NCBI RefSeq assembly: GCF_029201545.1
Contig: NZ_CP104007.1
Location: forward strand, 310,001-374,000
Direction: 5' to 3'
Length of the DNA stretch: 64,000 nucleotides
From: Devosia sp. FJ2-5-3
Lineage (GTDB): Bacteria > Pseudomonadota > Alphaproteobacteria > Rhizobiales > Devosiaceae
Below are positions 1-64,000 of this stretch, piece after piece. Made by a program: the position numbers and the translations under genes. Numbering within the stretch: the stretch's first letter is position 1; each line of letters starts with the position of its first letter. Under the pieces are notes generated by a model, which made no database searches, was not told the DNA's origin, and saw nothing but the letters and a program-made list of their open reading frames with translations.

Positions 1-1
1 C

Positions 2-316
2 CATTTCATCACCCAGCGCGTCACCGGGCTGATCAATGTCCTCTTCATCGGCCTCTTGCTCTACATCGTGGTGCGCGTGGCCGGACAGGACCGCACCGAT
101 CTCGTCGCCGTCATCGGCAATGGCTGGATCGGCATTCCGCTGGCCGTCCTCATCGGCATCGTCGCCATTCATATGCGCAACGGCATGCGCGATACGCTCG
201 AGGATTATCTCCACGACGCCATGTATCGCCTGGCCATGATGCTCAATACGCTTTTCTGCCTGATTATCGCGCTGGCCGGCATCGGCTCGGTGCTCAAGAT
301 CGTCTTCTGGGGTTGA
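2..316 (+). CDS. sdhD: Succinate dehydrogenase membrane anchor subunit (5' end outside window)
   Basis: The last 104 residues of the hydrophobic anchor of complex II, which holds heme b and the quinone site in the inner membrane. The start lies before the window. The visible part opens with [10 protein letters not shown], a typical SdhD N-terminal region, and has three hydrophobic stretches, the last ending [13 protein letters not shown] His in the second helix region ([10 protein letters not shown]) is the likely heme ligand by family analogy. The stop is followed six bases later by sdhA, so the genes are co-transcribed. Identity rests on context and on this pattern; the subunit diverges quickly in sequence. 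Confidence 0.88.
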
Positions 317-321
317 TCACA

Positions 322-2133
322 ATGGCCAATTACGAACTGATCGACCACGAATTTGACGTGGTGGTGGTCGGCGCCGGCGGCGCGGGCCTGCGCGCCACGC
401 TCGGCATGGCCGAGCAGGGTTTCAATACCGCCTGCATCACCAAGGTGTTTCCCACCCGCTCGCACACTGTGGCGGCCCAGGGGGGCATTGCCGCTTCGCT
501 CCAGAATATGGGGCCCGATAGCTGGCAGTGGCACATGTACGACACCGTCAAGGGGTCGGACTGGCTCGGCGACAACGACGCCATGGAATATCTGGCGCGC
601 GAGGCCCCGGCCGCCATCTACGAGCTCGAGCACTATGGCGTGCCGTTCAGCCGGACCCAGGACGGCAAAATCTATCAGCGTCCGTTCGGCGGTCACATGA
701 CCGAATTCGGTGATGGCCCGCCGGTGCAGCGCACCTGTGCCGCCGCTGACCGGACCGGCCACGCAATCCTCCACACGCTCTATGGCCAGTCGGTCAAGAA
801 CGACGCGCAGTTCTTCATCGAGTATTTCGCGCTCGACCTCATCATGGGCGAGAATGGCGAATGCCAGGGCGTCATCGCCTGGAAGCTCGACGACGGCACG
901 CTGCACCGTTTTCGCGCGAAAATGGTCGTGCTGGCGACCGGCGGTTATGGCCGCTCTTACTTCTCCGCCACTTCGGCCCATACCTGCACCGGCGACGGCA
1001 ATGGCATGGTGGCCCGCGCCGGCCTGCCGCTGCAGGACATGGAATTCGTGCAGTTCCACCCCACCGGCATTTATGGTGCCGGCGTTCTCATCACCGAGGG
1101 CGCACGCGGCGAGGGCGGTTATCTCACCAATTCGGAAGGCGAGCGTTTTATGGAGCGCTATGCGCCCAACGCGAAAGACCTCGCCAGCCGTGACGTCGTC
1201 AGCCGCTGCATGACGCTCGAAATCCGCGAGGGTCGTGGTGTCGGTCCCAACAAGGACCACATCTATCTCCACCTCGATCACCTTGACCCCAAGGTGCTGC
1301 ATGAGCGCCTGCCGGGCATTACCGAATCGGCAAAAATCTTTGCCGGCGTCGACCTCACCCGCGAGCCGATCCCGGTGCTGCCGACGGTGCACTACAATAT
1401 GGGCGGCATTCCCGCGAACTATCACGGCGAAGTCCTCAACCCGACGGCCGACGATCCGACCCGCATCGTGCCGGGCCTGATGGCCGTGGGCGAAGCCGCC
1501 TGCGCCTCGGTGCATGGCGCCAATCGCCTGGGCTCCAATTCGCTCACCGATCTCGTGGTCTTCGGCCGCGCCGCCGCCTTGCGTGCCGGCAAGGTGCTCG
1601 ACAAGAGCGCCCCTGTCCCCGGCATCAACAAGGCCCAGGATGACAAGATCCTCGCCCGCTTCGATCGCCTGCGTAATGCCAATGGGTCCCAGCCCACCGC
1701 AAAACTGCGAGACGAAATGCAGCGCACCATGCAGGCCGATGCGGCGGTGTTCCGCACCGATGCCTCGCTCAAGCAGGGCGTCAAGGCAATGAGCGAAATC
1801 TACTCGCGCCTCCATGACGTTAGGGTCACCGACCGCTCGCTGATCTGGAATTCGGATCTCGTGGAAACCCTCGAGCTCGAAAACCTCATGGCCTGCGCCA
1901 TGACCACTGTGGTCTCGGCCGAAGCCCGCCAGGAAAGCCGCGGCGCCCATGCGCATGAGGATTTCCCCAATCGCGACGACGCCAATTGGCGCAAGCACAC
2001 GCTGAGCCATCTCGACGTCGCCACCGGCGCCGTGCGCCTCGATTATCGCCCGGTCATTACCGATCCGCTGACCCCTGAAGACCAGGGTGGCATCGATCTC
2101 AAGAAGATCGCCCCCAAGGCGCGAGTGTACTGA
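322..2133 (+). CDS. sdhA: Succinate dehydrogenase flavoprotein subunit
   Basis: Catalytic FAD subunit of complex II, oxidising succinate to fumarate in the TCA cycle on the cytoplasmic face of the membrane. 603 residues, normal length. The N-terminus has the dinucleotide-binding motif [13 protein letters not shown], then [11 protein letters not shown], whose His carries covalent FAD in this family. The substrate region includes [20 protein letters not shown]. An in-frame TTG nine bases upstream (313) would add three residues; ATG at 322 was chosen because [12 protein letters not shown] matches the usual family start. The stop overlaps the next start (TGATG). Confidence 0.97.
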
Positions 2134-2420
2134 TGCGCAGGTTTTCTATCGCCCTTACCGCGCTGGCCCTCGTCAGCCCCGCCTTTGCCGCTGCCCCGAC
2201 GGCGTCGCAAAAGCAGGAATTCTTCGAGGTCTGCGTGGGCATCTCGCAAAATCAGGAATTGTGCGCCTGCAAGGCCGATGCCGCCATGACGCTGATCGAC
2301 GAGCGCTTCATGGGCGTCGTCATCGCCTCGATGAAAGGCGGCGCGCCCGCTGCGGCCGATTACAATGCCTACAATACCTACGTCGCCAAATCGAACCAGG
2401 TGTGCAAGCCCAACTATTGA
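2133..2420 (+). CDS. Small secreted Cys-containing protein between sdhA and sdhB
   Basis: 95 residues, not recognised. The N-terminus is a clear Sec signal peptide ([19 protein letters not shown]), with likely cleavage after AFA, giving a mature periplasmic protein of about 76 residues. The mature part has four Cys: VCVG, a CAC pair (ELCACKADA) and one near the C-terminus (QVCKPNY), compatible with two disulfides or a metal site. Its ATG overlaps the sdhA stop by one base, and sdhB follows after a 56-base gap, so it is translated from the sdh mRNA. A role in assembling or protecting complex II is possible but only inferred from position. Confidence 0.75.
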   Translation: MRRFSIALTALALVSPAFAAAPTASQKQEFFEVCVGISQNQELCACKADAAMTLIDERFMGVVIASMKGGAPAAADYNAYNTYVAKSNQVCKPNY

Positions 2421-2476
2421 GGCCGCCGCCCATCGACCCCTACCGCGCCGGTTGAGAGGCGCAACATGAGGATAAA

Positions 2477-3259
2477 ATGGCCGAACTGACATTGCGCAAG
2501 GCCGATCAGCCGCACAAGGGCAAGACCTGGTCCAGGCCGGAAGGCGCAACGCGCCTGCGCGAATACCACATCTATCGCTACGACCCGGACAAGAACGAGA
2601 ACCCGCGCATCGACACCTATTTCGTCGATCTCGACAATTGCGGGCCGATGGTTCTCGATGCGCTGCTCTATATCAAGAACAATATCGATCCGACCCTGAC
2701 CCTGCGCCGCTCCTGCCGCGAGGGCATTTGCGGCTCGTGCTCGATGAACATCAACGGGCTCAATACGCTGGCCTGCACCAAGGGCATGGACGATTCGACC
2801 GGCCCGGTAAAAATCTATCCGCTGCCGCATATGCCGGTGGTCAAGGACCTCGTCCCCGACCTCACCAATTTCTACGCCCAGCATCGCGCCATCGAGCCCT
2901 GGCTCAAGACCACTTCGCCCACGCCGCAAAAGGAATGGACGCAGTCGGTGGAAAGCCGCGCCAAGCTCGACGGGCTCTACGAATGTATCCTGTGCGCCTG
3001 CTGCTCGACCTCGTGCCCGTCCTATTGGTGGAATGGCGAGAAATATCTCGGCCCCGCAGCGCTGCTCCAGGCCTATCGCTGGCTCATCGACAGCCGCGAC
3101 GAGACCACCAATGAGCGCCTCGACAATCTTGAAGACCCCTTCAAGCTCTATCGCTGCCACACGATCATGAACTGCACCAAGGTCTGCCCCAAGGGCCTCA
3201 ACCCCGCCAAGGCCATCGCCCAGATCAAGAAGATGATGGTCGAACGCAAGGCGGCTTAA
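2477..3259 (+). CDS. sdhB: Succinate dehydrogenase iron-sulfur subunit
   Basis: Electron-transfer subunit of complex II, carrying electrons from FAD to quinone. 260 residues, full length. Three cluster motifs are visible: the [2Fe-2S] loop [12 protein letters not shown] with a later Cys (NTLAC), then [12 protein letters not shown] and [14 protein letters not shown] for the [4Fe-4S] and [3Fe-4S] clusters. An intrinsic terminator follows 23 bases after the stop. The last 12 codons, the stop and the terminator are copied again about 282 bases downstream (see the repeat zone). Confidence 0.97.
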
Positions 3260-3282
3260 TTTCTCTGGTCCCAGATCTAAGA

Positions 3283-3312
3283 AGCCCGCGGTGCCGCTGC
3301 GGGCTTTTTTTT
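3283..3312 (+). terminator. Intrinsic terminator of the sdh operon
   Basis: The stem AGCCCGC / GCGGGCT encloses a short loop and runs into eight T, 23 bases after the sdhB stop. Confidence 0.88.
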
Positions 3313-3337
3313 GTGCAGACGCCCGCCCCACCCACCA

Positions 3338-3417
3338 TGTCATCCCCGCGAAAGCGGGGACCTCCGTTACCTTGCTCCCGATTGAAAACAGAGGTTCCCG
3401 CTTTCGCGGGAATGACA
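3338..3417. repeat. REP-like palindromic element, copy 1
   Basis: An 80-base imperfect inverted repeat. The left arm begins TGTCATCCCCGCGAAAGCGG and the right arm ends with its complement, CGCTTTCGCGGGAATGACA. Each arm is also a hairpin: the left is a six-base stem (CCCCGC/GCGGGG) closed by GAAA, the right is CCCGC/GCGGG around TTTC. The middle (GACCTC ... GAGG) extends the large palindrome. Copies 1 and 2 are nearly identical across their length. Confidence 0.92.
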
Positions 3418-3429
3418 CCGCGCGAGACT

Positions 3430-3504
3430 CCACCCCTGTGCAGCAATCTCCGGATAAAGATCACGCCACTCCGGGTTTTCCATCTCGATCAACTCGATCT
3501 TCCA
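3430..3504 (-). pseudogene. 3' remnant of a GIY-YIG nuclease gene, copy 1
   Basis: Read on the minus strand this encodes WKIELIEMENPEWRDLYPEI followed by AAQG, against WKIALIEQENPDWRDLYPEI and AAQG in the intact gene that follows. The differences are conservative amino-acid changes, so this tail once belonged to a functional diverged paralogue. The stop codon is changed from TGA to TGG. The rest of the gene is gone: the fragment is cut directly by the duplicated sdhB tail. Confidence 0.8.
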
Positions 3505-3541
3505 GATCAAGAAGATGATGGTCGAACGCAAGGCGGCTTAA
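3503..3541 (+). pseudogene. Duplicated 3' tail of sdhB
   Basis: From CAGATCAAGAAGATGATGGT onward this repeats bases 3221-3259, encoding the C-terminal [12 protein letters not shown] and the stop. It has no start or upstream coding part and is a duplication scar. The downstream sequence, including the terminator, is copied too with a few substitutions. Confidence 0.9.
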
Positions 3542-3563
3542 TTTCTCTGGTTCCAGATCTAAG

Positions 3564-3590
3564 AAGCCCGCGGTTCCGCCGCGGGCTTGT
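3564..3590 (+). terminator. Duplicated copy of the sdh terminator
   Basis: The stem AGCCCGCGG / CCGCGGGCT is longer than in the original, but its T tract is broken (TTGTTTGTT). It has no gene of its own to terminate. Confidence 0.7.
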
Positions 3591-3625
3591 TTGTTCCTTG
3601 TGCACCTATGGCCGCTCCACCACCA

Positions 3626-3704
3626 TGTCATCCCCGCGAAAGCGGGGACCTCCGTTACCTTGCTCCCGATTGAAACAGAGGTTCCCGCTTTCGCGGGAAT
3701 GACA
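3626..3704. repeat. REP-like palindromic element, copy 2
   Basis: 79 bases, the same as copy 1 apart from a one-base shorter A tract in the centre. It ends 12 bases beyond the stop of the intact GIY-YIG gene. Confidence 0.92.
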
Positions 3705-3716
3705 CCGCGCGAGACT

Positions 3717-4016
3717 TCACCCCTGTGCCGCAATCTCAGGATAAAGATCGCGCCAGTCCGGGTTCTCTTGCTCAATGAGCGCGATCTTCCAGTCCCGCCG
3801 CCACTTCTTGAGGCGCTTCTCCCGCAGAATTGCCGCCTCAACATCTTCGTGGACTTCAACGTAAACCAGCCGATGAATGTGGTACCAGCTGGTCTGTCCG
3901 CGGACGAGTTCTTCGCGGTGAATGTACACCCGGCCGATCAAGTTTCCGGTGACGCCAATATAGAGCGCACCGTATTTCCGGCTGGCGAGAATATAGACGT
4001 AGTAGACCTTGGTCAT
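3717..4016 (-). CDS. GIY-YIG nuclease superfamily protein (URI-type), flanked by REP elements
   Basis: 99 residues, a stand-alone GIY-YIG domain of the UvrC/URI type (COG2827-like), the usual size for this family. The N-terminus MTKVYYVYILASRKYG is followed by ALYIGVTGNL, giving the VYI ... YIG halves of the signature; an Arg-rich helix with Glu follows. Family members are predicted single-domain endonucleases and most are uncharacterised. ATG at 4016 was chosen; a GTG at 4031 would add five residues. The gene lies between REP copies 2 and 3 with only 12 and about 50 bases to spare, and two remnants of related genes lie beside other REP copies. The likely function is linked to the repeats, but that is inferred. 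Confidence 0.85.
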   Translation of the reverse strand: MTKVYYVYILASRKYGALYIGVTGNLIGRVYIHREELVRGQTSWYHIHRLVYVEVHEDVEAAILREKRLKKWRRDWKIALIEQENPDWRDLYPEIAAQG

Positions 4017-4067
4017 TGGCCACTCGGTCACTCAAGGTGCGACCACTCAACCATCAGTTCCCCACCA

Positions 4068-4147
4068 TGTCATCCCCGCGAAAGCGGGGAGCCGAGCTTT
4101 CATTTGTGCAGCATAAAACAAAGGTTCCCGCTTTCGCGGGAATGACA
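4068..4147. repeat. REP-like palindromic element, copy 3
   Basis: Both outer arms match copies 1 and 2 (TGTCATCCCCGCGAAAGCGG at left, TTCCCGCTTTCGCGGGAA at right), but the central 35 bases differ. Arm conservation with a free centre suggests that the arms are the functional part. Confidence 0.9.
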
Positions 4148-4161
4148 CAGCGAAAGATACC

Positions 4162-4186
4162 CCCTCATGTGCCGCAATCTCCGGAT
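4162..4186 (-). pseudogene. Minimal 3' remnant of a GIY-YIG gene, copy 3
   Basis: On the minus strand this reads HPEIAAHEG, matching the YPEIAAQG end of the intact gene. It lies 15 bases from REP copy 3, as the intact gene lies 12 bases from copy 2. It is joined directly to GCGACCATTCAACCATCAG, which matches the sequence just upstream of the intact gene (4040-4058). So nearly the whole gene has been deleted between its flanks. Confidence 0.65.
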
Positions 4187-4215
4187 GCGACCATTCAACC
4201 ATCAGCTCCCCACGA

Positions 4216-4295
4216 TGTCATCCCTGCGAAGGCGGGGACCTCTGTTCATCTTTGAGCCGCCCCGAACCAAAGCTTCCCGCGTCCTTATGAATGAC
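4216..4295. repeat. REP-like palindromic element, degenerate copy 4
   Basis: The left arm TGTCATCCCTGCGAAGGCGG has two changes. The right arm is eroded (TTCCCGCGTCCTTATGAATG). Position and flanks match the other copies. Confidence 0.75.
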
Positions 4296-4306
4296 GCCGA
4301 GCACAC

Positions 4307-4335
4307 AAAAAAACGGCGGAGCTTTCACCCCGCCG
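4307..4335 (-). terminator. Intrinsic terminator of the seven-repeat protein gene
   Basis: On the minus strand the stem CGGCGG / CCGCCG is followed by seven T. It lies 27 bases past the stop of the gene at 4363. Confidence 0.8.
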
Positions 4336-4362
4336 CCCAAATTCCTCAAAAACCCAAAAACC

Positions 4363-5907
4363 TCAGCTTTCGCTGTCGACCAGCATGATGGTGCCGGCCT
4401 CGAAGGCGGCCTTGCAGTCATTGGCGTCGGCGAGGCGGTCGCTTTCCAGCAGGGTCGTGGCCGTGCCCGGGCCTTCGAAGCGCGGATCGTCGCATTCCCC
4501 GTCATCGGCATAGCTCGAGGAATTGTCGCCGAAGTCGATCTCCGAGCTGTCATAGGGTGCGCCGGCGGCATATTCGGGCGAATAGACGGCGCGGATCGAG
4601 ATCTGGCCCTCATCGAGCAGGGCCTTGCAGTCCGTTGCGTCGCCCATAAGGTCTTCGGCGAGCAGCTTCTTGTCGACGCCCGGGCCGGTAAAGCGCAAAT
4701 CGTCGCATTCGCCATCATTGGCCCAGCGCGAAAAGTCCGAGCCGAAATCGAAGGCCATGGCGCTCTTTTCGCCCTGGAACTGGGCGGTGCCGGCTTCATA
4801 GGCGGCGCGGCAATCGCTGGCGTCGCGACGGATATCGGCCGCGAGCGTTTCCCGGGCCACGCCGGTTCCGGTAAAGCGGGGATCGTCGCATTCCCCGTCA
4901 TTGGCCCATTCCGAGGAATCGTCGCCGAATACGATGTCAGCGTCGGCGAGCGGCTGCGCAGCAACGCCCCCATCGGCCTCGTCGCTGAAGGTCACGGTCC
5001 CGGCCTCATAGGCGGCGCGGCAATCGGTGGCGTCCTTCAGCCGGTCCTCGTCTACCAGTTCAGCGGCGGCGCCAGCACCGGTGAAGCGGGGATCGTCGCA
5101 TTCGCCGTCATTGGCCCATTTGGAGCTGTCGTCGCCAAAGTCGATTTCGGGGCGAACCATGGGCTGGGCGGCCGTGTCGCCATCGCTTTGCTCGCCAAAA
5201 GTCACGGTCCCCGCCTCATAGGCGGCGCGGCAATCGGTGGCGTCCTTCAGCCGGTCCTCGTCCACCAGCTCGGCGGCCGCGCCAGCTCCGGTGAAGCGGG
5301 GATCGTCGCATTCGCCGTCATTGGCCCATTTGGAGCTGTCGTCGCCAAAGTCGATTTCGGGGCGAACCATGGGCTGGGCGGCCGTGTCGCCATCGCTTTG
5401 TTCGCCAAAAATCACGGTCCCGGCCTCATAGGCGGCGCGGCAGTCGGTGGCGTCCTTCAGCCGGTCCTCGTCCACCAACTCGGCCGCGGCGCCGGCCCCG
5501 GTGAAGCGGGGATCGTCGCATTCGCCATCATTGGCCCATTGCGAGCTGTCGTCGCCAAAATCGATCTCGGCGCGGGCGACCGGTGCGGTCGGGGCCGAGG
5601 GTGTCGCGGTCGGCGCGGGAGGCCGCGCGGTCCCGTCTTCGGCCTTCAGAATTGCCGTGCCCGCATCAAAAGCGGCGCTGCAATCGGTGGCGTCCTTCAA
5701 GAGATCGGCGTCGACCACTTCATCGGCAACGCCCGAGCCTTCGAATCGCGGGTCGTCGCATTCTCCGTCCTTGGCCCAGGGAGAGCTGTCGTCACCAAAA
5801 TCGATTGCGGAAGGGGCGTTTGTTTGTGCCGTGCTCGGTAAAGTGCCGGCACTCGCCAGCAACAGGCCGAGAAGCGACCCGGCGATGACCCTGCTTGAAA
5901 AGCGCAT
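4363..5907 (-). CDS. Secreted protein with seven acidic Cys-containing repeats
   Basis: 514 residues. The start at 5907 was chosen because GGGAGGACAGTCC lies just upstream and MRFSSRVIAGSLLGLLLASA is a clear signal peptide. The mature protein has seven repeats of about 50-55 residues built on IDFGDDSSxWANDGECDD, PRFxGxG and DATDCxAAxxxG. Each has two Cys (GECDD and TDC), probably one disulfide, and many Asp that could bind Ca2+. Repeats 2-4 are almost identical even in DNA; repeats 1, 6 and 7 are the most divergent. Linkers are Pro/Ala/Thr-rich after repeat 1. No catalytic motif was seen. It is probably a periplasmic or surface binding protein; ligand unknown. It has its own terminator and is monocistronic. 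Confidence 0.85.
   Translation of the reverse strand: MRFSSRVIAGSLLGLLLASAGTLPSTAQTNAPSAIDFGDDSSPWAKDGECDDPRFEGSGVADEVVDADLLKDATDCSAAFDAGTAILKAEDGTARPPAPTATPSAPTAPVARAEIDFGDDSSQWANDGECDDPRFTGAGAAAELVDEDRLKDATDCRAAYEAGTVIFGEQSDGDTAAQPMVRPEIDFGDDSSKWANDGECDDPRFTGAGAAAELVDEDRLKDATDCRAAYEAGTVTFGEQSDGDTAAQPMVRPEIDFGDDSSKWANDGECDDPRFTGAGAAAELVDEDRLKDATDCRAAYEAGTVTFSDEADGGVAAQPLADADIVFGDDSSEWANDGECDDPRFTGTGVARETLAADIRRDASDCRAAYEAGTAQFQGEKSAMAFDFGSDFSRWANDGECDDLRFTGPGVDKKLLAEDLMGDATDCKALLDEGQISIRAVYSPEYAAGAPYDSSEIDFGDNSSSYADDGECDDPRFEGPGTATTLLESDRLADANDCKAAFEAGTIMLVDSES
4996..5620. repeat. 210-base tandem repeats inside the secreted-protein gene
   Basis: Three successive in-frame units of 210 bases. 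For example GGCGTCCTTCAGCCGGTCCT recurs near 5028, 5238 and 5448. The first two are almost identical, including synonymous positions and the linker encoding DGDTAAQPMVRP. This indicates recent unit duplication or gene conversion, and copy number may vary between strains. Confidence 0.9.
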
Positions 5908-5983
5908 GGACTGTCCTCCCGCTTGGTGTTGTGGAAGCACACTATAGCGGCTTTGTGACCGCCATGAGCGTGCAAGAGCAGAA

Positions 5984-6931
5984 TTATTTGCCCGTCGAGG
6001 CTGCCTTCCTCTCGCTGCCGGCAAAGAGCGAGGAGCCCAGCAGCACCAGCGCCGTGCCGATCGCGTGGTAGATGGTGAAGGCTTCTCCCAGAATGATGAC
6101 GGCCAGCGCGATGGTGGCTATGGGGCCGAACGAGGCGGTCGACGAGGTCGCCCGTGCCCCGATCCGGGCGATGCCGGCATTGAGCAGGAAGGAGGGCAAT
6201 ATGGTCCCGAACACTCCCAGCATGACCCCATAGAACCAGATGCTGGGCGAGAGTTCGGTAAAGCCGGAAACACCCGAGATGACGAGGCTCTGGCCGATGG
6301 CGAAGACACCGGCGGTGGCCATGCCGACGCAGGTGAACAGCGCCGAGCCGACGATCAGCATCTCGCGCCGCGCCAGATGCTGGTAGAGCGCAAAGACAAT
6401 GGCCGAGCCCAGGACGAGCAGCGTGCCGATCATCAGGCCATCGGGCCGCACCGCAAGGCTCCAGCCGAAGATCACCAGCAGCCCCGAATAGGTGATGAGC
6501 ATGGGTAGGATCAGCCGCCACTTCATCCGGTCGCCGAAAAACCAGACCCCGAAGAAGAAGACGAAGAAGGGATAGGTGAACAGCACCAGTCGCTCATATT
6601 GGGCGTCGACGAAGGCCAGGCCGGCAAAATCAAGATAGCTCGAGACATAATAGCCCATGGTTCCCACGGCCATGCAGGGCAGGATGCGCTTCGGCGTCAA
6701 AAGGCCAAGCCGCTTGTCCCCGCGGCGCAGCAGCATGACCAGGATGACGAGATAGACCGGCACGGCGATCAGCATGCGCAGGGCCATCACCATCTCGGTC
6801 GATGCGCCCTCGGCATAGGCCAGCTTGGCAAAAATCCCCTTTGTGGAAAACAGCACGGCCCCGGCAAGGGCATATCCATAGCCCACCATGTCGAAGGGGG
6901 CAGGGGCGTTTTCACTGGAGGCAGTCGTCAT
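5984..6931 (-). CDS. EamA-family (DMT superfamily) inner-membrane exporter
   Basis: 315 residues with about ten hydrophobic segments in two EamA halves, typical of the 10-TMS drug/metabolite transporters that export amino acids or other metabolites. The first helix contains YGYALAGAVLFSTKGIFAKL, and the second half ends in a helix-rich region with a basic tail (SERKAASTGK). ATG at 6931 (MTTASSENAPAPFD) was chosen; the longer reading frame upstream is Arg-rich and unlike the family. The substrate cannot be predicted. A 20-base repeat motif lies about 180 bases upstream. Confidence 0.85.
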   Translation of the reverse strand: MTTASSENAPAPFDMVGYGYALAGAVLFSTKGIFAKLAYAEGASTEMVMALRMLIAVPVYLVILVMLLRRGDKRLGLLTPKRILPCMAVGTMGYYVSSYLDFAGLAFVDAQYERLVLFTYPFFVFFFGVWFFGDRMKWRLILPMLITYSGLLVIFGWSLAVRPDGLMIGTLLVLGSAIVFALYQHLARREMLIVGSALFTCVGMATAGVFAIGQSLVISGVSGFTELSPSIWFYGVMLGVFGTILPSFLLNAGIARIGARATSSTASFGPIATIALAVIILGEAFTIYHAIGTALVLLGSSLFAGSERKAASTGK

Positions 6932-7108
6932 GGTGGGGTCTACTTGTTCCTCGTCGCATGGCGAGGATTGGCCCCGCCCGGCGGGCCGATGCAACCAGGG
7001 GTTGGAGGCCGGCCTGCGGCGCGGGCGCGACTCAATCTCGAAAGTCCGGACGAGGCAAGTCCGCGCGGCGGCAAAGTGTTCCCCTTTGCGCAATAAGGCC
7101 GTCCAAAT

Positions 7109-7128
7109 GCTAACAGTCTGCTAACCAA
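7109..7128 (-). repeat. 20-base recurrent motif, copy A
   Basis: Minus-strand TTGGTTAGCAGACTGTTAGC, identical to copies at 54065 and 59205. It contains the direct repeat GTTAGC-N5-GTTAGC, spaced 11 bases (one helical turn). It lies 38 bases beyond the xerC stop and points towards the EamA gene. Confidence 0.8.
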
Positions 7129-7164
7129 TAGCCACTTGATGCTGTCGATCGCAGGCGGCTGCAC

Positions 7165-8094
7165 TCACCCCCTCGGATGGGCCTTGGCATAGCTTTCGAG
7201 CAGGCGCTCGGTGTCGACGGCGGTATAGATCTGGGTGGTGGCAAGGCTCGCATGGCCCAGCAATTCCTGGATCGAGCGGAGGTCGCCGCCCTTGCCGAGA
7301 AGGTGGGTGGCAAAGGAATGGCGCAGCGCATGGGGGGTCGCCGAGGGCGGCAGGCCAAGGGCCGAGCGCAGCAATTCCATCCGTTTCTGGATCAGTCGCG
7401 GCGACAGGACACCGCCCTTCACCCCGCGAAAGATCGGGTCTTCATCCCATGTTTTATAAGGACTTAGCTTGAGATAGGTGTCGATCGCCTGACGCACCGG
7501 CGCGATCAGGGGCACCATGCGCACCCGCCCCCCCTTGCCGGTCACCCGCAGCACATCGGCCTCGAGATCGGCCTTGGTCAGCGCCAGCGCCTCGGAAATA
7601 CGCAGCCCGGCCCCGTAGCAGAGCGAAATCACCGCCATATCGCGGGCGCCAACCCAGGGCTCTTCTTCCATTTCGTTCGTGGCGGCAATGGTTTGCCGGG
7701 CTTCGATCACCGTCAGCGCCTTGGGCAGGGACCGCCCGACCTTGGGCGTGCGGATGACGTTCAGGGCTTCGGTTGCGAGGATATTCTCCCGTTCGAGAAA
7801 TCCAAAAAAGCTCTTGATGGCCGAAAGAACCCGCGCCAGCGAGCGGGAGCCGAGGCTTTCCTCGCGACGCTGGGCCATGAAGGCGCGGATATCGGCGCCG
7901 CGCAATTCCTTCAAGGATTGCAGGGTGATAGGCCCGCCCATATGGCCGGCCAGAAAGCTCATGAACTGCGAGAGATCGCGCGAATAGGCTTCCAGCGTCT
8001 TGGGCGCGAGGCGTTTGACCGAGCCAAGCTCCCGCATCCAGCCGGCGATCTGGGATTGAATGAAGGCATCGGTGGCAAAGGCTGCGTCGGTCAT
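7165..8094 (-). CDS. xerC: Tyrosine recombinase XerC
   Basis: 309 residues; the recombinase that, with XerD, resolves chromosome dimers at dif. The N-terminal SAM-like core-binding domain covers about residues 10-105. The catalytic domain shows Arg in GAGLRISEAL, Lys in RVTGKGGRVRMV, the HALRHSFATHLL box (His and Arg), His in LLGHASL and the nucleophilic Tyr in TQIYTAVD. All active residues are present, so the enzyme should be active. Placement near priA is standard for Hyphomicrobiales and favours XerC over XerD; no phage or integron features accompany it. Confidence 0.9.
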   Translation of the reverse strand: MTDAAFATDAFIQSQIAGWMRELGSVKRLAPKTLEAYSRDLSQFMSFLAGHMGGPITLQSLKELRGADIRAFMAQRREESLGSRSLARVLSAIKSFFGFLERENILATEALNVIRTPKVGRSLPKALTVIEARQTIAATNEMEEEPWVGARDMAVISLCYGAGLRISEALALTKADLEADVLRVTGKGGRVRMVPLIAPVRQAIDTYLKLSPYKTWDEDPIFRGVKGGVLSPRLIQKRMELLRSALGLPPSATPHALRHSFATHLLGKGGDLRSIQELLGHASLATTQIYTAVDTERLLESYAKAHPRG

Positions 8095-8127
8095 GGCTTG
8101 AGATTACCGCCCTCTGGTTAGCAATCT

Positions 8128-9246
8128 CTAGCCCTTGTTCTCATGGTCGACGAGTTTGTCCCGGTCCCGCACGCTCGACAGGGCCAGCGCGGCCAGGATG
8201 CCGATCACCGCGCCCAGCATGGTGTCGAGAATTCTCTCATGGGCCATGGCCGCCCCGGCGCCGCTGGGAAGGGCGATATAGGTCATCAGCAGGGCCATTG
8301 GGGTCACCAGAATCTGTCCCAGCCCGTAGTTGAAGCCGATGATCGCTTCGGTGCCGATCTGGAGGAGAACGATCAAGCCGATCAGTACGAAAGTGTCGGG
8401 GTGGAGCGACAGCACGGCCCAGGCCAGCAGGGCGCCCACCACTGTGCCCGCCATGCGCTGGGCGGCCCGATGCATGGAGATGCGCAGATGGGCCCCCGTC
8501 ATCACGGCGATCGCGCCCATGGCGGCCCAGGAGGGATGCTCCGCGCCGGCTAATTTTGAGACCAGAATGGCTGCGGCAGAACCCAAGACCAGCCCGATGC
8601 AGGCAAAGATACGGTTCCTGAGCGGACGGCTTGGCTCCACGGGAAAAGGGATGGCCGCTTGCTTTTTTCTCCGCAACGGCTCGGTCACCGCGCAGATGGC
8701 CCAGGCGAGGCTCCCCACCACAATCACGGCGATGGTCCGCTCGAGCACAGCTTCGAAGCTGGACGGGGGCGCCATCGCTGCGCCACCGGCGAAGACGAAG
8801 AGCAACACCCCCGGCGGCCCGAATTTTGCGGTGACGGTAATGAAATAGAGCACACCGCAAGCCAGGGACAAAATGGCCAGCAGCACCGGCTCCGACACCC
8901 CAAGCCAGGCGAGGGTGGACATGACGAAAACCGTCATTGTCTGCGTTACGAGGCAGGAGAACAGGATGCGGTTTCTCTGGCGTGGCGGCGCAAAGCGGCC
9001 GAACAGCGCGATCAGCGTGCCGAGGGCGGCAAAGCCGATCAGATGAGCGAACGGCGACAGATAGACAAGCGGCAGGGCGATGGCAGCCGTCAGGCCGGCC
9101 TGAATCCCCGCCAGCGCCGAGACATGAAGATGCGGCTGCGGACTGAGCTGGAAGCCGCCCTTGAGCGTCCCAGGGTGAAAAAGATGTCGTGCAGCGTCCC
9201 TGCGACGCACATGGGGCGTCGGGGCGTCGTCAGGCTCGTCGTCCAT
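8128..9246 (-). CDS. FUSC-like inner-membrane protein (aromatic acid exporter type)
   Basis: 372 residues with two blocks of hydrophobic helices. The second includes HPSWAAMGAIAVMTGA and the downstream R-x-x-G-T-x-x-G motif (QRMAGTVVGALLAW) typical of FUSC/YccS/AaeB-type proteins. The polar N-terminal region of about 45 residues before the first helix is unlike the family. The start is uncertain: ATG at 9246, 9336 or 9393 are possible and none has a good ribosome site. Probable efflux or envelope function; substrate unknown. It is divergent from priA, with about 100-240 bases between starts. Confidence 0.75.
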   Translation of the reverse strand: MDDEPDDAPTPHVRRRDAARHLFHPGTLKGGFQLSPQPHLHVSALAGIQAGLTAAIALPLVYLSPFAHLIGFAALGTLIALFGRFAPPRQRNRILFSCLVTQTMTVFVMSTLAWLGVSEPVLLAILSLACGVLYFITVTAKFGPPGVLLFVFAGGAAMAPPSSFEAVLERTIAVIVVGSLAWAICAVTEPLRRKKQAAIPFPVEPSRPLRNRIFACIGLVLGSAAAILVSKLAGAEHPSWAAMGAIAVMTGAHLRISMHRAAQRMAGTVVGALLAWAVLSLHPDTFVLIGLIVLLQIGTEAIIGFNYGLGQILVTPMALLMTYIALPSGAGAAMAHERILDTMLGAVIGILAALALSSVRDRDKLVDHENKG

Positions 9247-9490
9247 TGGAGGTCGTGCGTCGCTTGAATGATCGTCGGGGCAGTAATGGGCCCATCTTAT
9301 CCCCGGCACAAGAAGCGGCCGTAACATCTGCGTCATCGCTCTACCCCAGGGGTGATGCATTCGATGCGCAGGCGCGAGCCCCGAATTTCGCATTGATTGG
9401 GGATAAGGGGGACAGTTGGGACAATGCCTGCCCTAGCCGAATCGCTTCTCGATCCTATCTAAGGAGCATGAGAACGGAACGCGCACAAAC

Positions 9491-11659
9491 ATGTTTGGTC
9501 CCGGGGAAATCGTCGCGGTAATGGTGGGGGTCGCCGTCGAGGGCCCCTATTCCTATCGCGTGCCCAGGGACATGGAGGTCCAGCGCGGGTCCATTGTCGC
9601 CGTGCCGCTCGGGCCCCGGCTAACCCTTGGCGTGGTCTGGGGCGTGCCGAGCGAGCAGATCGGCCATAACCGCCTGAGAGACATCAGCTTTTGCTATGAG
9701 GTGCCGCCGCTCAGCGAGGAATTGCTAAAGCTGGTCGAGTGGGTTGCCCGCTATACATTGGCCGCGCCTGGCCAGGTGCTGCGCGGTGTCCTGCGCTCAC
9801 CAGAGGCGCTCGATGCCCCCCGTCCGGTTGTCGCCTATCGACGGACCGGTTTTGAGCCGGAAAAGCTGACGCCCGCCAGGCTCAGGGTGCTCGATACGCT
9901 CAATGACGACATGGCCTGGCCCAAGGCGGCGCTGGTCGGCGCCAGCGGGGTGTCCACCTCCGTCATCGATGGTCTCGAAAAATGCGGGGCGCTCGAAAAA
10001 CTCGAAATGCCGCCGCCGCCCGTGGTGCTGCCACCCGATCCCGATGCCTTTCCCGCCACGCTCAATGAAGAGCAGCAGGCGGCGCTCGACCAGATTTTAG
10101 CCATAGATCCCAATAGTTTCGGCGTTGCCCTGCTCGATGGCGTCACCGGTGGCGGCAAGACCGAAGTGTTTTTCGAGGCGGTGGCGGACACGCTTCGGGC
10201 CGGGCGACAGGCGCTGATTCTCCTGCCCGAAATCGCGCTCACCAACACCTTCATCGATCGCTTCACCAAGCGCTTCGGCACCCGCCCGGCCGAATGGCAC
10301 TCCGACATGACCCCGGTGCAGCGGGCCAAAATCTGGCGCGGCGTGCTCGATGGCACGGTCCGGGCCCTTGTCGGCGCCCGCTCGGCCCTTTTCCTGCCCT
10401 TCCGCGAGCTGGGCCTGCTGGTGCTCGATGAGGAGCATGACGGCGCCTACAAGCAGTCCGAAGGGTTCACCTATCATGCCCGCGACATGGCCATCGTCAG
10501 GGCGCATCTGGCCAAGGCGCGGGTCATCCTCTCCTCGGCGACCCCCTCGGTCGAATCGCGCAACAATGCCAATACCGGCCGCTATGCCCATGTCCGGCTC
10601 GAAAGCCGTTTCGCCGCAGCGGCCATGCCCGATATCACCGCCATCGACATGCGGATCGACGGCCCGGAAAAGGGCCAGTGGATTGCCCCGAGCCTGGCGC
10701 GGGAAGTGTTCGCGGCACTCGACCGGGGCGAGCAGGCTCTCTTGTTCCTCAACCGGCGCGGCTATGCGCCACTCACCCTCTGCAATGCCTGCGGTCACCA
10801 GTATAAATGCCCGGATTGCTCGGCCTGGATGGTCGAACACCGGTTCCGCGGCGTGCTCATGTGCCACCATTGCGGCCATGAAGTGCGGGTCCCAAAAGTG
10901 TGCGGCGCCTGCGGGCAGGAAGACACGCTGGTGGCGGTCGGCCCCGGCATTGAGCGGGTGGCCGTGGAAGCGGCGGCGCGTTTTCCCGATGCCCGGCGCG
11001 TGCTGCTCTCCACCGACATGGGCAGCCATTCCCAGCTGCGCGAGCGCTTTGCCGAGGTCGAGCGGGGCGAGTTCGACCTCATCATCGGCACGCAGCTCGT
11101 TTCCAAGGGGCATCATTTCGAAAAGCTCTCGGTGGTCGGCGTGCTCGACGCCGATCTGGGTCTTGCCCATGGTGACCCGCGGGCGGCCGAAAAAACCTTC
11201 CAGATCCTCACCCAGGTGGCGGGCCGGGCGGGCCGCGCCAGCCAGCACGGCAAGGCATTCCTCCAGACCTATCATCCCGAGCATCCGGTGATGAAAGCCA
11301 TGGTTTCGGGCGACAGGGAGGCCTTTTACGCCCAGGAGCTGCTCGCCCGGGAAGCCGGCGGCATGCCCCCGTTCGGTCGGCTGGCGGCCTTGATCGTTTC
11401 GGCCAATGAGCAGCAGACCGCCATGGCCTACGCCCGCAGCCTGCTCTCTTTTGCGCCTATGGCGGAGGGGGTGCGCCTGTTCGGACCGGCCGATGCGCCG
11501 GTGGCCATGATCAGGGGGCGGCACCGGGTGCGGCTGCTGGCGCAGGCGGGCAAGGATTTCGATCTGTCCGGCTATGTTCGCTTCTGGCTTTCGAGCGGCG
11601 AAAAACCCAAGGGCGACATAAAGTTACAGGTCGATATCGACCCGATGAGCTTCATGTAA
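9491..11659 (+). CDS. priA: Primosomal replication protein N' (PriA helicase)
   Basis: 722 residues, a 3'-to-5' DNA helicase that restarts stalled replication forks. The N-terminal DNA-binding domain (about 1-110) starts GEIVAVMVGVAVEGPYSYRV. The helicase core has Walker A in GVTGGGKTE, the Walker B box DEEHDGAYKQ and SSATPSVES. The zinc module is complete, with eight Cys in CNACG, CPDC, CHHCG and CGACG. Motifs GTQLVSKGHHFEKLSVVGV and QVAGRAGRA close the core. The alphaproteobacterial Walker A has GG where others have GS. Immediately upstream of the atp operon, as in other Hyphomicrobiales. Confidence 0.95.
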   Translation: MFGPGEIVAVMVGVAVEGPYSYRVPRDMEVQRGSIVAVPLGPRLTLGVVWGVPSEQIGHNRLRDISFCYEVPPLSEELLKLVEWVARYTLAAPGQVLRGVLRSPEALDAPRPVVAYRRTGFEPEKLTPARLRVLDTLNDDMAWPKAALVGASGVSTSVIDGLEKCGALEKLEMPPPPVVLPPDPDAFPATLNEEQQAALDQILAIDPNSFGVALLDGVTGGGKTEVFFEAVADTLRAGRQALILLPEIALTNTFIDRFTKRFGTRPAEWHSDMTPVQRAKIWRGVLDGTVRALVGARSALFLPFRELGLLVLDEEHDGAYKQSEGFTYHARDMAIVRAHLAKARVILSSATPSVESRNNANTGRYAHVRLESRFAAAAMPDITAIDMRIDGPEKGQWIAPSLAREVFAALDRGEQALLFLNRRGYAPLTLCNACGHQYKCPDCSAWMVEHRFRGVLMCHHCGHEVRVPKVCGACGQEDTLVAVGPGIERVAVEAAARFPDARRVLLSTDMGSHSQLRERFAEVERGEFDLIIGTQLVSKGHHFEKLSVVGVLDADLGLAHGDPRAAEKTFQILTQVAGRAGRASQHGKAFLQTYHPEHPVMKAMVSGDREAFYAQELLAREAGGMPPFGRLAALIVSANEQQTAMAYARSLLSFAPMAEGVRLFGPADAPVAMIRGRHRVRLLAQAGKDFDLSGYVRFWLSSGEKPKGDIKLQVDIDPMSFM

Positions 11660-11836
11660 GCGCCCTTTGCACTGGCTCGCCCGGCAAAAGCGGCAATTGG
11701 AGGCGCATCCTGCGACATTTTCACCGCGATTGAATCCGGCCCGGCAGCCTTGCAAGGGCCGCTTGGCTTGTGTTAGAGCGAGCCCAACTTAAAGGGGTCC
11801 GGATAGGAATCGTCCGAATTGGGCCCTTCTTCCACA

Positions 11837-11851
11837 AACGTTCGCAACGTT
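11837..11851. promoter_or_regulatory. Palindromic AACGTT-CGC-AACGTT in the atp leader
   Basis: A 15-base element with two copies of AACGTT three bases apart, 67 bases before the chosen atpH start. It lies in the 258-base gap between priA and atpH, which should hold the atp promoter. No confident -35/-10 pair was picked. Function unknown; listed for position only. Confidence 0.3.
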
Positions 11852-11917
11852 GACACACCGGCCAGGTTCCCCACAGGAACCATCCAGAGGGCCGGTCCAA
11901 GAGAGGGTGAAGCGGCA

Positions 11918-14013
<2,096 letters not shown>

Positions 14014-14036
14014 GCCGGTAAGGAGACTTTAGGCTC

Positions 14037-14924
14037 ATGCCGTCGCTAAAGGACCTCAAGAACCGTATCGACTCGGTCAAGTCGACCCAGAAGATCACCA
14101 AGGCCATGCAGATGGTCGCGGCGGCTAAGCTCCGTCGCGCCCAGGAAGCAGCCGTGGCAGCCCGTCCCTATGCCGAGCGCATGGGCCAGGTGCTGGCGAG
14201 CCTGGCCGCCGTCTATGACGGCCAGACCGACGCCCCTGTGCTGCTGGCCGGCAATGGCCGCGACCAGGTGCACCTTCTGATCGTTGCAACCGGCGAGCGT
14301 GGTCTTGCCGGCGGCTTCAACTCCTCGATCGCGCGTCTGGCGCGCGATCATGCCAACAAGCTTCTGTCTGAAGGCAAGACCGTCAAGTTCCTGACCGTTG
14401 GTCGCAAGGGGCATGACATTCTCAAGCGCCAGTATGCCGACAAGATCATCGACACGGTGAGCTATCGCGAAGTCAAGAATATCGGCTTCGCCCAGGCCAG
14501 CGAGATCAGCCAGAAGGTGCAGTCGCTGTTCGCCGCCGGCGAGTTCGACGTGGCGACACTGTTCTACGCCAAGTTCAATTCGGTGATCAGCCAGGTGCCG
14601 CAGGCCCTGCAGATCATTCCGGCCCGCATCGAGGCTGTCGCCGGCGAAGGCCAGGCCGCAGTGTCGACCGTGCCGTATGAGTACGAGCCGAGCGAAGAGG
14701 CCATCGTCGAAGATCTCCTGCCGCGCAACATCTCGGTTCAGGTCTTCCGCGCCATGCTCGAGAATAACGCCTCGTTCTACGGTGCGCAGATGTCCGCAAT
14801 GGACAACGCCACCCGCAACGCCGGCGAAATGATCGGCAAGCTGCAGTTGAGCTACAACCGTCAGCGCCAGGCCCAGATCACCAAAGAACTTATCGAAATC
14901 ATCTCGGGCGCCGAAGCGCTCTAA
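14037..14924 (+). CDS. atpG: ATP synthase F1 gamma subunit
   Basis: 295 residues, the rotor shaft within the alpha3beta3 ring. The N-terminus [20 protein letters not shown] and the C-terminal coiled-coil signature [15 protein letters not shown] are both characteristic; the last helix ends in [13 protein letters not shown]. Preceded by AAGGAGA in the 23-base gap after atpA. Confidence 0.97.
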
Positions 14925-16385
<1,461 letters not shown>

Positions 16386-16455
16386 GCCACGCCTTTTTGC
16401 GTGTCGGACCCGCCCGTAAGGCGGGTCCCCCATCTGATGCTAAGGGACCCAAAAA

Positions 16456-16881
16456 ATGGCTGAAGGCCTCAAGATCGAGATCGTGTCGCCAGAGCGGCTT
16501 TTGGTTTCGGAAATCGTGCAGTCGGTCACGGTGCCCGGCTCCGAGGGCTATTTCACGGTCATGTTTGACCACGCGCCCTTCATGACCACGATGCGTCCGG
16601 GTTTCATCACCGTCACCAAGGACAGTGGGCCGGCCGAAATCTACTTCGTCCGCGGCGGGTTCGTCGACGTTTCGACCTCGGGCCTCACGATTCTTGCCGA
16701 AGAGTCCGTTCCGTTCAGCGAATTCGACCATGCCGATCTGCAGGCGCAGATCAAGTCGGCGGAGGAAGAGCTGGCGCGCGCCGCGACGCCGGATGACAAA
16801 TCCTACGCTCAGCAGTTCGTGTCCGGTCTGTTGAACCTCGCCATCGAAGCCCAGCAGCTCGGCGGCGCGCATATCCATTAA
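16456..16881 (+). CDS. atpC: ATP synthase F1 epsilon subunit
   Basis: 141 residues. It couples rotation to the c-ring and inhibits idle ATP hydrolysis. An N-terminal beta-barrel (KIEIVSPERLLVSEIVQSVT) and a helical C-terminal hairpin are visible. Last gene of the operon; separated from atpD by 70 bases and followed by a strong terminator. Confidence 0.95.
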   Translation: MAEGLKIEIVSPERLLVSEIVQSVTVPGSEGYFTVMFDHAPFMTTMRPGFITVTKDSGPAEIYFVRGGFVDVSTSGLTILAEESVPFSEFDHADLQAQIKSAEEELARAATPDDKSYAQQFVSGLLNLAIEAQQLGGAHIH

Positions 16882-16912
16882 TCGTTCCCTCTCGGGGGAA
16901 ATCAACGATCTG

Positions 16913-16946
16913 AAGGCCGCTTCCGAAAGGAGGCGGCCTTTTTGCT
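16913..16946 (+). terminator. Intrinsic terminator of the atp operon
   Basis: The 12-base stem AAGGCCGCTTCC / GGAGGCGGCCTT has one G-T pair, a GAAA loop and a following T run, 32 bases after the atpC stop. Confidence 0.92.
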
Positions 16947-17095
16947 TATTCTGTCCGCGCCGTGCCAACAATTTAGGCAAGCCTCTGACAATGCTTATAT
17001 TTTCATGTCGATCAACGGCTCGTTAACCCTTGTTCGTCAGTCTATCCCCAGAAAATGCAGTTGTTGCATCGCCGTTACTTGCGGGGTCCGGGACT

Positions 17096-19246
17096 ATGCT
17101 GACTTTCTTACGAAATCTGAACATGACCTTTGCCATTGCCGCCATGTCGGTAGCGGCTACTGCCATCGCCATTGTCACGGTCCTCGCGGGGCTGTTCTTC
17201 AGCCTCTCTTCCACGGTCGAGACCGACACCAGAACCGCAATTTCATCCGCCACCCGGATTTCTGCCGAGATCCTGCGGGTCAATCTGCCGAGCCTTGAAG
17301 TCGTGCCAGACGCGACAGGGAATGTGGCTGCGCTGAACCTTCGCTCAATGCCGCGCTTCCGCAGTCACGAGGTCATCGACGCCATTGCCCGCGTTTCGGG
17401 CCAGGATGTCGCGATCTATGTCTACGACCCCGAAGTTTCACCCGACTTCACCATCGGCACGACGAGCCTCATCGATGCGGAGGGGGAGCGGCTGCTCGAC
17501 GATGCTCTTGTCGCTGGCTCCGCCGCGCATCGCGCCCTGCTTGCGCAGACTGTCCTCGAAGAGCCTTGGGCGTTTGAGGGCGTCAACTATATCCGCCGCT
17601 TCCAGCCCATTGCGCGTGCGGATGGCACTGTCCTCGGCGCCATGATGGTTGCGGTCGATCGCGGTCCCATCGAAGCGGTACTGGGGCGCTCGATGCTCAT
17701 CCTCTTTGGCATTGGTGGTGTGGCGCTGGTGGTCTTCGGGCTTCTTGCCTTCGGCCTTTCGCGCCTGCTGACCCGCCCGATACCGCAGTTGTCGAACGCC
17801 ATGGAGACTATTGCCGAGGGCGATCTCGACCTCGCCGTACCCTTCAGGGACCGGCGCAACGAGATCGGCGCCATGGCGCGCGCGGTCGATATCTTTCGGC
17901 GAAATGGTCTTGAGAAAGCAGCGCTCGACGCCCAGGCTCGACAGCACCTCGCCGAAGTTGCCGATCACACCGGCCAGCTCGAGGCGATCTCGCGCTCGCA
18001 AATGGTGGTGGAGTTCACCCTCGAGGGTATCGTGACGCGGGCCAACGACAATTTTCTCGCCCTGCTGGGATATCAAGCCCCCGAGGTCATCGGCCGGCCG
18101 AACGCCCTCTTCCTTTTCGATGTGGACCCGTCGACCATGAACTACCGGCAGTTCTGGATCGACCTGGCCGGAGGCGCCTTCAAGACCGGTGAATATCGAC
18201 GCCGCACGCGGGATGGCGGTGAGGTATGGATCCAGAGCACTTTTACGCCGATCGCCGATGCCGAGGGCAAGCCCTATAAGGTGGTGCAGTTCGCCAGCGA
18301 CGTGACCGACCGCAAGAAATCGGTCGCTGCGATCGGCGCGGGGCTGAAGCGGCTGGCCGAGGGCGATCTGACCGGGGTCATCAGCAAGCCATTCCCGGAC
18401 GAGTTCGACGATCTTCGCATCGCCCTCAATGGGACGATAGAGCGCTTTTCCGATGTCGTCGGCCAGCTCCAGACCACGGCGCGTTCGCTGCGTGTCGCCG
18501 GGGGCGAACTGCTGTCGGGGGCTAACGATCTCTCCGACCGCACCACGAGGCAGGCCGCGACGATCGAGCAGACCTCCGCGGCCATGGAGGCCCTGGCCGA
18601 TACAGTGGGGGAAAATGCCGGTCGAGCCGAAGACGCGGCGAAAAAGGCGGAGGCGGTTTCGGGCGTTGCTGCGGCGAGTGGCGCCTTTATGGGCCAGGCT
18701 ACCGAGGCAATGGAGCGGATTACTCGATCCTCCGCGCGGATTTCCAACATCATCGGTCTCATTGACGATATCGCCTTCCAGACCAATCTGCTTGCACTCA
18801 ACGCTTCGGTGGAAGCCGCGCGAGCGGGGGAGGCGGGCAAGGGCTTTGCCGTGGTGGCTGTCGAGGTGCGGCGGCTTGCCCAGAGCGCGGCTCAGGCCTC
18901 GGCCGACGTCAAGGCGCTGGTCGAGCAGAGCGGCGTCGAGGTCAAAGGCGGGGCAGGGCTGGTGGCGGCGGCCGGCGATCAACTCGCCAATATGCTTGCC
19001 GTGGTCGAGGAGAACAGCAATCTGGTGCGCGCCATCGCCAGGGCCTGCCGCGAGCAGGCCGCGTCCATCGGCGAGGTCACGGCCTCAATGCGGCTCCTCG
19101 ACGAGGTGACCCAGCACAATGCGGCACTGGTCGAGGAAACCCATGCCGCAATCGAGCAGACCGAGGCGCAGACCCATACGCTGGACCAGATCGTCGACAT
19201 CTTTCATGTGCATGAACCGCCGCTGGCACCGGCGCGGGCCGCGTGA
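17096..19246 (+). CDS. Methyl-accepting chemotaxis protein with PAS domain
   Basis: 716 residues. Transmembrane helices lie at about 12-36 and 200-222, enclosing a periplasmic sensor of about 160 residues of dCache/sCache-like size. A HAMP domain follows (about 223-278), then a cytoplasmic PAS domain (about 296-400, SQMVVEFTLEGIVTRANDNF), a second HAMP-like segment and the methyl-accepting signalling domain, with the hairpin tip DIAFQTNLLALNASVEAARA. Two sensors suggest it reads one external and one internal signal, but neither ligand can be predicted. ATG at 17096 was chosen; the frame extends to 17030 without a plausible signal. The stop directly abuts that of the convergent racemase gene. 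Confidence 0.92.
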   Translation: MLTFLRNLNMTFAIAAMSVAATAIAIVTVLAGLFFSLSSTVETDTRTAISSATRISAEILRVNLPSLEVVPDATGNVAALNLRSMPRFRSHEVIDAIARVSGQDVAIYVYDPEVSPDFTIGTTSLIDAEGERLLDDALVAGSAAHRALLAQTVLEEPWAFEGVNYIRRFQPIARADGTVLGAMMVAVDRGPIEAVLGRSMLILFGIGGVALVVFGLLAFGLSRLLTRPIPQLSNAMETIAEGDLDLAVPFRDRRNEIGAMARAVDIFRRNGLEKAALDAQARQHLAEVADHTGQLEAISRSQMVVEFTLEGIVTRANDNFLALLGYQAPEVIGRPNALFLFDVDPSTMNYRQFWIDLAGGAFKTGEYRRRTRDGGEVWIQSTFTPIADAEGKPYKVVQFASDVTDRKKSVAAIGAGLKRLAEGDLTGVISKPFPDEFDDLRIALNGTIERFSDVVGQLQTTARSLRVAGGELLSGANDLSDRTTRQAATIEQTSAAMEALADTVGENAGRAEDAAKKAEAVSGVAAASGAFMGQATEAMERITRSSARISNIIGLIDDIAFQTNLLALNASVEAARAGEAGKGFAVVAVEVRRLAQSAAQASADVKALVEQSGVEVKGGAGLVAAAGDQLANMLAVVEENSNLVRAIARACREQAASIGEVTASMRLLDEVTQHNAALVEETHAAIEQTEAQTHTLDQIVDIFHVHEPPLAPARAA

Positions 19247-19933
19247 TCAGGAAAGGGCCGCGTCGACCAGCGCCTTGGCGTGGAGATCGGTCGTGTCGTA
19301 GACCGGCAGCGGGCTGACATCGTCGTCGATCAGCATGCCGATTTCGGTACAGCCCAGGATCACCGCCTGGGCGCCGCGCGCGGCGAGCTTTTCGATGGCG
19401 CCGACATAGATCCGGCGCGACTCGTCGCGGATAATGCCGCGGCAGAGTTCCTCATAGATGATGCCATTGAGATTTGTGCGATCCACCTCGGGGATGAGGT
19501 TGCCCAACCCGCGCGCCGTCAGCCGGTCGCGATAAAACCCCATCTCCATGGTGAAGCGTGTGCCCAGAAGCCCCACCGTATCGAAGCCGTCGGCCAGAAG
19601 GGCATCGGCTGTGGGATCGGCGATGTGGACAAAGGGCACATCGATCCCGTCCAGCATGGTTTGGGCAACGACATGCATGGTGTTGGTGGCTAGGCCCAGC
19701 ACTTCGGCTCCGGCGTCCACCAGGCCCCTGGCAGCCCCATTGAGGCGCTTGCCGGCGCCGTCCCAGTCCCCGGCCGCCTGCATCGCCGCTATGGGCGCGA
19801 AATCAACCGAGTGGATGAGGAGCGGCGCGGAATGGAGGCCGCCCAGCCGGCGCGCCGTTTCCTGGTTCAGCACACGATAATAGTGGGCCGTGGATTCCCA
19901 GCTCATGCCGCCGATCAGGCCAATGGTCTTCAT
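19247..19933 (-). CDS. Aspartate/glutamate racemase family protein (YgeA-like)
   Basis: 228 residues, full length, strongly resembling E. coli YgeA: MKTIGLIGGMSWEST, LGGLHSAPLLIHSVDF and GCTEIGMLIDDD. Cofactor-independent racemases use two Cys. Here the second (GCTEIG) is present but the first is replaced by Thr in TNTMH. As I recall, E. coli YgeA/EcL-DER also has Thr there and acts mainly on L-Asp/L-Glu. So this is probably an amino-acid racemase with one-sided specificity rather than a dead enzyme. It lies 12 bases downstream of rppH on the same strand and may be co-transcribed. Confidence 0.85.
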   Translation of the reverse strand: MKTIGLIGGMSWESTAHYYRVLNQETARRLGGLHSAPLLIHSVDFAPIAAMQAAGDWDGAGKRLNGAARGLVDAGAEVLGLATNTMHVVAQTMLDGIDVPFVHIADPTADALLADGFDTVGLLGTRFTMEMGFYRDRLTARGLGNLIPEVDRTNLNGIIYEELCRGIIRDESRRIYVGAIEKLAARGAQAVILGCTEIGMLIDDDVSPLPVYDTTDLHAKALVDAALS

Positions 19934-19945
19934 CGCAAAAAATCC

Positions 19946-20476
19946 TCAGGCAAAGCGCTGCGGGATCTCGGCAAAGGCCTCCACGACCTTCTCGTAGGCC
20001 GGCCGCTTGAATGGCACGATCAGCGAAGGCGTGCGGCTCAGCCGTTCCCAGCGCCAGGCATTGAACTCGGCGCCATGCTTGCCGCCGGCCGGGGTATGGA
20101 CGTCGATCTCGCTCTCCTGGCCGGTAAAGGCGAAGGCGAACCAGCGCTGGCGCTGCCCGCGATATTTTCCCTTGAAGGCGACGCCCAGGGCTTCGTCGGG
20201 CAGGTCGTAGTAGATCCACTCGGGGGCTTCGGCGAGCAGGCTCACCGAGGTGATATTGGTTTCTTCGTGCAGTTCGCGCAGGGCGGCGCGCAACGGGTCC
20301 TCGCCGTCGTCAATGCCGCCCTGGGGCATCTGCCAGGCAAAGCCGCGCGCGGCAGACTGGTCGGGATCGCCTTCCGATTTGCGATGGCCGACGAACACCT
20401 GCCCGGTGGAATTGAACACCGCTATGCCCACGCAATCGCGATAGGGCATGGCGTCTCGATCGAGTGCAGCAGACAT
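19946..20476 (-). CDS. rppH: RNA pyrophosphohydrolase (Nudix)
   Basis: 176 residues. It removes pyrophosphate from the 5' triphosphate of mRNA to trigger decay. The Nudix box is intact: GGIDDGEDPLRAALRELHEE followed by T. The N-terminus PYRDCVGIAVFNSTGQVFVG and the C-terminal FKRPAYEKVV are typical. ATG at 20476 was chosen, with GAGAAG upstream. Linkage to the deacetylase and ctpA is conserved in Hyphomicrobiales. Confidence 0.93.
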   Translation of the reverse strand: MSAALDRDAMPYRDCVGIAVFNSTGQVFVGHRKSEGDPDQSAARGFAWQMPQGGIDDGEDPLRAALRELHEETNITSVSLLAEAPEWIYYDLPDEALGVAFKGKYRGQRQRWFAFAFTGQESEIDVHTPAGGKHGAEFNAWRWERLSRTPSLIVPFKRPAYEKVVEAFAEIPQRFA

Positions 20477-20487
20477 GAAGCGCTTCT

Positions 20488-21606
20488 CTATTTCATCAGG
20501 GCGCTGGCCGGAACCAGCGCAATACCCTTGGAATCCAGTTCCGCTGCCCATTCGGAAAGGGCCTGAACGGAAATGGGGAGAGCACTGACAATACCGATCG
20601 CGCTGCCCTGGTCCAGAGCCTGGGCTTCAAGGCTGGCAAGCGCTGAGAGAATGGATGCGCGGGCGGGATTGGCGTCGATGACCATGCCGGCGCGCGCGAA
20701 TGGCACCTTGTTGGCCCCGGCCAATTGCTCGGCGACGGAGCGGTTTGAAGAACCGTCGTCGATATAGCCCAGCCCGCGTGAGCCGAGCTCCTCCATCACC
20801 GGCGCGAAGTCTGCCGCCGAGGCGGTGAACCGCGCGCCCATATTGTTGATCAGCCCGGTATAGGCGCCGAAACGGGACATCAGCCAGAACAGTTTGTCGA
20901 GGTTCTGCCGCGGCGGTTCGCCGGTGAGAAGTGTGTGCGGGCCCGGATCGTTCTGCGGGTAGTCGAAGGGCTCGAGCGGCACTTCGAGCATGATTTCATG
21001 CCCGCCGCCGCGCGCTGCCGAAACCGTACGCTCCAGCGCCTTGCCGTAAGGGGCAAAGGCCAGGGTGACAAGATCGGGCAATTGGCTGATGGCGTCGTAC
21101 GATCCCTGCGCGTTGATGCCGAGACCGGTCACGATGATGGCAATCTTTGGCCCCGGGGCCGCGGCGAGGTCGAATGGATAGCGGTAGGCGGCAAAGGGGG
21201 TTTCGCCGCTGCTCGACATGCGGGGTATGGGGCCGTTGCTGGTCTCTTCGCTGAGATCGGCAAGGATGGTCGTGTCCGTAGTCGGCGCGCCGGCATTGTC
21301 TGCGGGGGCGGCTCCGGATGGTGCGGCGGCGCCGGCCGGATATTGGACGGGGTCCGCGGTCAATGTCACCGGTCCGCTTGCGGCGCTGTCGGCCACGCTG
21401 TTGCCGGTTTGGGTATTGGTGATACCGGCCTCGATGCTGGGCAAGCCGCCATTGGGCTCCTCGACGAGAACCAGGCGCAGCACGACGCCAATGGCGATGA
21501 GCGTGATGACCCCGAAAAGCAGGCGGGCTACCGGAAAGTGCGGCCGGCCCGAACCGCGCCTCAGGCGCCTCCGGCCGGTCAGCGGTGTACTGAGATCATT
21601 GGCCAT
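20488..21606 (-). CDS. Divergent polysaccharide deacetylase family protein
   Basis: 372 residues with one N-terminal transmembrane helix (ARLLFGVITLIAIGVVLRLV), a Pro/Ala/Thr-rich linker, then a YibQ-type divergent polysaccharide deacetylase domain from about residue 150 (KIAIIVTGLGINAQ ... ; LEVPLEPFDYPQNDPGPHTL; GYIDDGSSNRS). It acts in the periplasm, presumably on peptidoglycan or another glycan; the activity of this family is not well defined. It follows ctpA and ends 11 bases before rppH. Confidence 0.88.
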   Translation of the reverse strand: MANDLSTPLTGRRRLRRGSGRPHFPVARLLFGVITLIAIGVVLRLVLVEEPNGGLPSIEAGITNTQTGNSVADSAASGPVTLTADPVQYPAGAAAPSGAAPADNAGAPTTDTTILADLSEETSNGPIPRMSSSGETPFAAYRYPFDLAAAPGPKIAIIVTGLGINAQGSYDAISQLPDLVTLAFAPYGKALERTVSAARGGGHEIMLEVPLEPFDYPQNDPGPHTLLTGEPPRQNLDKLFWLMSRFGAYTGLINNMGARFTASAADFAPVMEELGSRGLGYIDDGSSNRSVAEQLAGANKVPFARAGMVIDANPARASILSALASLEAQALDQGSAIGIVSALPISVQALSEWAAELDSKGIALVPASALMK

Positions 21607-21695
21607 CGGGTCTGCGCGGTCCTGGAGAATGCTTACAAGAATGGCGTGACAGCGAATCACGCTGCCACGCCAGAAAGTCTAGCACAGGTGAACGG

Positions 21696-23087
21696 TCACT
21701 CGGCCTTGGGCGGGAAGGCCTCGTGTGTTTCTTGGCCGTTGATCAGGCGGAGGGCGTATTGCAGTTGAGTGTCCTCCGTCTTTTCGATCGGCACGTAGAC
21801 CGAGGAGCCGACGCTGGTCTCTTCCTGGCCCTCGATCGTGATGTGTCCTTCGAGGGCGGCCTCGCCGATGATTTCGTCGCGACCCTGGAATTCTTCAGGC
21901 ACCACCTGCTTGATTTCGATATCGGGCGTAATGCCCAGTGCCTGGATCGAGCGGTTGTCCGGCGTGTAATACCGGGCCGTGGTTAGCCGCATAGCCCCGT
22001 CTGGGCCAAGCGAAATGATCGACTGCACCGATCCCTTGCCAAAGGAGCGCGTCCCGACCAGCGTTGCGCGCTTGTGATCCTGGAGGGCGCCGGCGACGAT
22101 TTCCGAGGCCGAGGCGGAGCCGCCATTGATCAGAACGACGAGCGGCACGTCGGTCAGGCGCTTGTCGAGCGGATCGGACTGCGCATCGTAACGGGCACTC
22201 TCGCGCTCCGAGCGACCGCGCGTCCACACGACCGCGCCGCGGTTGAGGAAGGCATCGGCAACATAGACGGCCTGATCGACGAGGCCTCCCGGATTGTTGC
22301 GAAGGTCGAGGATGATGCCCTTCGGCGCGACGTCATCGCGCTCCTCGTAGATTTCCTTGATGGCCGCTTCGATGCCCACAAAGGCCTGGGCGGAAAAGCG
22401 GGAAAGCCTGAGCAGGGCGACATCACCCTCCATCGACCAGCGCACGGCGCGCATCGAAATGGTCGCGCGCGTCAGATCGAAGGTCAGGGGTTCTGCCACG
22501 CCTTCGCGTACGACCGTGACCTTGATGTTGGTGCCGATGGGGCCGCGCATGGTGTCGACCGCCTTGTCGAGCGACAGACCCTGAACCGAGGTGCCGTCGA
22601 GTTCGACGATCAGATCGTTGGCCATGATCCCGGCCCGGGCGGCCGGCGTGTCGTCGATCGGCGACACCACCTTGATGACGCCCTCTTCCATCGTCACCTC
22701 GATCCCGAGGCCCCCGAACTGGCCCGAAATATCTTCGCGCGTGTCGTTGTAATCGGCCGGCGGCAGATAGCCCGAATGGGGATCGAGAGACGTCAGCATG
22801 CCCTGGATGGCGGCGCGGATCAGCTCCTCTTCATCGGGCGGATCCACATATTCGGCGCGGATACGGTCGAAGATCTCTCCGAAGAGATTGAGATCGGCAT
22901 AGATTTCGAGCGGATCGCGCGGCGCGGCGTTGCGCTCTGCGGCCGTGGGCTCGGGTTCTTCGCCACTAGGGTTCGGCGCCTCCACCGGAGCCTCTGGGGC
23001 CGGTGTCTGATCCTGTGCAATCAGCACGGTTGCCGGCACGAGCAGCGCCACGCCAAGAGCGGCAGCGCGGAGTGTGGACAAGCGCAT
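21696..23087 (-). CDS. ctpA: Carboxy-terminal processing protease, S41 family
   Basis: 463 residues. Signal peptide MRLSTLRAAALGVALLVPAT, a Pro-rich linker, a PDZ domain (about 95-175, GGLGIEVTMEEGVIKVVSPI) and the S41 protease domain with the Ser in NGGSASASEIVAGAL and Lys in GSFGKGSVQ. It cleaves proteins at C-termini in the periplasm and in other bacteria controls peptidoglycan hydrolases. ATG at 23087 was chosen for the signal peptide; only seven bases separate it from envC. Confidence 0.94.
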   Translation of the reverse strand: MRLSTLRAAALGVALLVPATVLIAQDQTPAPEAPVEAPNPSGEEPEPTAAERNAAPRDPLEIYADLNLFGEIFDRIRAEYVDPPDEEELIRAAIQGMLTSLDPHSGYLPPADYNDTREDISGQFGGLGIEVTMEEGVIKVVSPIDDTPAARAGIMANDLIVELDGTSVQGLSLDKAVDTMRGPIGTNIKVTVVREGVAEPLTFDLTRATISMRAVRWSMEGDVALLRLSRFSAQAFVGIEAAIKEIYEERDDVAPKGIILDLRNNPGGLVDQAVYVADAFLNRGAVVWTRGRSERESARYDAQSDPLDKRLTDVPLVVLINGGSASASEIVAGALQDHKRATLVGTRSFGKGSVQSIISLGPDGAMRLTTARYYTPDNRSIQALGITPDIEIKQVVPEEFQGRDEIIGEAALEGHITIEGQEETSVGSSVYVPIEKTEDTQLQYALRLINGQETHEAFPPKAE

Positions 23088-23094
23088 GGATTTT

Positions 23095-24489
23095 CTATCC
23101 CGTCTGTTCGTTCGGAGCCCACCACCCATCCGGGTCGAAAGGCCGGTTGTTCTGTCGAAGTTCAATATAAAGGGTCGGTTGGGCGTTACCAGCGCTGGTC
23201 GTCACGGTTCGTCCAATTGTGCGTGAACCCATCTGACCCAGGGGTTCCCCCATTTGCACAAACTGACCGATATCCACGCTGATGGTTTCAAGGCCGGCCA
23301 GCAAGGCCGTATAGCCCTGTCCGGTATTTAAGATGATGATCTGGCCGTAATTGAGGTAAGGGCCTTTATAGAGCACCCAGCCATCTGCCGGCGCCACGAC
23401 CTGCGCTTCGGCCCGGGTAACCACCGATTGGCCCTGGGAAATACCGCCGCGACCATCGCCCGAACCGAATTCGAGCACGGTCACGCCATTGGCCGGCTGG
23501 GAGAGATAGCCGCGCGCCAGCGGGAAGGGCACGGCCGGTTCGGTTCGCGCCGCATTGGCCAGCGCCACCCTGATGGCCTCGGGCGAGAGACCGGGTAAGT
23601 CTTCTGCCGGTTGCGGCGTGGCGCTATTGGCCGCCCGTGCCGAGAGCGCATCGATCAATTCGCGCAGAGTGGCGGCGCGCTCGGCCAGTTCAACCGCTTC
23701 GCGCTCCTGGCTGTCCAGTTCGATTCCGCGCTGGGAAATGCCCTGCCGACGCGCTGCAATCAGCGTGGCGATGCGCAATTGCTCCTCTTCGAGCACGGCG
23801 TGGTTGGCCTTGAGCGTTTCCTCCTCGGCCAGGGCCTGCTCCTTGATCGAGGTCAGTTCCTTGAGGTCGACAGCGACGCTATCGGCTCTGGCGCGCAATT
23901 GAGGAACGATCGCGGCGATCAGCATGGCGCCGCGAGCCGAGCCAAGGGCGTCGCTGGGGTCGACAATAAGGGCGGGCGGGGGATTGAGGGAAATCCGCTG
24001 CAGAGCGGCCAGGACGTTGGCGATCTCGGCGTCCGCGCCATCGAGGCGTCCGCGTACCCCGAGTTCGGCCACGATCAGCTCCGAGATGCGCTCCTCGACA
24101 TCGGCAACTTCGATTTCGGCCATCTTGACCCGCTGCCCGGCGGCGATCAGAGCGGCATTCTGCTGGGTGCGGTCGCCTTCCATCTCCGCGATTTCGGCCT
24201 TGAGCGCTTCGATCCGCTCCCGGCTGAGGTTCAGGGACGCTTCAACTTCTTCCAGATCGGTTGCGCTGGCCGAGACAGTCGCCTGCCCGGCATCCTGAGC
24301 CATATCTTCCTGAACGACGGCGTCCGGAGTGGCGCCCTGGGTGGCAGTTTCGGGCACATCGCCAGTCGGCGCGGCCCTATCGGGTGCCGGCGCCGTCTCG
24401 GTCTGGGCCAGAAGCGGCAGAGCGGCAAGCGTGAACAGGGCAAGGCCTGCCAAGGCAGCTCTGACTATGCTTCCCGGTCCTGCCGGCAT
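23095..24489 (-). CDS. envC: Murein hydrolase activator EnvC-like
   Basis: 464 residues. A signal peptide (AGLALFTLAALPLLAQ) and an acidic linker lead into a long coiled coil (about 80-290, LEEVEASLNLSRERIEALKA). A C-terminal M23/LytM domain follows (about 330-450). Metal ligands of active LytM enzymes are absent: the second-motif His is missing in ALLAGL, and HxH is replaced in LYIELR. This is the degenerate form expected of an EnvC activator of cell-separation amidases, not an endopeptidase. It is followed by ctpA. Confidence 0.9.
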   Translation of the reverse strand: MPAGPGSIVRAALAGLALFTLAALPLLAQTETAPAPDRAAPTGDVPETATQGATPDAVVQEDMAQDAGQATVSASATDLEEVEASLNLSRERIEALKAEIAEMEGDRTQQNAALIAAGQRVKMAEIEVADVEERISELIVAELGVRGRLDGADAEIANVLAALQRISLNPPPALIVDPSDALGSARGAMLIAAIVPQLRARADSVAVDLKELTSIKEQALAEEETLKANHAVLEEEQLRIATLIAARRQGISQRGIELDSQEREAVELAERAATLRELIDALSARAANSATPQPAEDLPGLSPEAIRVALANAARTEPAVPFPLARGYLSQPANGVTVLEFGSGDGRGGISQGQSVVTRAEAQVVAPADGWVLYKGPYLNYGQIIILNTGQGYTALLAGLETISVDIGQFVQMGEPLGQMGSRTIGRTVTTSAGNAQPTLYIELRQNNRPFDPDGWWAPNEQTG

Positions 24490-24560
24490 GGCAACTCCTT
24501 ACAGGGGCCAAAGGGCCCGAATCATCTCAGCGCACCTTACCAACAGGTCGGCAAACCGCT

Positions 24561-24580
24561 GGTTAATTCCGCTTAACCAT
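24561..24580 (-). promoter_or_regulatory. Possible CtrA-type box upstream of envC
   Basis: Minus-strand ATGGTTAAGCGGAATTAACC has two TTAA elements with a TTAACC half, 72 bases before the envC start. The spacer is six, not the canonical seven, so the match is imperfect. CtrA controls division genes in this group, which makes it plausible but unproven. Confidence 0.35.
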
Positions 24581-24645
24581 AAATTTGCGCATCAGGCCTG
24601 AGCCGATTAGAGCCTGGCTGGGTCCAAACTGTGACCTGGCGCACG

Positions 24646-25128
24646 TTAATCGCCGCGATGATAGGGGTGGCCGGAAAGGATAGTGGTTGCCCGGTACAAT
24701 TGCTCGGCGAGCATGATGCGCACCAATTGGTGCGGCCACACCATGGGCGAGAAGCTGAGCATGAGGTCGCTGGCGCGGGTGAAGTCGGGATCGAGGCCAT
24801 CGGCGCCGCCGATGACGAAACTGGCTGCCGGGCGGCCCTCGTCGCGCCAGCGCAGGAGCAGCGCCGCAAAGGCCTCTGAACCCAGGCCCTTTCCCCTCTC
24901 GTCGAGCGAGACGATGATGCCGGAGGGCAGGGCACTCTTGAGCGCCTTGGCCTCTTCCGCCTTGCGTGCCGGCGCGGAGCTCGCACGCGATTCCGCCAGC
25001 TCGATACAATCGAAATGGGTCAGGGCAAGAGGCTTGCCGCTTGCGGTTGCACGGTCAAGATAACGGGCCACGAGCTCTCGCTCGGGCCCGGATTTCATCC
25101 GCCCTATGGCAGCAAGGGTAACGCGCAT
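24646..25128 (-). CDS. rlmH: 23S rRNA (pseudouridine1915-N3)-methyltransferase
   Basis: 160 residues, a SPOUT methyltransferase that methylates pseudouridine 1915 in helix 69 of 23S rRNA. Signature regions are IIVSLDERGKGLGSEAFA, FVIGGADGLDP and the C-terminal knot LVRIMLAEQLYRA ... GHPYHRGD. The start at 25128 is the first ATG that gives the family N-terminus MRVTLAAIGRMKSGPE. Ten bases after rsfS. Confidence 0.96.
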   Translation of the reverse strand: MRVTLAAIGRMKSGPERELVARYLDRATASGKPLALTHFDCIELAESRASSAPARKAEEAKALKSALPSGIIVSLDERGKGLGSEAFAALLLRWRDEGRPAASFVIGGADGLDPDFTRASDLMLSFSPMVWPHQLVRIMLAEQLYRATTILSGHPYHRGD

Positions 25129-25138
25129 CGCCTGTCTA

Positions 25139-25531
25139 TTAGTGGGCGTCGGCGGTGAAGTCGGCCTGCCACATCTTCTCGATGTTGTAGAACTCGCGCA
25201 CTTCCGGGCGGAAGATGTGGACGATGACATCGCCGGCATCGACCAGAACCCAGTCGCAGTACGGAAGGCCCTCTACACGGGGTTTGCCGTGCCCATTGTC
25301 GCGCAGAGCCCGGATGATCTGGTCGGCCACGGCGCCAACATGGCGCTGCGAGCGGCCGGAAGTCACGACCATATGGTCGGCCAGCGAGGACTTGCCGGTC
25401 AGGTCGACGGCAATGGTCTCTTCGGCCTTGGCATCTTCGAGAATGTCGAGGATGAGATCGATGAGGGGCTTGTTGGAGGTGGCGGCAGGAGCCGCGGCGG
25501 AAGACACATTATTTTCTGGCAGCACGGTCAT
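25139..25531 (-). CDS. rsfS: Ribosomal silencing factor RsfS
   Basis: 130 residues. It binds ribosomal protein L14 and blocks subunit joining in starvation. The core KAEETIAVDLTGKSSLADHM, then VDAGDVIVHIFRPEVREFYN, is typical. ATG at 25531 has AGAAGG upstream and is preferred over the ATG at 25552. The gap of 182 bases to nadD holds no other gene. Confidence 0.94.
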   Translation of the reverse strand: MTVLPENNVSSAAAPAATSNKPLIDLILDILEDAKAEETIAVDLTGKSSLADHMVVTSGRSQRHVGAVADQIIRALRDNGHGKPRVEGLPYCDWVLVDAGDVIVHIFRPEVREFYNIEKMWQADFTADAH

Positions 25532-25713
25532 CACAAATGGCCTTCTGCCCATGCACTTGCATGAGTCATGCGCAGAGTAAGCATCCTTGGTTGTTTTTCG
25601 AAATATTGCAGTACCCAGGCAAACGGCAAGCTATGGTTCCGTTCCGGAGACAGCGATCTGAGGCCAATATGCGCTTTCTGCGGGATTTTCGCAAGGTCAA
25701 GGACGAAGATGGG

Positions 25714-26352
25714 CTAGAGGGGCTGTTTTCCGGTCCGAATGGCGCTGGAAGACAGGCTCGATTGGCGTCCGCGCAGGAAGACCCAGGCCGGGGGTATGCG
25801 ATCGGCGAGGCAGCCGGCCTGATCCTCGTCGATACGGCTGCGGGACATGGCGATTGCGGCCTTTGAGACCAGGGCCCGGGTGGAGACGCCCGGGCGCACA
25901 TAGACGGCCAGCGGCATGGTTCGGGCGATATCGCGCCAGCGCTCCCAGCGGTGAAAGCCCGCCAGGCTGTCGGCTCCCATGATCCAGACGAATTTCCGAT
26001 CCGGCATGGTATCGGCAAGGAAGTGCAGCGTCTCGAATGTGTAGGTAAAGCCGTGTGCCGCTTCAAAACCGGTGACGCGAATGCGCGGATCGGCGATCTT
26101 TTCGCGCGCCGCCCGCACGCGCTGGTCCAGTGGCTGCAGCTCATTGTGATTTTTGAGCGGATTGCCGGGCGTCACCAGCACCCAGAGCGCATCGAGGCCG
26201 AGCCGGCGCAGCGTCTCCTCCATGACCAGCACATGCCCGTCATGGATTGGATTGAAGCTCCCCCCGAAAAGGCCGATACGCATGCCGGAGGCCGACGGCG
26301 GCAAATCCGTTATCCCCGCCATCGCTGCTTTCGGGCGCCGCCGCTTCACCAT
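25714..26352 (-). CDS. nadD: Nicotinate-nucleotide adenylyltransferase
   Basis: 212 residues. It makes deamido-NAD from nicotinate mononucleotide and ATP. The nucleotidyltransferase motif GLFGGSFNPIHDGHVLVMEE is followed by ISTR-like SSLSSSAIR near the C-terminus. The start is uncertain: ATG at 26352, 26322 or 26283 are in frame and none has a strong ribosome site; the domain itself begins at the third. Between proA and rsfS, the conserved position. Confidence 0.92.
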   Translation of the reverse strand: MVKRRRPKAAMAGITDLPPSASGMRIGLFGGSFNPIHDGHVLVMEETLRRLGLDALWVLVTPGNPLKNHNELQPLDQRVRAAREKIADPRIRVTGFEAAHGFTYTFETLHFLADTMPDRKFVWIMGADSLAGFHRWERWRDIARTMPLAVYVRPGVSTRALVSKAAIAMSRSRIDEDQAGCLADRIPPAWVFLRGRQSSLSSSAIRTGKQPL

Positions 26353-26382
26353 TGCGGCGTCAGGCCGGGACGCGCTTCATCA

Positions 26383-27660
26383 TCACGGCCGCAATTGCCC
26401 ATTGCCGCGCACGCGATATTTGAAGCTGGTCAGCTGCTCGACCCCGACCGGTCCGCGCGCATGCATCTTGCCCGTGGCAATGCCGATCTCGCCGCCGAAG
26501 CCGAATTCACCGCCATCGGCGAACTGGGTCGAGGCATTGTGCACGAGAATGGCGCTGTCGATCTCGTTGAAGAATTTTTCGACAGCAGCGGGGTCCTCGG
26601 CGATGATCGCCTCGGTGTGGTGGCTCGAATAATGCTCGATGTGGTCGATGGCCGCCTCGATGCTGTCCACCATTTTTACCGATATGATGGCGTCTTCATA
26701 TTCGGTCTTCCAATCCTCCTCGGTGGCGGGAAGGACAGTTGCCATCATGGACTGGACGACGGCATCGCCGCGGATTTCGCAGCCCTTGGCGGCCAACGCC
26801 TCGAGGATGGGCCTGAGATGCGTGTCGAGAACGTCCCTGTGCACCAGCAGCGTCTCGGCAGCACCGCAGATGCCAGTCCGGCGCATCTTGGCATTGAGGG
26901 TCACCGACACGGCCTTGTCGAGATCGGCCGAGCGGTCGATATAGACATGCACGAGGCCCTCGAGATGGGCAAAGACCGGCACCCGCGCCTCGGATTGTAC
27001 GCGCGCCACCAGCGATTTGCCGCCTCGGGGCACGATGACGTCGATATTGCCCGACAGGCCGCGCAGCATTTCGCCTACGGCCTCCCGGTCGGTGGTCGGC
27101 ACCAATTGCACGCCGTCCTCCGGCAGGCCGGACTGCTTGAGGCCCAGCCGCAGGCACTCGACCAGCGCCCGGGAGGAGTGCACGCTGTCGCTGCCGCCGC
27201 GCAGGATGACGGCATTGCCCGATTTGAGGCATAGGGCCCCAGCATCGGCCGTCACATTGGGCCGGCTTTCATAGATGACGCCGATGACCCCGAGCGGCGT
27301 CCGCACGCGCTCGATATGGAGGCCATTGGGCCGGTCCCATTCGGCGATGATACGCCCCACCGGATCCGGCAATTCGGCAATGGCGCGCAACGCGTCTGCA
27401 ATGGCGTCGAGCCGCGCCTCGGTCAGCAGCAGCCGATCCTGGAATGCCGATGTCATGCCCTTAGCCCTGGCATTGGCCATGTCGATGGCGTTGGCCGCCA
27501 GAATCTCGTCGCGCCGCTCGCGCACCGCGTGGGCCGCGCCGATGAGGGCCGCGTATTTGCGCTCGGCGGTGGCGCTGGCGAGGGCCCGAGCGGCCGAGCG
27601 GGCCTGGCGGCCGATCTGGCCCATCACATCGGTAATATTGATGGCTTCAGCCAAGCTCAT
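26383..27660 (-). CDS. proA: Gamma-glutamyl phosphate reductase
   Basis: 425 residues, second step of proline synthesis (glutamyl-5-phosphate to glutamate semialdehyde, NADPH-dependent). Signatures: [20 protein letters not shown], the catalytic Cys in [14 protein letters not shown] and the C-terminal [17 protein letters not shown]. It overlaps proB by 14 bases, so the two are translationally coupled. Confidence 0.96.
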
Positions 27661-28795
27661 GGCTCGCCTCCTCCTTGGCGCCGAGCAGCACCATATTATC
27701 GCGGTGCACCATTTCGGTGCGGTTGCCCGTCCCCAGAAGCTCCTGGCTCACATCGCTGCGCTTGCCCATGACAAGGCGCGCATCCGCGCTGTCGAGCCCG
27801 GCCAGTCCGCGGGCGATCTCGCGGCCGTCGGGATTGAGGATCGAAATGGTGTCGCCGCGCTCGAACTCTCCACCGATCCGGGTCACGCCGATCGGCAGCA
27901 GCGAGCGACCGTTCTGCAAGGCTCCTGCGGCGCCGGCATCGACCTGCACCGTGCCCGAGACGGCCAGCGTGCCCATGATCCAGCGTTTTCGCGATTGGGC
28001 GCGCGTGGTTGCGGGGAGAAACAGGGTGTGGGTGCCACCTTCGATCAGCGCCCGCAGCGGATGGGCCTCGGTGCCCTTGGCGATGATCATCGCAGTGCCG
28101 GCCTGGGTCGCGATCTTGCCGGCCTCCACCTTGGTGGTCATGCCGCCGCGCGACAAATGGCTGGCCGCTCCGCCCGCCATGGCCTCGATGGAAGGGGTGA
28201 TGCGCTCGACCACGGGAATATGGGTTGCCGACGGGTCCTTGGCGGGTGGCGCCGTATAGAGCCCGTCGATATCGGAGAGGAGGACGAGGCAGTCCGCCTC
28301 GATCATGGTGGCGACACGCGCCGAAAGCCGGTCGTTGTCGCCATAGCGGATTTCCGCCGTGGCGACGCTGTCGTTTTCGTTGATGATCGGAATGGCGCCC
28401 AGGCTCAGAAGCGTCGCTATCGTGGTGCGCGCATTGAGATAGTAGCGGCGTTCCTCGGTGATATTGGGCGTGATCAGGATCTGGCCGGTGACGATGTTCT
28501 GCCGGCCGAGCGCCTCCGCCCAGGCCTGGGACAGGGCAATTTGCCCGGCGCTGGCGGCCGCCTGAGATTGCTCAAGGGTGAGCGCGACGGCCGAAAGTCC
28601 GAGGATGCCCCGCCCCAGGGCAATGGCGCCTGAGGAGACGATAACGATCTCCCGCCCGCCTTCCTTGAGAACGGCAATATCCTCGGCCAGTCCATCAAGC
28701 CAGGCCTTGCGCAACTTCCCGACCTTGTCGACCAGAAGCGCGGAGCCGATCTTGATGGTAATGCGCCGGAATGGCGCCAGCGCATTGGCACGCAT
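27647..28795 (-). CDS. proB: Glutamate 5-kinase
   Basis: 382 residues, the first step of proline synthesis. An amino-acid kinase domain ([42 protein letters not shown]) is followed by a C-terminal PUA domain from about residue 280. The start at 28795 overlaps the obgE stop (TGATG); an ATG four codons upstream (28807) is an alternative. The kinase site for feedback inhibition by proline cannot be judged here. Confidence 0.95.
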
Positions 28796-29838
28796 CAGGG
28801 GGTCCATTTTTCCTGGATCTTGTTCGTCTGGGCTTTCGCTTCTTCGGCCTTTTCGGCGTCGATCACGGCCAGGACGTCGAACAGGATCTGCTGGACGCCT
28901 TCGCCCGTGGCGCCCGAAATGGCGCGCACTTCGGCCTTGCTCACCTTCTTGATCGCCTTGATCTTGGCCTTGACCTCCTCGGGGTCGAGCGCGTCGATCT
29001 TGTTCAGCACGACGATCTCGGGCTTTTCCGCCAGCACATCGGCATAGGCCGCCAGTTCATGGCGGATCGCCTTGTAATTGTGGGCGACGTCTTCGTCAGT
29101 GCCGTCGATCAGATGGATCAGCACGCCGCAACGCTCGATATGGCCGAGGAAGCGGTCGCCGATACCGATGCCCTCGCTGGCGCCTTCGATGAGGCCCGGA
29201 ATATCGGCGAGAACGAATTCACGCTCGCCGGCCCGAACGACGCCGAGATTGGGTGCCAGGGTGGTGAAGGGATAGTCGGCAATCTTGGGCTTGGCCGCCG
29301 AGACAGCGGCGAGGAAAGTTGATTTGCCGGCATTGGGGTGGCCGACAAGACCGGCGTCGGCGATCAGTTTGAGCCGCAGCCAGATGCCCTTTTCCACGCC
29401 CTCCTGCCCGGGATTGGCATGGCGGGGGGCCTGGTTGGAGCTGGTCTTGAAATAGGCATTGCCAAAACCGCCATTGCCGCCCTTGAGCAGCACGACGCGC
29501 TGGCCGACTTCGGTGAAGTCGGCGATCAGCGTTTCCTGGTCTTCTTCGAAAATCTGGGTTCCCACCGGAACGCGCAACACCGCGTCGGTGCCATTGGCGC
29601 CCGTCCGGTTCTTGCCCATGCCGTGAATGCCGACCTCGGCGCGAAAATGCTGCTGGTAGCGATAGTCGATAAGCGTGTTCAGCCCATCGACGCACTCCGC
29701 CACGACATCGCCGCCGCGTCCGCCATTGCCGCCGTCGGGGCCGCCGAATTCGATGAATTTTTCACGGTGGAAGCTCACCGAGCCCCCGCCGCCTGCTCCG
29801 GATCGAATATAGACCTTGGCCTGATCGAGAAATTTCAT
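28795..29838 (-). CDS. obgE: GTPase Obg/CgtA
   Basis: 347 residues. A ribosome-associated GTPase essential for 50S assembly and growth control. The Gly-rich OBG fold ([20 protein letters not shown]) covers about 1-158. The G domain has [23 protein letters not shown] and NKID. The short Asp/Lys-poor tail is normal for alphaproteobacteria. It overlaps its upstream neighbour by four bases (ATGA). Confidence 0.97.
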
Positions 29839-30374
29839 GTGCGTCGTGCCTTCCAGACGCCAAGCGTCAATTTTGTGTCGATATGCTCTACCTCGGCGCC
29901 GCGCGCAAGGCAGAGAAGCCAGGAACGGCCGGTTTCAGTAAAGCCAAGCTTGCCCTGGATCGCCAGGGAAGCGGCGTTGAAACGAAATGCGCCCGAGTAA
30001 ATCGCCGGCGCCTGGGTCTTTTCGAAGAACCAGTCGACGCACATCTGGGCGGCCTCGCTCATCAGTCCCTGGCCCCAGAACGGGCGCCCGAGCCAGTATC
30101 CGATGACAGGGCCGTCAGTTCCGGGATGAAAGCCGATATGGCCCACATAGCCCGCTCCTTCAAGCTCGATGGAGAAATTGGCGTCATCGGGCGCAATATC
30201 GGGGCGGCGTGAGTGCAACCAGGCGCGGGCATCGGCCAGGTGATAAGGGAACGGCACGCGGGCAAGATTTCCCGAGACCCCGAAATCATTGAGGTAGCGC
30301 GCCAGAAGGGTGGCGTCATCCTCTCTGGGCGCCCGCAGGCACACTTTGGAGCCGCGCAAGACCGGCAGGATCAT
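29835..30374 (-). CDS. GNAT N-acetyltransferase, RimJ/RimL type (1 of 4)
   Basis: 179 residues. Probable acetyl-CoA-dependent N-acetyltransferase of the RimJ/RimL class, which modify N-terminal or small-molecule amines. Visible: [20 protein letters not shown] at the start, [20 protein letters not shown], the acetyl-CoA loop [10 protein letters not shown] and [16 protein letters not shown] at 30374 has GGAG upstream. It overlaps obgE and the next GNAT gene by four bases each, so all are one operon. Confidence 0.88.
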
Positions 30375-30895
30375 CGCCGCCACTCCAGTACGAGCAGAGG
30401 CTTGCCGCGATGCCGCTCCACGATGCTCTGCGTCCGCTCGACCAGCACGAAGCCGATTTTCTCGAGCACCCGCGCCGATGCCTGATTGTGGGCCAGAACC
30501 CGGGCCCGGATGGTGTCGATCCCGCTCTGGCCCGCCGCCTCGACCAAGGCGCCCGCCGATTCCGCGCCAAAGCCCTTGCCCCATTGCGGTTCGGCCAGCC
30601 AGTAGCCGAGCTCCACGGGCACTCCACTGACGAAGTAAAGGCCCGCTATGCCGATCACTTCGTCGCTTTCGCCAAGGGCTATGGCATAGGGGTGCTGCTG
30701 GCGCCGCGCCGCACCCTTGGCGATAAAGGCGCGGCCATGTTCGGCAAGATAGGGGAAGGGCAGGGACGCGGTGGGCTCGATGACGTTCCAGTTGTTGGCG
30801 CCGGCTACAATGGCGTCGAGATCACTGGATACGGGCGCGCGCAGGCGCAACCGTTCGGTTTCGATCACGGCGGGCAAGGCATCTCTCAGGCACAT
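30371..30895 (-). CDS. GNAT N-acetyltransferase, RimJ/RimL type (2 of 4)
   Basis: 174 residues, same class as its neighbours: VIETERLRLRAPVSSDLDAI, VELGYWLAEPQWGKGFGAES and NQASARVLEKIGFVLVE. The acetyl-CoA-binding loop WGKGFG is intact. It overlaps gene 1 by four bases and gene 3 by ten. Its substrate may be a protein or a free amine; nothing here decides. Confidence 0.88.
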   Translation of the reverse strand: MCLRDALPAVIETERLRLRAPVSSDLDAIVAGANNWNVIEPTASLPFPYLAEHGRAFIAKGAARRQQHPYAIALGESDEVIGIAGLYFVSGVPVELGYWLAEPQWGKGFGAESAGALVEAAGQSGIDTIRARVLAHNQASARVLEKIGFVLVERTQSIVERHRGKPLLVLEWRR

Positions 30896-31410
30896 CGGCG
30901 CTTGTCTCCGGCTGTCCAGTGCGCACGATCCAGCTTGCTGACAATATGGTCCACATTGTGCTGAAGCGCATGGGAGAAACGATATTGCCGCGCCACCGGC
31001 TGGAAACCGAGTTGGTTCGTCAAATGGAGGGACGCGCCGTTATCGTGCTGGGCACTGGCGATGATCTCCGTGCCGCCCTCGGCAAAATGCCAGTCTATGA
31101 GGCCACGCACCGCCTCCCTGCCATAGCCTCGCCCCCAATGGGGCCTGGCGATCCAGAAGCCGAGTTCCTCGTTCAGCGAGACACTCCCGATCAATCCCCT
31201 CTCAGGGTGCTCGATAATGAGGAATGGACAATCCGGCCGCGCCGCGGCGGCATGGCGCAGCCAATCGATAGCCATGCCCAGCGTGTAGGGCCAGGGCAGG
31301 GCGGTCAGCCAGCGCGCCACGGCATATTCGCCGATACCCAAGGCATAGCAGGGCGCATCCTCGGGGCGGGCGGCCCGCAATGTCAGCCGCTCGGTGCGCA
31401 ACTCAATCAT
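30886..31410 (-). CDS. GNAT N-acetyltransferase, RimJ/RimL type (3 of 4)
   Basis: 174 residues: MIELRTERLTLRAARPEDAP, LGFWIARPHWGRGYGREAVR, NGASLHLTNQLGFQPV. The acetyl-CoA loop WGRGYG is intact. It overlaps genes 2 (ten bases) and 4 (eight bases). Sequence differs clearly from its neighbours, so this is an old tandem family rather than a recent duplication. Confidence 0.88.
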   Translation of the reverse strand: MIELRTERLTLRAARPEDAPCYALGIGEYAVARWLTALPWPYTLGMAIDWLRHAAAARPDCPFLIIEHPERGLIGSVSLNEELGFWIARPHWGRGYGREAVRGLIDWHFAEGGTEIIASAQHDNGASLHLTNQLGFQPVARQYRFSHALQHNVDHIVSKLDRAHWTAGDKRRCA

Positions 31411-31933
31411 CGTCGAACTCCAGCAACAGGGTCACCATCTCGCGGCCGGCGAGATTGTTTTCCTTTTCGACGATTGTTCCGGTCTCTTTGAACCCGGCTT
31501 TGCGCAGCACGGCGCGCGAGGCAAGATTGTCGGTCAGCGCGCGGGACCGCAGCGCGGAGGCGCCGGCAGACCTTGCGGCAGCAACAAGTGCGATTGCTGC
31601 CTCGGTGGCAAACCCGCGTCCCCAGTGCTCCTCTGCGAGCCAATAGCCCAGCTCGGGCGCCTGGTTCTGGGAGAAGTGCAGGCCGACGATCCCGGTCAGG
31701 ACGTGGTGATGATAGATGCCAAGGCAGAACTCCTCGGCGCTGGGCACGATCTCTTCGATGAAGAAGCGGGCATCGGCCTCCGCATAGGGGAATGGCAGGC
31801 GAGCCATCCATTTGTGGACGTTCTTGTTGTTGCAGTGTTTGGCGATCGCCGGGATATCCGCTGTGGTCGGCGTGGCGAGGACCAGACGGTCCGTCACGAT
31901 GCGGAGGGGCAGGCGGTCCTTGGCGATGGTCAC
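31403..31933 (-). CDS. GNAT N-acetyltransferase, RimJ/RimL type (4 of 4)
   Basis: 176 residues. A GTG start at 31933 was chosen: TGGAG lies eight bases upstream and IVTDRLVLATPTTADIPAIA follows as in the family. Acetyl-CoA loop in ELGYWLAEEHWGRGFATEAA; NLASRAVLRKAGF near the end. It is the first gene after the hairpin terminator behind rpmA, so its expression probably depends on read-through or on a promoter in the 115-base gap. Confidence 0.87.
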   Translation of the reverse strand: MTIAKDRLPLRIVTDRLVLATPTTADIPAIAKHCNNKNVHKWMARLPFPYAEADARFFIEEIVPSAEEFCLGIYHHHVLTGIVGLHFSQNQAPELGYWLAEEHWGRGFATEAAIALVAAARSAGASALRSRALTDNLASRAVLRKAGFKETGTIVEKENNLAGREMVTLLLEFDDD

Positions 31934-31951
31934 GGCAAAACTCCAGAACGG

Positions 31952-31984
31952 AAAAAGGGGAACCGGACGACCGGTTCCCCTTTT
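31952..31984 (-). terminator. Hairpin terminator between rpmA and the GNAT-obgE genes
   Basis: The ten-base stem GGGGAACCGG / CCGGTTCCCC around ACGA has T runs on both strands. On the minus strand it ends rplU-rpmA and lies about 19 bases before the next start, so it also stands in the leader of that gene. Confidence 0.88.
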
Positions 31985-32048
31985 CGCTATTCGGTTGTGC
32001 CAAACGCTGCCGGGGAACAAGGTCTCCGGCGGGTTGTGGCCTGCCGGG

Positions 32049-32315
32049 TTACTCGGCGGCCTCTGCCGGGACGACAGACACGTGAACTTTATTGTTCGCA
32101 CGGGTGCGGAACGCAACATTGCCGTCGATCAGGGCATAGATCGTGTGATCCTTGCCCAGGCCGACATTGTTGCCAACAGCCCACTTGGTGCCGCGCTGGC
32201 GGATGATGATGTTGCCGGCGACGACAGCTTCGCCACCAAACTTCTTCACGCCAAGACGACGGCCGGCGGTATCACGACCGTTGCGGGATGAACCGCCTGC
32301 TTTCTTATGTGCCAT
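32049..32315 (-). CDS. rpmA: 50S ribosomal protein bL27
   Basis: 88 residues. [20 protein letters not shown] and the following [20 protein letters not shown] are diagnostic. The start MAHKK has no N-terminal cleavage extension of the Firmicutes type. Follows rplU after 11 bases. Confidence 0.98.
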
Positions 32316-32326
32316 TGTCTAGCTCC

Positions 32327-32818
32327 TTATTCCTTATCGGCCTTCGGGGCGGCCTTCTTGGCCGGGGCCTTCTTTGCCGGCTTTTCAGCGGCAGCGTCGT
32401 CGGTCTTGGACGCAGCTGGCTTCTTGGCAGCAGCCTTCTTGGCGGGAGCTTCGTCAGCAACAGCAGCCGGAGCTTCTGCCTTGGCGGCAGCGGCCTGAAT
32501 GGTCGGCTTTGCGCCGCCGGTCAGGATTTCGGTGATGCGAACGGTCGTCAGCTGCTGACGGTGACCGTTGCGGCGACGCGAATTATGGCGACGACGCTTC
32601 TTGAAGATGATGACGGTCTTCTGCTTCTTGGTCTCAACCAGCTCTGCAGCGACCACAGCGCCTTCCACCAGCGGAGCGCCGATGGTGTCGCCAACCATGA
32701 GGACCTGGTCGAAGGTGACGATGTCACCTGGGGCAGCGTCGAGTTTTTCGATCTTGATGACGTCGTTCGCAGCAACCTTGTACTGCTTACCGCCCGTCTT
32801 GATGACAGCGAAAGTCAT
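32327..32818 (-). CDS. rplU: 50S ribosomal protein bL21 with long Ala/Lys tail
   Basis: 163 residues: a normal L21 core ([20 protein letters not shown] ... [17 protein letters not shown]), then a low-complexity tail of about 50 residues rich in Ala, Lys and Pro ([14 protein letters not shown]). The core length is about 105. The start at 32818 gives the canonical N-terminus but has a poor ribosome site; an ATG at 32842 with AAGGGA upstream would add MFEPFGVH. Such tails occur in other alphaproteobacterial L21 proteins. Confidence 0.95.
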
Positions 32819-33051
32819 ATGTACACCGAATGGTTCAAACATCCGGTCCCTTTTCTGTCGCGCCCTGCGGCACCGCGGCTTGCCTGCCTGTTGCGGTTTC
32901 TCGGATGGGCCAAATGGCCGGCAGCCTCGAGCAGCGTTTTCAAACAAAACCAGTGCGCCGGACGGACCGGTGCACATGGATCGGGCGCTTATCGGGAAAA
33001 CGGGCCCGAGAGTCAAGGTCTTTCGGGCCGTTCGTGGCGCTTGCGGCGGGC

Positions 33052-33843
33052 TCAGCCCTGGCCGTCCGGATACCAGTTCCGCAGGCGAAGCTCTGTGTGG
33101 TCGCCGATGCCGGCTTCGAGCGGTGACAGATCGCTCTCGCCATAATGATAGGGATAGAGAATTCTGGGCTTGAAGACATTGACCGCCTCGATTGCCTGCT
33201 CGGGCGTCATGGTAAAGGGCAGGTTCATCGGCAGGAAGGCCACCGCGATGTCCGTCAGCCCCAGCATGTCCTCGGTCGGCTCGGTGTCGCCCGCGACATA
33301 AATCTTGCTGTCGCCGAAATTTAGCACATAGCCGTTGCCAACGTTAACCGGGTGATAACGCATCCGGTCCTCGGTGGTATTGTGTGCGGCCACGGCCTTG
33401 ACTGGTACGCCGTCGATTTCACCCTCATCGCCATTGGCCATGGCGGTGGCATTTGCCTTGAGGACCTCGGGCAGTTTCTCGAAGACATCGGCATTGGTGA
33501 CAAGCGGCACAGAGCCGCCGATGGCCTCGAGGGTCGGCACATCGAAATGGTCGCCGTGGCCGTGTGTAATCAGGATCGCTGTCGGTGCGGGCAGGTTGGA
33601 ATAGCGTTCGGCGCCGCCTACCGGGTCGACATAGAGAACCTTCTCGCCCCATTCGAGTACCAGGCTCGCATGGTCGACCGGATGGATGATGAGGTCTCCT
33701 GCGCTCGTCGAAATCGTGTCGGACACGCCCGTCTCCTGTGCCAGCACCGGCCCGGCGCGGCTTATTGACAGTACAATAGGCAAGCCGGCCAGGCCGGCAA
33801 CAAGGCTGCGTCTGGTAACCACAACAAATCTCCCGTTTTGCAT
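33052..33843 (-). CDS. Exported metal-dependent hydrolase (metallo-beta-lactamase fold)
   Basis: 263 residues. The N-terminus [20 protein letters not shown] looks like a twin-arginine signal peptide ending near LAQE. The mature part is a UPF0173-like MBL-fold hydrolase with HGHGDHFD (the HxHxDH metal site), a later His in [12 protein letters not shown] and Asp in [11 protein letters not shown]. Periplasmic or exported enzyme; substrate unknown. ATG at 33843 was chosen; the frame runs upstream into the tRNA gene without a stop, and that part is not coding. Confidence 0.85.
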
Positions 33844-34091
33844 GCAGTTCGGCACCTTAGCCCAAGCGTGGGCATTGGCACGGTGCTGCACGCAATTGTG
33901 AGGCGAAGGGGCGATCGAGGATAGGACAGGCGCCCCTGCTGTAAGCGAACGCGCAGGGATTAAGTGGAAAGATGTCGTTTTTCCTGTGACGAGCGCGCAC
34001 AAGGGGTGTTGCAGGCTGTCCATCCCTATGTCATAAGCCCCGCCGTATCGACCAGCCGCGATCCCTTTTTCGGGTTCGCTTTCGATCTCGC

Positions 34092-34181
34092 GGAGAGATG
34101 GCAGAGCGGTTGAATGCACCGCACTCGAAATGCGGCATAGGGGCAACTCTATCGGGGGTTCGAATCCCTCTCTCTCCGCCA
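34092..34181 (+). tRNA. tRNA-Ser (anticodon CGA)
   Basis: 90 bases. Acceptor arms GGAGAGA and TCTCTCC pair fully, with discriminator G and an encoded CCA. The anticodon stem CCGCA/TGCGG holds loop CTCGAAA with anticodon CGA at 34126-34128, reading UCG. A long variable arm is present, as expected for serine. It sits at the left edge of the catabolic island. Confidence 0.96.
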
Positions 34182-34359
34182 CTTATCCTCCCTGTTTAAT
34201 TTCAGATTATCCTGGCCTCGTGGCCGGGTCATGCTGTTGCGCTCTGCTATTCCCATAGGAGGCGCGGCCAACGGTTTTGACGACCGGACGCTCTGCATCC
34301 TCGCATCGGTAAGGGCGAAGCGTCCTGAACGGCGCCACGTACTCTGGCGGATATTCGTC

Positions 34360-34373
34360 AACTGTTGACAGTT
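34360..34373. promoter_or_regulatory. Island operator, site A (binding-protein gene)
   Basis: Palindrome AACTGTTGACAGTT, 105 bases before the SBP start at 34478, in the 296-base gap after the tRNA. The core CTGTTGACAG is shared with four other promoter regions in the island. Candidate site of the GntR/FCD regulator at 44965. Confidence 0.8.
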
Positions 34374-34477
34374 ATCAGTTTAGTTGCATACTTGCTGGGA
34401 CGTCCTCTGAGAGGGGTGTCGCGGTCTGCGAGGAGCAGACGGGCCGGCTGTGCACGAAACCAAAGGGAATGTCGTAA

Positions 34478-35983
34478 ATGAAGCATTTTGGGCGAATCCA
34501 CGGCCTGGCCGTAGCAGCATTGTTTGGCGCCTCGTCTCTCCTGGCCCTGACGGCAGCGGCATCTGCCGCGCCGGAAGAACTCACCATCGCGCTTTCCGGT
34601 GACATGCCGACGCTCGACCCGAGCAAGGACACATCGCCGATCGGGCTGAACATGCGCTTGAACGTGTTCAACGCGCTTACTGAAATCGGCCGCAACGGCG
34701 AAGTCATCCCCCAGATGGCCGAAAGCTGGACCGTCAGCGACGATCTGATCGAGTGGACCTTCAAGCTGCACGAAGGCATCAAGTTCCACGATGGCTCGTT
34801 GATGACCTCCGACGACGTGGTTTTCACCACGGAGAAGGTGCTGGCCGACGACACGTCTCCGGTGCGATCGTTCCTGCGCCTGGTCAAGACCGTCGAGGCC
34901 GTCGACGCGAACACCGTCAAGTTCTCGCTGACCCAGCCCTATGCGATGTTCGATCGCCAGATCAAATATCTCTACGTCATGTCGCGCGCCTATTTCGACA
35001 AGGTCGGCGATACCGGCTACGCAACCGCTCCGATCGGCACCGGCCCATACCGCCTGGCTGAATGGGTCAAGGATGACCGCATGGTCCTGGAAGCCTTCCC
35101 GGACTATTTTGGCGGCGAGCCAGCGGTCAAGAAGGGCATTTTCCGTCCAATCCCGTCCGACGCAGCCCGCGCAAATGCCGTCCTCTCCGGCGAAATCGAC
35201 CTGGTGCCTAGCATTGCGCCGTCGCTGATGGACATGGTGGGTGGAAACCCGGATGTGCGCGTTGCCATTGCACCGGGCTACCGCGTCACCTTCCTTGAAA
35301 TGAACCCGGATCTGGCCCCGTTCGACAATGCCAAGATTCGTCAGGCCGTGGACGTTGCCATCGACCGGCAGGCTATTGCCGAGCGTCTGATGCGCGGCAC
35401 CGGCAAGGCAACCGGCAGCCTTATCCCGAGCTCCAATGGTGGTTTCGACGCCTCGCTCGAGCCGACTGCCTATGATCCGGCACTCGCCAAGCAGCTCGTC
35501 CAGGAAGCCGGCTATGATGGCACGCCCATCCCGCTCGACTACCCCAACAACAACTATCCGATGGCCAATGAAGTGGCGCAGGCCATTGCGGGCTATTTGA
35601 CCGAGGCAGGGCTCAAGGTCCAGCTCAACCCGATGGAGTTCACGGCGTTCTTCCCCGCCTGGGTCCAGAACAAGATGAGCCCGATCTACTACTTTGCCTA
35701 CGGCTCGTCGCAGTTCCACGCCGAGAACATTCTCGCAACCGTGTTCGAATCCGGCGGCCATCTCCGTCGCATCAACCCGGAGATCGACGTCCTCGTCAAA
35801 GCGCAGCGCGAAGAGCTCGACGAGACCAAGAAGAACGAGATGATCTCGCAGATCTGGCAGATCGCTGCCGAAGAGCGTCAATTCATCCCGCTCTACGAGA
35901 TGCAGCAGGTCTACGCGGTCAAGGCCGACATCGAATACACGCCTTACCCCGATGAGGTCGTGCGTCTTTATACATTCGAGTAG
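34478..35983 (+). CDS. ABC transporter substrate-binding protein, peptide/opine type
   Basis: 501 residues. Signal peptide with cleavage near AASAAPEE, then an SBP_bac_5 (DppA/OppA) fold: GDMPTLDPSKDTSPIGLNMR, WTFKLHEGIKFHDGSLMTSD and ATAPIGTGPYRLAEWVKDDR. This family binds peptides, opines, nickel chelates and other ligands in the periplasm. There is no permease beside it; the DppB/C/DF-type membrane parts lie at 49271-53060 behind the same operator, so they are the likely partners. ATG at 34478 follows AAGGGAA. A terminator follows directly. Confidence 0.93.
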   Translation: MKHFGRIHGLAVAALFGASSLLALTAAASAAPEELTIALSGDMPTLDPSKDTSPIGLNMRLNVFNALTEIGRNGEVIPQMAESWTVSDDLIEWTFKLHEGIKFHDGSLMTSDDVVFTTEKVLADDTSPVRSFLRLVKTVEAVDANTVKFSLTQPYAMFDRQIKYLYVMSRAYFDKVGDTGYATAPIGTGPYRLAEWVKDDRMVLEAFPDYFGGEPAVKKGIFRPIPSDAARANAVLSGEIDLVPSIAPSLMDMVGGNPDVRVAIAPGYRVTFLEMNPDLAPFDNAKIRQAVDVAIDRQAIAERLMRGTGKATGSLIPSSNGGFDASLEPTAYDPALAKQLVQEAGYDGTPIPLDYPNNNYPMANEVAQAIAGYLTEAGLKVQLNPMEFTAFFPAWVQNKMSPIYYFAYGSSQFHAENILATVFESGGHLRRINPEIDVLVKAQREELDETKKNEMISQIWQIAAEERQFIPLYEMQQVYAVKADIEYTPYPDEVVRLYTFE

Positions 35984-36005
35984 TTCTGCTCGAATTGGAT
36001 CTCGA

Positions 36006-36036
36006 ATGGGCTGGCCGTGTGCCAGCCCATTTTTCT
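36006..36036 (+). terminator. Terminator of the binding-protein gene
   Basis: The stem ATGGGCTGGC / GCCAGCCCAT with TTTTCTTT begins 23 bases after the stop. Confidence 0.9.
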
Positions 36037-36080
36037 TTGGGGTCCTTGAGGGTGGCAAAGGCCACGTGCTTACAAAAACA

Positions 36081-36108
36081 AAAAAGCCCGGCTGAGCCGG
36101 GCTTTTTG
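36081..36108 (-). terminator. Terminator of the minus-strand lyase-hydantoinase-oxidase operon
   Basis: Stem AGCCCGGC / GCCGGGCT, A-rich on the left and T-rich on the right, so it can act in both directions. It lies 15 bases beyond the minus-strand stop at 36123. Confidence 0.88.
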
Positions 36109-36122
36109 ATATCAAGATGAAG

Positions 36123-37700
36123 CTATTGATCGAGGGTGAAGAGATTGCCAGGGCTCATAATGCCGCTGGGGTCAAACTGCTTCTTGAGAGCGTCGAACAG
36201 CGTCCGGACAGCGGGAGAGCGCGTCTCCATGAAGGGATATTTGCGGCCGATCTGCATGTGCACACCGCCAAGCTGGCGCCATTCCGCCAAGATGTCCTTG
36301 GTCAGGATTTTCAGCCGTTCGCGCGTTTTTGGGTTGTCGGGCCGTTGGCGCAGGGCAGCTTTCTGCGCCTCGCTCATGAAGCTGAGGTGAAGTGGCAGTG
36401 GCGCGTCCGACCAGCGGATCAGAGTTTCAACCCCAACGCCGGAGGGGCCGTGGGTCGACAGCAGGTAGCCGTGTGAAATCCCGTGCGCCTTGAGGTCTGC
36501 CGCGTCGCGCTGAAAGATCGCTTCGGTGCGGTTAAAGCACTCGCCCCCGGAGGAATTGGGCACGACTGTGTGCAACCACGCCATCCGCTTGCCCGACGGT
36601 GTCAGGAGCCCCGACATGGGCGGAAAAGGCATGTTGCGCATGATGCGCGGGATAGAGGCGGGGATCTCCCGACCACCGGCATCGCGGGCTATTGCGCGCA
36701 CGCGCCGCGCACGGCGATCTGCATCGTGCTGGTCGCCACCTTCGACCACGGTATTCATCAGGTAGCCAATTTTCTTGGCAAAGCGCCGGCCGTGCAAGGC
36801 GATCAGCGTTGCGTCACGCACGCCGGCGGTGAGGCTGGACGCGCCCTTGACGACCTCGAGAGCGATCTTGATGTCAGCGATCAGGCCTTCGCTGACCATG
36901 CGGGACTGGGCCGAGAACGGATCCATACCCTGGCATTCGGTGGCCAGCATTTCGGCCCCGATCTGGCCCATCGCGCCCATTTGGGCGGCCGGGTCGTCGA
37001 AGGAGAAGCTGACATAAGCCTCGCCTTTCGAGGCTGGGATGAGCTGCAGGGTGATCGAAGTCTTGATGCCGAAGGCGCCACAGTCTCCGAGGAAGATGCC
37101 GGTGATGTCGGGGCCGTAGTTCCGGAAGAAGGGGCCGGTGTTTTCGCCCCCTGCGGATCCGGTCACCACCACCTCGCCCGCGCCTGTGACAACCCGCATG
37201 CCGATGACGGATTCTGCAGAGCTGCCGCGAGAGGCAGAGCCGAAGAATTTTGCGCCTTGCGAGACCGAGGCGCCAATAGTCGCGTGGCGTCCGGAGAACG
37301 TGCCCCAGAACGGGGTCGTCAGGCCCAGAGGGCGCAGGGCTTCGCGCAGGGCGGACCAGGTGACGCCGGGCTGCACCGTTACATAGCGGTCTGTCGCGTT
37401 GAGCTCGATGATGGCATCGAGCCCCGACATGTCGATGAGCGCGCATCCGGGGCGGTTCGGCAGATAGCCCGAGCTGTAGGACAGACCGCCACCCCTGACA
37501 TAGAGCCCGACGCCAAGATCCCGCGCGGCGCTCACCAGCTTTACGACGTCGTCCTCGTCACGCGGGCGGAACACAGCTTCCGGGGCGTGGGGGGCATTAT
37601 AGAAGACGTCGGTGGCGTATAGCGCCAAATCTTCCGTAACGACCGGAACATTAGACAGGCTGGCGATCAAGCGAGCCACGGGGGCAGGGGTGGTGCTCAC
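36123..37700 (-). CDS. FAD-binding oxidoreductase (VAO/PCMH family)
   Basis: 525 residues. The FAD-binding PCMH domain covers about 35-225, with VRGGGLSYSSGYLPNRPG and YVTVQPGVTWSALREALRPL. A FAD-linked oxidase C-terminal domain follows, ending FDPSGIMSPGNLFTL, as in glycolate/lactate dehydrogenases and related phenol oxidases. It probably oxidises an alpha-hydroxy acid or alcohol. A GTG start at 37700 was chosen because TAGGAAAT lies upstream, ten bases past the previous stop. It is the last gene of a three-gene minus-strand operon. Confidence 0.88.
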   Translation of the reverse strand: MSTTPAPVARLIASLSNVPVVTEDLALYATDVFYNAPHAPEAVFRPRDEDDVVKLVSAARDLGVGLYVRGGGLSYSSGYLPNRPGCALIDMSGLDAIIELNATDRYVTVQPGVTWSALREALRPLGLTTPFWGTFSGRHATIGASVSQGAKFFGSASRGSSAESVIGMRVVTGAGEVVVTGSAGGENTGPFFRNYGPDITGIFLGDCGAFGIKTSITLQLIPASKGEAYVSFSFDDPAAQMGAMGQIGAEMLATECQGMDPFSAQSRMVSEGLIADIKIALEVVKGASSLTAGVRDATLIALHGRRFAKKIGYLMNTVVEGGDQHDADRRARRVRAIARDAGGREIPASIPRIMRNMPFPPMSGLLTPSGKRMAWLHTVVPNSSGGECFNRTEAIFQRDAADLKAHGISHGYLLSTHGPSGVGVETLIRWSDAPLPLHLSFMSEAQKAALRQRPDNPKTRERLKILTKDILAEWRQLGGVHMQIGRKYPFMETRSPAVRTLFDALKKQFDPSGIMSPGNLFTLDQ

Positions 37701-37710
37701 GAAGGATTTC

Positions 37711-39099
37711 CTAGGTGTTGAGGCTGCGGCGCAAATAGCGCCCATGTCCGGCGGTGGATCCGACCATTTGACCGTCACGGTAGACCTCGACGCCCCGAAC
37801 GAGCGTGTTGGTGACCCGGCCGGTGAATTCGCGCCCCTCGTAGATGCTGTATCCGGCGTTGCTCTTCACGTCGTCCCGCTGCAGCGTATAGGTCGCTTCA
37901 AGATCGACCAGCACGATATCGGCATCAAAGCCCGGTGCCAGGGCGCCCTTGCGGCCCCAGAGGCCCATTGCCTTGGCGGGTTTTTCGCTGACCAGCGAAA
38001 CGATGCGCTCGATGGAGACGCCACGACGATGGTGTCCCTCGGTCAGCATGACCGGCAGGATAGTCTCGACGCCCGGGCAGCCGGGGGAGGCCTTCCAGAT
38101 GCCGCCCTCCTTGCTGGCAAAGCCGCGATGGACGTGGTCGGAAGCGATGGTGTCGATCGCGCCGGACTGGATGCCCCGCCACAGGGCATCGCAATCTTCT
38201 GCCTCGCGAAGCGGCGGGTTGATCTTGCCGACACTGCCCTTTTCCCAGGATGTGTCGTGGGTGAGGTAGTGCGGGCAGGTTTCGACGGTGATGTCGACAC
38301 CATCCCTGCGGGCTGCGATGGCTGCGTCGAGGGCCTCGCCCGAAGAGGTGTGCACCATATAGATCGGCGCGCCGGCGGCATGGGCGAGGCGTGCGGAGCG
38401 CTGGATGGCATCGGCCTCCACGAAGGGCGGACGGGACTCGTTCCACGATGCCAGTCCGTTGGTGCCCTCAGGATCCTTTGCCATCACCTGATTGCGCAGA
38501 AAGTGCACGACCTCGATGTTTTCGGGATGCGGGCAAACGAGGCCGCCGTGCTCGGCGCAGGCCTGGGCGAGACGGAAGAGGAAGGCGTCGTCGATGTCGG
38601 GCAGGCCGAGGCGCTGGCCCTCGCCGCCGCGATTGTTCATGAAGATCTTGAAGCTGGGGACGCCGTAATCGGCGATATAGGCCGGGATCTGCGCCAGCTG
38701 TTCTTCGGTGGAAATAATCAGGTGGTAGCCGAAATCGATATGGCTGCCTGCTTCCGTCACAGTCCGGATCTCGTCGAAGATCTCCGAATGTTCCTTGGCC
38801 GAGAGTATGTAGGGAATGATGGTGGTCACGCCGCCGCTGGCAGCGGCGGACGTTTCGCTCTGGGCGTCTGCGGCTTCGCGCGGGAACGAGATGTCGTTGC
38901 CATGCCCGAGATGCACGTGAACGTCGAGCGCCCCTGGCAGCACGAGGCGGCCGGTGGCATCGAGGCGGTCGCTTGCCTGCGCGTCGCCGCCGGGCTCGAG
39001 GATTGCGGCCACGCGACCATCCCTCACGGCGATGTCGAGCAGGGCAGGAGGCTGGCCAGGCAAGGCAACCATGCCGCCATGAATAATCAAATCATACAT
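37711..39099 (-). CDS. Hydantoinase/dihydropyrimidinase-type amidohydrolase
   Basis: 462 residues. A cyclic amidohydrolase: HVHLGHG (metal ligands), the Lys of FKIFMN that is carboxylated in this family, HTSSGEAL, ETCPHYL and ASDHVH. All metal-site residues are present, so it should be active. Family members open hydantoins, dihydropyrimidines, allantoin or dihydroorotate; the loops that set specificity cannot be read by eye. GAGGAGAG precedes the ATG. Second gene of the operon, between the lyase and the oxidase. Confidence 0.9.
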   Translation of the reverse strand: MYDLIIHGGMVALPGQPPALLDIAVRDGRVAAILEPGGDAQASDRLDATGRLVLPGALDVHVHLGHGNDISFPREAADAQSETSAAASGGVTTIIPYILSAKEHSEIFDEIRTVTEAGSHIDFGYHLIISTEEQLAQIPAYIADYGVPSFKIFMNNRGGEGQRLGLPDIDDAFLFRLAQACAEHGGLVCPHPENIEVVHFLRNQVMAKDPEGTNGLASWNESRPPFVEADAIQRSARLAHAAGAPIYMVHTSSGEALDAAIAARRDGVDITVETCPHYLTHDTSWEKGSVGKINPPLREAEDCDALWRGIQSGAIDTIASDHVHRGFASKEGGIWKASPGCPGVETILPVMLTEGHHRRGVSIERIVSLVSEKPAKAMGLWGRKGALAPGFDADIVLVDLEATYTLQRDDVKSNAGYSIYEGREFTGRVTNTLVRGVEVYRDGQMVGSTAGHGRYLRRSLNT

Positions 39100-39131
39100 G
39101 TGTCTCTCCTCAACTGGCCACTGCCTGCGCT

Positions 39132-39995
39132 TCAGGTGTAGCGCTTCTCCATTTCGTCGAAGTCGCCCTTGCGGACGGCGTTCTGGCGCATTTCAAAGCT
39201 TGCGAGCTGGTCCTTGACGGTTTCCAGCGATCCGGTCTTGAGCAATTCGCCCAGGACATTGTGCACGGACAAAAGCGCTGCCTGCAGTGCGGCATTGGCA
39301 TAGAGCCCGGCGCCGAAGCCGTATTCCTTCAGTTTCGCCTGGTCGACCGGGGGCGTCTTGCCGCCAAAGACGTAGTTGAAGATCTGTGGGACCGGAAGCT
39401 CGCGGGCCACGCGTTCGATATCCTGCAGGTTCACGGGGGCCTCGACGAAGGTTACGTCGGCACCCGCCTCGATATAGCGGTGTGCACGGTCCATCGCATC
39501 TTCGATGCCGTTGACCGCGATCGCGTCGGTGCGCGCGATGATCTGGAAATCACCGTCCTGACGGGCGTCAGCGGCGGCCTTGATCTTCTGGATCATCTCA
39601 TCGGCAGGAATGACGCCCTTGCCGGAGAAGTGCCCGCACTTCTTGGGGAAGTTCTGGTCTTCGAGCTGTATGCCGGCGGCACCTGCGCGTTCATAGGTGC
39701 GCACGGTCCGGTAGGTGTTCACCGGATTGCCGAAGCCGGTGTCACCGTCAACGAGCAAGGGGATGTTTACAGTATCGGCGATGACGGCGATGTGCTGCGC
39801 CATTTCCGACATGGTGATGAGTCCGACGTCAGGGACACCGAGATACATATTGGTAACACCAGCGCCGGTGATATAGGCGCATTCATAACCCAACTCTTGG
39901 ATTACGTTGGCGAAAAGCGCATTCGGCGCTCCCGGCATAAGCACGGCTTCTCGGCGAGCCAAAATGCTTTTGAGCCGTGTCGCTGGTTTGGTCAC
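39132..39995 (-). CDS. Isocitrate lyase/PEP mutase family lyase
   Basis: 287 residues. A TIM-barrel lyase of the PEP-mutase/isocitrate-lyase superfamily: VDGDTGFGNPVNTYRTVR (Mg site), QLEDQNFPKKCGHFSGKGVI with the catalytic Cys of KKCGH, RTDAIAVNG and FGGKTPPVDQAK. The KKCGH loop indicates C-C bond lyase rather than phosphonate chemistry; methylisocitrate-, dimethylmalate- or oxaloacetate-type substrates are possible. A GTG start at 39995 with AAGGAGA upstream was chosen. First gene of the operon, divergent from the 40148 operon across operator B. Confidence 0.88.
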   Translation of the reverse strand: MTKPATRLKSILARREAVLMPGAPNALFANVIQELGYECAYITGAGVTNMYLGVPDVGLITMSEMAQHIAVIADTVNIPLLVDGDTGFGNPVNTYRTVRTYERAGAAGIQLEDQNFPKKCGHFSGKGVIPADEMIQKIKAAADARQDGDFQIIARTDAIAVNGIEDAMDRAHRYIEAGADVTFVEAPVNLQDIERVARELPVPQIFNYVFGGKTPPVDQAKLKEYGFGAGLYANAALQAALLSVHNVLGELLKTGSLETVKDQLASFEMRQNAVRKGDFDEMEKRYT

Positions 39996-40086
39996 GCTTG
40001 TCTCCTTGCGTCCGCATAATGAGCCGTTCCCACAACGGCGCATCCGATCTAGATATGACTAGACACAATCTCTGACGTATGTTGTA

Positions 40087-40100
40087 AACTGTCAACAGTT
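40087..40100. promoter_or_regulatory. Island operator, site B (divergent promoter)
   Basis: AACTGTCAACAGTT, the same palindrome read on the other strand, between the starts at 39995 (minus) and 40148 (plus). One site could control both operons. Confidence 0.82.
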
Positions 40101-40147
40101 GATGGCGCATGAGGTCCTTGTGAGGGCGAATTTCGGAGGAATAGCGC

Positions 40148-41794
40148 ATGACTGTGTTAGAGATGCACCCTCGGGCCTCCGCATCCGCCGTGCGAGGATT
40201 CGTGACGGTCGATGGCCGTCGCCTCCACTACATCCGTCAGGGCAATGGCCCCGCAATTGTCATGCTGCATGCCAGCCCCTGTTCGGCAAAGGTCATGTCG
40301 GACCTGCAGCTGCGCTGGGGAGCCGAGTTCACCACCTTTGCCTTCGACCTCCCGGGATTCGGACTGTCTCAGCCTCCAGACGGGCATATCACCATCCCGG
40401 TTCTTGCCGAGATAATCATCGCTGGAATGCGCGCGCTCGGCATCGAGCAGGCTGCTCTGTACGGGCGGCACACCGGCGCCAGCGTTTGCCTCGAGATGGC
40501 AGTGAACCACCCAGCGATGGTTTCCATGCTGCTGACTGACGGCCTGCCGATCTTTGCAGCGCCCTATACCGACGAGCGGCTTGCCCAATATCTTCCTCCG
40601 ATCGAACCGCGTTGGGATGGTGGGCATCTCACCTGGGCCTATTTCCGCTATCGCGAGCAGCACATGTTCTGGCCGTGGGATTATTCGGTCCTGGAGCACC
40701 GCGCCGACGCCGACCTGCCCGATGTCCAGTTCCTGCATCGCGGTGCAGTGGAGTTGCTCGAGGCCGCCGATACCTATGCCCAGACCTATCAGGCCGCATT
40801 CCGCTACGAGACCTTACCCTTGGTCGACAAGGTGGACGTGCCCGTCTTCTGGGGCAATCGCCCGGGGGATAGCCAGTTCAAGACCATTCCGCGTTATCCC
40901 GCTGCCGCACCCATCCATGTCATGGACCGGGATCCAAAGATTGCCCTTGAGCAGGAACTCGAATTGCTGCGCCTGCACAAGGCCGCAGGTGTCGTTCCAG
41001 ATTATTTCTCGGGCTTCGAGGCTTCGGCGCTGCCAATGTCTCTTGAGGACTATATCGTTACCCGTCACGGCTGTGTCCGGGTCATTGGCGCCGGATTGCA
41101 GCGCGATGGCGTGCCGCTGATCTTTCTGCACGACCTGCCGGGCGGCATTGACCTGCACCGCGAAGAAATCGAGCGCCTCGCCGAGGATCGTCCGGTGGTT
41201 GCCTTGGAACTGGCGGGCAATGGCGAGTCCTTCGTGGCAAGCGCGCCCAGCCATGCAATATGGCTCGAGCAGATCGAGGATGTGCGGACCACCCTTGGTT
41301 GGGGCGAAGTGGCGCTTTATGCGCATGGGACGTCTGCGGCCCTCGCCCTCGATTTCGCTGGTCGGCATGCCGATCAGGTTGGAGAACTCATCCTGCGTTC
41401 GCCGCCAGTTCTTTCTGCCGACGAGCGCGCGCTGTTCAGCGCCCAGTATGCGCCCGATATCACCCCGAGTGAGGATGGCGGCTATTTGCTGCGTCTCTGG
41501 CACCATCTGCGCGACCAGGAATTGTGGTATCCGCATTTCCGCAGGGATCATGCGTCACGCCGCACCGCGCCGCCGCGTATCGATCCTGCATGGCTCACCC
41601 GTCGGGCGGTGACCCTGCTCAAGCAGCCTGAGCATTACGCGCCGATCTGGCAGGCTGTGCTTGGTCATGATTTGGGTGCGGCACTCGGCGGCATCTCGGT
41701 GCCTGTGCGTGTGATCGTCGATCCCAGCGACATTTTCGCCGGCACTGCTGCCGGCCTTGCAAGCGGGTCTGTGCCCGCGGCCGTTTCAGAATAG
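40148..41794 (+). CDS. Tandem two-domain alpha/beta-hydrolase fold protein lacking Ser nucleophiles
   Basis: 548 residues, twice the usual size. Two alpha/beta-hydrolase domains lie at about 15-275 and 300-540. Domain 1 has the oxyanion-type stretch VMLHASPCSAKV and AFDLPGFGLSQPPDGH, but the nucleophile elbow reads GRHTGAS (106-112) with His at the usual Ser position. Domain 2 has the equivalent AHGTSAA (392-398) with Gly there. So neither domain has the canonical GxSxG serine. It may be a lyase or esterase with another mechanism, or a binding protein. First gene of the plus operon, just after operator B. Confidence 0.82.
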   Translation: MTVLEMHPRASASAVRGFVTVDGRRLHYIRQGNGPAIVMLHASPCSAKVMSDLQLRWGAEFTTFAFDLPGFGLSQPPDGHITIPVLAEIIIAGMRALGIEQAALYGRHTGASVCLEMAVNHPAMVSMLLTDGLPIFAAPYTDERLAQYLPPIEPRWDGGHLTWAYFRYREQHMFWPWDYSVLEHRADADLPDVQFLHRGAVELLEAADTYAQTYQAAFRYETLPLVDKVDVPVFWGNRPGDSQFKTIPRYPAAAPIHVMDRDPKIALEQELELLRLHKAAGVVPDYFSGFEASALPMSLEDYIVTRHGCVRVIGAGLQRDGVPLIFLHDLPGGIDLHREEIERLAEDRPVVALELAGNGESFVASAPSHAIWLEQIEDVRTTLGWGEVALYAHGTSAALALDFAGRHADQVGELILRSPPVLSADERALFSAQYAPDITPSEDGGYLLRLWHHLRDQELWYPHFRRDHASRRTAPPRIDPAWLTRRAVTLLKQPEHYAPIWQAVLGHDLGAALGGISVPVRVIVDPSDIFAGTAAGLASGSVPAAVSE

Positions 41795-41814
41795 AAATTT
41801 CATCGGAGAATATC

Positions 41815-43197
41815 ATGACCATCGATGCCTCTAACTACACATTGCCGGATATCCAGCGGCAGCCTTTGGAGGCAGTGCGTGCGTTGCAGAACAGTTTGCT
41901 GCGCCAGATGGTCGAGATTTGCTACGAGCATCATCCCTTCTATTCCAAGCAGATGCGTGATCTGGGACTGACGCCCGCCGACATCCAGAATGTCGATGAC
42001 CTGCAAAAGCTCCCCCCATCCTCGAAGACCGATTTCCTCGCCGACCCTGAAGCGTTTCGTCTACGCCCCGAGGGCCTTCCGGCCTCCGAAGCGACCTTGT
42101 GGAAGATCATCTATACCACCGGCACCACCACTGGCCGTCCGGCGCCGATCTTCGTGACCAACCATGACCACTTCGCCTACCAGGATTTGTTCCGCACGCG
42201 GCAGGATCTGATCGGCCTCAAGAATACCGATTTGATCGCCAACCTCTTCCCCCAGACCTCTTTCCCGATGGGCGCTTATTCGCGCGGCCCGGACGAGGCG
42301 GCTGCAGTCGGTGCGGCGATGCTGATCGCCAATACCGGTCGTGTCGACCACTATTACCCGGTCAACCGGAGCACGGACGAGGCTGTCGAAGCCATCGCCC
42401 GTCACAAGGCGACCGTCGTCTGGGGTGTTGCCGGCTTCGTCCGCCGCGTGCTGCTGCGCGCGGCAGAATTGGGGGCCGACTTTACCAATGTCCGCATGGT
42501 CATGACCACGGGCGAGGCCGCCTCTCCCGCGATGCGCGAAGACCTCCGTCTGCGCATGCGCAATCTCAACTGCGCCGATACCCTGATCGTCAATCGCTAC
42601 GGCTCGACCGAACAGGGCGGCACCATGGTGGAATGCTGTGATGGCTCGGGCTTCCATAGCTCGCTGCCCGATCAGGTCTTCCACGAAGTGGTCGATCCGG
42701 AGACCGGCGCGCGCCTTCCCGATGGCGAAAACGGCATGCTGGCGATCACGCATCTCAACCGCCGCGGCACGGTGTTCCTGCGCTACAAGGTTGGCGATAT
42801 GGGTGCTCTCGACCACACCGCCTGTCCGCATTGCGGTCGCACCACGGTTCGCCTGTCGTCCAAGCCGGTTCGCACCGGCGACATCATCAAGATCAAGGGC
42901 GCGCTGGTCAATCTGGGCAATCTCAAAGCCGAGCTCGACAAGATCGAGCAGCTTGAGGAGTACCAGATCGTCGTCACTTCGGAGTCGGAAACCGATCCGT
43001 TCTCTCCTGACGTCTTGTTGGTGCGCCTTGCCCCGGTGGCGGGTTCGGCCGAAAATTTTGGCTCCGAGATCGCAACGCTGGTCACCAAGCTGACAAACCT
43101 GCGGCCCCGCATCGAGCTGGCAACCCGTGACGAGATTTTCGATCCTGTGACGATGGCCAAGCCGCGCCGCATTCTCGACCGCCGTCAGGGTCGATGA
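41815..43197 (+). CDS. Phenylacetate-CoA ligase-like (PaaK family) acyl-adenylating enzyme
   Basis: 460 residues. An adenylate-forming enzyme of the PaaK type: YTTGTTTGRPAPIFVTNHDH (ATP loop), NRYGSTEQGG, GDMGALDHTACPHCGRTT with a CxxC pair, and GDIIKIKGALVNLGNLKAEL in the C-terminal domain. It would activate an aromatic or other carboxylic acid as the CoA thioester. CGGAGAA precedes the ATG. It overlaps the crotonase gene by four bases, which supports a CoA-thioester pathway. Confidence 0.88.
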   Translation: MTIDASNYTLPDIQRQPLEAVRALQNSLLRQMVEICYEHHPFYSKQMRDLGLTPADIQNVDDLQKLPPSSKTDFLADPEAFRLRPEGLPASEATLWKIIYTTGTTTGRPAPIFVTNHDHFAYQDLFRTRQDLIGLKNTDLIANLFPQTSFPMGAYSRGPDEAAAVGAAMLIANTGRVDHYYPVNRSTDEAVEAIARHKATVVWGVAGFVRRVLLRAAELGADFTNVRMVMTTGEAASPAMREDLRLRMRNLNCADTLIVNRYGSTEQGGTMVECCDGSGFHSSLPDQVFHEVVDPETGARLPDGENGMLAITHLNRRGTVFLRYKVGDMGALDHTACPHCGRTTVRLSSKPVRTGDIIKIKGALVNLGNLKAELDKIEQLEEYQIVVTSESETDPFSPDVLLVRLAPVAGSAENFGSEIATLVTKLTNLRPRIELATRDEIFDPVTMAKPRRILDRRQGR

Positions 43198-43937
43198 GCG
43201 CACCAAGCGATGCCCTGTTGCTGAGGCGGCAGGGCCCCGTCGCCACCATCACCCTCAATCATCCCGAGCGCGCCAACGCGCTCGACCCCGGCGAATTTCA
43301 TGCTCTGGCTGCGCTTCTGCAATCAGTGGGGGCGGATCCCGATGTTAAAGTCGTCGTGCTGACGGGGCAGGGGGAACGTGCGTTTTGTGCGGGCCTCAAT
43401 CTGGCCGATCGGGATGCGATCCGGGCCGATATTGCGTCGGCTGGGCCGACAGGCCTCGGGGCGGTCCTGCGCGTTGCCTTTGGTCTCGAGGTTCCGTTGA
43501 TCGCGCGTCTCAATGGTTCGTGCGTTGCCGGGGGCATGGGGCTTCTGGGTGCATGCGACTATGCGATATCGGTTCCGACGGCGCGTTACGGCCTGCCTGA
43601 AATCCACCATGGCATGATCCCGCATGTGGCCCTCGCCGGGCTGCGCGGGCGGGCGCGGGACGAGTTTCTCGACGAATGCGCCCGTACCGGTGACCTGATC
43701 GACGCCCGCACCGCGCTGACTGCCGGATTGATCGACGAGCTGTGCGAGCGCCAAGAGCTGGACGCTGCAATCGACATGTTCTTGACCGCAGTCCTCGCCG
43801 GATTGACGCCGGTGCGAATGCAGCGGCGGCTCGCTGCGGACATGGTTGGCGTGCACGACCGGCTTGCAGCTGCCGATCTTGCAGCACGCTTGAGTGCTAA
43901 ATCGTCGACAGTCGACAGTATTGATGATATTTCTTAG
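43194..43937 (+). CDS. Enoyl-CoA hydratase/isomerase family protein
   Basis: 247 residues, crotonase fold: ITLNHPERANALDPGEFHAL, CAGLNLADRDAI (oxyanion hole) and LNGSCVAGGMGLLGACDYAI. Of the two catalytic Glu of classical hydratases, the one in YGLPEIHHGMIP is present, but the earlier one (in GGGCELAM of rat enzyme) is replaced by Leu. Single-Glu crotonases are often isomerases, hydrolases or C-C lyases. ATGA overlap with the ligase gene. A GTCGACAGTCGACAGT stretch in its 3' end resembles half of the island operator. Confidence 0.88.
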   Translation: MSAPSDALLLRRQGPVATITLNHPERANALDPGEFHALAALLQSVGADPDVKVVVLTGQGERAFCAGLNLADRDAIRADIASAGPTGLGAVLRVAFGLEVPLIARLNGSCVAGGMGLLGACDYAISVPTARYGLPEIHHGMIPHVALAGLRGRARDEFLDECARTGDLIDARTALTAGLIDELCERQELDAAIDMFLTAVLAGLTPVRMQRRLAADMVGVHDRLAAADLAARLSAKSSTVDSIDDIS

Positions 43938-43959
43938 TTTCGGCTTATAGGAGGCCACT

Positions 43960-44868
43960 TTGGCAGATACATACCAGTTTGACCCCAGCACCACCCAAGA
44001 CGGCTATGGGGCCATCGACATCGTGGTCAATTTCTACACGCCGCAGGTGATTGCGGAAAAGCGCGTTCCGACGGACGAGAATTTCCGCGACCAAGTGCGC
44101 ATGGCCGACGACCATCGCCGGGGCCTGACGCCAGAGCAATACATTGAAAAGATGGATCGTGCAGGCATCGAGCGCTCGCTGCTGATCGCTGCCCGTTGCG
44201 GTGATCGCCGCATGAGCACTTCCACCGAGATCCCATACGAATATGTCCATGAGGCGGTGCAGAAGTATCCGCATCGCTATTCCGGCGTCGCCGGCATCAA
44301 TCCGTTGCTTGGTATCGCCGGACTCAAGGAACTCGACTACGCGGTCAACGAGCTCGGCTTTGTCGGCGCTCATCTTTATCCGCATTGGTTCGGCCAGGCG
44401 CCGGATGCGGCCATCTACTACCCTTATTACGCGCGCTGTGCCGAGCTGGGCATTCCGATCATGATGCAGGTGGGGCACTGCCTCGTCTACCGCACGGATA
44501 ACCGTCTTGCCACGGTCGCAAAGCCAATGATGCTCGACCGGATTGCCATCGACTTCCCCGAGTTGACCATTATCGGCATTCATCTGGGCTACCCATGGAC
44601 CGAAGAGATGATCTCGGTCGCGACCAAGCACAAGAATGTCTATATGGCGGGTGATGCCTATGCGCCCAAGCATTGGGGCGCGTCGGCTGTGCATTTTGCC
44701 AATACTTTTGGCCAAGACAAATTCCTGTTCGGCACAGATTGGTGGGTTATTGACCCCGAACGTGCCGTCAAGGAAGTGGACGAGCTGAATTTTCGGCCGC
44801 ATTCCAAGCGAAAAGTTATGCGCGACAACGCCTTGAAGGTTTTCAACTTGCCAGGTGATGTCGCCTGA
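43960..44868 (+). CDS. Amidohydrolase_2 (COG2159) family protein with altered metal site
   Basis: 302 residues, a TIM-barrel of the amidohydrolase-related type that includes ACMSD-like decarboxylases. A TTG start at 43960 was chosen since TAGGAGG lies just upstream. The usual first-strand HxH metal motif is missing: AIDIVVNFYTPQV has no His. Later ligands remain, namely His in MMQVGHCLV, His in IIGIHLGYPW and Asp in LFGTDWWV. It may use a metal differently or none. Fourth gene of the plus operon. Confidence 0.82.
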   Translation: MADTYQFDPSTTQDGYGAIDIVVNFYTPQVIAEKRVPTDENFRDQVRMADDHRRGLTPEQYIEKMDRAGIERSLLIAARCGDRRMSTSTEIPYEYVHEAVQKYPHRYSGVAGINPLLGIAGLKELDYAVNELGFVGAHLYPHWFGQAPDAAIYYPYYARCAELGIPIMMQVGHCLVYRTDNRLATVAKPMMLDRIAIDFPELTIIGIHLGYPWTEEMISVATKHKNVYMAGDAYAPKHWGASAVHFANTFGQDKFLFGTDWWVIDPERAVKEVDELNFRPHSKRKVMRDNALKVFNLPGDVA

Positions 44869-44964
44869 CGCCACACTTTGTACTTGGTGGCGCCATAGAT
44901 TGTAGTAAACAGTCTGCCAGGAAATGGCGCCGCCCGTAAAAGCGCTGCCATCGGGGGAGCAAGT

Positions 44965-45627
44965 ATGAGTACGATACAACCGATTGTAGGTGCCTCGCTG
45001 AGTTCAGAGGCATTGGACATGGTGGTTGCCGCGATCACGTCGGGCGAGTTCCTTCCTGGGGCTCGCCTGTCAGAAGCTGAGTTGGCTCGGCGCCTCGGGA
45101 TTAGCCGGGGACCTCTGCGCGAGGCTCTCGGTCGTCTCGAAGGTCGTCTGGTCACGCGCACGCCCCGCATCGGCGTGCGGGTCATCGAGTTGTCCAAGCA
45201 GAATATCATCGATCTTTTCTATGCCCGCGAGGCGCTTGAAGGGATGGGTGCCCGGCTTGCGTGCGAGCGCTTGTCCGACAACGAGATCGCCAAATTGCGG
45301 GAATTGCTCAATACGGATCGGGCGCAGCCAGAGGTTGCCGCGGGTGCCGCCTATTCGCCGCGCTCGCTGGACGACGATTTTCATCTCTCCATCATCAAAG
45401 CGGCGGAGTGCGATCAGATCGAACGCTTGTTGATGGATCAGATCTATTATCAGCTTCGCATTCATCGCCGCAAATCGAGCACACTTCCGGGCCGTGCGCG
45501 TGCCGCCCTGGTGGAGCACGAGAATATCGTCATGGCGATGGAAGCCCGTGATCCCGACCAGGCCGAGAAGGCGATGCGCACGCATCTTCGCAACGCCCGC
45601 CTGAGCGCCATGGCGGCGTTCGAGTAG
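44965..45627 (+). CDS. GntR family regulator with FCD ligand domain
   Basis: 220 residues. The winged helix-turn-helix (about 12-75, LSEAELARRLGISRGPLREA) is followed by an FCD domain (about 85-215) with the metal/ligand residues DDDFHLSIIKAAE, His in RIHRRK, HENIV and a C-terminal His in THLRNARL. FCD regulators bind carboxylate ligands and palindromic operators. It is the only regulator in the island, and five island promoters share one palindrome, so it is the likely island repressor. GGGGGAG precedes the ATG. Confidence 0.92.
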   Translation: MSTIQPIVGASLSSEALDMVVAAITSGEFLPGARLSEAELARRLGISRGPLREALGRLEGRLVTRTPRIGVRVIELSKQNIIDLFYAREALEGMGARLACERLSDNEIAKLRELLNTDRAQPEVAAGAAYSPRSLDDDFHLSIIKAAECDQIERLLMDQIYYQLRIHRRKSSTLPGRARAALVEHENIVMAMEARDPDQAEKAMRTHLRNARLSAMAAFE

Positions 45628-45635
45628 CGCCTGAT

Positions 45636-45649
45636 AACTGTTGACAGTT
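45636..45649. promoter_or_regulatory. Island operator, site C (isochorismatase-fold gene)
   Basis: AACTGTTGACAGTT, eight bases after the regulator's stop and about 57 before the next start. It suggests a separate promoter for that gene within the operon. Confidence 0.82.
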
Positions 45650-45706
45650 CACACTTTTGGCACTTGAATCGGGCAAGTCATTAGCCGCGATTTCATGGAG
45701 TCAGCA

Positions 45707-46399
45707 GTGAGCGAAAATATCTGGGACGGGGTCATTCCACAGGACGAAGTCGACGCCTATGAGGCCGCCGGCTTCGGACGGGCGAGTGGCGTGGGCAGCA
45801 AGCCTGCGCTTCTGATTATCGACGTGCAGTACCGCACCGTCGGCACCGAACCAAAGCCGTTCTGGGAATCGATCAAGGAATTCCCGACCTCGTGCGGTGA
45901 AGTCGGCTGGCAAGCCGTCGCGCAGATCGAAAAGCTGGTTGCCCAGTTCCGCGAAAAGGGCTGGCCGATCATCTATCCCTATGTTGCGCCAAAAGAGAAC
46001 TTCGACACCGGTCGCCTCGCTGCCAAGGTGCCTGCCCTGATGGGTGTTGCCGCCAAGGGCTACGAATTCGTGCCGCCAGTGGCGCCTCAGCCCGGCGATA
46101 TTCTCCTTCCCAAGCGTCACCCCAGCGCCTTCTTTGGCACGCCTCTCGTGAGCTATCTGGTGGAGCGCGGCATCGACACGCTGGTCGTGACCGGGTGCAC
46201 CACCAGCGGGTGCGTGCGCGGCAGCGTAGTCGACGGCTTCGCCTATAATTATCGCGTGGTCGTGCCACACGACGCCGTCTATGACCGCTCGCTGACATCT
46301 CATAAGGTCAATCTTTTCGACATGAACGCGAAATATGCCGACGTCATGTCGACAGACGAAGCTGTTTCCGCCCTGTCCAAGGTCGATGCCGCCTCGTAA
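45707..46399 (+). CDS. Cysteine hydrolase, N-carbamoylsarcosine amidase-like
   Basis: 230 residues, isochorismatase fold. The catalytic triad is complete: Asp in LLIIDVQYRT, Lys in LLPKRHPSAF and Cys in TGCTTSGCVR. The long N-terminal arm (ENIWDGVIPQDEVDAYEAAG) and the cis-peptide region point to the N-carbamoylsarcosine amidase/maleamate amidase branch, which release ammonia from carbamoyl or amide groups. GTG at 45707, six bases after GGAG, is preferred; ATG at 45695 would add four residues. It could complete an opening sequence begun by the hydantoinase at 37711. Confidence 0.87.
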   Translation: MSENIWDGVIPQDEVDAYEAAGFGRASGVGSKPALLIIDVQYRTVGTEPKPFWESIKEFPTSCGEVGWQAVAQIEKLVAQFREKGWPIIYPYVAPKENFDTGRLAAKVPALMGVAAKGYEFVPPVAPQPGDILLPKRHPSAFFGTPLVSYLVERGIDTLVVTGCTTSGCVRGSVVDGFAYNYRVVVPHDAVYDRSLTSHKVNLFDMNAKYADVMSTDEAVSALSKVDAAS

Positions 46400-46420
46400 C
46401 ATTTGCGGACACAGTAAATA

Positions 46421-46455
46421 AAAAGGGCCCGGCAGAGTGATCTGCCGGGCCCTTT
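46421..46455. terminator. Bidirectional terminator between convergent operons
   Basis: The 15-base stem AAAGGGCCCGGCAGA / TCTGCCGGGCCCTTT has a GTGA loop. A-rich left and T-rich right flanks serve the plus operon and the minus ALDH gene. Confidence 0.93.
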
Positions 46456-46478
46456 GTCATACTGGAGATCCGATCCGA

Positions 46479-47972
46479 TTAGAGCGGCGCCGCCACGGAT
46501 TTGGTTTCGAGATAGGCGTTGAACATCTCTTCGCCCTTCTCGCGCCCCCAGCCGGACTGGCGGAAGCCGCCGAATGGCAGCGCACTGTCGCCGACGAAGT
46601 GCCGGTTGATACCGATCGTGCCAGCGCGGACCCGTGCCGCCATCTTGTGTGCCAGGGAGAAATCCTTGGTGAAGATACTGGCAGCGAGGCCATAGACGCT
46701 GGAGTTGGCCTCTGCGGCGATGGCGTCGAGATCGTCGTCGCCAAAGCGCAGTGCCGATAGGACCGGACCGAACACTTCTTCGCGCACAATGCTCGAGTCA
46801 GGGGTCAGATTGGCCAGGATGGTCGGCTGATAGTAATAGCCGTCGCCCTCGATGGCGGATGCGCCGGTGATAACCGAAGCGCCATCCCGAACCGCGCGCT
46901 CGGTCATGCCGGCAACGCGGTCACGGTGCGCCGCAGTGATCAGCGGGCCCATATTGGTTGCGGGATCGAGGCCGTAGCCGACCTTGAGCTTGCCAGCGGC
47001 TTCTGCAACGCCTTCCAGCACGCGGTCGAAGGCCTTCTCGTGCACGTAAAGGCGTGAACCGGCGGTGCAGATCTGGCCGGCGCCGGAGAAGATGCCCGCG
47101 GCGATGGCCGGGATGGCGGCTGAGAGGTCGGCATCGGGAAAGACGATGACCGGACTCTTGCCGCCCAGTTCAAGGGTGACGCGCTTGAAATTGGACTGCG
47201 CTGCCGCAACGGCGATGGCGCGGCCGACCCCGGTCGACCCGGTGAAGGCGATCTTGTCGACGTCCTGATGCGACGACAGGGCGCTGCCCACTTCGGCGCC
47301 GCCGAGGACGACGTTGAACACACCCTCGGGAATGCCGGCTTCGATGGCCAGTTCAGCCAGATAGATGGCGGTAAGAGGTGTCTGCTCTGCCGGCTTGAGC
47401 ACAATGGTGCAACCGGTTGCCAGCGCGGGCGCGAGCTTCCACGCCGCCATCATGAGCGGGCCGTTCCACGGCACGATCTGGGCGACGACGCCCACGGGAT
47501 CCCGTAGCGTATAGGCATGCCATTCGCCCGGAGCGGACACTGGAATGGTGCGGCCCAGCAGCTTTGTCGGCCAACCGGCAGCATATCGGAGAAGGTCCAC
47601 CGATGTGCCGATGTGACCGAGCTTGGCGGCGCCGATCGGCAGTCCGGCGTTAAGTGATTCCAGTTCCGCCAGGACCTGGGTGTGTTCCTCGATGAGATCG
47701 GCGAATTTCCACATCACGCGCGAGCGCATGTTGGGCTTCATATCCCGCCATGCGCCCTTGGTGAAGGCGGCTCGCGCTGCGCTGACGGCGCTGTCGACAT
47801 CGGAGCTGGTGCCGGTCGGAACCTGCGTCAGCAGGCTGCCGCGACCCGGATCCATGACGTTGGACTGGGCTGCGCCGGCGGGGATGACGATCTTGCCGTT
47901 GATGAAGTGGCCGAGCTGGCGCGCCAGAAAGGCGCGCGTTGCCGGCTGCAACTCGGGGAGTTGTGCAGTCAT
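46479..47972 (-). CDS. NAD(P)-dependent aldehyde dehydrogenase
   Basis: 497 residues, ALDH superfamily, full length. VAQIVPWNGPLMMAAWKLAP (cofactor site), GSTGVGRAI, the catalytic Glu in VTLELGGKSP and the nucleophile Cys in GAGQICTAGSR. The substrate is not predictable beyond a small aldehyde. It lies three bases downstream of the alcohol dehydrogenase gene; together they could oxidise an alcohol to a carboxylate. Confidence 0.93.
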   Translation of the reverse strand: MTAQLPELQPATRAFLARQLGHFINGKIVIPAGAAQSNVMDPGRGSLLTQVPTGTSSDVDSAVSAARAAFTKGAWRDMKPNMRSRVMWKFADLIEEHTQVLAELESLNAGLPIGAAKLGHIGTSVDLLRYAAGWPTKLLGRTIPVSAPGEWHAYTLRDPVGVVAQIVPWNGPLMMAAWKLAPALATGCTIVLKPAEQTPLTAIYLAELAIEAGIPEGVFNVVLGGAEVGSALSSHQDVDKIAFTGSTGVGRAIAVAAAQSNFKRVTLELGGKSPVIVFPDADLSAAIPAIAAGIFSGAGQICTAGSRLYVHEKAFDRVLEGVAEAAGKLKVGYGLDPATNMGPLITAAHRDRVAGMTERAVRDGASVITGASAIEGDGYYYQPTILANLTPDSSIVREEVFGPVLSALRFGDDDLDAIAAEANSSVYGLAASIFTKDFSLAHKMAARVRAGTIGINRHFVGDSALPFGGFRQSGWGREKGEEMFNAYLETKSVAAPL

Positions 47973-47975
47973 GGA

Positions 47976-49067
47976 TTAGACCTCGGCGTGAAAGTCGATG
48001 ATCTGGCGCACAGGCGTGCCGCCATAGAGGTTCTTGAAGCCATCGTTGACCTGCTCCAGTTCGATCCGGTCGCTGATCAGGTGATCGAGCTTGAGGCGGC
48101 CCTGCTTGTAGAAGTTGAGCAGGTTCGGGATGTCGACGCGGAACTGGTTCGAACCCATGGACGAGCCCTGGATCTTCCGGTCCTTGATGAACAGCGAGCC
48201 TTCGAACTCAAGCTTGGAGCCGGGCTTGAACATGCCGAGCAGCGTGGCGGTGCCGCCCATGCGCAGCATGCGGAAGGCTTGGTCCGCAGTGACCTGGAGG
48301 CCAAGTGCTTCAAACGAATAGTGCACGCCGCCCTTGGTCAATTCCATCACCTGGCCGACGGGGTCAATGTCGGTGGCGTTGATAACGTCGGTCGCGCCGA
48401 GCTGCTTGGCGAGCTCGAGCTTGCTGTCCAGACGGTCGATGGCGATGATGCGTCCGGCACCCGCCAGCAGCGCACCGGAAATAACGGAGAGGCCAACGCC
48501 GCCGCAACCGATCACGGCGACAGTCGAGCCGGGCTTCACCTTGGCGGCATGGATCACGGCGCCAACGCCTGTCAGGACACCGCAGCCGACGAGGGCAGCG
48601 CGGTCGAGCGGCAGGTCACGGTCGATCTTCACCACGGCGTTTTCATGCACCAGCATCTGCTCGGCGAAGGCGGAGAGGTTGGAGGACTGATGAATCACCT
48701 CGCCATTGAGGAACATGCGGCGGGCAACGCCGGCGGGCAGCTTGGGTGTGTCGGATTCGCACAGGCTGGGGTGGCCGGTGGTGCACTGCGCGCAGGTGCC
48801 GCAGAAGACAGAGAGACAGCCAACGACATGATCGCCCGGCTTCACGTGGGTAACATCCTCGCCCACCGCTTCCACGATGCCCGACGCCTCGTGACCAGGA
48901 ATATAGGGCATTGGATGAGGATAGGTGCCGTCAGCGAAGTGAAGATCTGAGTGGCAGATGCCGGCGTAAGCTGTGCGGATAAGCACTTCACGGCTCTTCG
49001 GCTTCTCGATCGTGACGTTCTCGATCGTCATCGGCTCGCCAGCTTTCCAAACGACTGCTGCTTTCAT
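47976..49067 (-). CDS. Zinc-dependent alcohol dehydrogenase (MDR family)
   Basis: 363 residues. Catalytic zinc ligands Cys in GICHSDLHFADG, GHEASG and Cys in LVGCGVLTGVGA; structural zinc Cys in CGTCAQCTTGHPSLC; NAD fold VAVIGCGGVGLSVISGALLA. The overall form resembles class III-type enzymes and the NDMA-dependent group, without strong evidence for either. First gene of the ADH-ALDH operon; the 203-base divergent gap with operator D separates it from the transporter operon. Confidence 0.93.
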   Translation of the reverse strand: MKAAVVWKAGEPMTIENVTIEKPKSREVLIRTAYAGICHSDLHFADGTYPHPMPYIPGHEASGIVEAVGEDVTHVKPGDHVVGCLSVFCGTCAQCTTGHPSLCESDTPKLPAGVARRMFLNGEVIHQSSNLSAFAEQMLVHENAVVKIDRDLPLDRAALVGCGVLTGVGAVIHAAKVKPGSTVAVIGCGGVGLSVISGALLAGAGRIIAIDRLDSKLELAKQLGATDVINATDIDPVGQVMELTKGGVHYSFEALGLQVTADQAFRMLRMGGTATLLGMFKPGSKLEFEGSLFIKDRKIQGSSMGSNQFRVDIPNLLNFYKQGRLKLDHLISDRIELEQVNDGFKNLYGGTPVRQIIDFHAEV

Positions 49068-49163
49068 GTCCTGTCCTTTTTCTGTAGACCGTCGCTCTGA
49101 GCGATGCCCCTGTGGGGCAGCTCACCACTCCGGAATACGCTAAAGGCGAAACCTGTCATTGTC

Positions 49164-49177
49164 TACTGTTGACAGTT
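49164..49177. promoter_or_regulatory. Island operator, site D (transporter and ADH promoters)
   Basis: TACTGTTGACAGTT, one change from the consensus, between the divergent starts at 49067 (minus) and 49271 (plus). Confidence 0.8.
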
Positions 49178-49270
49178 TTCGGATCGCGTTTTAGCCTTTC
49201 TCATGTTCAGCTTGGCATGGAGTGAATTGCGCAAAGGCAATTTCGGTCCAGCTGGCGTGTAGGAGGCGAT

Positions 49271-50188
49271 ATGGCAGGCTTTATCTTCAAGCGGCTGTTG
49301 CAGTCAGTTCTGACGATAGCGGGAGTGATTACCGCGGCGTTTTTCCTGACGCGACTGGCGGGCGATCCGTCCGTTTTGCTCTTGCCGCCGGAGGCATCGC
49401 CGGAAGACGCCGCGCGACTGCGCTCGGCGCTCGGCCTCGATCAGCCGCTGTTCATCCAGTACCTGCTGTTCATGGGAAATGCGATGACCGGTGATTTCGG
49501 CATGTCCTTACGACAAGCCGTGCCCGCCATGGATCTGGTACTCGAGCGTGTCCCGGCAACCATGGAACTCGCCGTCGCATCATTTGCAGTCGGCATCGGA
49601 TTGGCGTTTGTCCTCGGTATTTTGATGCGATTGACGCGCCAGGGATGGGTGCGTGACGTCATTACCTGGGCGGCGCTTGGGCGGCAGGCCATTCCGGTCT
49701 TTTCGTTCGGCCTGGTGATGATCCTCATATTCTCGGTCTGGCTCAGGTGGCTGCCGTCCTACGGACGCGGTACATTTGCGCACCTCATACTTCCGGCGCT
49801 GACCCTGGGGACGTACGAGTTGGCGCTCTATCTGCGCCTCTTCAATGCCTCCCTCTCGGCCGAGCAGCGCAACGACTATGTCCGCACCGCCTATGCAAAG
49901 GGGCAGGGGCGCATCCAGGTCCTTCTCAAGCACATGCTGCCCAATGCCCTGCTGCCCCTGATCACCGTAGCCGGCATCAATCTGGGCATGCTGCTGGGCG
50001 GGACGGTGGTTACAGAGACCGTTTTCAGCTGGCCCGGCGTCGGCCGCCTGATCGTGCAATCGGTCAGCCAGCGCGACTTCCCCGTCATTGTGGCCGGGGT
50101 GTTCCTCATCTCGCTCGTCTTTGTCGTCATCAACCTGATCGTCGATATCCTCTACGGATTTCTCGATCCCCGCGTGAGGCTCAATTGA
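49271..50188 (+). CDS. ABC transporter permease, DppB type
   Basis: 305 residues. Six hydrophobic helices and the EAA loop NDYVRTAYAKGQGRIQVLLK for contact with the ATPase, then LGGTVVTETVFSWPGVGRLI. Peptide/opine/nickel family. GGAGG precedes the ATG. Coupled to the next permease by TGATG. The likely binding protein is the separate gene at 34478. Confidence 0.94.
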   Translation: MAGFIFKRLLQSVLTIAGVITAAFFLTRLAGDPSVLLLPPEASPEDAARLRSALGLDQPLFIQYLLFMGNAMTGDFGMSLRQAVPAMDLVLERVPATMELAVASFAVGIGLAFVLGILMRLTRQGWVRDVITWAALGRQAIPVFSFGLVMILIFSVWLRWLPSYGRGTFAHLILPALTLGTYELALYLRLFNASLSAEQRNDYVRTAYAKGQGRIQVLLKHMLPNALLPLITVAGINLGMLLGGTVVTETVFSWPGVGRLIVQSVSQRDFPVIVAGVFLISLVFVVINLIVDILYGFLDPRVRLN

Positions 50189-51018
50189 TGGCCCGAATTT
50201 CATTTTCCCAGGCGACGGCCGGCGTGCTGCTGCTTGTTATGGCCATCCTGGTCATCCTCATTCCGCTGCTGCCGGGCTATGATCCCTATACCCAGGATCT
50301 GGGAGCGACATTGTTGCCCATGGGCGGGACTTCCTTCGATGGGAAGACCTTCCTGCTGGGAACCGACACGCTGGGCCGCGATCTTCTTTCCCGGCTGGCT
50401 CTTGCCGGTCAGGTGTCCACGCTGATCGGTCTTGGCGCCGTGGCCGTGAGCCTGGTCCTGGGTGTCACCCTCGGCCTCATCGCTGGATATTTTCGCGGTC
50501 CTGTCGAAGCCGTAATCATGGGCCTTGCGGACCTCCAGCTCTCCATCCCGCGGGTGCTGCTGCTCATCGCTGTTACCGCCATCGTCGGGCCGAGTGTTTT
50601 CAACCTGGCCATTCTGCTTGGCCTGACCAGTTGGGTCGCCTATGGCCGCGTGGCGCGCGGGATGACCCTGAGCCTGCGCGAGCGTGAGTTCATTCTCTCT
50701 GCCCGCGTCCAGGGGGCGTCCGCGACCTGGAACATACGCCAGCATCTGCTGCCCAATGTGCTGCCACAAATGCTGATCGTGGGCTCCTACGAATTCGGCA
50801 TGATCATTGTGCTCGAGGCTTCTCTCAGCTATCTCGGTCTCGGTGTTCAACCGCCACTCCCCAGTTGGGGCATGATGGTTTCGGAAGGGCAGAACTATCT
50901 TTCCCTCGCGCCGCACCTGGCCATGCTCCCGAGTATCGCCCTGTTCATTCTGGTCGCCGGATTCCAGTTCCTGTCCCAGGCCTTCACCAAGGAAAACGAT
51001 CTGGAGATGGTGTCATGA
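50188..51018 (+). CDS. ABC transporter permease, DppC type
   Basis: 276 residues with the family N-terminal segment and GTDTLGRDLLSRLALAGQVS, the EAA region FILSARVQGASATWNIRQHL and SLSYLGLGVQPPLPSWGMMV. ATG at 50188 overlaps the stop of the first permease; the C-terminus overlaps the ATPase start by four bases. Confidence 0.94.
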   Translation: MARISFSQATAGVLLLVMAILVILIPLLPGYDPYTQDLGATLLPMGGTSFDGKTFLLGTDTLGRDLLSRLALAGQVSTLIGLGAVAVSLVLGVTLGLIAGYFRGPVEAVIMGLADLQLSIPRVLLLIAVTAIVGPSVFNLAILLGLTSWVAYGRVARGMTLSLREREFILSARVQGASATWNIRQHLLPNVLPQMLIVGSYEFGMIIVLEASLSYLGLGVQPPLPSWGMMVSEGQNYLSLAPHLAMLPSIALFILVAGFQFLSQAFTKENDLEMVS

Positions 51019-53060
51019 CGCTTGCAACAGCGCCTGCCGTTTCGACGGCTCCTGCTACCGTCCTGAGCGTTCGAAACCTCTCCATCAACGCCAAAGCGGC
51101 CGATGGCGGCGTCATCGAACTGGTCCGCGATGTCTCCTTCGACGTCTATGAGAACGAAGTCCTCGGCATTGTCGGCGAGTCCGGTTCGGGCAAGAGCCTG
51201 ACCATGCTGGCCGTGCTCGGCCTGCTTGGCCCCGGCCTCAGCATTGCCGGAGGCAGCATCGTACTGCGCGGCCAGGAGTTGACGAGCCTCAGCTTTGCCG
51301 AACTGCGCAAGGTCCGGGGCAAGTCGGTCTCGATCATCTTCCAGGACCCACTGACCACGCTGAACCCGGTGCTCAAGATCGGCGACCAGATCGCCGAGGC
51401 GATCCGGCTGCACAATCCGAAAAAATCGGGCGCCGAGATCCAGGCGCGCGTCATCGAGTTGCTGTCGCTCGTGGGTATCCCCAACCCCGAACGCCGTGCG
51501 ACCCAGTTTCCGAACGAGTTTTCGGGCGGCATGCGCCAGCGCGTGGTCATCGCCATGGCCATGGCCAATGAGCCGGACCTGCTGATTGCCGACGAGCCGA
51601 CCACGGCGCTCGACGTCACTATCCAGGCCCAGGTGATGAAAGTGTTGGCCGAAGTGCGCGCCCGTACCGGCGCGGCCATGGTGCTGATCACCCACGACCT
51701 TGGACTCGTCTCCGAATATGCGGATCGCCTCGCGGTCATGTATTCCGGCCGCGTCGTCGAACAGGCGCCCGGCAGCAAGCTGTTCGATACGCCTGAGCAC
51801 CCGTATACCGCGGGCCTGATCGCCAGCCTGCCCAAGGTCGACCAAAAGGTTTCCGCGCTCTATTCGATCCCGGGCTTTGTTCCCGATCCCCGCAAGCGTC
51901 CGCAGGGCTGTGCGTTCCAGCCGCGTTGCGCCATCGGCCAGAACCGGCCCGAATGCAGCGCGTCGGACCCGGCATTGCGCGCCACCGACAGTGATCGCAA
52001 CGTGGCGTGCCATTTCGCCGAGGTGACCCCTGACTGGCTGGCCGAACAGCGGGCACTGAGTGCCGCGCCGGTCGATCATGTCGCTGCAAACGATGCGGAT
52101 ACCCAGCTGAAATCGGCGCTCAAGGTCGAGCACCTCAACAAGGTCTTCAACGTGCGCGGAAAGGCATTCCGCCCGCACAAGCTGCATGCCCTGCGCGACA
52201 TTTCCTTCGATCTCAAGAGCGGCAAGACGCTCGGGATTGTGGGCGAATCCGGTTGCGGCAAGTCCACGTTGGCGCGCGTGCTGCTGCGCCTGGCCGAGGC
52301 CAGTGGCGGGGAGGTCTATCTCAACGGCGAGCCATTCTTCACGCTCCGCGGACAGGCCCTGCGTAACAAGCGCAAGGAACTGCAGGTGGTCTTCCAGGAC
52401 CCCTATTCCTCGCTCGATCCGCGCATGACCATTCATGACGTGATCGCCGAGCCGCTGCGGATTTCGGGTAATTACAGCCGTGCGCGGGTCAACGAGCTGC
52501 TCGAATATGTGGGTCTGCCGCCTGAGGCCGGTCTGCGCCGTTCGCCCGAATTTTCCGGCGGACAGCGCCAGCGTATCGCCATTGCGCGCTCGCTTGCGCT
52601 TAATCCGGATGTGCTTATTCTGGACGAAGCGGTGTCGGCGCTGGACGTTTCGATCCAGGCGCAGGTCATCAACCTCTTGATGAAGCTCCAGAAAGACCTC
52701 GGACTGACCTATGTGTTCATCTCGCACGATCTGTCCGTGGTGCGTCACATCTCCGACGAGGTGGTGGTGATGTATCTTGGGCGGATCATCGAGCAGGGCA
52801 AGACCGAGGACGTGTTCGACAGCCCGTCCCACCCCTACACACGGGCGCTCCTCGCCGCGATCCCGCAGATCGGTGGCAGGTCTGATACTGACGGGCTGAT
52901 CGCCAAGGGCGATTTGCCCAATCCGATGAACCCGCCATCCGGCTGTGCTTTCCGCACCCGGTGTCCGATGGCCGTCGAACTTTGCGCCCAGTCCGAGCCG
53001 GCCCTTGTGGCCCATGGCAAGGCGGACCATCTGGCGGCCTGCCACTTCGCCCGGGCATAG
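51015..53060 (+). CDS. Fused dipeptide-type ABC transporter ATPase (DppD-DppF)
   Basis: 681 residues with two complete ATPase domains in one chain. Domain 1 (about 15-330): Walker A GESGSGKS, signature FSGGMRQRV, Walker B LLIADEPTTALD. Domain 2 (about 360-680): Walker A GESGCGKS, signature FSGGQRQRI, Walker B LILDEAVSALD. Each ends with an oligopeptide-type C-terminal domain with Cys clusters (CAFQPRC, CAFRTRC). Fused ATPases of this kind are known in the GsiA/YejF group. Drives uptake with the two permeases above. Confidence 0.94.
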   Translation: MTLATAPAVSTAPATVLSVRNLSINAKAADGGVIELVRDVSFDVYENEVLGIVGESGSGKSLTMLAVLGLLGPGLSIAGGSIVLRGQELTSLSFAELRKVRGKSVSIIFQDPLTTLNPVLKIGDQIAEAIRLHNPKKSGAEIQARVIELLSLVGIPNPERRATQFPNEFSGGMRQRVVIAMAMANEPDLLIADEPTTALDVTIQAQVMKVLAEVRARTGAAMVLITHDLGLVSEYADRLAVMYSGRVVEQAPGSKLFDTPEHPYTAGLIASLPKVDQKVSALYSIPGFVPDPRKRPQGCAFQPRCAIGQNRPECSASDPALRATDSDRNVACHFAEVTPDWLAEQRALSAAPVDHVAANDADTQLKSALKVEHLNKVFNVRGKAFRPHKLHALRDISFDLKSGKTLGIVGESGCGKSTLARVLLRLAEASGGEVYLNGEPFFTLRGQALRNKRKELQVVFQDPYSSLDPRMTIHDVIAEPLRISGNYSRARVNELLEYVGLPPEAGLRRSPEFSGGQRQRIAIARSLALNPDVLILDEAVSALDVSIQAQVINLLMKLQKDLGLTYVFISHDLSVVRHISDEVVVMYLGRIIEQGKTEDVFDSPSHPYTRALLAAIPQIGGRSDTDGLIAKGDLPNPMNPPSGCAFRTRCPMAVELCAQSEPALVAHGKADHLAACHFARA

Positions 53061-53065
53061 AGGGC

Positions 53066-54040
53066 GTGTCGGGGGGAGAGGGCGTCGAAGAATGGGGCGA
53101 GGGCATAAGAAGCCTTCGCCTGCCCATGCCGGCCTTTGGCGGCGTCAACGCGCTGCTCATCGGCGAAAAGGGCAATCATGCCATTGTCGATACCGGCTTG
53201 CCGAATGCGGCAACGGCACAGGTCTGGGCTCAGATAGACGAGGGTTGGGCCAGTGGGGCGCGCCAGATCGTCTGCACCCATATGCATATCGACCACATTG
53301 GCCAGGCCGGCCCGCTGCTGGCGCGCAGTGGTGCGAGCTTCCTGATGAATGCGGTTGAACATGCCGATGCCGTGCGGCTGACCGGGATGACGCCGGCCCA
53401 GCGACTGGTGGAACTCCAGGCTCTCTGGGCCCGGAATGGCTTTGATGCCAGCCTCGCGCGGCTGCCGTCGGATTATTCGGTCATGGCGCCCTTTCCGACC
53501 AGCTTCCAGCCTCTTGCCCATGGCGACCAGGTTGATCTCGGGGGCATTGGCTTTGAGGTCCATATCGGCGGCGGGCACTCCCTGGCGCCTGCCTGTTTCT
53601 ATTCGCGCGGGCGGAAAATCCTCATTGCCGGGGATCAGCTGCTCTCCGGGTCGGGACCGCAAATCGTGGTCCAGAGCGATGATCCCGACTATGACGCCAT
53701 GGGCGCCTATCTCGATTTTCTTGAGCAAATGCAGGCCCTTCCGGAGGACACCATGGTTCTGCCCGGGCATGGCCAGAAGCTGCCGCTCGGCGCGACGATC
53801 ACCCGGATCCGCCAGGGCCATCTGGCGCGGCTCGAGCGCGTCAAGGCTGTGGTGACCGAGTGGATGAGCTGCGCAGACATGGTTCCGCTCGTCTTTTCCG
53901 ACAGGGCGCTGGCCCATCTGCGCAGCCGCATGCCCCACATGATGCCGGCGCTGGCCAATTATCTGGCCCTGCGCGGGCAATTGTCCCGTCGTGTGAATGA
54001 CGCGGGAATTGTCCTTTATGGTCCCGTCCAGGGGCTTTGA
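53066..54040 (+). CDS. Metallo-beta-lactamase fold hydrolase
   Basis: 324 residues. MBL fold with CTHMHIDHIGQ (HxHxDH), His in IGGGHSLAPACF, Asp in IAGDQLL and His in LPGHGQKL, so the binuclear zinc site is complete. The C-terminal extension (about 235-324) resembles the winged-helix-like end of LACTB2/thiolesterase-type proteins. The start is uncertain: GTG at 53066 is close behind the ATPase stop and has no well-spaced ribosome site. Last gene of the transporter operon; it may hydrolyse a thioester or a lactone of the pathway. Confidence 0.82.
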   Translation: MSGGEGVEEWGEGIRSLRLPMPAFGGVNALLIGEKGNHAIVDTGLPNAATAQVWAQIDEGWASGARQIVCTHMHIDHIGQAGPLLARSGASFLMNAVEHADAVRLTGMTPAQRLVELQALWARNGFDASLARLPSDYSVMAPFPTSFQPLAHGDQVDLGGIGFEVHIGGGHSLAPACFYSRGRKILIAGDQLLSGSGPQIVVQSDDPDYDAMGAYLDFLEQMQALPEDTMVLPGHGQKLPLGATITRIRQGHLARLERVKAVVTEWMSCADMVPLVFSDRALAHLRSRMPHMMPALANYLALRGQLSRRVNDAGIVLYGPVQGL

Positions 54041-54064
54041 CAGAAGTGTCGCATTGGCGGCGAA

Positions 54065-54084
54065 TTGGTTAGCAGACTGTTAGC
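54065..54084 (+). repeat. 20-base recurrent motif, copy B
   Basis: TTGGTTAGCAGACTGTTAGC, 24 bases beyond the MBL stop and preceded by AAGTGTCGCATTGGCGGCGA. Copy C at 59205 has nearly the same preceding bases, so the similarity extends to about 45 bases. Confidence 0.82.
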
Positions 54085-54088
54085 TTTG

Positions 54089-54122
54089 ACGGGCCCGAAA
54101 CGCTATTCGGGCCCGTTTTTCG
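54089..54122 (+). terminator. Intrinsic terminator of the dpp-type transporter operon
   Basis: Stem ACGGGCCCGAA / TTCGGGCCCGT with a T run, five bases after motif copy B. Confidence 0.9.
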
Positions 54123-54206
54123 TTCATGCGGAGGCATGAGGGGCTGCAGCAAGGTCTGACATCGTCACCTGCTCGAATTTCGGGGCGTCACAAAGGATTA
54201 CATGAA

Positions 54207-54220
54207 AACTGTTGACAGAT
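54207..54220. promoter_or_regulatory. Island operator, site E (second transporter)
   Basis: AACTGTTGACAGAT with the invariant core CTGTTGACAG, 40 bases before the permease start, followed at once by a second half-like GACTGTTGAT. It brings the second ABC operon into the same regulon. Confidence 0.78.
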
Positions 54221-54259
54221 GACTGTTGATAGGGAAACTTCGGTGTCGAGGAGTCCCTA

Positions 54260-55123
54260 ATGCCATTTTTGTCAAACCGCCTTGCCGCGGTCTTGCTCGT
54301 GCCCGCAATGGCGCTGCTCGGCGTGTGCTTGGCTATACCCCTATATTACCTACTTAATTTCAGCACGCTAACCGGCGACTTTGCAGTTCAGGACTTGCAG
54401 GGACCAACCCTGAGCAACTTCTCTGACCTGTTGACAGATTCTTTTTTTCTGGGCGTTGCCGGTAAGACATTTCTCATATCGCTGGGCGTAACGGCGGCCG
54501 CGCTCGTATTTGGGTTTCCTCTGGCCGCCTTGATGTGGCGCGCGCCGGCTGTCTGGCGTTCGCCGATCGCCATCGTCGTCCTGTCCCCGCTCTTGGTCAG
54601 CATGGTGGCGAGTTCCTATGGGTGGATCGTCATCCTCGGGCAGAATGGCGTGATCAACAACGCGCTCATCGCCCTTGGCATCATCCAGTCGCCGATCAAG
54701 CTGCTCTACACCGATCTCGCCATCGGCATCGGCCTTGTGCACGTGGTCCTGCCATTCATGGTCTTGTCGCTGGTGGCGGCTCTGGACCGCATCGACATGG
54801 CCGTCAGCGAAGCGGCGGCGTCTCTCGGGGCGAACCGGGCGCGCATCTGGTGGCACGTGCTGCTGCCGCTCTGCGTTCCGGGGATCGGGGCGGGTGTCAC
54901 CCTTTGCTTCTCACTGTCGATTTCGGCCTATGTGACGCCAGCCGTGCTTGGGCCGAGCGGGCCGAACTTCATCACCACCCTGATCTACCAGAATTTTGTC
55001 AGCCTCTATGAATGGGGCGCAGGCGCGGCAATGGCGTTCCTGCTGCTGGTCGTGGCGGCCAGTGCCGTCTTCGGCCTGGGGGCGCTGACCAATCTTCTGG
55101 CTCCTTCACGGAGGCGTGCATAA
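54260..55123 (+). CDS. ABC transporter permease, spermidine/putrescine type (PotB-like)
   Basis: 287 residues, six helices. The coupling loop SEAAASLGANRARIWWHVLL and the following PLCVPGIGAG are typical of the POT family, which takes up polyamines, other amines and also Fe3+ or sulfonate ligands. Coupled to the next gene by TAATG. Operator E lies just upstream. Confidence 0.93.
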   Translation: MPFLSNRLAAVLLVPAMALLGVCLAIPLYYLLNFSTLTGDFAVQDLQGPTLSNFSDLLTDSFFLGVAGKTFLISLGVTAAALVFGFPLAALMWRAPAVWRSPIAIVVLSPLLVSMVASSYGWIVILGQNGVINNALIALGIIQSPIKLLYTDLAIGIGLVHVVLPFMVLSLVAALDRIDMAVSEAAASLGANRARIWWHVLLPLCVPGIGAGVTLCFSLSISAYVTPAVLGPSGPNFITTLIYQNFVSLYEWGAGAAMAFLLLVVAASAVFGLGALTNLLAPSRRRA

Positions 55124-55905
55124 TGGGCCGCATCCTTTTCGGGGTGGTTGTCGCCCTGCTGTTCACTTTCATCCTCGCGCCGACCGTGGTCATCGCCCTC
55201 AGCTCGTTCGGCACCAGCGAGATCCTGGAATTCCCGCCGCAGAATTTTACGCTGCGCTGGTATTTCTTCGCGCTCGCCAAGCCCGAGTTCTTGTCTGCCG
55301 CGTGGAATTCGCTGTGGCTGGCCGTCGTCTCGACCGCAATCGCGACGCCACTCGCCATTGTCGCCGCACTGGCCATTACCCGCAGCACGATCAGGGGTCG
55401 CGAGGTGTTCCAGACGATCCTGCTCGCCCCGCTCGTGGTGCCATCGGTCGTCATCGGCCTGGCCATCCTCCTGGCGACGTCGCGCATCGGCTTTGGCGGC
55501 GGCAGCACCCGCCTGATCGTGGCGCATGTGCTGATCGTCCTGCCCTATCTCTTGCGCACGGTCAGTGCCAGCCTGATGCGGCTTGATCCCCTGGCTGAAG
55601 AGGCCGCGCGGACCCTCGGGGCAAACAATATCAAGACCTTCCTTCTGGTCACCCTGCCAGGCCTTGCGCCGGGCCTGATCGCGGGCATGGTCTTTGCCTT
55701 CGTCATCTCGTTCGACAATGTGTCGATCTCGCTCTTCCTGGCCAATGCCAGGATGAACACCCTTCCGCTCAGCCTGATGAGCTATGTCGAATATAATCTC
55801 GACCCGTCGGTTGCTGCGGTTTCCACCCTCCTCATCGTGATGGCTCTTGTCGTCGCAATTGCGCTCGAGCGCTTTGCGGGTCTGCGCAAGACGCTGGGAG
55901 CATAG
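55123..55905 (+). CDS. ABC transporter permease, spermidine/putrescine type (PotC-like)
   Basis: 260 residues, six helices, with AEEAARTLGANNIKTFLLVT as the ATPase-coupling loop and FVISFDNVSISLFLANARM near the C-terminus. The start overlaps the previous stop. Confidence 0.93.
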   Translation: MGRILFGVVVALLFTFILAPTVVIALSSFGTSEILEFPPQNFTLRWYFFALAKPEFLSAAWNSLWLAVVSTAIATPLAIVAALAITRSTIRGREVFQTILLAPLVVPSVVIGLAILLATSRIGFGGGSTRLIVAHVLIVLPYLLRTVSASLMRLDPLAEEAARTLGANNIKTFLLVTLPGLAPGLIAGMVFAFVISFDNVSISLFLANARMNTLPLSLMSYVEYNLDPSVAAVSTLLIVMALVVAIALERFAGLRKTLGA

Positions 55906-55908
55906 TCC

Positions 55909-56961
55909 GTGACTGCACTCAATTGTTCGAACATCTCCAAGAGCTATGGGCGCCTCAAAGTGCTCAACAATGTCTCGCTCTCGATCAACAAGGGTGAGCT
56001 GGTCACGCTGCTCGGCCCCAGCGGCTGCGGCAAGACCACCCTCCTGCGCTCCATAGCCGGGCTCGCCGATATCGACGAGGGCAGCATTGTCCTCGAAGGG
56101 CGGGACGTGACGCGCACGCCGATCCACAAGCGCCATATCGCCATGGTGTTCCAGTCCCATGCGCTGTTTCCGCATATGAGCGTGGCGGACAATGTGGCCT
56201 TCGGGCTCAAGATGCAGGGTGTTGCCCGCGCCGAGCGCGAGGAAAGGGTGAAGAAGGCGCTGTCGCTGGTGCGGCTAGATGCCTATGTCAGCCGCATGCC
56301 GCACGAGCTGTCCGGCGGTCAGCAGCAGCGCGTTGCCATCGCCCGCGCTATCGTCACCAACCCAACGGCACTGCTGCTCGACGAGCCCTTTGGGGCGCTC
56401 GACCGCAAGCTGCGCGAGGCGCTGCAGGTGGAACTGCGCCGCGTCACCAAGGAGCTCGGCATTACCGCGATCTTTGTCACCCACGACCAGGAAGAGGCCG
56501 TGGTGCTCAGCGACCGGGTCGCGGTGATGGAGGGTGGCGTGATCCAGCAGATCGCGCCGGCCAATGAGGTCTACGAGAACCCGGCCAATGAGTTCGTGGC
56601 CAGCTTCATGGGGTTCCAGAACATTCTCGATGCCACGATCGAAGGCGTTGCCGATGGGCAGACACGCCTGCGTATCGGCGACACGAGTGTCCTTGCCGAT
56701 GCACGCGCGCCATCGGGGACTGGTCCTACCCGCTTTGCCATTCGCGCAGAGCGGGTCGCGCTCAAGCGCGCGCAGGAGGGCGAGGGGATCGCCGGCACGG
56801 TCAATTCGCTGACCTATCTTGGCGAGCAGAACGCCTTTGTTGTCGACACTTCGGTGGGGCCGATTGTGGCCCGCATCTCCACCTCGGCCGACAGCTTCAA
56901 GCCCGGCGACGCGGTTTTTGTGACCTTCGATCGCTCGGCCATTCGACTACTGAATATTTAA
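55909..56961 (+). CDS. ABC transporter ATP-binding protein, PotA-like
   Basis: 350 residues. Walker A LLGPSGCGKTTLLRS, Q-loop AMVFQSHALF, signature LSGGQQQRVAIARA, Walker B LLLDEPFGALD and a C-terminal TOBE domain from about 270. A GTG start at 55909 has GGGAG nine bases upstream. Confidence 0.95.
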   Translation: MTALNCSNISKSYGRLKVLNNVSLSINKGELVTLLGPSGCGKTTLLRSIAGLADIDEGSIVLEGRDVTRTPIHKRHIAMVFQSHALFPHMSVADNVAFGLKMQGVARAEREERVKKALSLVRLDAYVSRMPHELSGGQQQRVAIARAIVTNPTALLLDEPFGALDRKLREALQVELRRVTKELGITAIFVTHDQEEAVVLSDRVAVMEGGVIQQIAPANEVYENPANEFVASFMGFQNILDATIEGVADGQTRLRIGDTSVLADARAPSGTGPTRFAIRAERVALKRAQEGEGIAGTVNSLTYLGEQNAFVVDTSVGPIVARISTSADSFKPGDAVFVTFDRSAIRLLNI

Positions 56962-56973
56962 GGGAGAAGAATA

Positions 56974-58020
56974 ATGCCTATCTCATTGACCCGTCGCCAT
57001 TTCCTGGCAACGACCGCTGCTGCGGGCCTCATCACCGGCTTCCCCGCAATCGTGCGTGCGCAGAGCAAGACCATCGTGACGACGCTGTTCGGTGGCGCTT
57101 ATGAAGAGCACTATCGCCGCATCGTGCTCGATCCGTTTGCCGCCGCGCATGGCGTTGAATTCGTCATCAAATACGGCTCGGCCGATGAATGGCTGAACAA
57201 TGCGATCGTCAATCGCAACGATCCCGAAATCGACCTGCCGTTCCTCTCGCTGCCGGTCGCCATGCGCGCCATCCGCGTGCCGGACCTCTTCCTCGAGCTG
57301 ACCCCGAACGACGTGCCGAATTTGGCAGACGTGCACCCGATCTTCCGGGACGTCTATGAGAACAAGGCCGTCGGCTTCAACTATGTCGACTACGGTATCC
57401 TCTACCGCGAAGACATGGTCGAAAAGCCGATCACGTCCTGGGCCGATCTGTGGGATCCGTCCCTGGCCGGCAAGATCCTCGCGCCTGCCGCTTCGGCCGG
57501 CTCGATGTATGAATTCGTGATGATCGCCGCAAAGCTCGCCGGCGATGGCTCGGACTGGACCAAGGGCGTCGAAAAGCTCAAGGAACTCAAGCCCAATATC
57601 GCCCGCTGGTTCAACACCTCGAACGAAGTCGACGGCCTGATCCAGCGCAAGGAAGCCGGTGTGGCTGCCGGTTTTGGCGGCTTCCGCTCCCATGCGCTGA
57701 TCGATGGCGGCGTGCCGGGCAAGTTCGTCATTCCGTCTGAAGGCGCACCGATGGGCGTCCTGTCCTACCACGTGCCGGCGAACCACCCGAACCGCGACCT
57801 CCTGCTCGAGTTCGTCAATTTCGCCCTGGCGCCCGAACAGCAGGCTGCCTTCGGCAATGCCATGCCGACCGGCGTCACCAATTCCAAGGCGGTTCTCGAC
57901 CCGGCCGTGGCCAGCAAGATTGCCCCGGCGGACCAGCTGCTGCGCATCGACTGGCCGTCGATCCAGAGCCAGTTCACCGAAATTACCCAGCGCATGCAGC
58001 AGGAAGTGATCTCGGGTTAA
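56974..58020 (+). CDS. ABC transporter substrate-binding protein, PotD/F-like
   Basis: 348 residues. A twin-arginine signal peptide (LTRRHFLATTAAAGLITGFP) precedes a polyamine-type binding fold: TLFGGAYEEHYRRIVLDPFA, TSWADLWDPSLAGKILAPAA and PSEGAPMGVLSYHVPANHPN. Export by Tat hints that it folds before export. Its ligand differs from that of the dpp-type protein by family. GGGAGAAG precedes the ATG. Confidence 0.93.
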   Translation: MPISLTRRHFLATTAAAGLITGFPAIVRAQSKTIVTTLFGGAYEEHYRRIVLDPFAAAHGVEFVIKYGSADEWLNNAIVNRNDPEIDLPFLSLPVAMRAIRVPDLFLELTPNDVPNLADVHPIFRDVYENKAVGFNYVDYGILYREDMVEKPITSWADLWDPSLAGKILAPAASAGSMYEFVMIAAKLAGDGSDWTKGVEKLKELKPNIARWFNTSNEVDGLIQRKEAGVAAGFGGFRSHALIDGGVPGKFVIPSEGAPMGVLSYHVPANHPNRDLLLEFVNFALAPEQQAAFGNAMPTGVTNSKAVLDPAVASKIAPADQLLRIDWPSIQSQFTEITQRMQQEVISG

Positions 58021-58025
58021 TCGCC

Positions 58026-59177
58026 ATGTCCAACGGTTCTCTTCCCATGATCAGCGGCTTTGCCGATGACCGCTTCGCCCCGGTCGCCAGAGCTTTTCGC
58101 GAAAATTTCACGCAGCGTGAAGAGCTTGGCGGCGCCGTGGCGATCTACCACGGCAACAGGCTTGTCGTTGATCTGTGGGGGGGAACCCGGGACGCCGCAA
58201 GCAAGGCCCCCTGGCAGGCCGATACCATCACGCTGATGATGTCGGTCGCCAAGGGGATTTCCGCGATCTGCGTGGCCATGGTGGCCGATCGCGGATTGCT
58301 CTCGCTCGATGCCCCGGTCAGCCAGTACTGGCCGGAGTTCGCGGCCGAGGGCAAAGAAAAAGTGACGGTGCGGGAAGCCCTTAGCCATCTGGCGGGGATC
58401 CCTGTCACCGATCTCGCCAAGCCCGGTGATTTCTATCACTGGGACCGGATGATCCCAGCCATCGCCAACCAGAAGCCGCTCTGGCCGGTGGGCGAGCAGC
58501 AGGTCTACCACTCCTCGACGCTGGGCTTTATCGCCGGTGAGCTGATCCGCCGGGTGACGGGCAAGACGCTGGGCACTTTCCTCCGGGAAGAAATCTGTGC
58601 GCCTCGCGGGTTTGACTATTTCATCGGCATGTCCGAGGCCGAGCGGGCGCGCTGTGCGACGATCGTGGCTTCGGCCAATAATGTGGTCAACGCCGCCAAG
58701 CGGGAGCCCCGGGATTCGGTGGCCTACCGCATGTGGCAGGCGGTGCCTGTCGAGGAGGATTATAACTCAACCCTTTGGCGCCAAAACGAAATTCCGTCCG
58801 TGAACGGACATGGCACGGCGCGGGCCGTGGCGGGGATTTACAATGCCGTTATCTCTCCTGGGCCCAATGGCGAAAAGCCGCTGGTGAGCAAGGAGATGCT
58901 GGCGCAATTCGTGACCGAGCAACGGGCGCGGGGCGAGAATGCCGACAAGGGCCGGCTGCGCATGGCCGTTGGCTTCATGCTCAACTCCCCGCCGCATCGG
59001 CCAATGGGCCCCAATCCCGAGGCTTTCGGGCATTCCGGGGCCGGTGGCTCGCAGGCTTTTGCCGATCCGGTGGCGGGTCTGTCGCTGTGCTGGACGACCA
59101 ACAAGATGCATGATGGCGGCGATATCGGGCCGCGTGCGGCAGCGATCATCGAGGCGGCTTACGCTTCGATTGCGTGA
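58026..59177 (+). CDS. Serine hydrolase, class C beta-lactamase/esterase family
   Basis: 383 residues. SxxK motif in MMSVAKGISAIC (nucleophile Ser and base Lys), Tyr in QVYHSSTLGFIAGELI and a C-terminal FGHSGAGGSQAFADP in place of the KTG box. EstB-type esterases and D-aminoacyl hydrolases share this pattern. No signal peptide was seen, so it is probably cytoplasmic. Five bases after the binding-protein gene, so part of the second transporter operon; it may cleave an ester or amide of the imported compound. Confidence 0.88.
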   Translation: MSNGSLPMISGFADDRFAPVARAFRENFTQREELGGAVAIYHGNRLVVDLWGGTRDAASKAPWQADTITLMMSVAKGISAICVAMVADRGLLSLDAPVSQYWPEFAAEGKEKVTVREALSHLAGIPVTDLAKPGDFYHWDRMIPAIANQKPLWPVGEQQVYHSSTLGFIAGELIRRVTGKTLGTFLREEICAPRGFDYFIGMSEAERARCATIVASANNVVNAAKREPRDSVAYRMWQAVPVEEDYNSTLWRQNEIPSVNGHGTARAVAGIYNAVISPGPNGEKPLVSKEMLAQFVTEQRARGENADKGRLRMAVGFMLNSPPHRPMGPNPEAFGHSGAGGSQAFADPVAGLSLCWTTNKMHDGGDIGPRAAAIIEAAYASIA

Positions 59178-59204
59178 TCCGCAAAGTGTCGCATCACGGG
59201 CGCG

Positions 59205-59224
59205 TTGGTTAGCAGACTGTTAGC
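59205..59224 (+). repeat. 20-base recurrent motif, copy C
   Basis: TTGGTTAGCAGACTGTTAGC, 27 bases beyond the hydrolase stop and 113 before the Rrf2 start. The preceding AAAGTGTCGCAT matches copy B. Confidence 0.82.
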
Positions 59225-59336
59225 ATTTGCGACCCGTCGGTTGCGAAATCGGGCACACCCTTGTCCAGCAGTTCAATGGACATTATGAACACGCTGCGCA
59301 GAACCTGCGCGGCGTCTGTTTGCAGGGTCCCCAGAC

Positions 59337-59798
59337 ATGCTGACCAATAAGGGAAAATACGGGCTCAAGGCCCTCGGTCATCTTGCCGGTCTCCAGCCGG
59401 GCGACCTTGCCATGGTCGGCGATATCGCCGCCACCAATGCGATCCCCAAAAAATTCCTCGACGCGATCCTCGCCGAGCTGCGCAATGCCGGTTTCGTCTA
59501 TTCGCGAAAAGGCAAGTATGGCGGCTATTATCTGGCGCGTCCGGCCGAGGAGATCATGATCGGCCATGTGGTGCGCGTGCTCGACGGGCCGCTGGCCCCG
59601 ATCCCCTGCGCCAGCAAGACCCGCTTCCAACCCTGCCATGATTGCGATGTCGACACCTGCCGGGTGCGCCATCTGATGCTCGAAGTGCGAAACGCCATTG
59701 CCGAGGTGCTGGACAAGACCAGCCTCGTCGACATGCAAGCCATGGGTGGCGTGGGTGCGCTGCCGGGTGTGGCCGCCCCGGACGCGGCGAGCGCCTGA
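59337..59798 (+). CDS. Rrf2 family transcriptional regulator
   Basis: 153 residues. A winged helix covers about 1-80 (MLTNKGKYGLKALGHLAGLQ, then AIPKKFLDAILAELRNAGFV). The Cys loop after residue 90 is C-x8-C-x2-C-x4-C (PIPCASK and QPCHDCDVDTC), unlike the C-x5-C-x5-C of IscR or RirA. It may hold an Fe-S cluster or sense redox in another way. It stands alone, and motif copy C lies in its upstream region. Target genes are not evident. Confidence 0.9.
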   Translation: MLTNKGKYGLKALGHLAGLQPGDLAMVGDIAATNAIPKKFLDAILAELRNAGFVYSRKGKYGGYYLARPAEEIMIGHVVRVLDGPLAPIPCASKTRFQPCHDCDVDTCRVRHLMLEVRNAIAEVLDKTSLVDMQAMGGVGALPGVAAPDAASA

Positions 59799-59818
59799 GG
59801 TTTTGCGACACCGCTTTT

Positions 59819-60003
59819 GTGGGTGCGGCTTTACCCCCACCTGGCCTCCCCCTGGTAGGGGGAGGGATCTGCCGGTGGGTGGGAGGGGATGAGTTTCCAC
59901 GGCGTGGTCATGACTTGGCAGAGGGCCAATGGTTTGTGGGTGCGGCTTTACCCCCACCTGGCCTCCCCCTGATAGGGGGAGGGATCTGCCGGTGGGTGGG
60001 GTG
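59819..60003. repeat. Two copies of a 66-base intergenic repeat with hairpins
   Basis: The units begin near 59819 and 59935 (TGTGGGTGCGGCTTTACCCC). Each has the hairpin CTCCCCCT / AGGGGGAG around three bases (GGT in one, GAT in the other). They lie between convergent genes, so they may act as a terminator or be a second REP family. No coding potential. Confidence 0.85.
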
Positions 60004-60030
60004 GGGACGGGTTTTCGTCCCAAGTAAATG

Positions 60031-62109
60031 TCAGCGGAGGAGGAGGAGCGACCTTGGGGCCATCTTGATGGTGCCGCGGGTGGGGGTGGCGCGGTGGTCT
60101 TCGAGGGCGGCGGTGTCGATCTCGGTGATCCAGTCTGATTTGTCGGCGCGCTCGGGCAGGACGAAGTCGACTTCGCCGTCATGGGGGTTGAAGAGGATCA
60201 CCACTTCCCACCAGATGCCGTCCTGACCTTTGAGGTCGTCGCGGGACAGCCGGAGGCCGAGTGTCGTGGCGCCGCCATCGAGCCAATGGGCGGTCTGCTG
60301 TTCACCGCCGCCCGGATTGTACCAGGTGACGCTCATCATATCGCGCCAGTTCTCGCGGTGGACCAGGGGCTGGGCCTGGCGGATGGCGATGAGACGACGG
60401 ACGAAATCGGTCAGCGATCTGGCGTTGTCGCTATGGTCCCAATGGACCCAGCTGATCTCGCTGTCCTGGGCATAGCCATTATTGTTGCCGAACTGGGTGC
60501 GACTGAACTCGTCTCCGGCCAGCAGCATGGGCGTGCCATGAGAGAGGAAGAGGGTGGCGAGGAAATTGCGCTTCTGCCGCTCGCGGATGGCGACGATGTT
60601 CTCGTCGTCAGTTTCGCCCTCGGCGCCGTAATTATAGCTGCGATTGTCGTTGTGGCCGTCGTTATTGTCCTCACCATTGGCCTCGTTGTGCTTGTCGTTA
60701 TAGGAGACGAGGTCATGCAGGGTGAAGCCATCATGGGCGGTGAGGAAATTGACGCTGGCCCAGGGCCGGCGGCCGCGCAAATCGTAGACATCGCCCGATC
60801 CGGTGAAACGGGCGGCAAAATCCTGGGCGGTGTGATCGGAATCCTTCCAATAGTCGCGGATGGTGTCGCGATATTTGTCGTTCCACTCGGCCCAGCCGGG
60901 CGGAAAGCCGCCGACCTGATAGCCGCCGGGGCCGATATCCCACGGTTCGCCGATGAGCTTGACCTGGGACAGGACGGGATCCTGGCCAACGGCGTCAAAG
61001 AAGCCGCCACGCTGGTCGAAGCCTTCGGGCTCGCGCCCCAGAATGGTGCCGAGATCGAAGCGGAAGCCATCGACATGCATGTCCTCGGCCCAATAGCGCA
61101 AGCTGTCGGTGACCATCTGCAATACGCGCGGATGGCTGGTGTTGACGGTATTTCCGGTGCCGGTGTCGTTGATGTAATAGCGCGGATCGCCGGGCATGGT
61201 GCGGTAATAGGAGAAATTGTCGATGCCCTTCCAGGAGAGCGTCGGCCCCATCTCATTACCTTCGGCCGTGTGGTTGTAGACCACGTCGAGAATGACTTCC
61301 AATCCGGCATCGTGGAAGGCGCGGATGGTGTTGCGCAGGCCATTGAGCCCATCGGGGCCGTAATAGCGATTGGCCGGGGCGAAGAAGCCGAGCGTGTTAT
61401 AGCCCCAGAAATTGCGCAGGCCCTTCTGCAGCAGGAAGTCATCGTCGGGGAAGGCGTGGATGGGCAGAAGTTCCACCGAGGTGACGCCGGTGGACTTGAT
61501 GTAGTCGATGATCTCCTTCTGGCCCAGGCCTTCGAACTTGCCGCGTAGTTCCTCGGGGATCGCCGGATGGAGATGGGTGAAACCCTTGACGTGGGTCTCG
61601 TAGAAAATGGTCTTCGCCCATTCTATGCCCGGCTTGGTGTCCCCGGCCCAATCATAGGCCCTGGGATCGATGACCCGACCCTTGGGCATGAAGGGGGCAC
61701 TGTCGGCATCGTTGTAGGAGAGGTCCTTGTCCTCGGCATCGGCATTGTAGCCGAAGAGGGCCGGGTTCCACTGGACGTCGCCGACGATCTCGCGCGCATA
61801 GGGATCGAGCAGGAGCTTGCTGGGGTTGAAGCGGTGCCCATGTGCGGGCTCATAGGGGCCATGGACGCGATAGCCGTAGAGCGTGCCCGGCCCGACACCG
61901 GGAACGTAACCGTGCCAGATCTCATTGGTATATTCAGGCAGGGTGATGTGCTCGATTTCGATCTGACCGGTACTGTCGAAGAGGCACAATTCAACCCGGG
62001 ACGCATAGGCGGAGAACAGGGCAAAATTTGTGCCCTCGCCGTCCCAGTGTGCGCCCAGACGACGATGGTCCCCGGGGAGGACCGCGTGCCGCGATTTCTT
62101 GGTGGACAT
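60031..62109 (-). CDS. glgX: Glycogen debranching enzyme GlgX (isoamylase-type)
   Basis: 692 residues. N-terminal CBM48 (HWDGEGTNFALFSAYASRVE), then a GH13 catalytic barrel: VVYNHTAEGNEMGP, the nucleophile Asp in DGFRFDLGTIL, Glu in KLIGEPWDIGPGGYQ and the transition-state Asp in TAHDGFTLHD. It hydrolyses alpha-1,6 branches in glycogen. ATG at 62109 with GGAG upstream was chosen. Together with treZ it suggests glycogen or maltodextrin-based trehalose synthesis (TreX-type role). Confidence 0.95.
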   Translation of the reverse strand: MSTKKSRHAVLPGDHRRLGAHWDGEGTNFALFSAYASRVELCLFDSTGQIEIEHITLPEYTNEIWHGYVPGVGPGTLYGYRVHGPYEPAHGHRFNPSKLLLDPYAREIVGDVQWNPALFGYNADAEDKDLSYNDADSAPFMPKGRVIDPRAYDWAGDTKPGIEWAKTIFYETHVKGFTHLHPAIPEELRGKFEGLGQKEIIDYIKSTGVTSVELLPIHAFPDDDFLLQKGLRNFWGYNTLGFFAPANRYYGPDGLNGLRNTIRAFHDAGLEVILDVVYNHTAEGNEMGPTLSWKGIDNFSYYRTMPGDPRYYINDTGTGNTVNTSHPRVLQMVTDSLRYWAEDMHVDGFRFDLGTILGREPEGFDQRGGFFDAVGQDPVLSQVKLIGEPWDIGPGGYQVGGFPPGWAEWNDKYRDTIRDYWKDSDHTAQDFAARFTGSGDVYDLRGRRPWASVNFLTAHDGFTLHDLVSYNDKHNEANGEDNNDGHNDNRSYNYGAEGETDDENIVAIRERQKRNFLATLFLSHGTPMLLAGDEFSRTQFGNNNGYAQDSEISWVHWDHSDNARSLTDFVRRLIAIRQAQPLVHRENWRDMMSVTWYNPGGGEQQTAHWLDGGATTLGLRLSRDDLKGQDGIWWEVVILFNPHDGEVDFVLPERADKSDWITEIDTAALEDHRATPTRGTIKMAPRSLLLLR

Positions 62110-62266
62110 GAATGTGTCTCCGTTGCCCGCCGACAACGGACAGGGATCGGGCTTGGTTGCACGCCTCTGTGTCTGTCCGGACCGGGCTAATCCGCGTCAG
62201 TAGCCAGCAGGGGGAGCGGTGCGTCAGAGGCGCCGATGGCGAAGGGGAGGCGCGCGCCGGTGCCGG

Positions 62267-62863
62267 TCAGGAAAATTCCTTCCAGTTGTCGAGCAACTCG
62301 CTTGTGGAGCAGGTGGTCAATTGCTGGCCGAAGCGGGAGTGGAAAAGGGTGAGGGCGGCGTCGTGGGTCTCGTCGGCCGAGCCGAAGACGGCGTCGCTGG
62401 GCAGGATGATGCGGTAGCCCAGATCGATGGCGCCAATGATGGCCGCCATGACGCAGACATCGGTTTCCCCGCCCGAGATGATCAGCGTATCGACGCCACG
62501 CTTCTGGAGGGCCGCGTGAAGCGGGGTGCCGAGCCAGGGCGAATAAACCGATTTGTCGAGCACATGGGCGGGCGGCAGATATCTTTTCAGGCTGGGGACG
62601 AGATCGATCATTTCGGGGGAAAGCTTTTCCCCCGTCATCGATGGCCAGCGCCGATAATAATCCTGCCAGGCACCAATGGCTTCCTCGGGCCGGCGGGCGG
62701 GAATGAAGCGGGTGAAAACAGTCCGCGCGGGGTCGCGCTCGACCAGCGCCTCGATGGCCGGAAGGGTACGGTCGAGCCAGGGCGCGTGCCATTCGGTGTC
62801 GGTGGCGAACATGGTCTGGACGTCGATGCAAAGATGGACCCGGCGGGGAGCGGCCTCAGCCAT
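62267..62863 (-). CDS. Isochorismatase-fold cysteine hydrolase
   Basis: 198 residues. Triad Asp in HLCIDVQTMF, Lys in VLDKSVYSPW and Cys in GETDVCVMAA. Family members hydrolyse amides such as nicotinamide or ureidoacrylate. ATG at 62863 was chosen with a GGGGG tract upstream; eight bases follow the treZ stop, so it is co-transcribed with treZ. Its link to trehalose metabolism is unclear. Confidence 0.88.
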   Translation of the reverse strand: MAEAAPRRVHLCIDVQTMFATDTEWHAPWLDRTLPAIEALVERDPARTVFTRFIPARRPEEAIGAWQDYYRRWPSMTGEKLSPEMIDLVPSLKRYLPPAHVLDKSVYSPWLGTPLHAALQKRGVDTLIISGGETDVCVMAAIIGAIDLGYRIILPSDAVFGSADETHDAALTLFHSRFGQQLTTCSTSELLDNWKEFS

Positions 62864-62871
62864 CTGGCCCC

Positions 62872-63999
62872 CTACCAGACAATGGCTGACCACGGGCCGA
62901 GGCGGAGGGTATTCCCCTCGATCTCATAAGTGCCGGTGCTGACTTCGGGCCGATCGACCGTGCAGGCAAGGCTGATCGGCTGGTCCTGCGGATTGAGCGC
63001 CATGGCATAGGTTCCGGCCTCGAATTGCCAGGTGACGATAAAGCCATTGCCCTGGCGGGCAGTGCGCGCGTCGAGGCAGACACTGGCGGCAAGGGGCCAG
63101 ACTTTGTGCCGGCGGCAGGCGACGAGTTCGCGGAACCGCTCCAATGCGGCAACGGCCTCGGGCGCGGAAAAATCGTTCCAATTGATCTGCGCCATCTCGA
63201 ATGTCTGGACGGCGTTGGGATCGGGCAGGCCCTGGGGCGGGGTTTTTTCCTTGAACATGTCCTTCATCTGCCGGTTGCGCTGGTCGCGGACCGCCTGGGC
63301 GGCGGGTTCCGGCAGATCCACAAAGAAGGGAAACTGCGTGCGCAGGCTCGCTTCCTCGCCCATGAACAGCAGCGGGATCTGCGGGGCGAGCAGGGTCACG
63401 AAATAGAGGAAGTCGAGTTTTTCGGCCGAGATGCGTTCGGGCAGGCGCTTGTTATCGCCGCGATTGCCGATCTGGTCGTGGTTCTGGACATAGGTGATGA
63501 AGGCATCGGGCGGCAGCACGCTGGCCGGCTCGTGGCGCGTCGTGCCATCGGATTGCCCGTCCACTTCGCCATCATGGACGAAGCCATCGGCAAGAGCCTT
63601 TTCGAGATCGGCATAAGGGTCCTTTGCCGGATCGTCATAGCCATATTTCTGCTCGCCGGTGACCAGATGGTTGAGCACATGGTGGATGTCGTCATTCCAC
63701 TGGGCGGCATAGAGCGTCGGCTCGTCGTCCGGGGTGCGCGCCAGCCAGGTGGCGGTATTGTCCATGTTTTCGAGGATGAGCTTGGCGTGGTGCTTGGCCT
63801 GCCGGGCGTGGTGCGCCAGCTCGATGAGGAAGAGATCGCGGCACTCGGTGCCCATTTCGTGGACGCTGTCGAAGCGCAGGCCGTCGAAATCATACTCCTC
63901 GAGCCACATGCGGGCATTCTCGTAATAGAACTGGCGGACCATAGGGCGGGTGAAATCGACGGCGGGGCCCCAGGGGGTCTCGATCTCGTCGGTGAGGAA
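62872..63999 (-). CDS. treZ: Malto-oligosyltrehalose trehalohydrolase (5' end outside window)
   Basis: The C-terminal 375 residues; the start lies beyond the window edge. The visible reading frame begins FLTDEIETPWGPAVDFTRP. GH13 motifs are DFDGLRFDSVHEM (nucleophile Asp), ILENMDNTATW and TYVQNHDQIGNRGDNKRL. It releases trehalose from maltooligosyltrehalose made by TreY. The C-terminal beta-sandwich ends in GPWSAIVW. The family is clear; partial at the 5' end only because of the window. Confidence 0.93.
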   Translation of the reverse strand, partial: FLTDEIETPWGPAVDFTRPMVRQFYYENARMWLEEYDFDGLRFDSVHEMGTECRDLFLIELAHHARQAKHHAKLILENMDNTATWLARTPDDEPTLYAAQWNDDIHHVLNHLVTGEQKYGYDDPAKDPYADLEKALADGFVHDGEVDGQSDGTTRHEPASVLPPDAFITYVQNHDQIGNRGDNKRLPERISAEKLDFLYFVTLLAPQIPLLFMGEEASLRTQFPFFVDLPEPAAQAVRDQRNRQMKDMFKEKTPPQGLPDPNAVQTFEMAQINWNDFSAPEAVAALERFRELVACRRHKVWPLAASVCLDARTARQGNGFIVTWQFEAGTYAMALNPQDQPISLACTVDRPEVSTGTYEIEGNTLRLGPWSAIVW

Positions 64000-64000
64000 T

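Follow-up and report, generated by a model that had tools for sequence, protein, structure and literature searches.

A palindrome at five places and its proposed GntR/FCD repressor in a gene island of Devosia sp. FJ2-5-3

The GntR/FCD protein encoded at 44965-45627 of the stretch analysed here is very probably the local repressor of a catabolic gene island in the soil bacterium Devosia sp. FJ2-5-3, where it would sit as a dimer on a palindrome of about 20 bp at five places and control seven transcription units with 21 genes. We consider a single island repressor very probable because the palindrome accompanies it in distant relatives that lack most of the island. The window, the whole stretch analysed, comprises 64,000 nucleotides (positions 310,001 to 374,000 of contig NZ_CP104007.1), and coordinates count from its first letter.

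The palindrome and the genes of the island

The five palindromes placed by a preliminary description at 34360, 40087, 45636, 49164 and 54207 were all located, and CTGTTGACAG is indeed common to them. The exact 14-mer occurs at 34360 and 45636 on the forward strand and at 40087 reading on the reverse strand, while the variants TACTGTTGACAGTT and AACTGTTGACAGAT occupy 49164 and 54207. The operator candidates are as follows.

34357-34376, forward: operator 1, GTC AACTGTTGACAGTT ATC
40084-40103, reverse: operator 2, in a divergent gap; TTGACA faces the reverse-strand lyase operon
45633-45652, forward: operator 3, immediately 3' of the gntR stop codon; TTGACA faces the cysteine hydrolase gene
49161-49180, forward: operator 4, in a divergent gap; TTGACA faces the Dpp operon
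54204-54223, forward: operator 5, upstream of the Pot-type transporter operon
43907-43920, forward: operator-like sequence GACAGTCGACAGTA, weak or decayed, differing at 3 of 12 arm positions

The TTGACA of operator 1 (34365-34370) faces the binding-protein gene, and this operator was aligned with 10 more sites upstream of related binding-protein genes. Allowing up to three mismatches, the 14-mer gave 11 strand-matches in the window against 1.24 expected, a number reached by none of 100 shuffles; the bare 10-mer with one mismatch was far less striking, its 7 matches in the window being equalled by 1 of 100 shuffles. Among the literature matches listed for the 10-mer, most are unrelated primer and siRNA sequences by title. 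Many equally good sites throughout the genome, which the preliminary description had said would speak against its proposal, were looked for in all 4,192,992 bases (one contig): with 0-1 mismatches the 14-mer was found at the five known places only, so the sites are restricted to the island as claimed. Against the extended form GNNAACTGTTGACAGTTNNC (16 specified positions) the five sites have 0, 0, 1, 1 and 1 mismatches, and the other places in the genome, among the matches listed, all have 3.

Several further sequences were considered. The weak sequence at 43907 precedes the amidohydrolase_2 gene, and a 1-mismatch site lies at the same place in four relatives. Within the PotB-like permease gene, 219 bp from operator 5, ACCTGTTGACAGAT at 54426-54439 includes a sixth exact CTGTTGACAG (at 54428) that was absent from the earlier list. 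As a conserved loop partner it is a doubtful candidate: the codons CTG TTG ACA are kept in the relatives G054 and G055, TTG is changed to TTA in G074, and G028 reads CTG CTA ACA, so that conservation at 54426 could be explained by protein conservation. Use of an intragenic site of this sort is reported for Atu1419. The tandem CTGTTGATAG at 54223 was rejected as a second operator: in G055 one of its bases differs, and G028 and G074 have lost it. Three distant genome sites with two mismatches (L006, L008, L009) are not counted as extra targets, two of them lying inside long ORFs and the third being ambiguous.

The island extends to 59177 and contains 21 genes rather than the approximately 19 first estimated; the earlier figure of at least seven transcription units agrees with the seven counted here.

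34478-35983, forward: solute-binding protein, SBP_bac_5 (Dpp/Opp-type); PF00496, 4e-91
36123-37778, reverse: FAD_binding_4 oxidase/dehydrogenase, glycolate/lactate-oxidase-like; PF01565, 5e-28; nearest solved chain 9qgz, 1.4e-24; glcD model 86.8 bits against a cutoff of 567.9
37711-39099, reverse: amidohydrolase, D-hydantoinase/allantoinase-like; PF01979; D-hydantoinase 1nfg, 1e-66; TIGR02033 297.9 bits against a cutoff of 393.25
39132-40043, reverse: isocitrate lyase/PEP mutase superfamily C-C lyase; PF13714, KKCGH motif; petal death protein 1zlp, 3e-60; TIGR02317 267.6 bits, under the cutoff of 354.4
40148-41794, forward: alpha/beta hydrolase with two hydrolase segments; PF00561, two stretches
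41815-43197, forward: PaaK-like AMP-dependent CoA ligase; PF00501; NF041878 140 bits, under cutoff
43194-43937, forward: enoyl-CoA hydratase/isomerase family; PF00378
43960-44868, forward: amidohydrolase_2 family hydrolase; PF04909, 8e-39
44965-45627, forward: GntR family regulator, FadR/FCD subfamily, the proposed repressor; PF00392, PF07729
45695-46399, forward: isochorismatase-family cysteine hydrolase, N-carbamoylsarcosine amidase/maleamate amidase-like; PF00857; structures 3ot4, 5e-35, and 26st, 1e-30
46479-47972, reverse: aldehyde dehydrogenase; PF00171
47976-49067, reverse: zinc alcohol dehydrogenase; PF08240/PF00107
49271-50188, forward: DppB-like permease; PF00528
50200-51018, forward: DppC-like permease, start approximate; PF00528 in ORF 49747-51018
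50865-53060, forward: fused DppD-DppF ATPase, start approximate; PF00005, two stretches
52961-54040, forward: metallo-beta-lactamase-fold hydrolase, start approximate; PF00753
54260-55123, forward: PotB-like permease; PF00528 24.9 bits, just below the cutoff of 26.4; PotB model 132 bits
55012-55905, forward: PotC-like permease; PF00528
55909-56961, forward: PotA-like ATPase; PF00005, PF08402
56974-58020, forward: solute-binding protein (SBP_bac_8); PF13416
58026-59177, forward: beta-lactamase-family serine hydrolase/esterase; PF00144; NF052353 198.7 bits, under cutoff

Among the matches listed in the NCBIfam scans of the island enzymes, at most the 25 best per list, no cutoff was reached; transporter ATPase models alone reached theirs. 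Neither the families nor a comparison of the island core with distant loci yielded a substrate name. No simple insertion site for the island borders was found among the searched relatives that have both flanking genes, and in these the flanks are far apart or on separate contigs.

Proposed operator architecture and a presumed -35 hexamer

The palindrome has the form G-N2-AACTGTTGACAGTT-N2-C, with the halves AACTGT and ACAGTT on either side of an asymmetric TG centre and a spacing between GT and AC within the 2-3 of FadR (FCD) operators. The asymmetric centre produces a TTGACA hexamer, present in 70 of 80 sites. Since sites were gathered by arm matching, conservation of the arms is partly by construction; the outer G (77%) and the outer C (58%), each separated from its arm by three bases' distance, occupy positions that were not used in the picking. 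Of 53 non-redundant sites, 36 are followed by a -10-like hexamer, defined by an A at position 2, a T at position 6 and a spacing of 16-18 bp; on the mirror strand the fraction is 0.06. In control windows the same-strand fraction averaged 0.105 and peaked at 0.21, and the mirror-strand fraction averaged 0.126 and peaked at 0.26. The -10 elements themselves are poor: at 16-17 bp they agree with TATAAT at about 2.0 of 6 positions on average, at other spacings at 0.9-1.8, and just 13-14% of 70 sites show at least four matches. Where one neighbouring gene is known, TTGACA points toward it at 30 sites and away from it at 6 (p 7e-5, indicative only, as related genomes are not independent).

Because a TTGACA core is combined with a -10-like hexamer downstream, the operator appears to serve at the same time as the -35 box of its target promoter, which implies repression by blocking RNA polymerase. 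The 44965 protein would bind G-N2-AACTGTTGACAGTT-N2-C as a dimer at the five places and so control two ABC transporters together with hydrolases, dehydrogenases, a CoA ligase and a C-C lyase. Through its TG centre the operator core would become a sigma-70 TTGACA facing the regulated gene, the -10 element would follow after 16-18 bp, and RNA polymerase and repressor would then compete for identical bases. The signal that frees the repressor and switches the island on would be a metabolite of the pathway, probably a small carboxylate bound at the FCD metal site. As to the joint control proposed earlier, the comparative evidence supports it for the five units that TTGACA faces; for the divergent partners, one being the 40148 operon with gntR in it and the other the operon that begins at 49067, we infer control from the shared gap only.

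The regulator and its co-occurrence with the palindrome

The 44965 protein matches PF00392 (3.9e-13) and PF07729 (4.1e-23), both beyond cutoff, whereas its best NCBIfam match, TIGR03338 (PhnR, phosphonate utilisation), stays below cutoff at 92.5 against 271.5 bits. Over residues 9-213 it aligns with the structure 7xp0 (E 3e-46; 90 of 204 aligned columns identical). That entry, titled simply 'Probable transcriptional regulator', we take to be PmiR, which is presumably the PA0797/PrpR of the mBio paper; judged from its sequence, the island regulator is a PmiR/PrpR-like FCD protein. Arg48 in the helix ISRGPLREA corresponds to the recognition-helix Arg (position 38, FadR Arg45) and is predicted to contact a G, the helix positions having been matched by hand to the table in PMC4494728. 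The predicted metal-site residues D136, H140, H185 and H207 align with D/H/H/H of 7xp0; the residues reported for Atu1419 are N137, H141, H192 and H214 (PMC7797058).

The genome encodes 27 FCD-domain proteins, and being the only regulator in the island is therefore insufficient for picking 44965. Among 136 genomes of the family, GntR matches at E<=1e-30 were found in 26; identity is no less than 85% in 7 of these and 39-53% in the other 19. Those seven are exactly the seven with at least three sites (41 places), and the same seven have the CoA ligase. A single site occurs in 25 of the other 129, next to a 53% GntR in one of them (G069); this number is close to the 23 matches that a reversed control pattern gave over all 136. 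Within the family, sites, GntR and CoA ligase are inseparable, and the tie is broken by distant loci alone. Some sites have moved with their genes: in G028 they lie upstream of a relocated Pot operon and of a Dpp operon, and in G055 and G054 upstream of binding-protein paralogues located elsewhere.

A comparison of 79 loci in named genomes (three of them, L065, L066 and L082, the same records as G074, G090 and G069) found the site at 17 of the 21 loci whose GntR is 51-90% identical, with 37 sites in 358 kb altogether, and at 0 of 58 with an FCD regulator of <=39% (0 in 1,093 kb). At four close loci a site with at most one mismatch was missing (L073, where a 2-mismatch site is present, L078, L079 (5 kb only) and L085), and a 2-mismatch match occurred at 6 of the 58 control loci. 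No such <=1-mismatch site was found at L166, L168, L173 and L184 (GntR 44-49%). The site lies immediately upstream of gntR at L074, L075 and L077, with little else of the island, and at L076, where the contig begins there; at L165 and L170, too, sites adjoin a GntR orthologue while the rest of the island is mostly absent. Across 397 genomes of the order, 9 have the GntR (E<=1e-45), 10 a perfect site and 5 both (hypergeometric p 4e-7, which ignores relatedness and is indicative only). In G421 the perfect site is off the contigs of the two best GntR matches, and the nearest FCD protein (35%) has S-R-T. The recognition-helix residues S-R-G are found in 39 of 41 GntR sequences at least 45% identical, versus 4 of 72 below 42%, all four from loci fetched for a perfect site. 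In these alignments, the recognition-helix residues go with the palindrome.

With 27 FCD proteins in the genome, the palindrome might be the operator of one of the other 26, or of a regulator from another family, the island GntR being a bystander. This would suit the gntR gene itself, which has no directly preceding operator in the window, the inseparability of GntR and island within the family, and two genomes of the order (G299, G478) with a perfect site and no GntR match in the 20 kb fetched. We judge it very unlikely nonetheless, given the distant loci L074-L077, L165 and L170, where sites flank a GntR orthologue but little else of the island is present, the absence of the site from all 58 loci with other FCD regulators, and the correspondence between recognition-helix residues and presence of the palindrome.

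Ordinary strong sigma-70 promoters, their TTGACA palindromic by chance and no island-specific regulator involved, would resemble what is seen in having a -10-like hexamer at 16-18 bp. This explanation is almost certainly wrong: the outer G and C, unused in picking, are not promoter elements, the 14-mer with 0-1 mismatches occurs nowhere else in a promoter-rich genome, and it accompanies one regulator across genomes. The FCD protein could also be an activator or dual regulator at these promoters. FadR-type proteins can activate some promoters, and no TTGACA faces the two divergent partner units; however, an operator on the presumed -35 hexamer is in a position expected to exclude RNA polymerase, and the relatives PA0797/PrpR and Atu1419 are described as repressors, making an activating or dual role very unlikely here. 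Regulation by the GntR/FCD protein at 44965, as first proposed, is thus supported by co-occurrence across the family (136 genomes), the named genomes (79 loci) and the order (397 genomes), by sites beside orthologues without most of the island, and by the recognition-helix residues.

Known relatives and significance of the proposed regulon

The PrpR operator has the arm ATTGT, whereas the arm here is AACTGT. The helix ISRGPLREA is common to the 44965 protein and 7xp0, and a methylisocitrate-lyase-family gene is among the targets here too. PA0797/PrpR of Pseudomonas aeruginosa is described as a repressor of the 2-methylcitrate operon, a type of regulator whose expected ligand is 2-methylisocitrate; a 2-nt GT..AC spacing is reported for PrpR (PMC4494728). 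The island lyase differs in falling under the prpB cutoff and in being closest to petal death protein, and a Pfam match to citrate synthase or the PrpD family, which would point to a prp operon (prpB, prpC, prpD), was found in none of the 21 genes.

The structure 6z74, which we take to be that of Atu1419, matches the 44965 protein weakly (1e-9). Atu1419 of Agrobacterium fabrum is reported as a tetrameric FCD repressor of a hydroxycinnamate-degradation region (PMC7797058) and resembles the present case in being an FCD repressor of a local multi-operon catabolic region with short palindromes at promoter elements, and in a degenerate palindrome inside a regulated gene (compare 54426). In contrast, its palindrome ATGTATACAT overlaps the -10 element or lies between -10 and -35 (PMC7797058), whereas the present one appears to contain the -35. 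FadR-subfamily regulons (Suvorova et al. 2015, PMC4494728) share the central GT-N2-AC palindrome, sites in divergent gaps and weak extra boxes nearby. Their catalogued consensus centre is GTM-N0-1-KAC, while the commonest centre here, TG, departs from M on one side and yields TTGACA, and the five sites and seven units of the island lie together in a single uninterrupted block. No account of this regulon was found in the literature covered, which included few subscription papers. Regulons of this kind are already known; from sequence comparison the present one is a well-supported addition to them, with an operator that appears to contain the -35 hexamer.

Tentatively, a PmiR-like clade across Alphaproteobacteria may guard an undescribed catabolic pathway with a constant core and freely swapped transporters, its operators having evolved an asymmetric centre so that the palindrome serves as the -35 box of each target promoter. 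The core would consist of hydantoinase-like ring opening, an N-carbamoyl/maleamate-type amidase and a 2-hydroxyacid C-C lyase. A member of the clade is also found on one contig binned as Burkholderiales.

The island would represent an unusually clean local regulon, a 25-kb block with one nearly invariant operator that occurs nowhere else in the genome. With a regulator, an operator of 20 bp and the genes concerned all named, there is an entry to an uncharacterised catabolic pathway. The fusion of operator and -35 box suggests one-step recruitment of transporters and enzymes into the regulon, and a way of recognising the regulon elsewhere from sequence alone: if true, an incoming operon would obtain part of its promoter and its regulation together from a single 14-bp element.

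Probable operators and transcription units of the island

The preliminary description had placed five palindromes in the promoters of the island, and a pattern search of the window confirmed all five positions (34360; 40087, minus strand; 45636; 49164; 54207). No such site had been noticed outside the island, and a scan of the whole 4,192,992-base genome with AACTGTTGACAGTT found 0 or 1 mismatch only at these five places. Comparison with relatives gives a longer form, G-N2-AACTGTTGACAGTT-N2-C, in which the outer G, three bases ahead of the arm, is present in 77% and the C at the mirror position in 58% of 53 non-redundant sites. Scored against these 16 positions, the five window sites differ at 0, 0, 1, 1 and 1 of them, and all other genome places listed differ at three.

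Genes were called with Pfam and NCBIfam, and units were drawn from strand and spacing alone. The seven units agree with the earlier count of at least seven, while the gene number rises from some 19 to 21 (34478 to 59177).

Transcription units of the island, by operator
Operator 1 (34360): binding protein
Operator 2 (40087), minus strand: lyase (isocitrate lyase/PEP mutase superfamily, 39132-40043), hydantoinase-like amidohydrolase (37711-39099), FAD oxidase
Operator 2, plus strand: alpha/beta hydrolase, CoA ligase, enoyl-CoA hydratase, amidohydrolase_2, gntR (GntR/FCD protein, 44965-45627)
Operator 3 (45636): isochorismatase-family cysteine hydrolase ("amidase", 45695-46399)
Operator 4 (49164), plus strand: DppB, DppC, DppDF, metallo-hydrolase
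Operator 4, minus strand: alcohol dehydrogenase, aldehyde dehydrogenase
Operator 5 (54207): PotB, PotC, PotA, binding protein, serine hydrolase

Each divergent gap also has a far-side unit, and together these two units hold 7 genes including gntR. The operator lies upstream of them, and since its TTGACA faces the opposite way, we infer their control.

A sixth copy of CTGTTGACAG was found by window search within the PotB-like gene, which carries ACCTGTTGACAGAT at 54426-54439, 219 bp 3' of operator 5. Among the relatives, ACCTGTTGACAGAT is retained in G054 and G055, almost retained in G074 and lost in G028; it could be a loop partner or a product of protein conservation. A loop-partner site has been reported for Atu1419, an FCD repressor of Agrobacterium fabrum (PMC7797058). 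Upstream of the amidohydrolase_2 gene, at 43907-43920, is a decayed operator copy; at this place the relatives G015, G028, G074 and G090 each have a site with one mismatch.

Outside the island, a second isochorismatase-family hydrolase (62267-62893, minus strand) has no site; G055 (L194) has a copy with 83% identity, likewise downstream of the island. The GTG start of the minus-strand ORF at 33052-34182 may have been called too early, because 8 of the 15 relatives with a match align only from residue 110-121 onward and the 4 that match from residue 1 contain in-frame stops.

Association of the sites with the GntR protein

The genome encodes 27 FCD-domain proteins, so location alone is weak evidence for the island GntR. 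Four comparative tests nevertheless point to this protein as the probable regulator, as had been proposed. GntR matches (E<=1e-30) occur in 26 of the 136 family genomes, 7 at >=85% identity and 19 at 39-53%. Three or more sites were found in exactly the 7 genomes with the >=85% GntR (41 places), and a single place each in 25 of the other 129; a reversed control pattern gave 23 matches over all 136. The CoA ligase is present in the same seven genomes, and regulator and enzymes are thus inseparable within the family.

A search of named genomes gave at least 79 loci, the close relatives among them being Devosia. A site was defined by at most one mismatch in 12 arm positions. Among the matches listed, a site accompanies 17 of 21 GntR proteins of 51-90% identity (three loci duplicating family records: L065 = G074, L066 = G090, L082 = G069) and 0 of 58 regulators of <=39% identity, i.e., 37 sites in 357,843 bases versus 0 in 1,093,280. 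In the former group L073 has a 2-mismatch site only and no convincing site was seen in L078, L079 (5 kb only) or L085; 6 of the 58 control loci have a 2-mismatch match.

Among 397 order genomes, GntR (E<=1e-45) was found in 9, a perfect site in 10 and both in 5 (p 4e-7, ignoring relatedness). The fetched locus of each of the four GntR genomes lacking a perfect site (L167, L172, L174, L176) contains a variant site; second copies or weaker GntR relatives in L166, L168, L173 and L184 have no site with <=1 mismatch. Five genomes have a perfect site but no GntR at this cutoff. In three of them (L179, L181, L182) an FCD protein carrying the S-R-G helix, 28-36% identical, lies 0.1 to 2.4 kb from the site; in the other two, G299 and G478, no GntR match was found within the fetched stretches. 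In G421 the FCD protein beside the perfect site is 35% identical and has S-R-T.

Eight DNA-contact positions were taken from a table in PMC4494728 and aligned by hand, a few genomes being counted twice. Of the 41 GntR rows with at least 45% identity, 22 have the residues A-S-R-G-P-R-P-R and 39 have S-R-G. Below 42% identity, DSHTPRHL or DSQTPRHL is found in 48 of 72 rows and S-R-G in 4 (L177, L179, L181, L182), all loci fetched for their perfect site. According to the same source, G/C at the K of TKGT is favoured with Arg at position 28 and disfavoured with Pro at position 40; the island GntR has Pro at 40 and Ala at 28, and the operator has T at K.

Sites and enzymes in other loci

Sites lie between gntR and the lyase gene in L074, L075 and L077 (a MAG labelled Burkholderiales, Enterovirga and a MAG labelled Methylorubrum), where only lyase and amidase were found among the island enzymes, 61-71% identical and adjoining gntR. 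This pair may be a pathway core that has spread beyond Devosia. In L076 the contig starts just ahead of gntR and its site. Site pairs 94-106 bp apart, some sites having 2 mismatches, adjoin gntR in L074 (9815/9909), L075 (9789/9895), L077 (9352/9458) and L084 (8246/8344); in L074 one TTGACA is directed toward the lyase gene and the other toward gntR.

Across loci, lyase and amidase recur most often, accompanied in many by the hydantoinase-like gene, and transporters near the core vary (TRAP in L081, branched-chain-type ABC in L075). G028 has nine sites (L188, L191, L189, L190): its Pot operon, on the island's contig but ~180 kb away, retains one, and others precede another Dpp operon and a 362-aa ORF. 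G055 and G054 have a site upstream of a second binding-protein gene.

Promoter geometry and probable mechanism

The geometry analysis covered the window and chosen loci (L065-L084, L165-L176, L183, L185-L201), which together gave 80 unique sites. The centre is TG/CA, giving TTGACA on one strand, in 70 of them and different in 10. Among 53 representatives (<60% identical downstream), 36 have A and T at hexamer positions 2 and 6, 16-18 bp 3' of TTGACA, compared with 6% on the mirror strand and control-window means of 10.5% (same strand, max 21%) and 12.6% (mirror, max 26%). These -10-like hexamers are weak, with a mean of ~2.0 of 6 TATAAT matches at 16-17 bp and 0.9-1.8 at other spacings. Where a known island-type gene lies within 450 bp on one side only, 30 sites have TTGACA directed toward that gene and 6 have it directed away (p 7e-5); another 27 are flanked by such genes on both sides and 7 on neither. 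The FadR-subfamily consensus centre is given as GTM-N0-1-KAC (PMC4494728), which the TG centre of the island operator violates on one side; a role as -35 box would explain this. A dimer of the repressor bound there would then block RNA polymerase, and a metabolite would release the dimer.

The solved chain closest to the island GntR is 7xp0 (E 3e-46; 90 of 204 aligned columns identical), which we take to be PmiR, a 2-methylisocitrate sensor. The metal-site residues are present in the sequence alignment. PA0797 is reported to repress the prp operon (PMC9765439). The nearest relative of the lyase is petal death protein, and that of the hydantoinase-like amidohydrolase is D-hydantoinase, the latter scoring under the cutoff of both the allantoinase and the dihydropyrimidinase models. 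The amidase is nearest to N-carbamoylsarcosine amidases and to 3ot4, presumably maleamate amidohydrolase. Our best guess is that the pathway degrades a cyclic ureide or a cyclic imide, that the lyase cleaves the resulting 2-hydroxy diacid, and that the inducer is a small carboxylate.

Apart from the gene count, both the observation and the interpretation of the preliminary description stand, and a mechanism is added in which the repressor would compete at the -35 box. The regulon belongs to an already known type of system.
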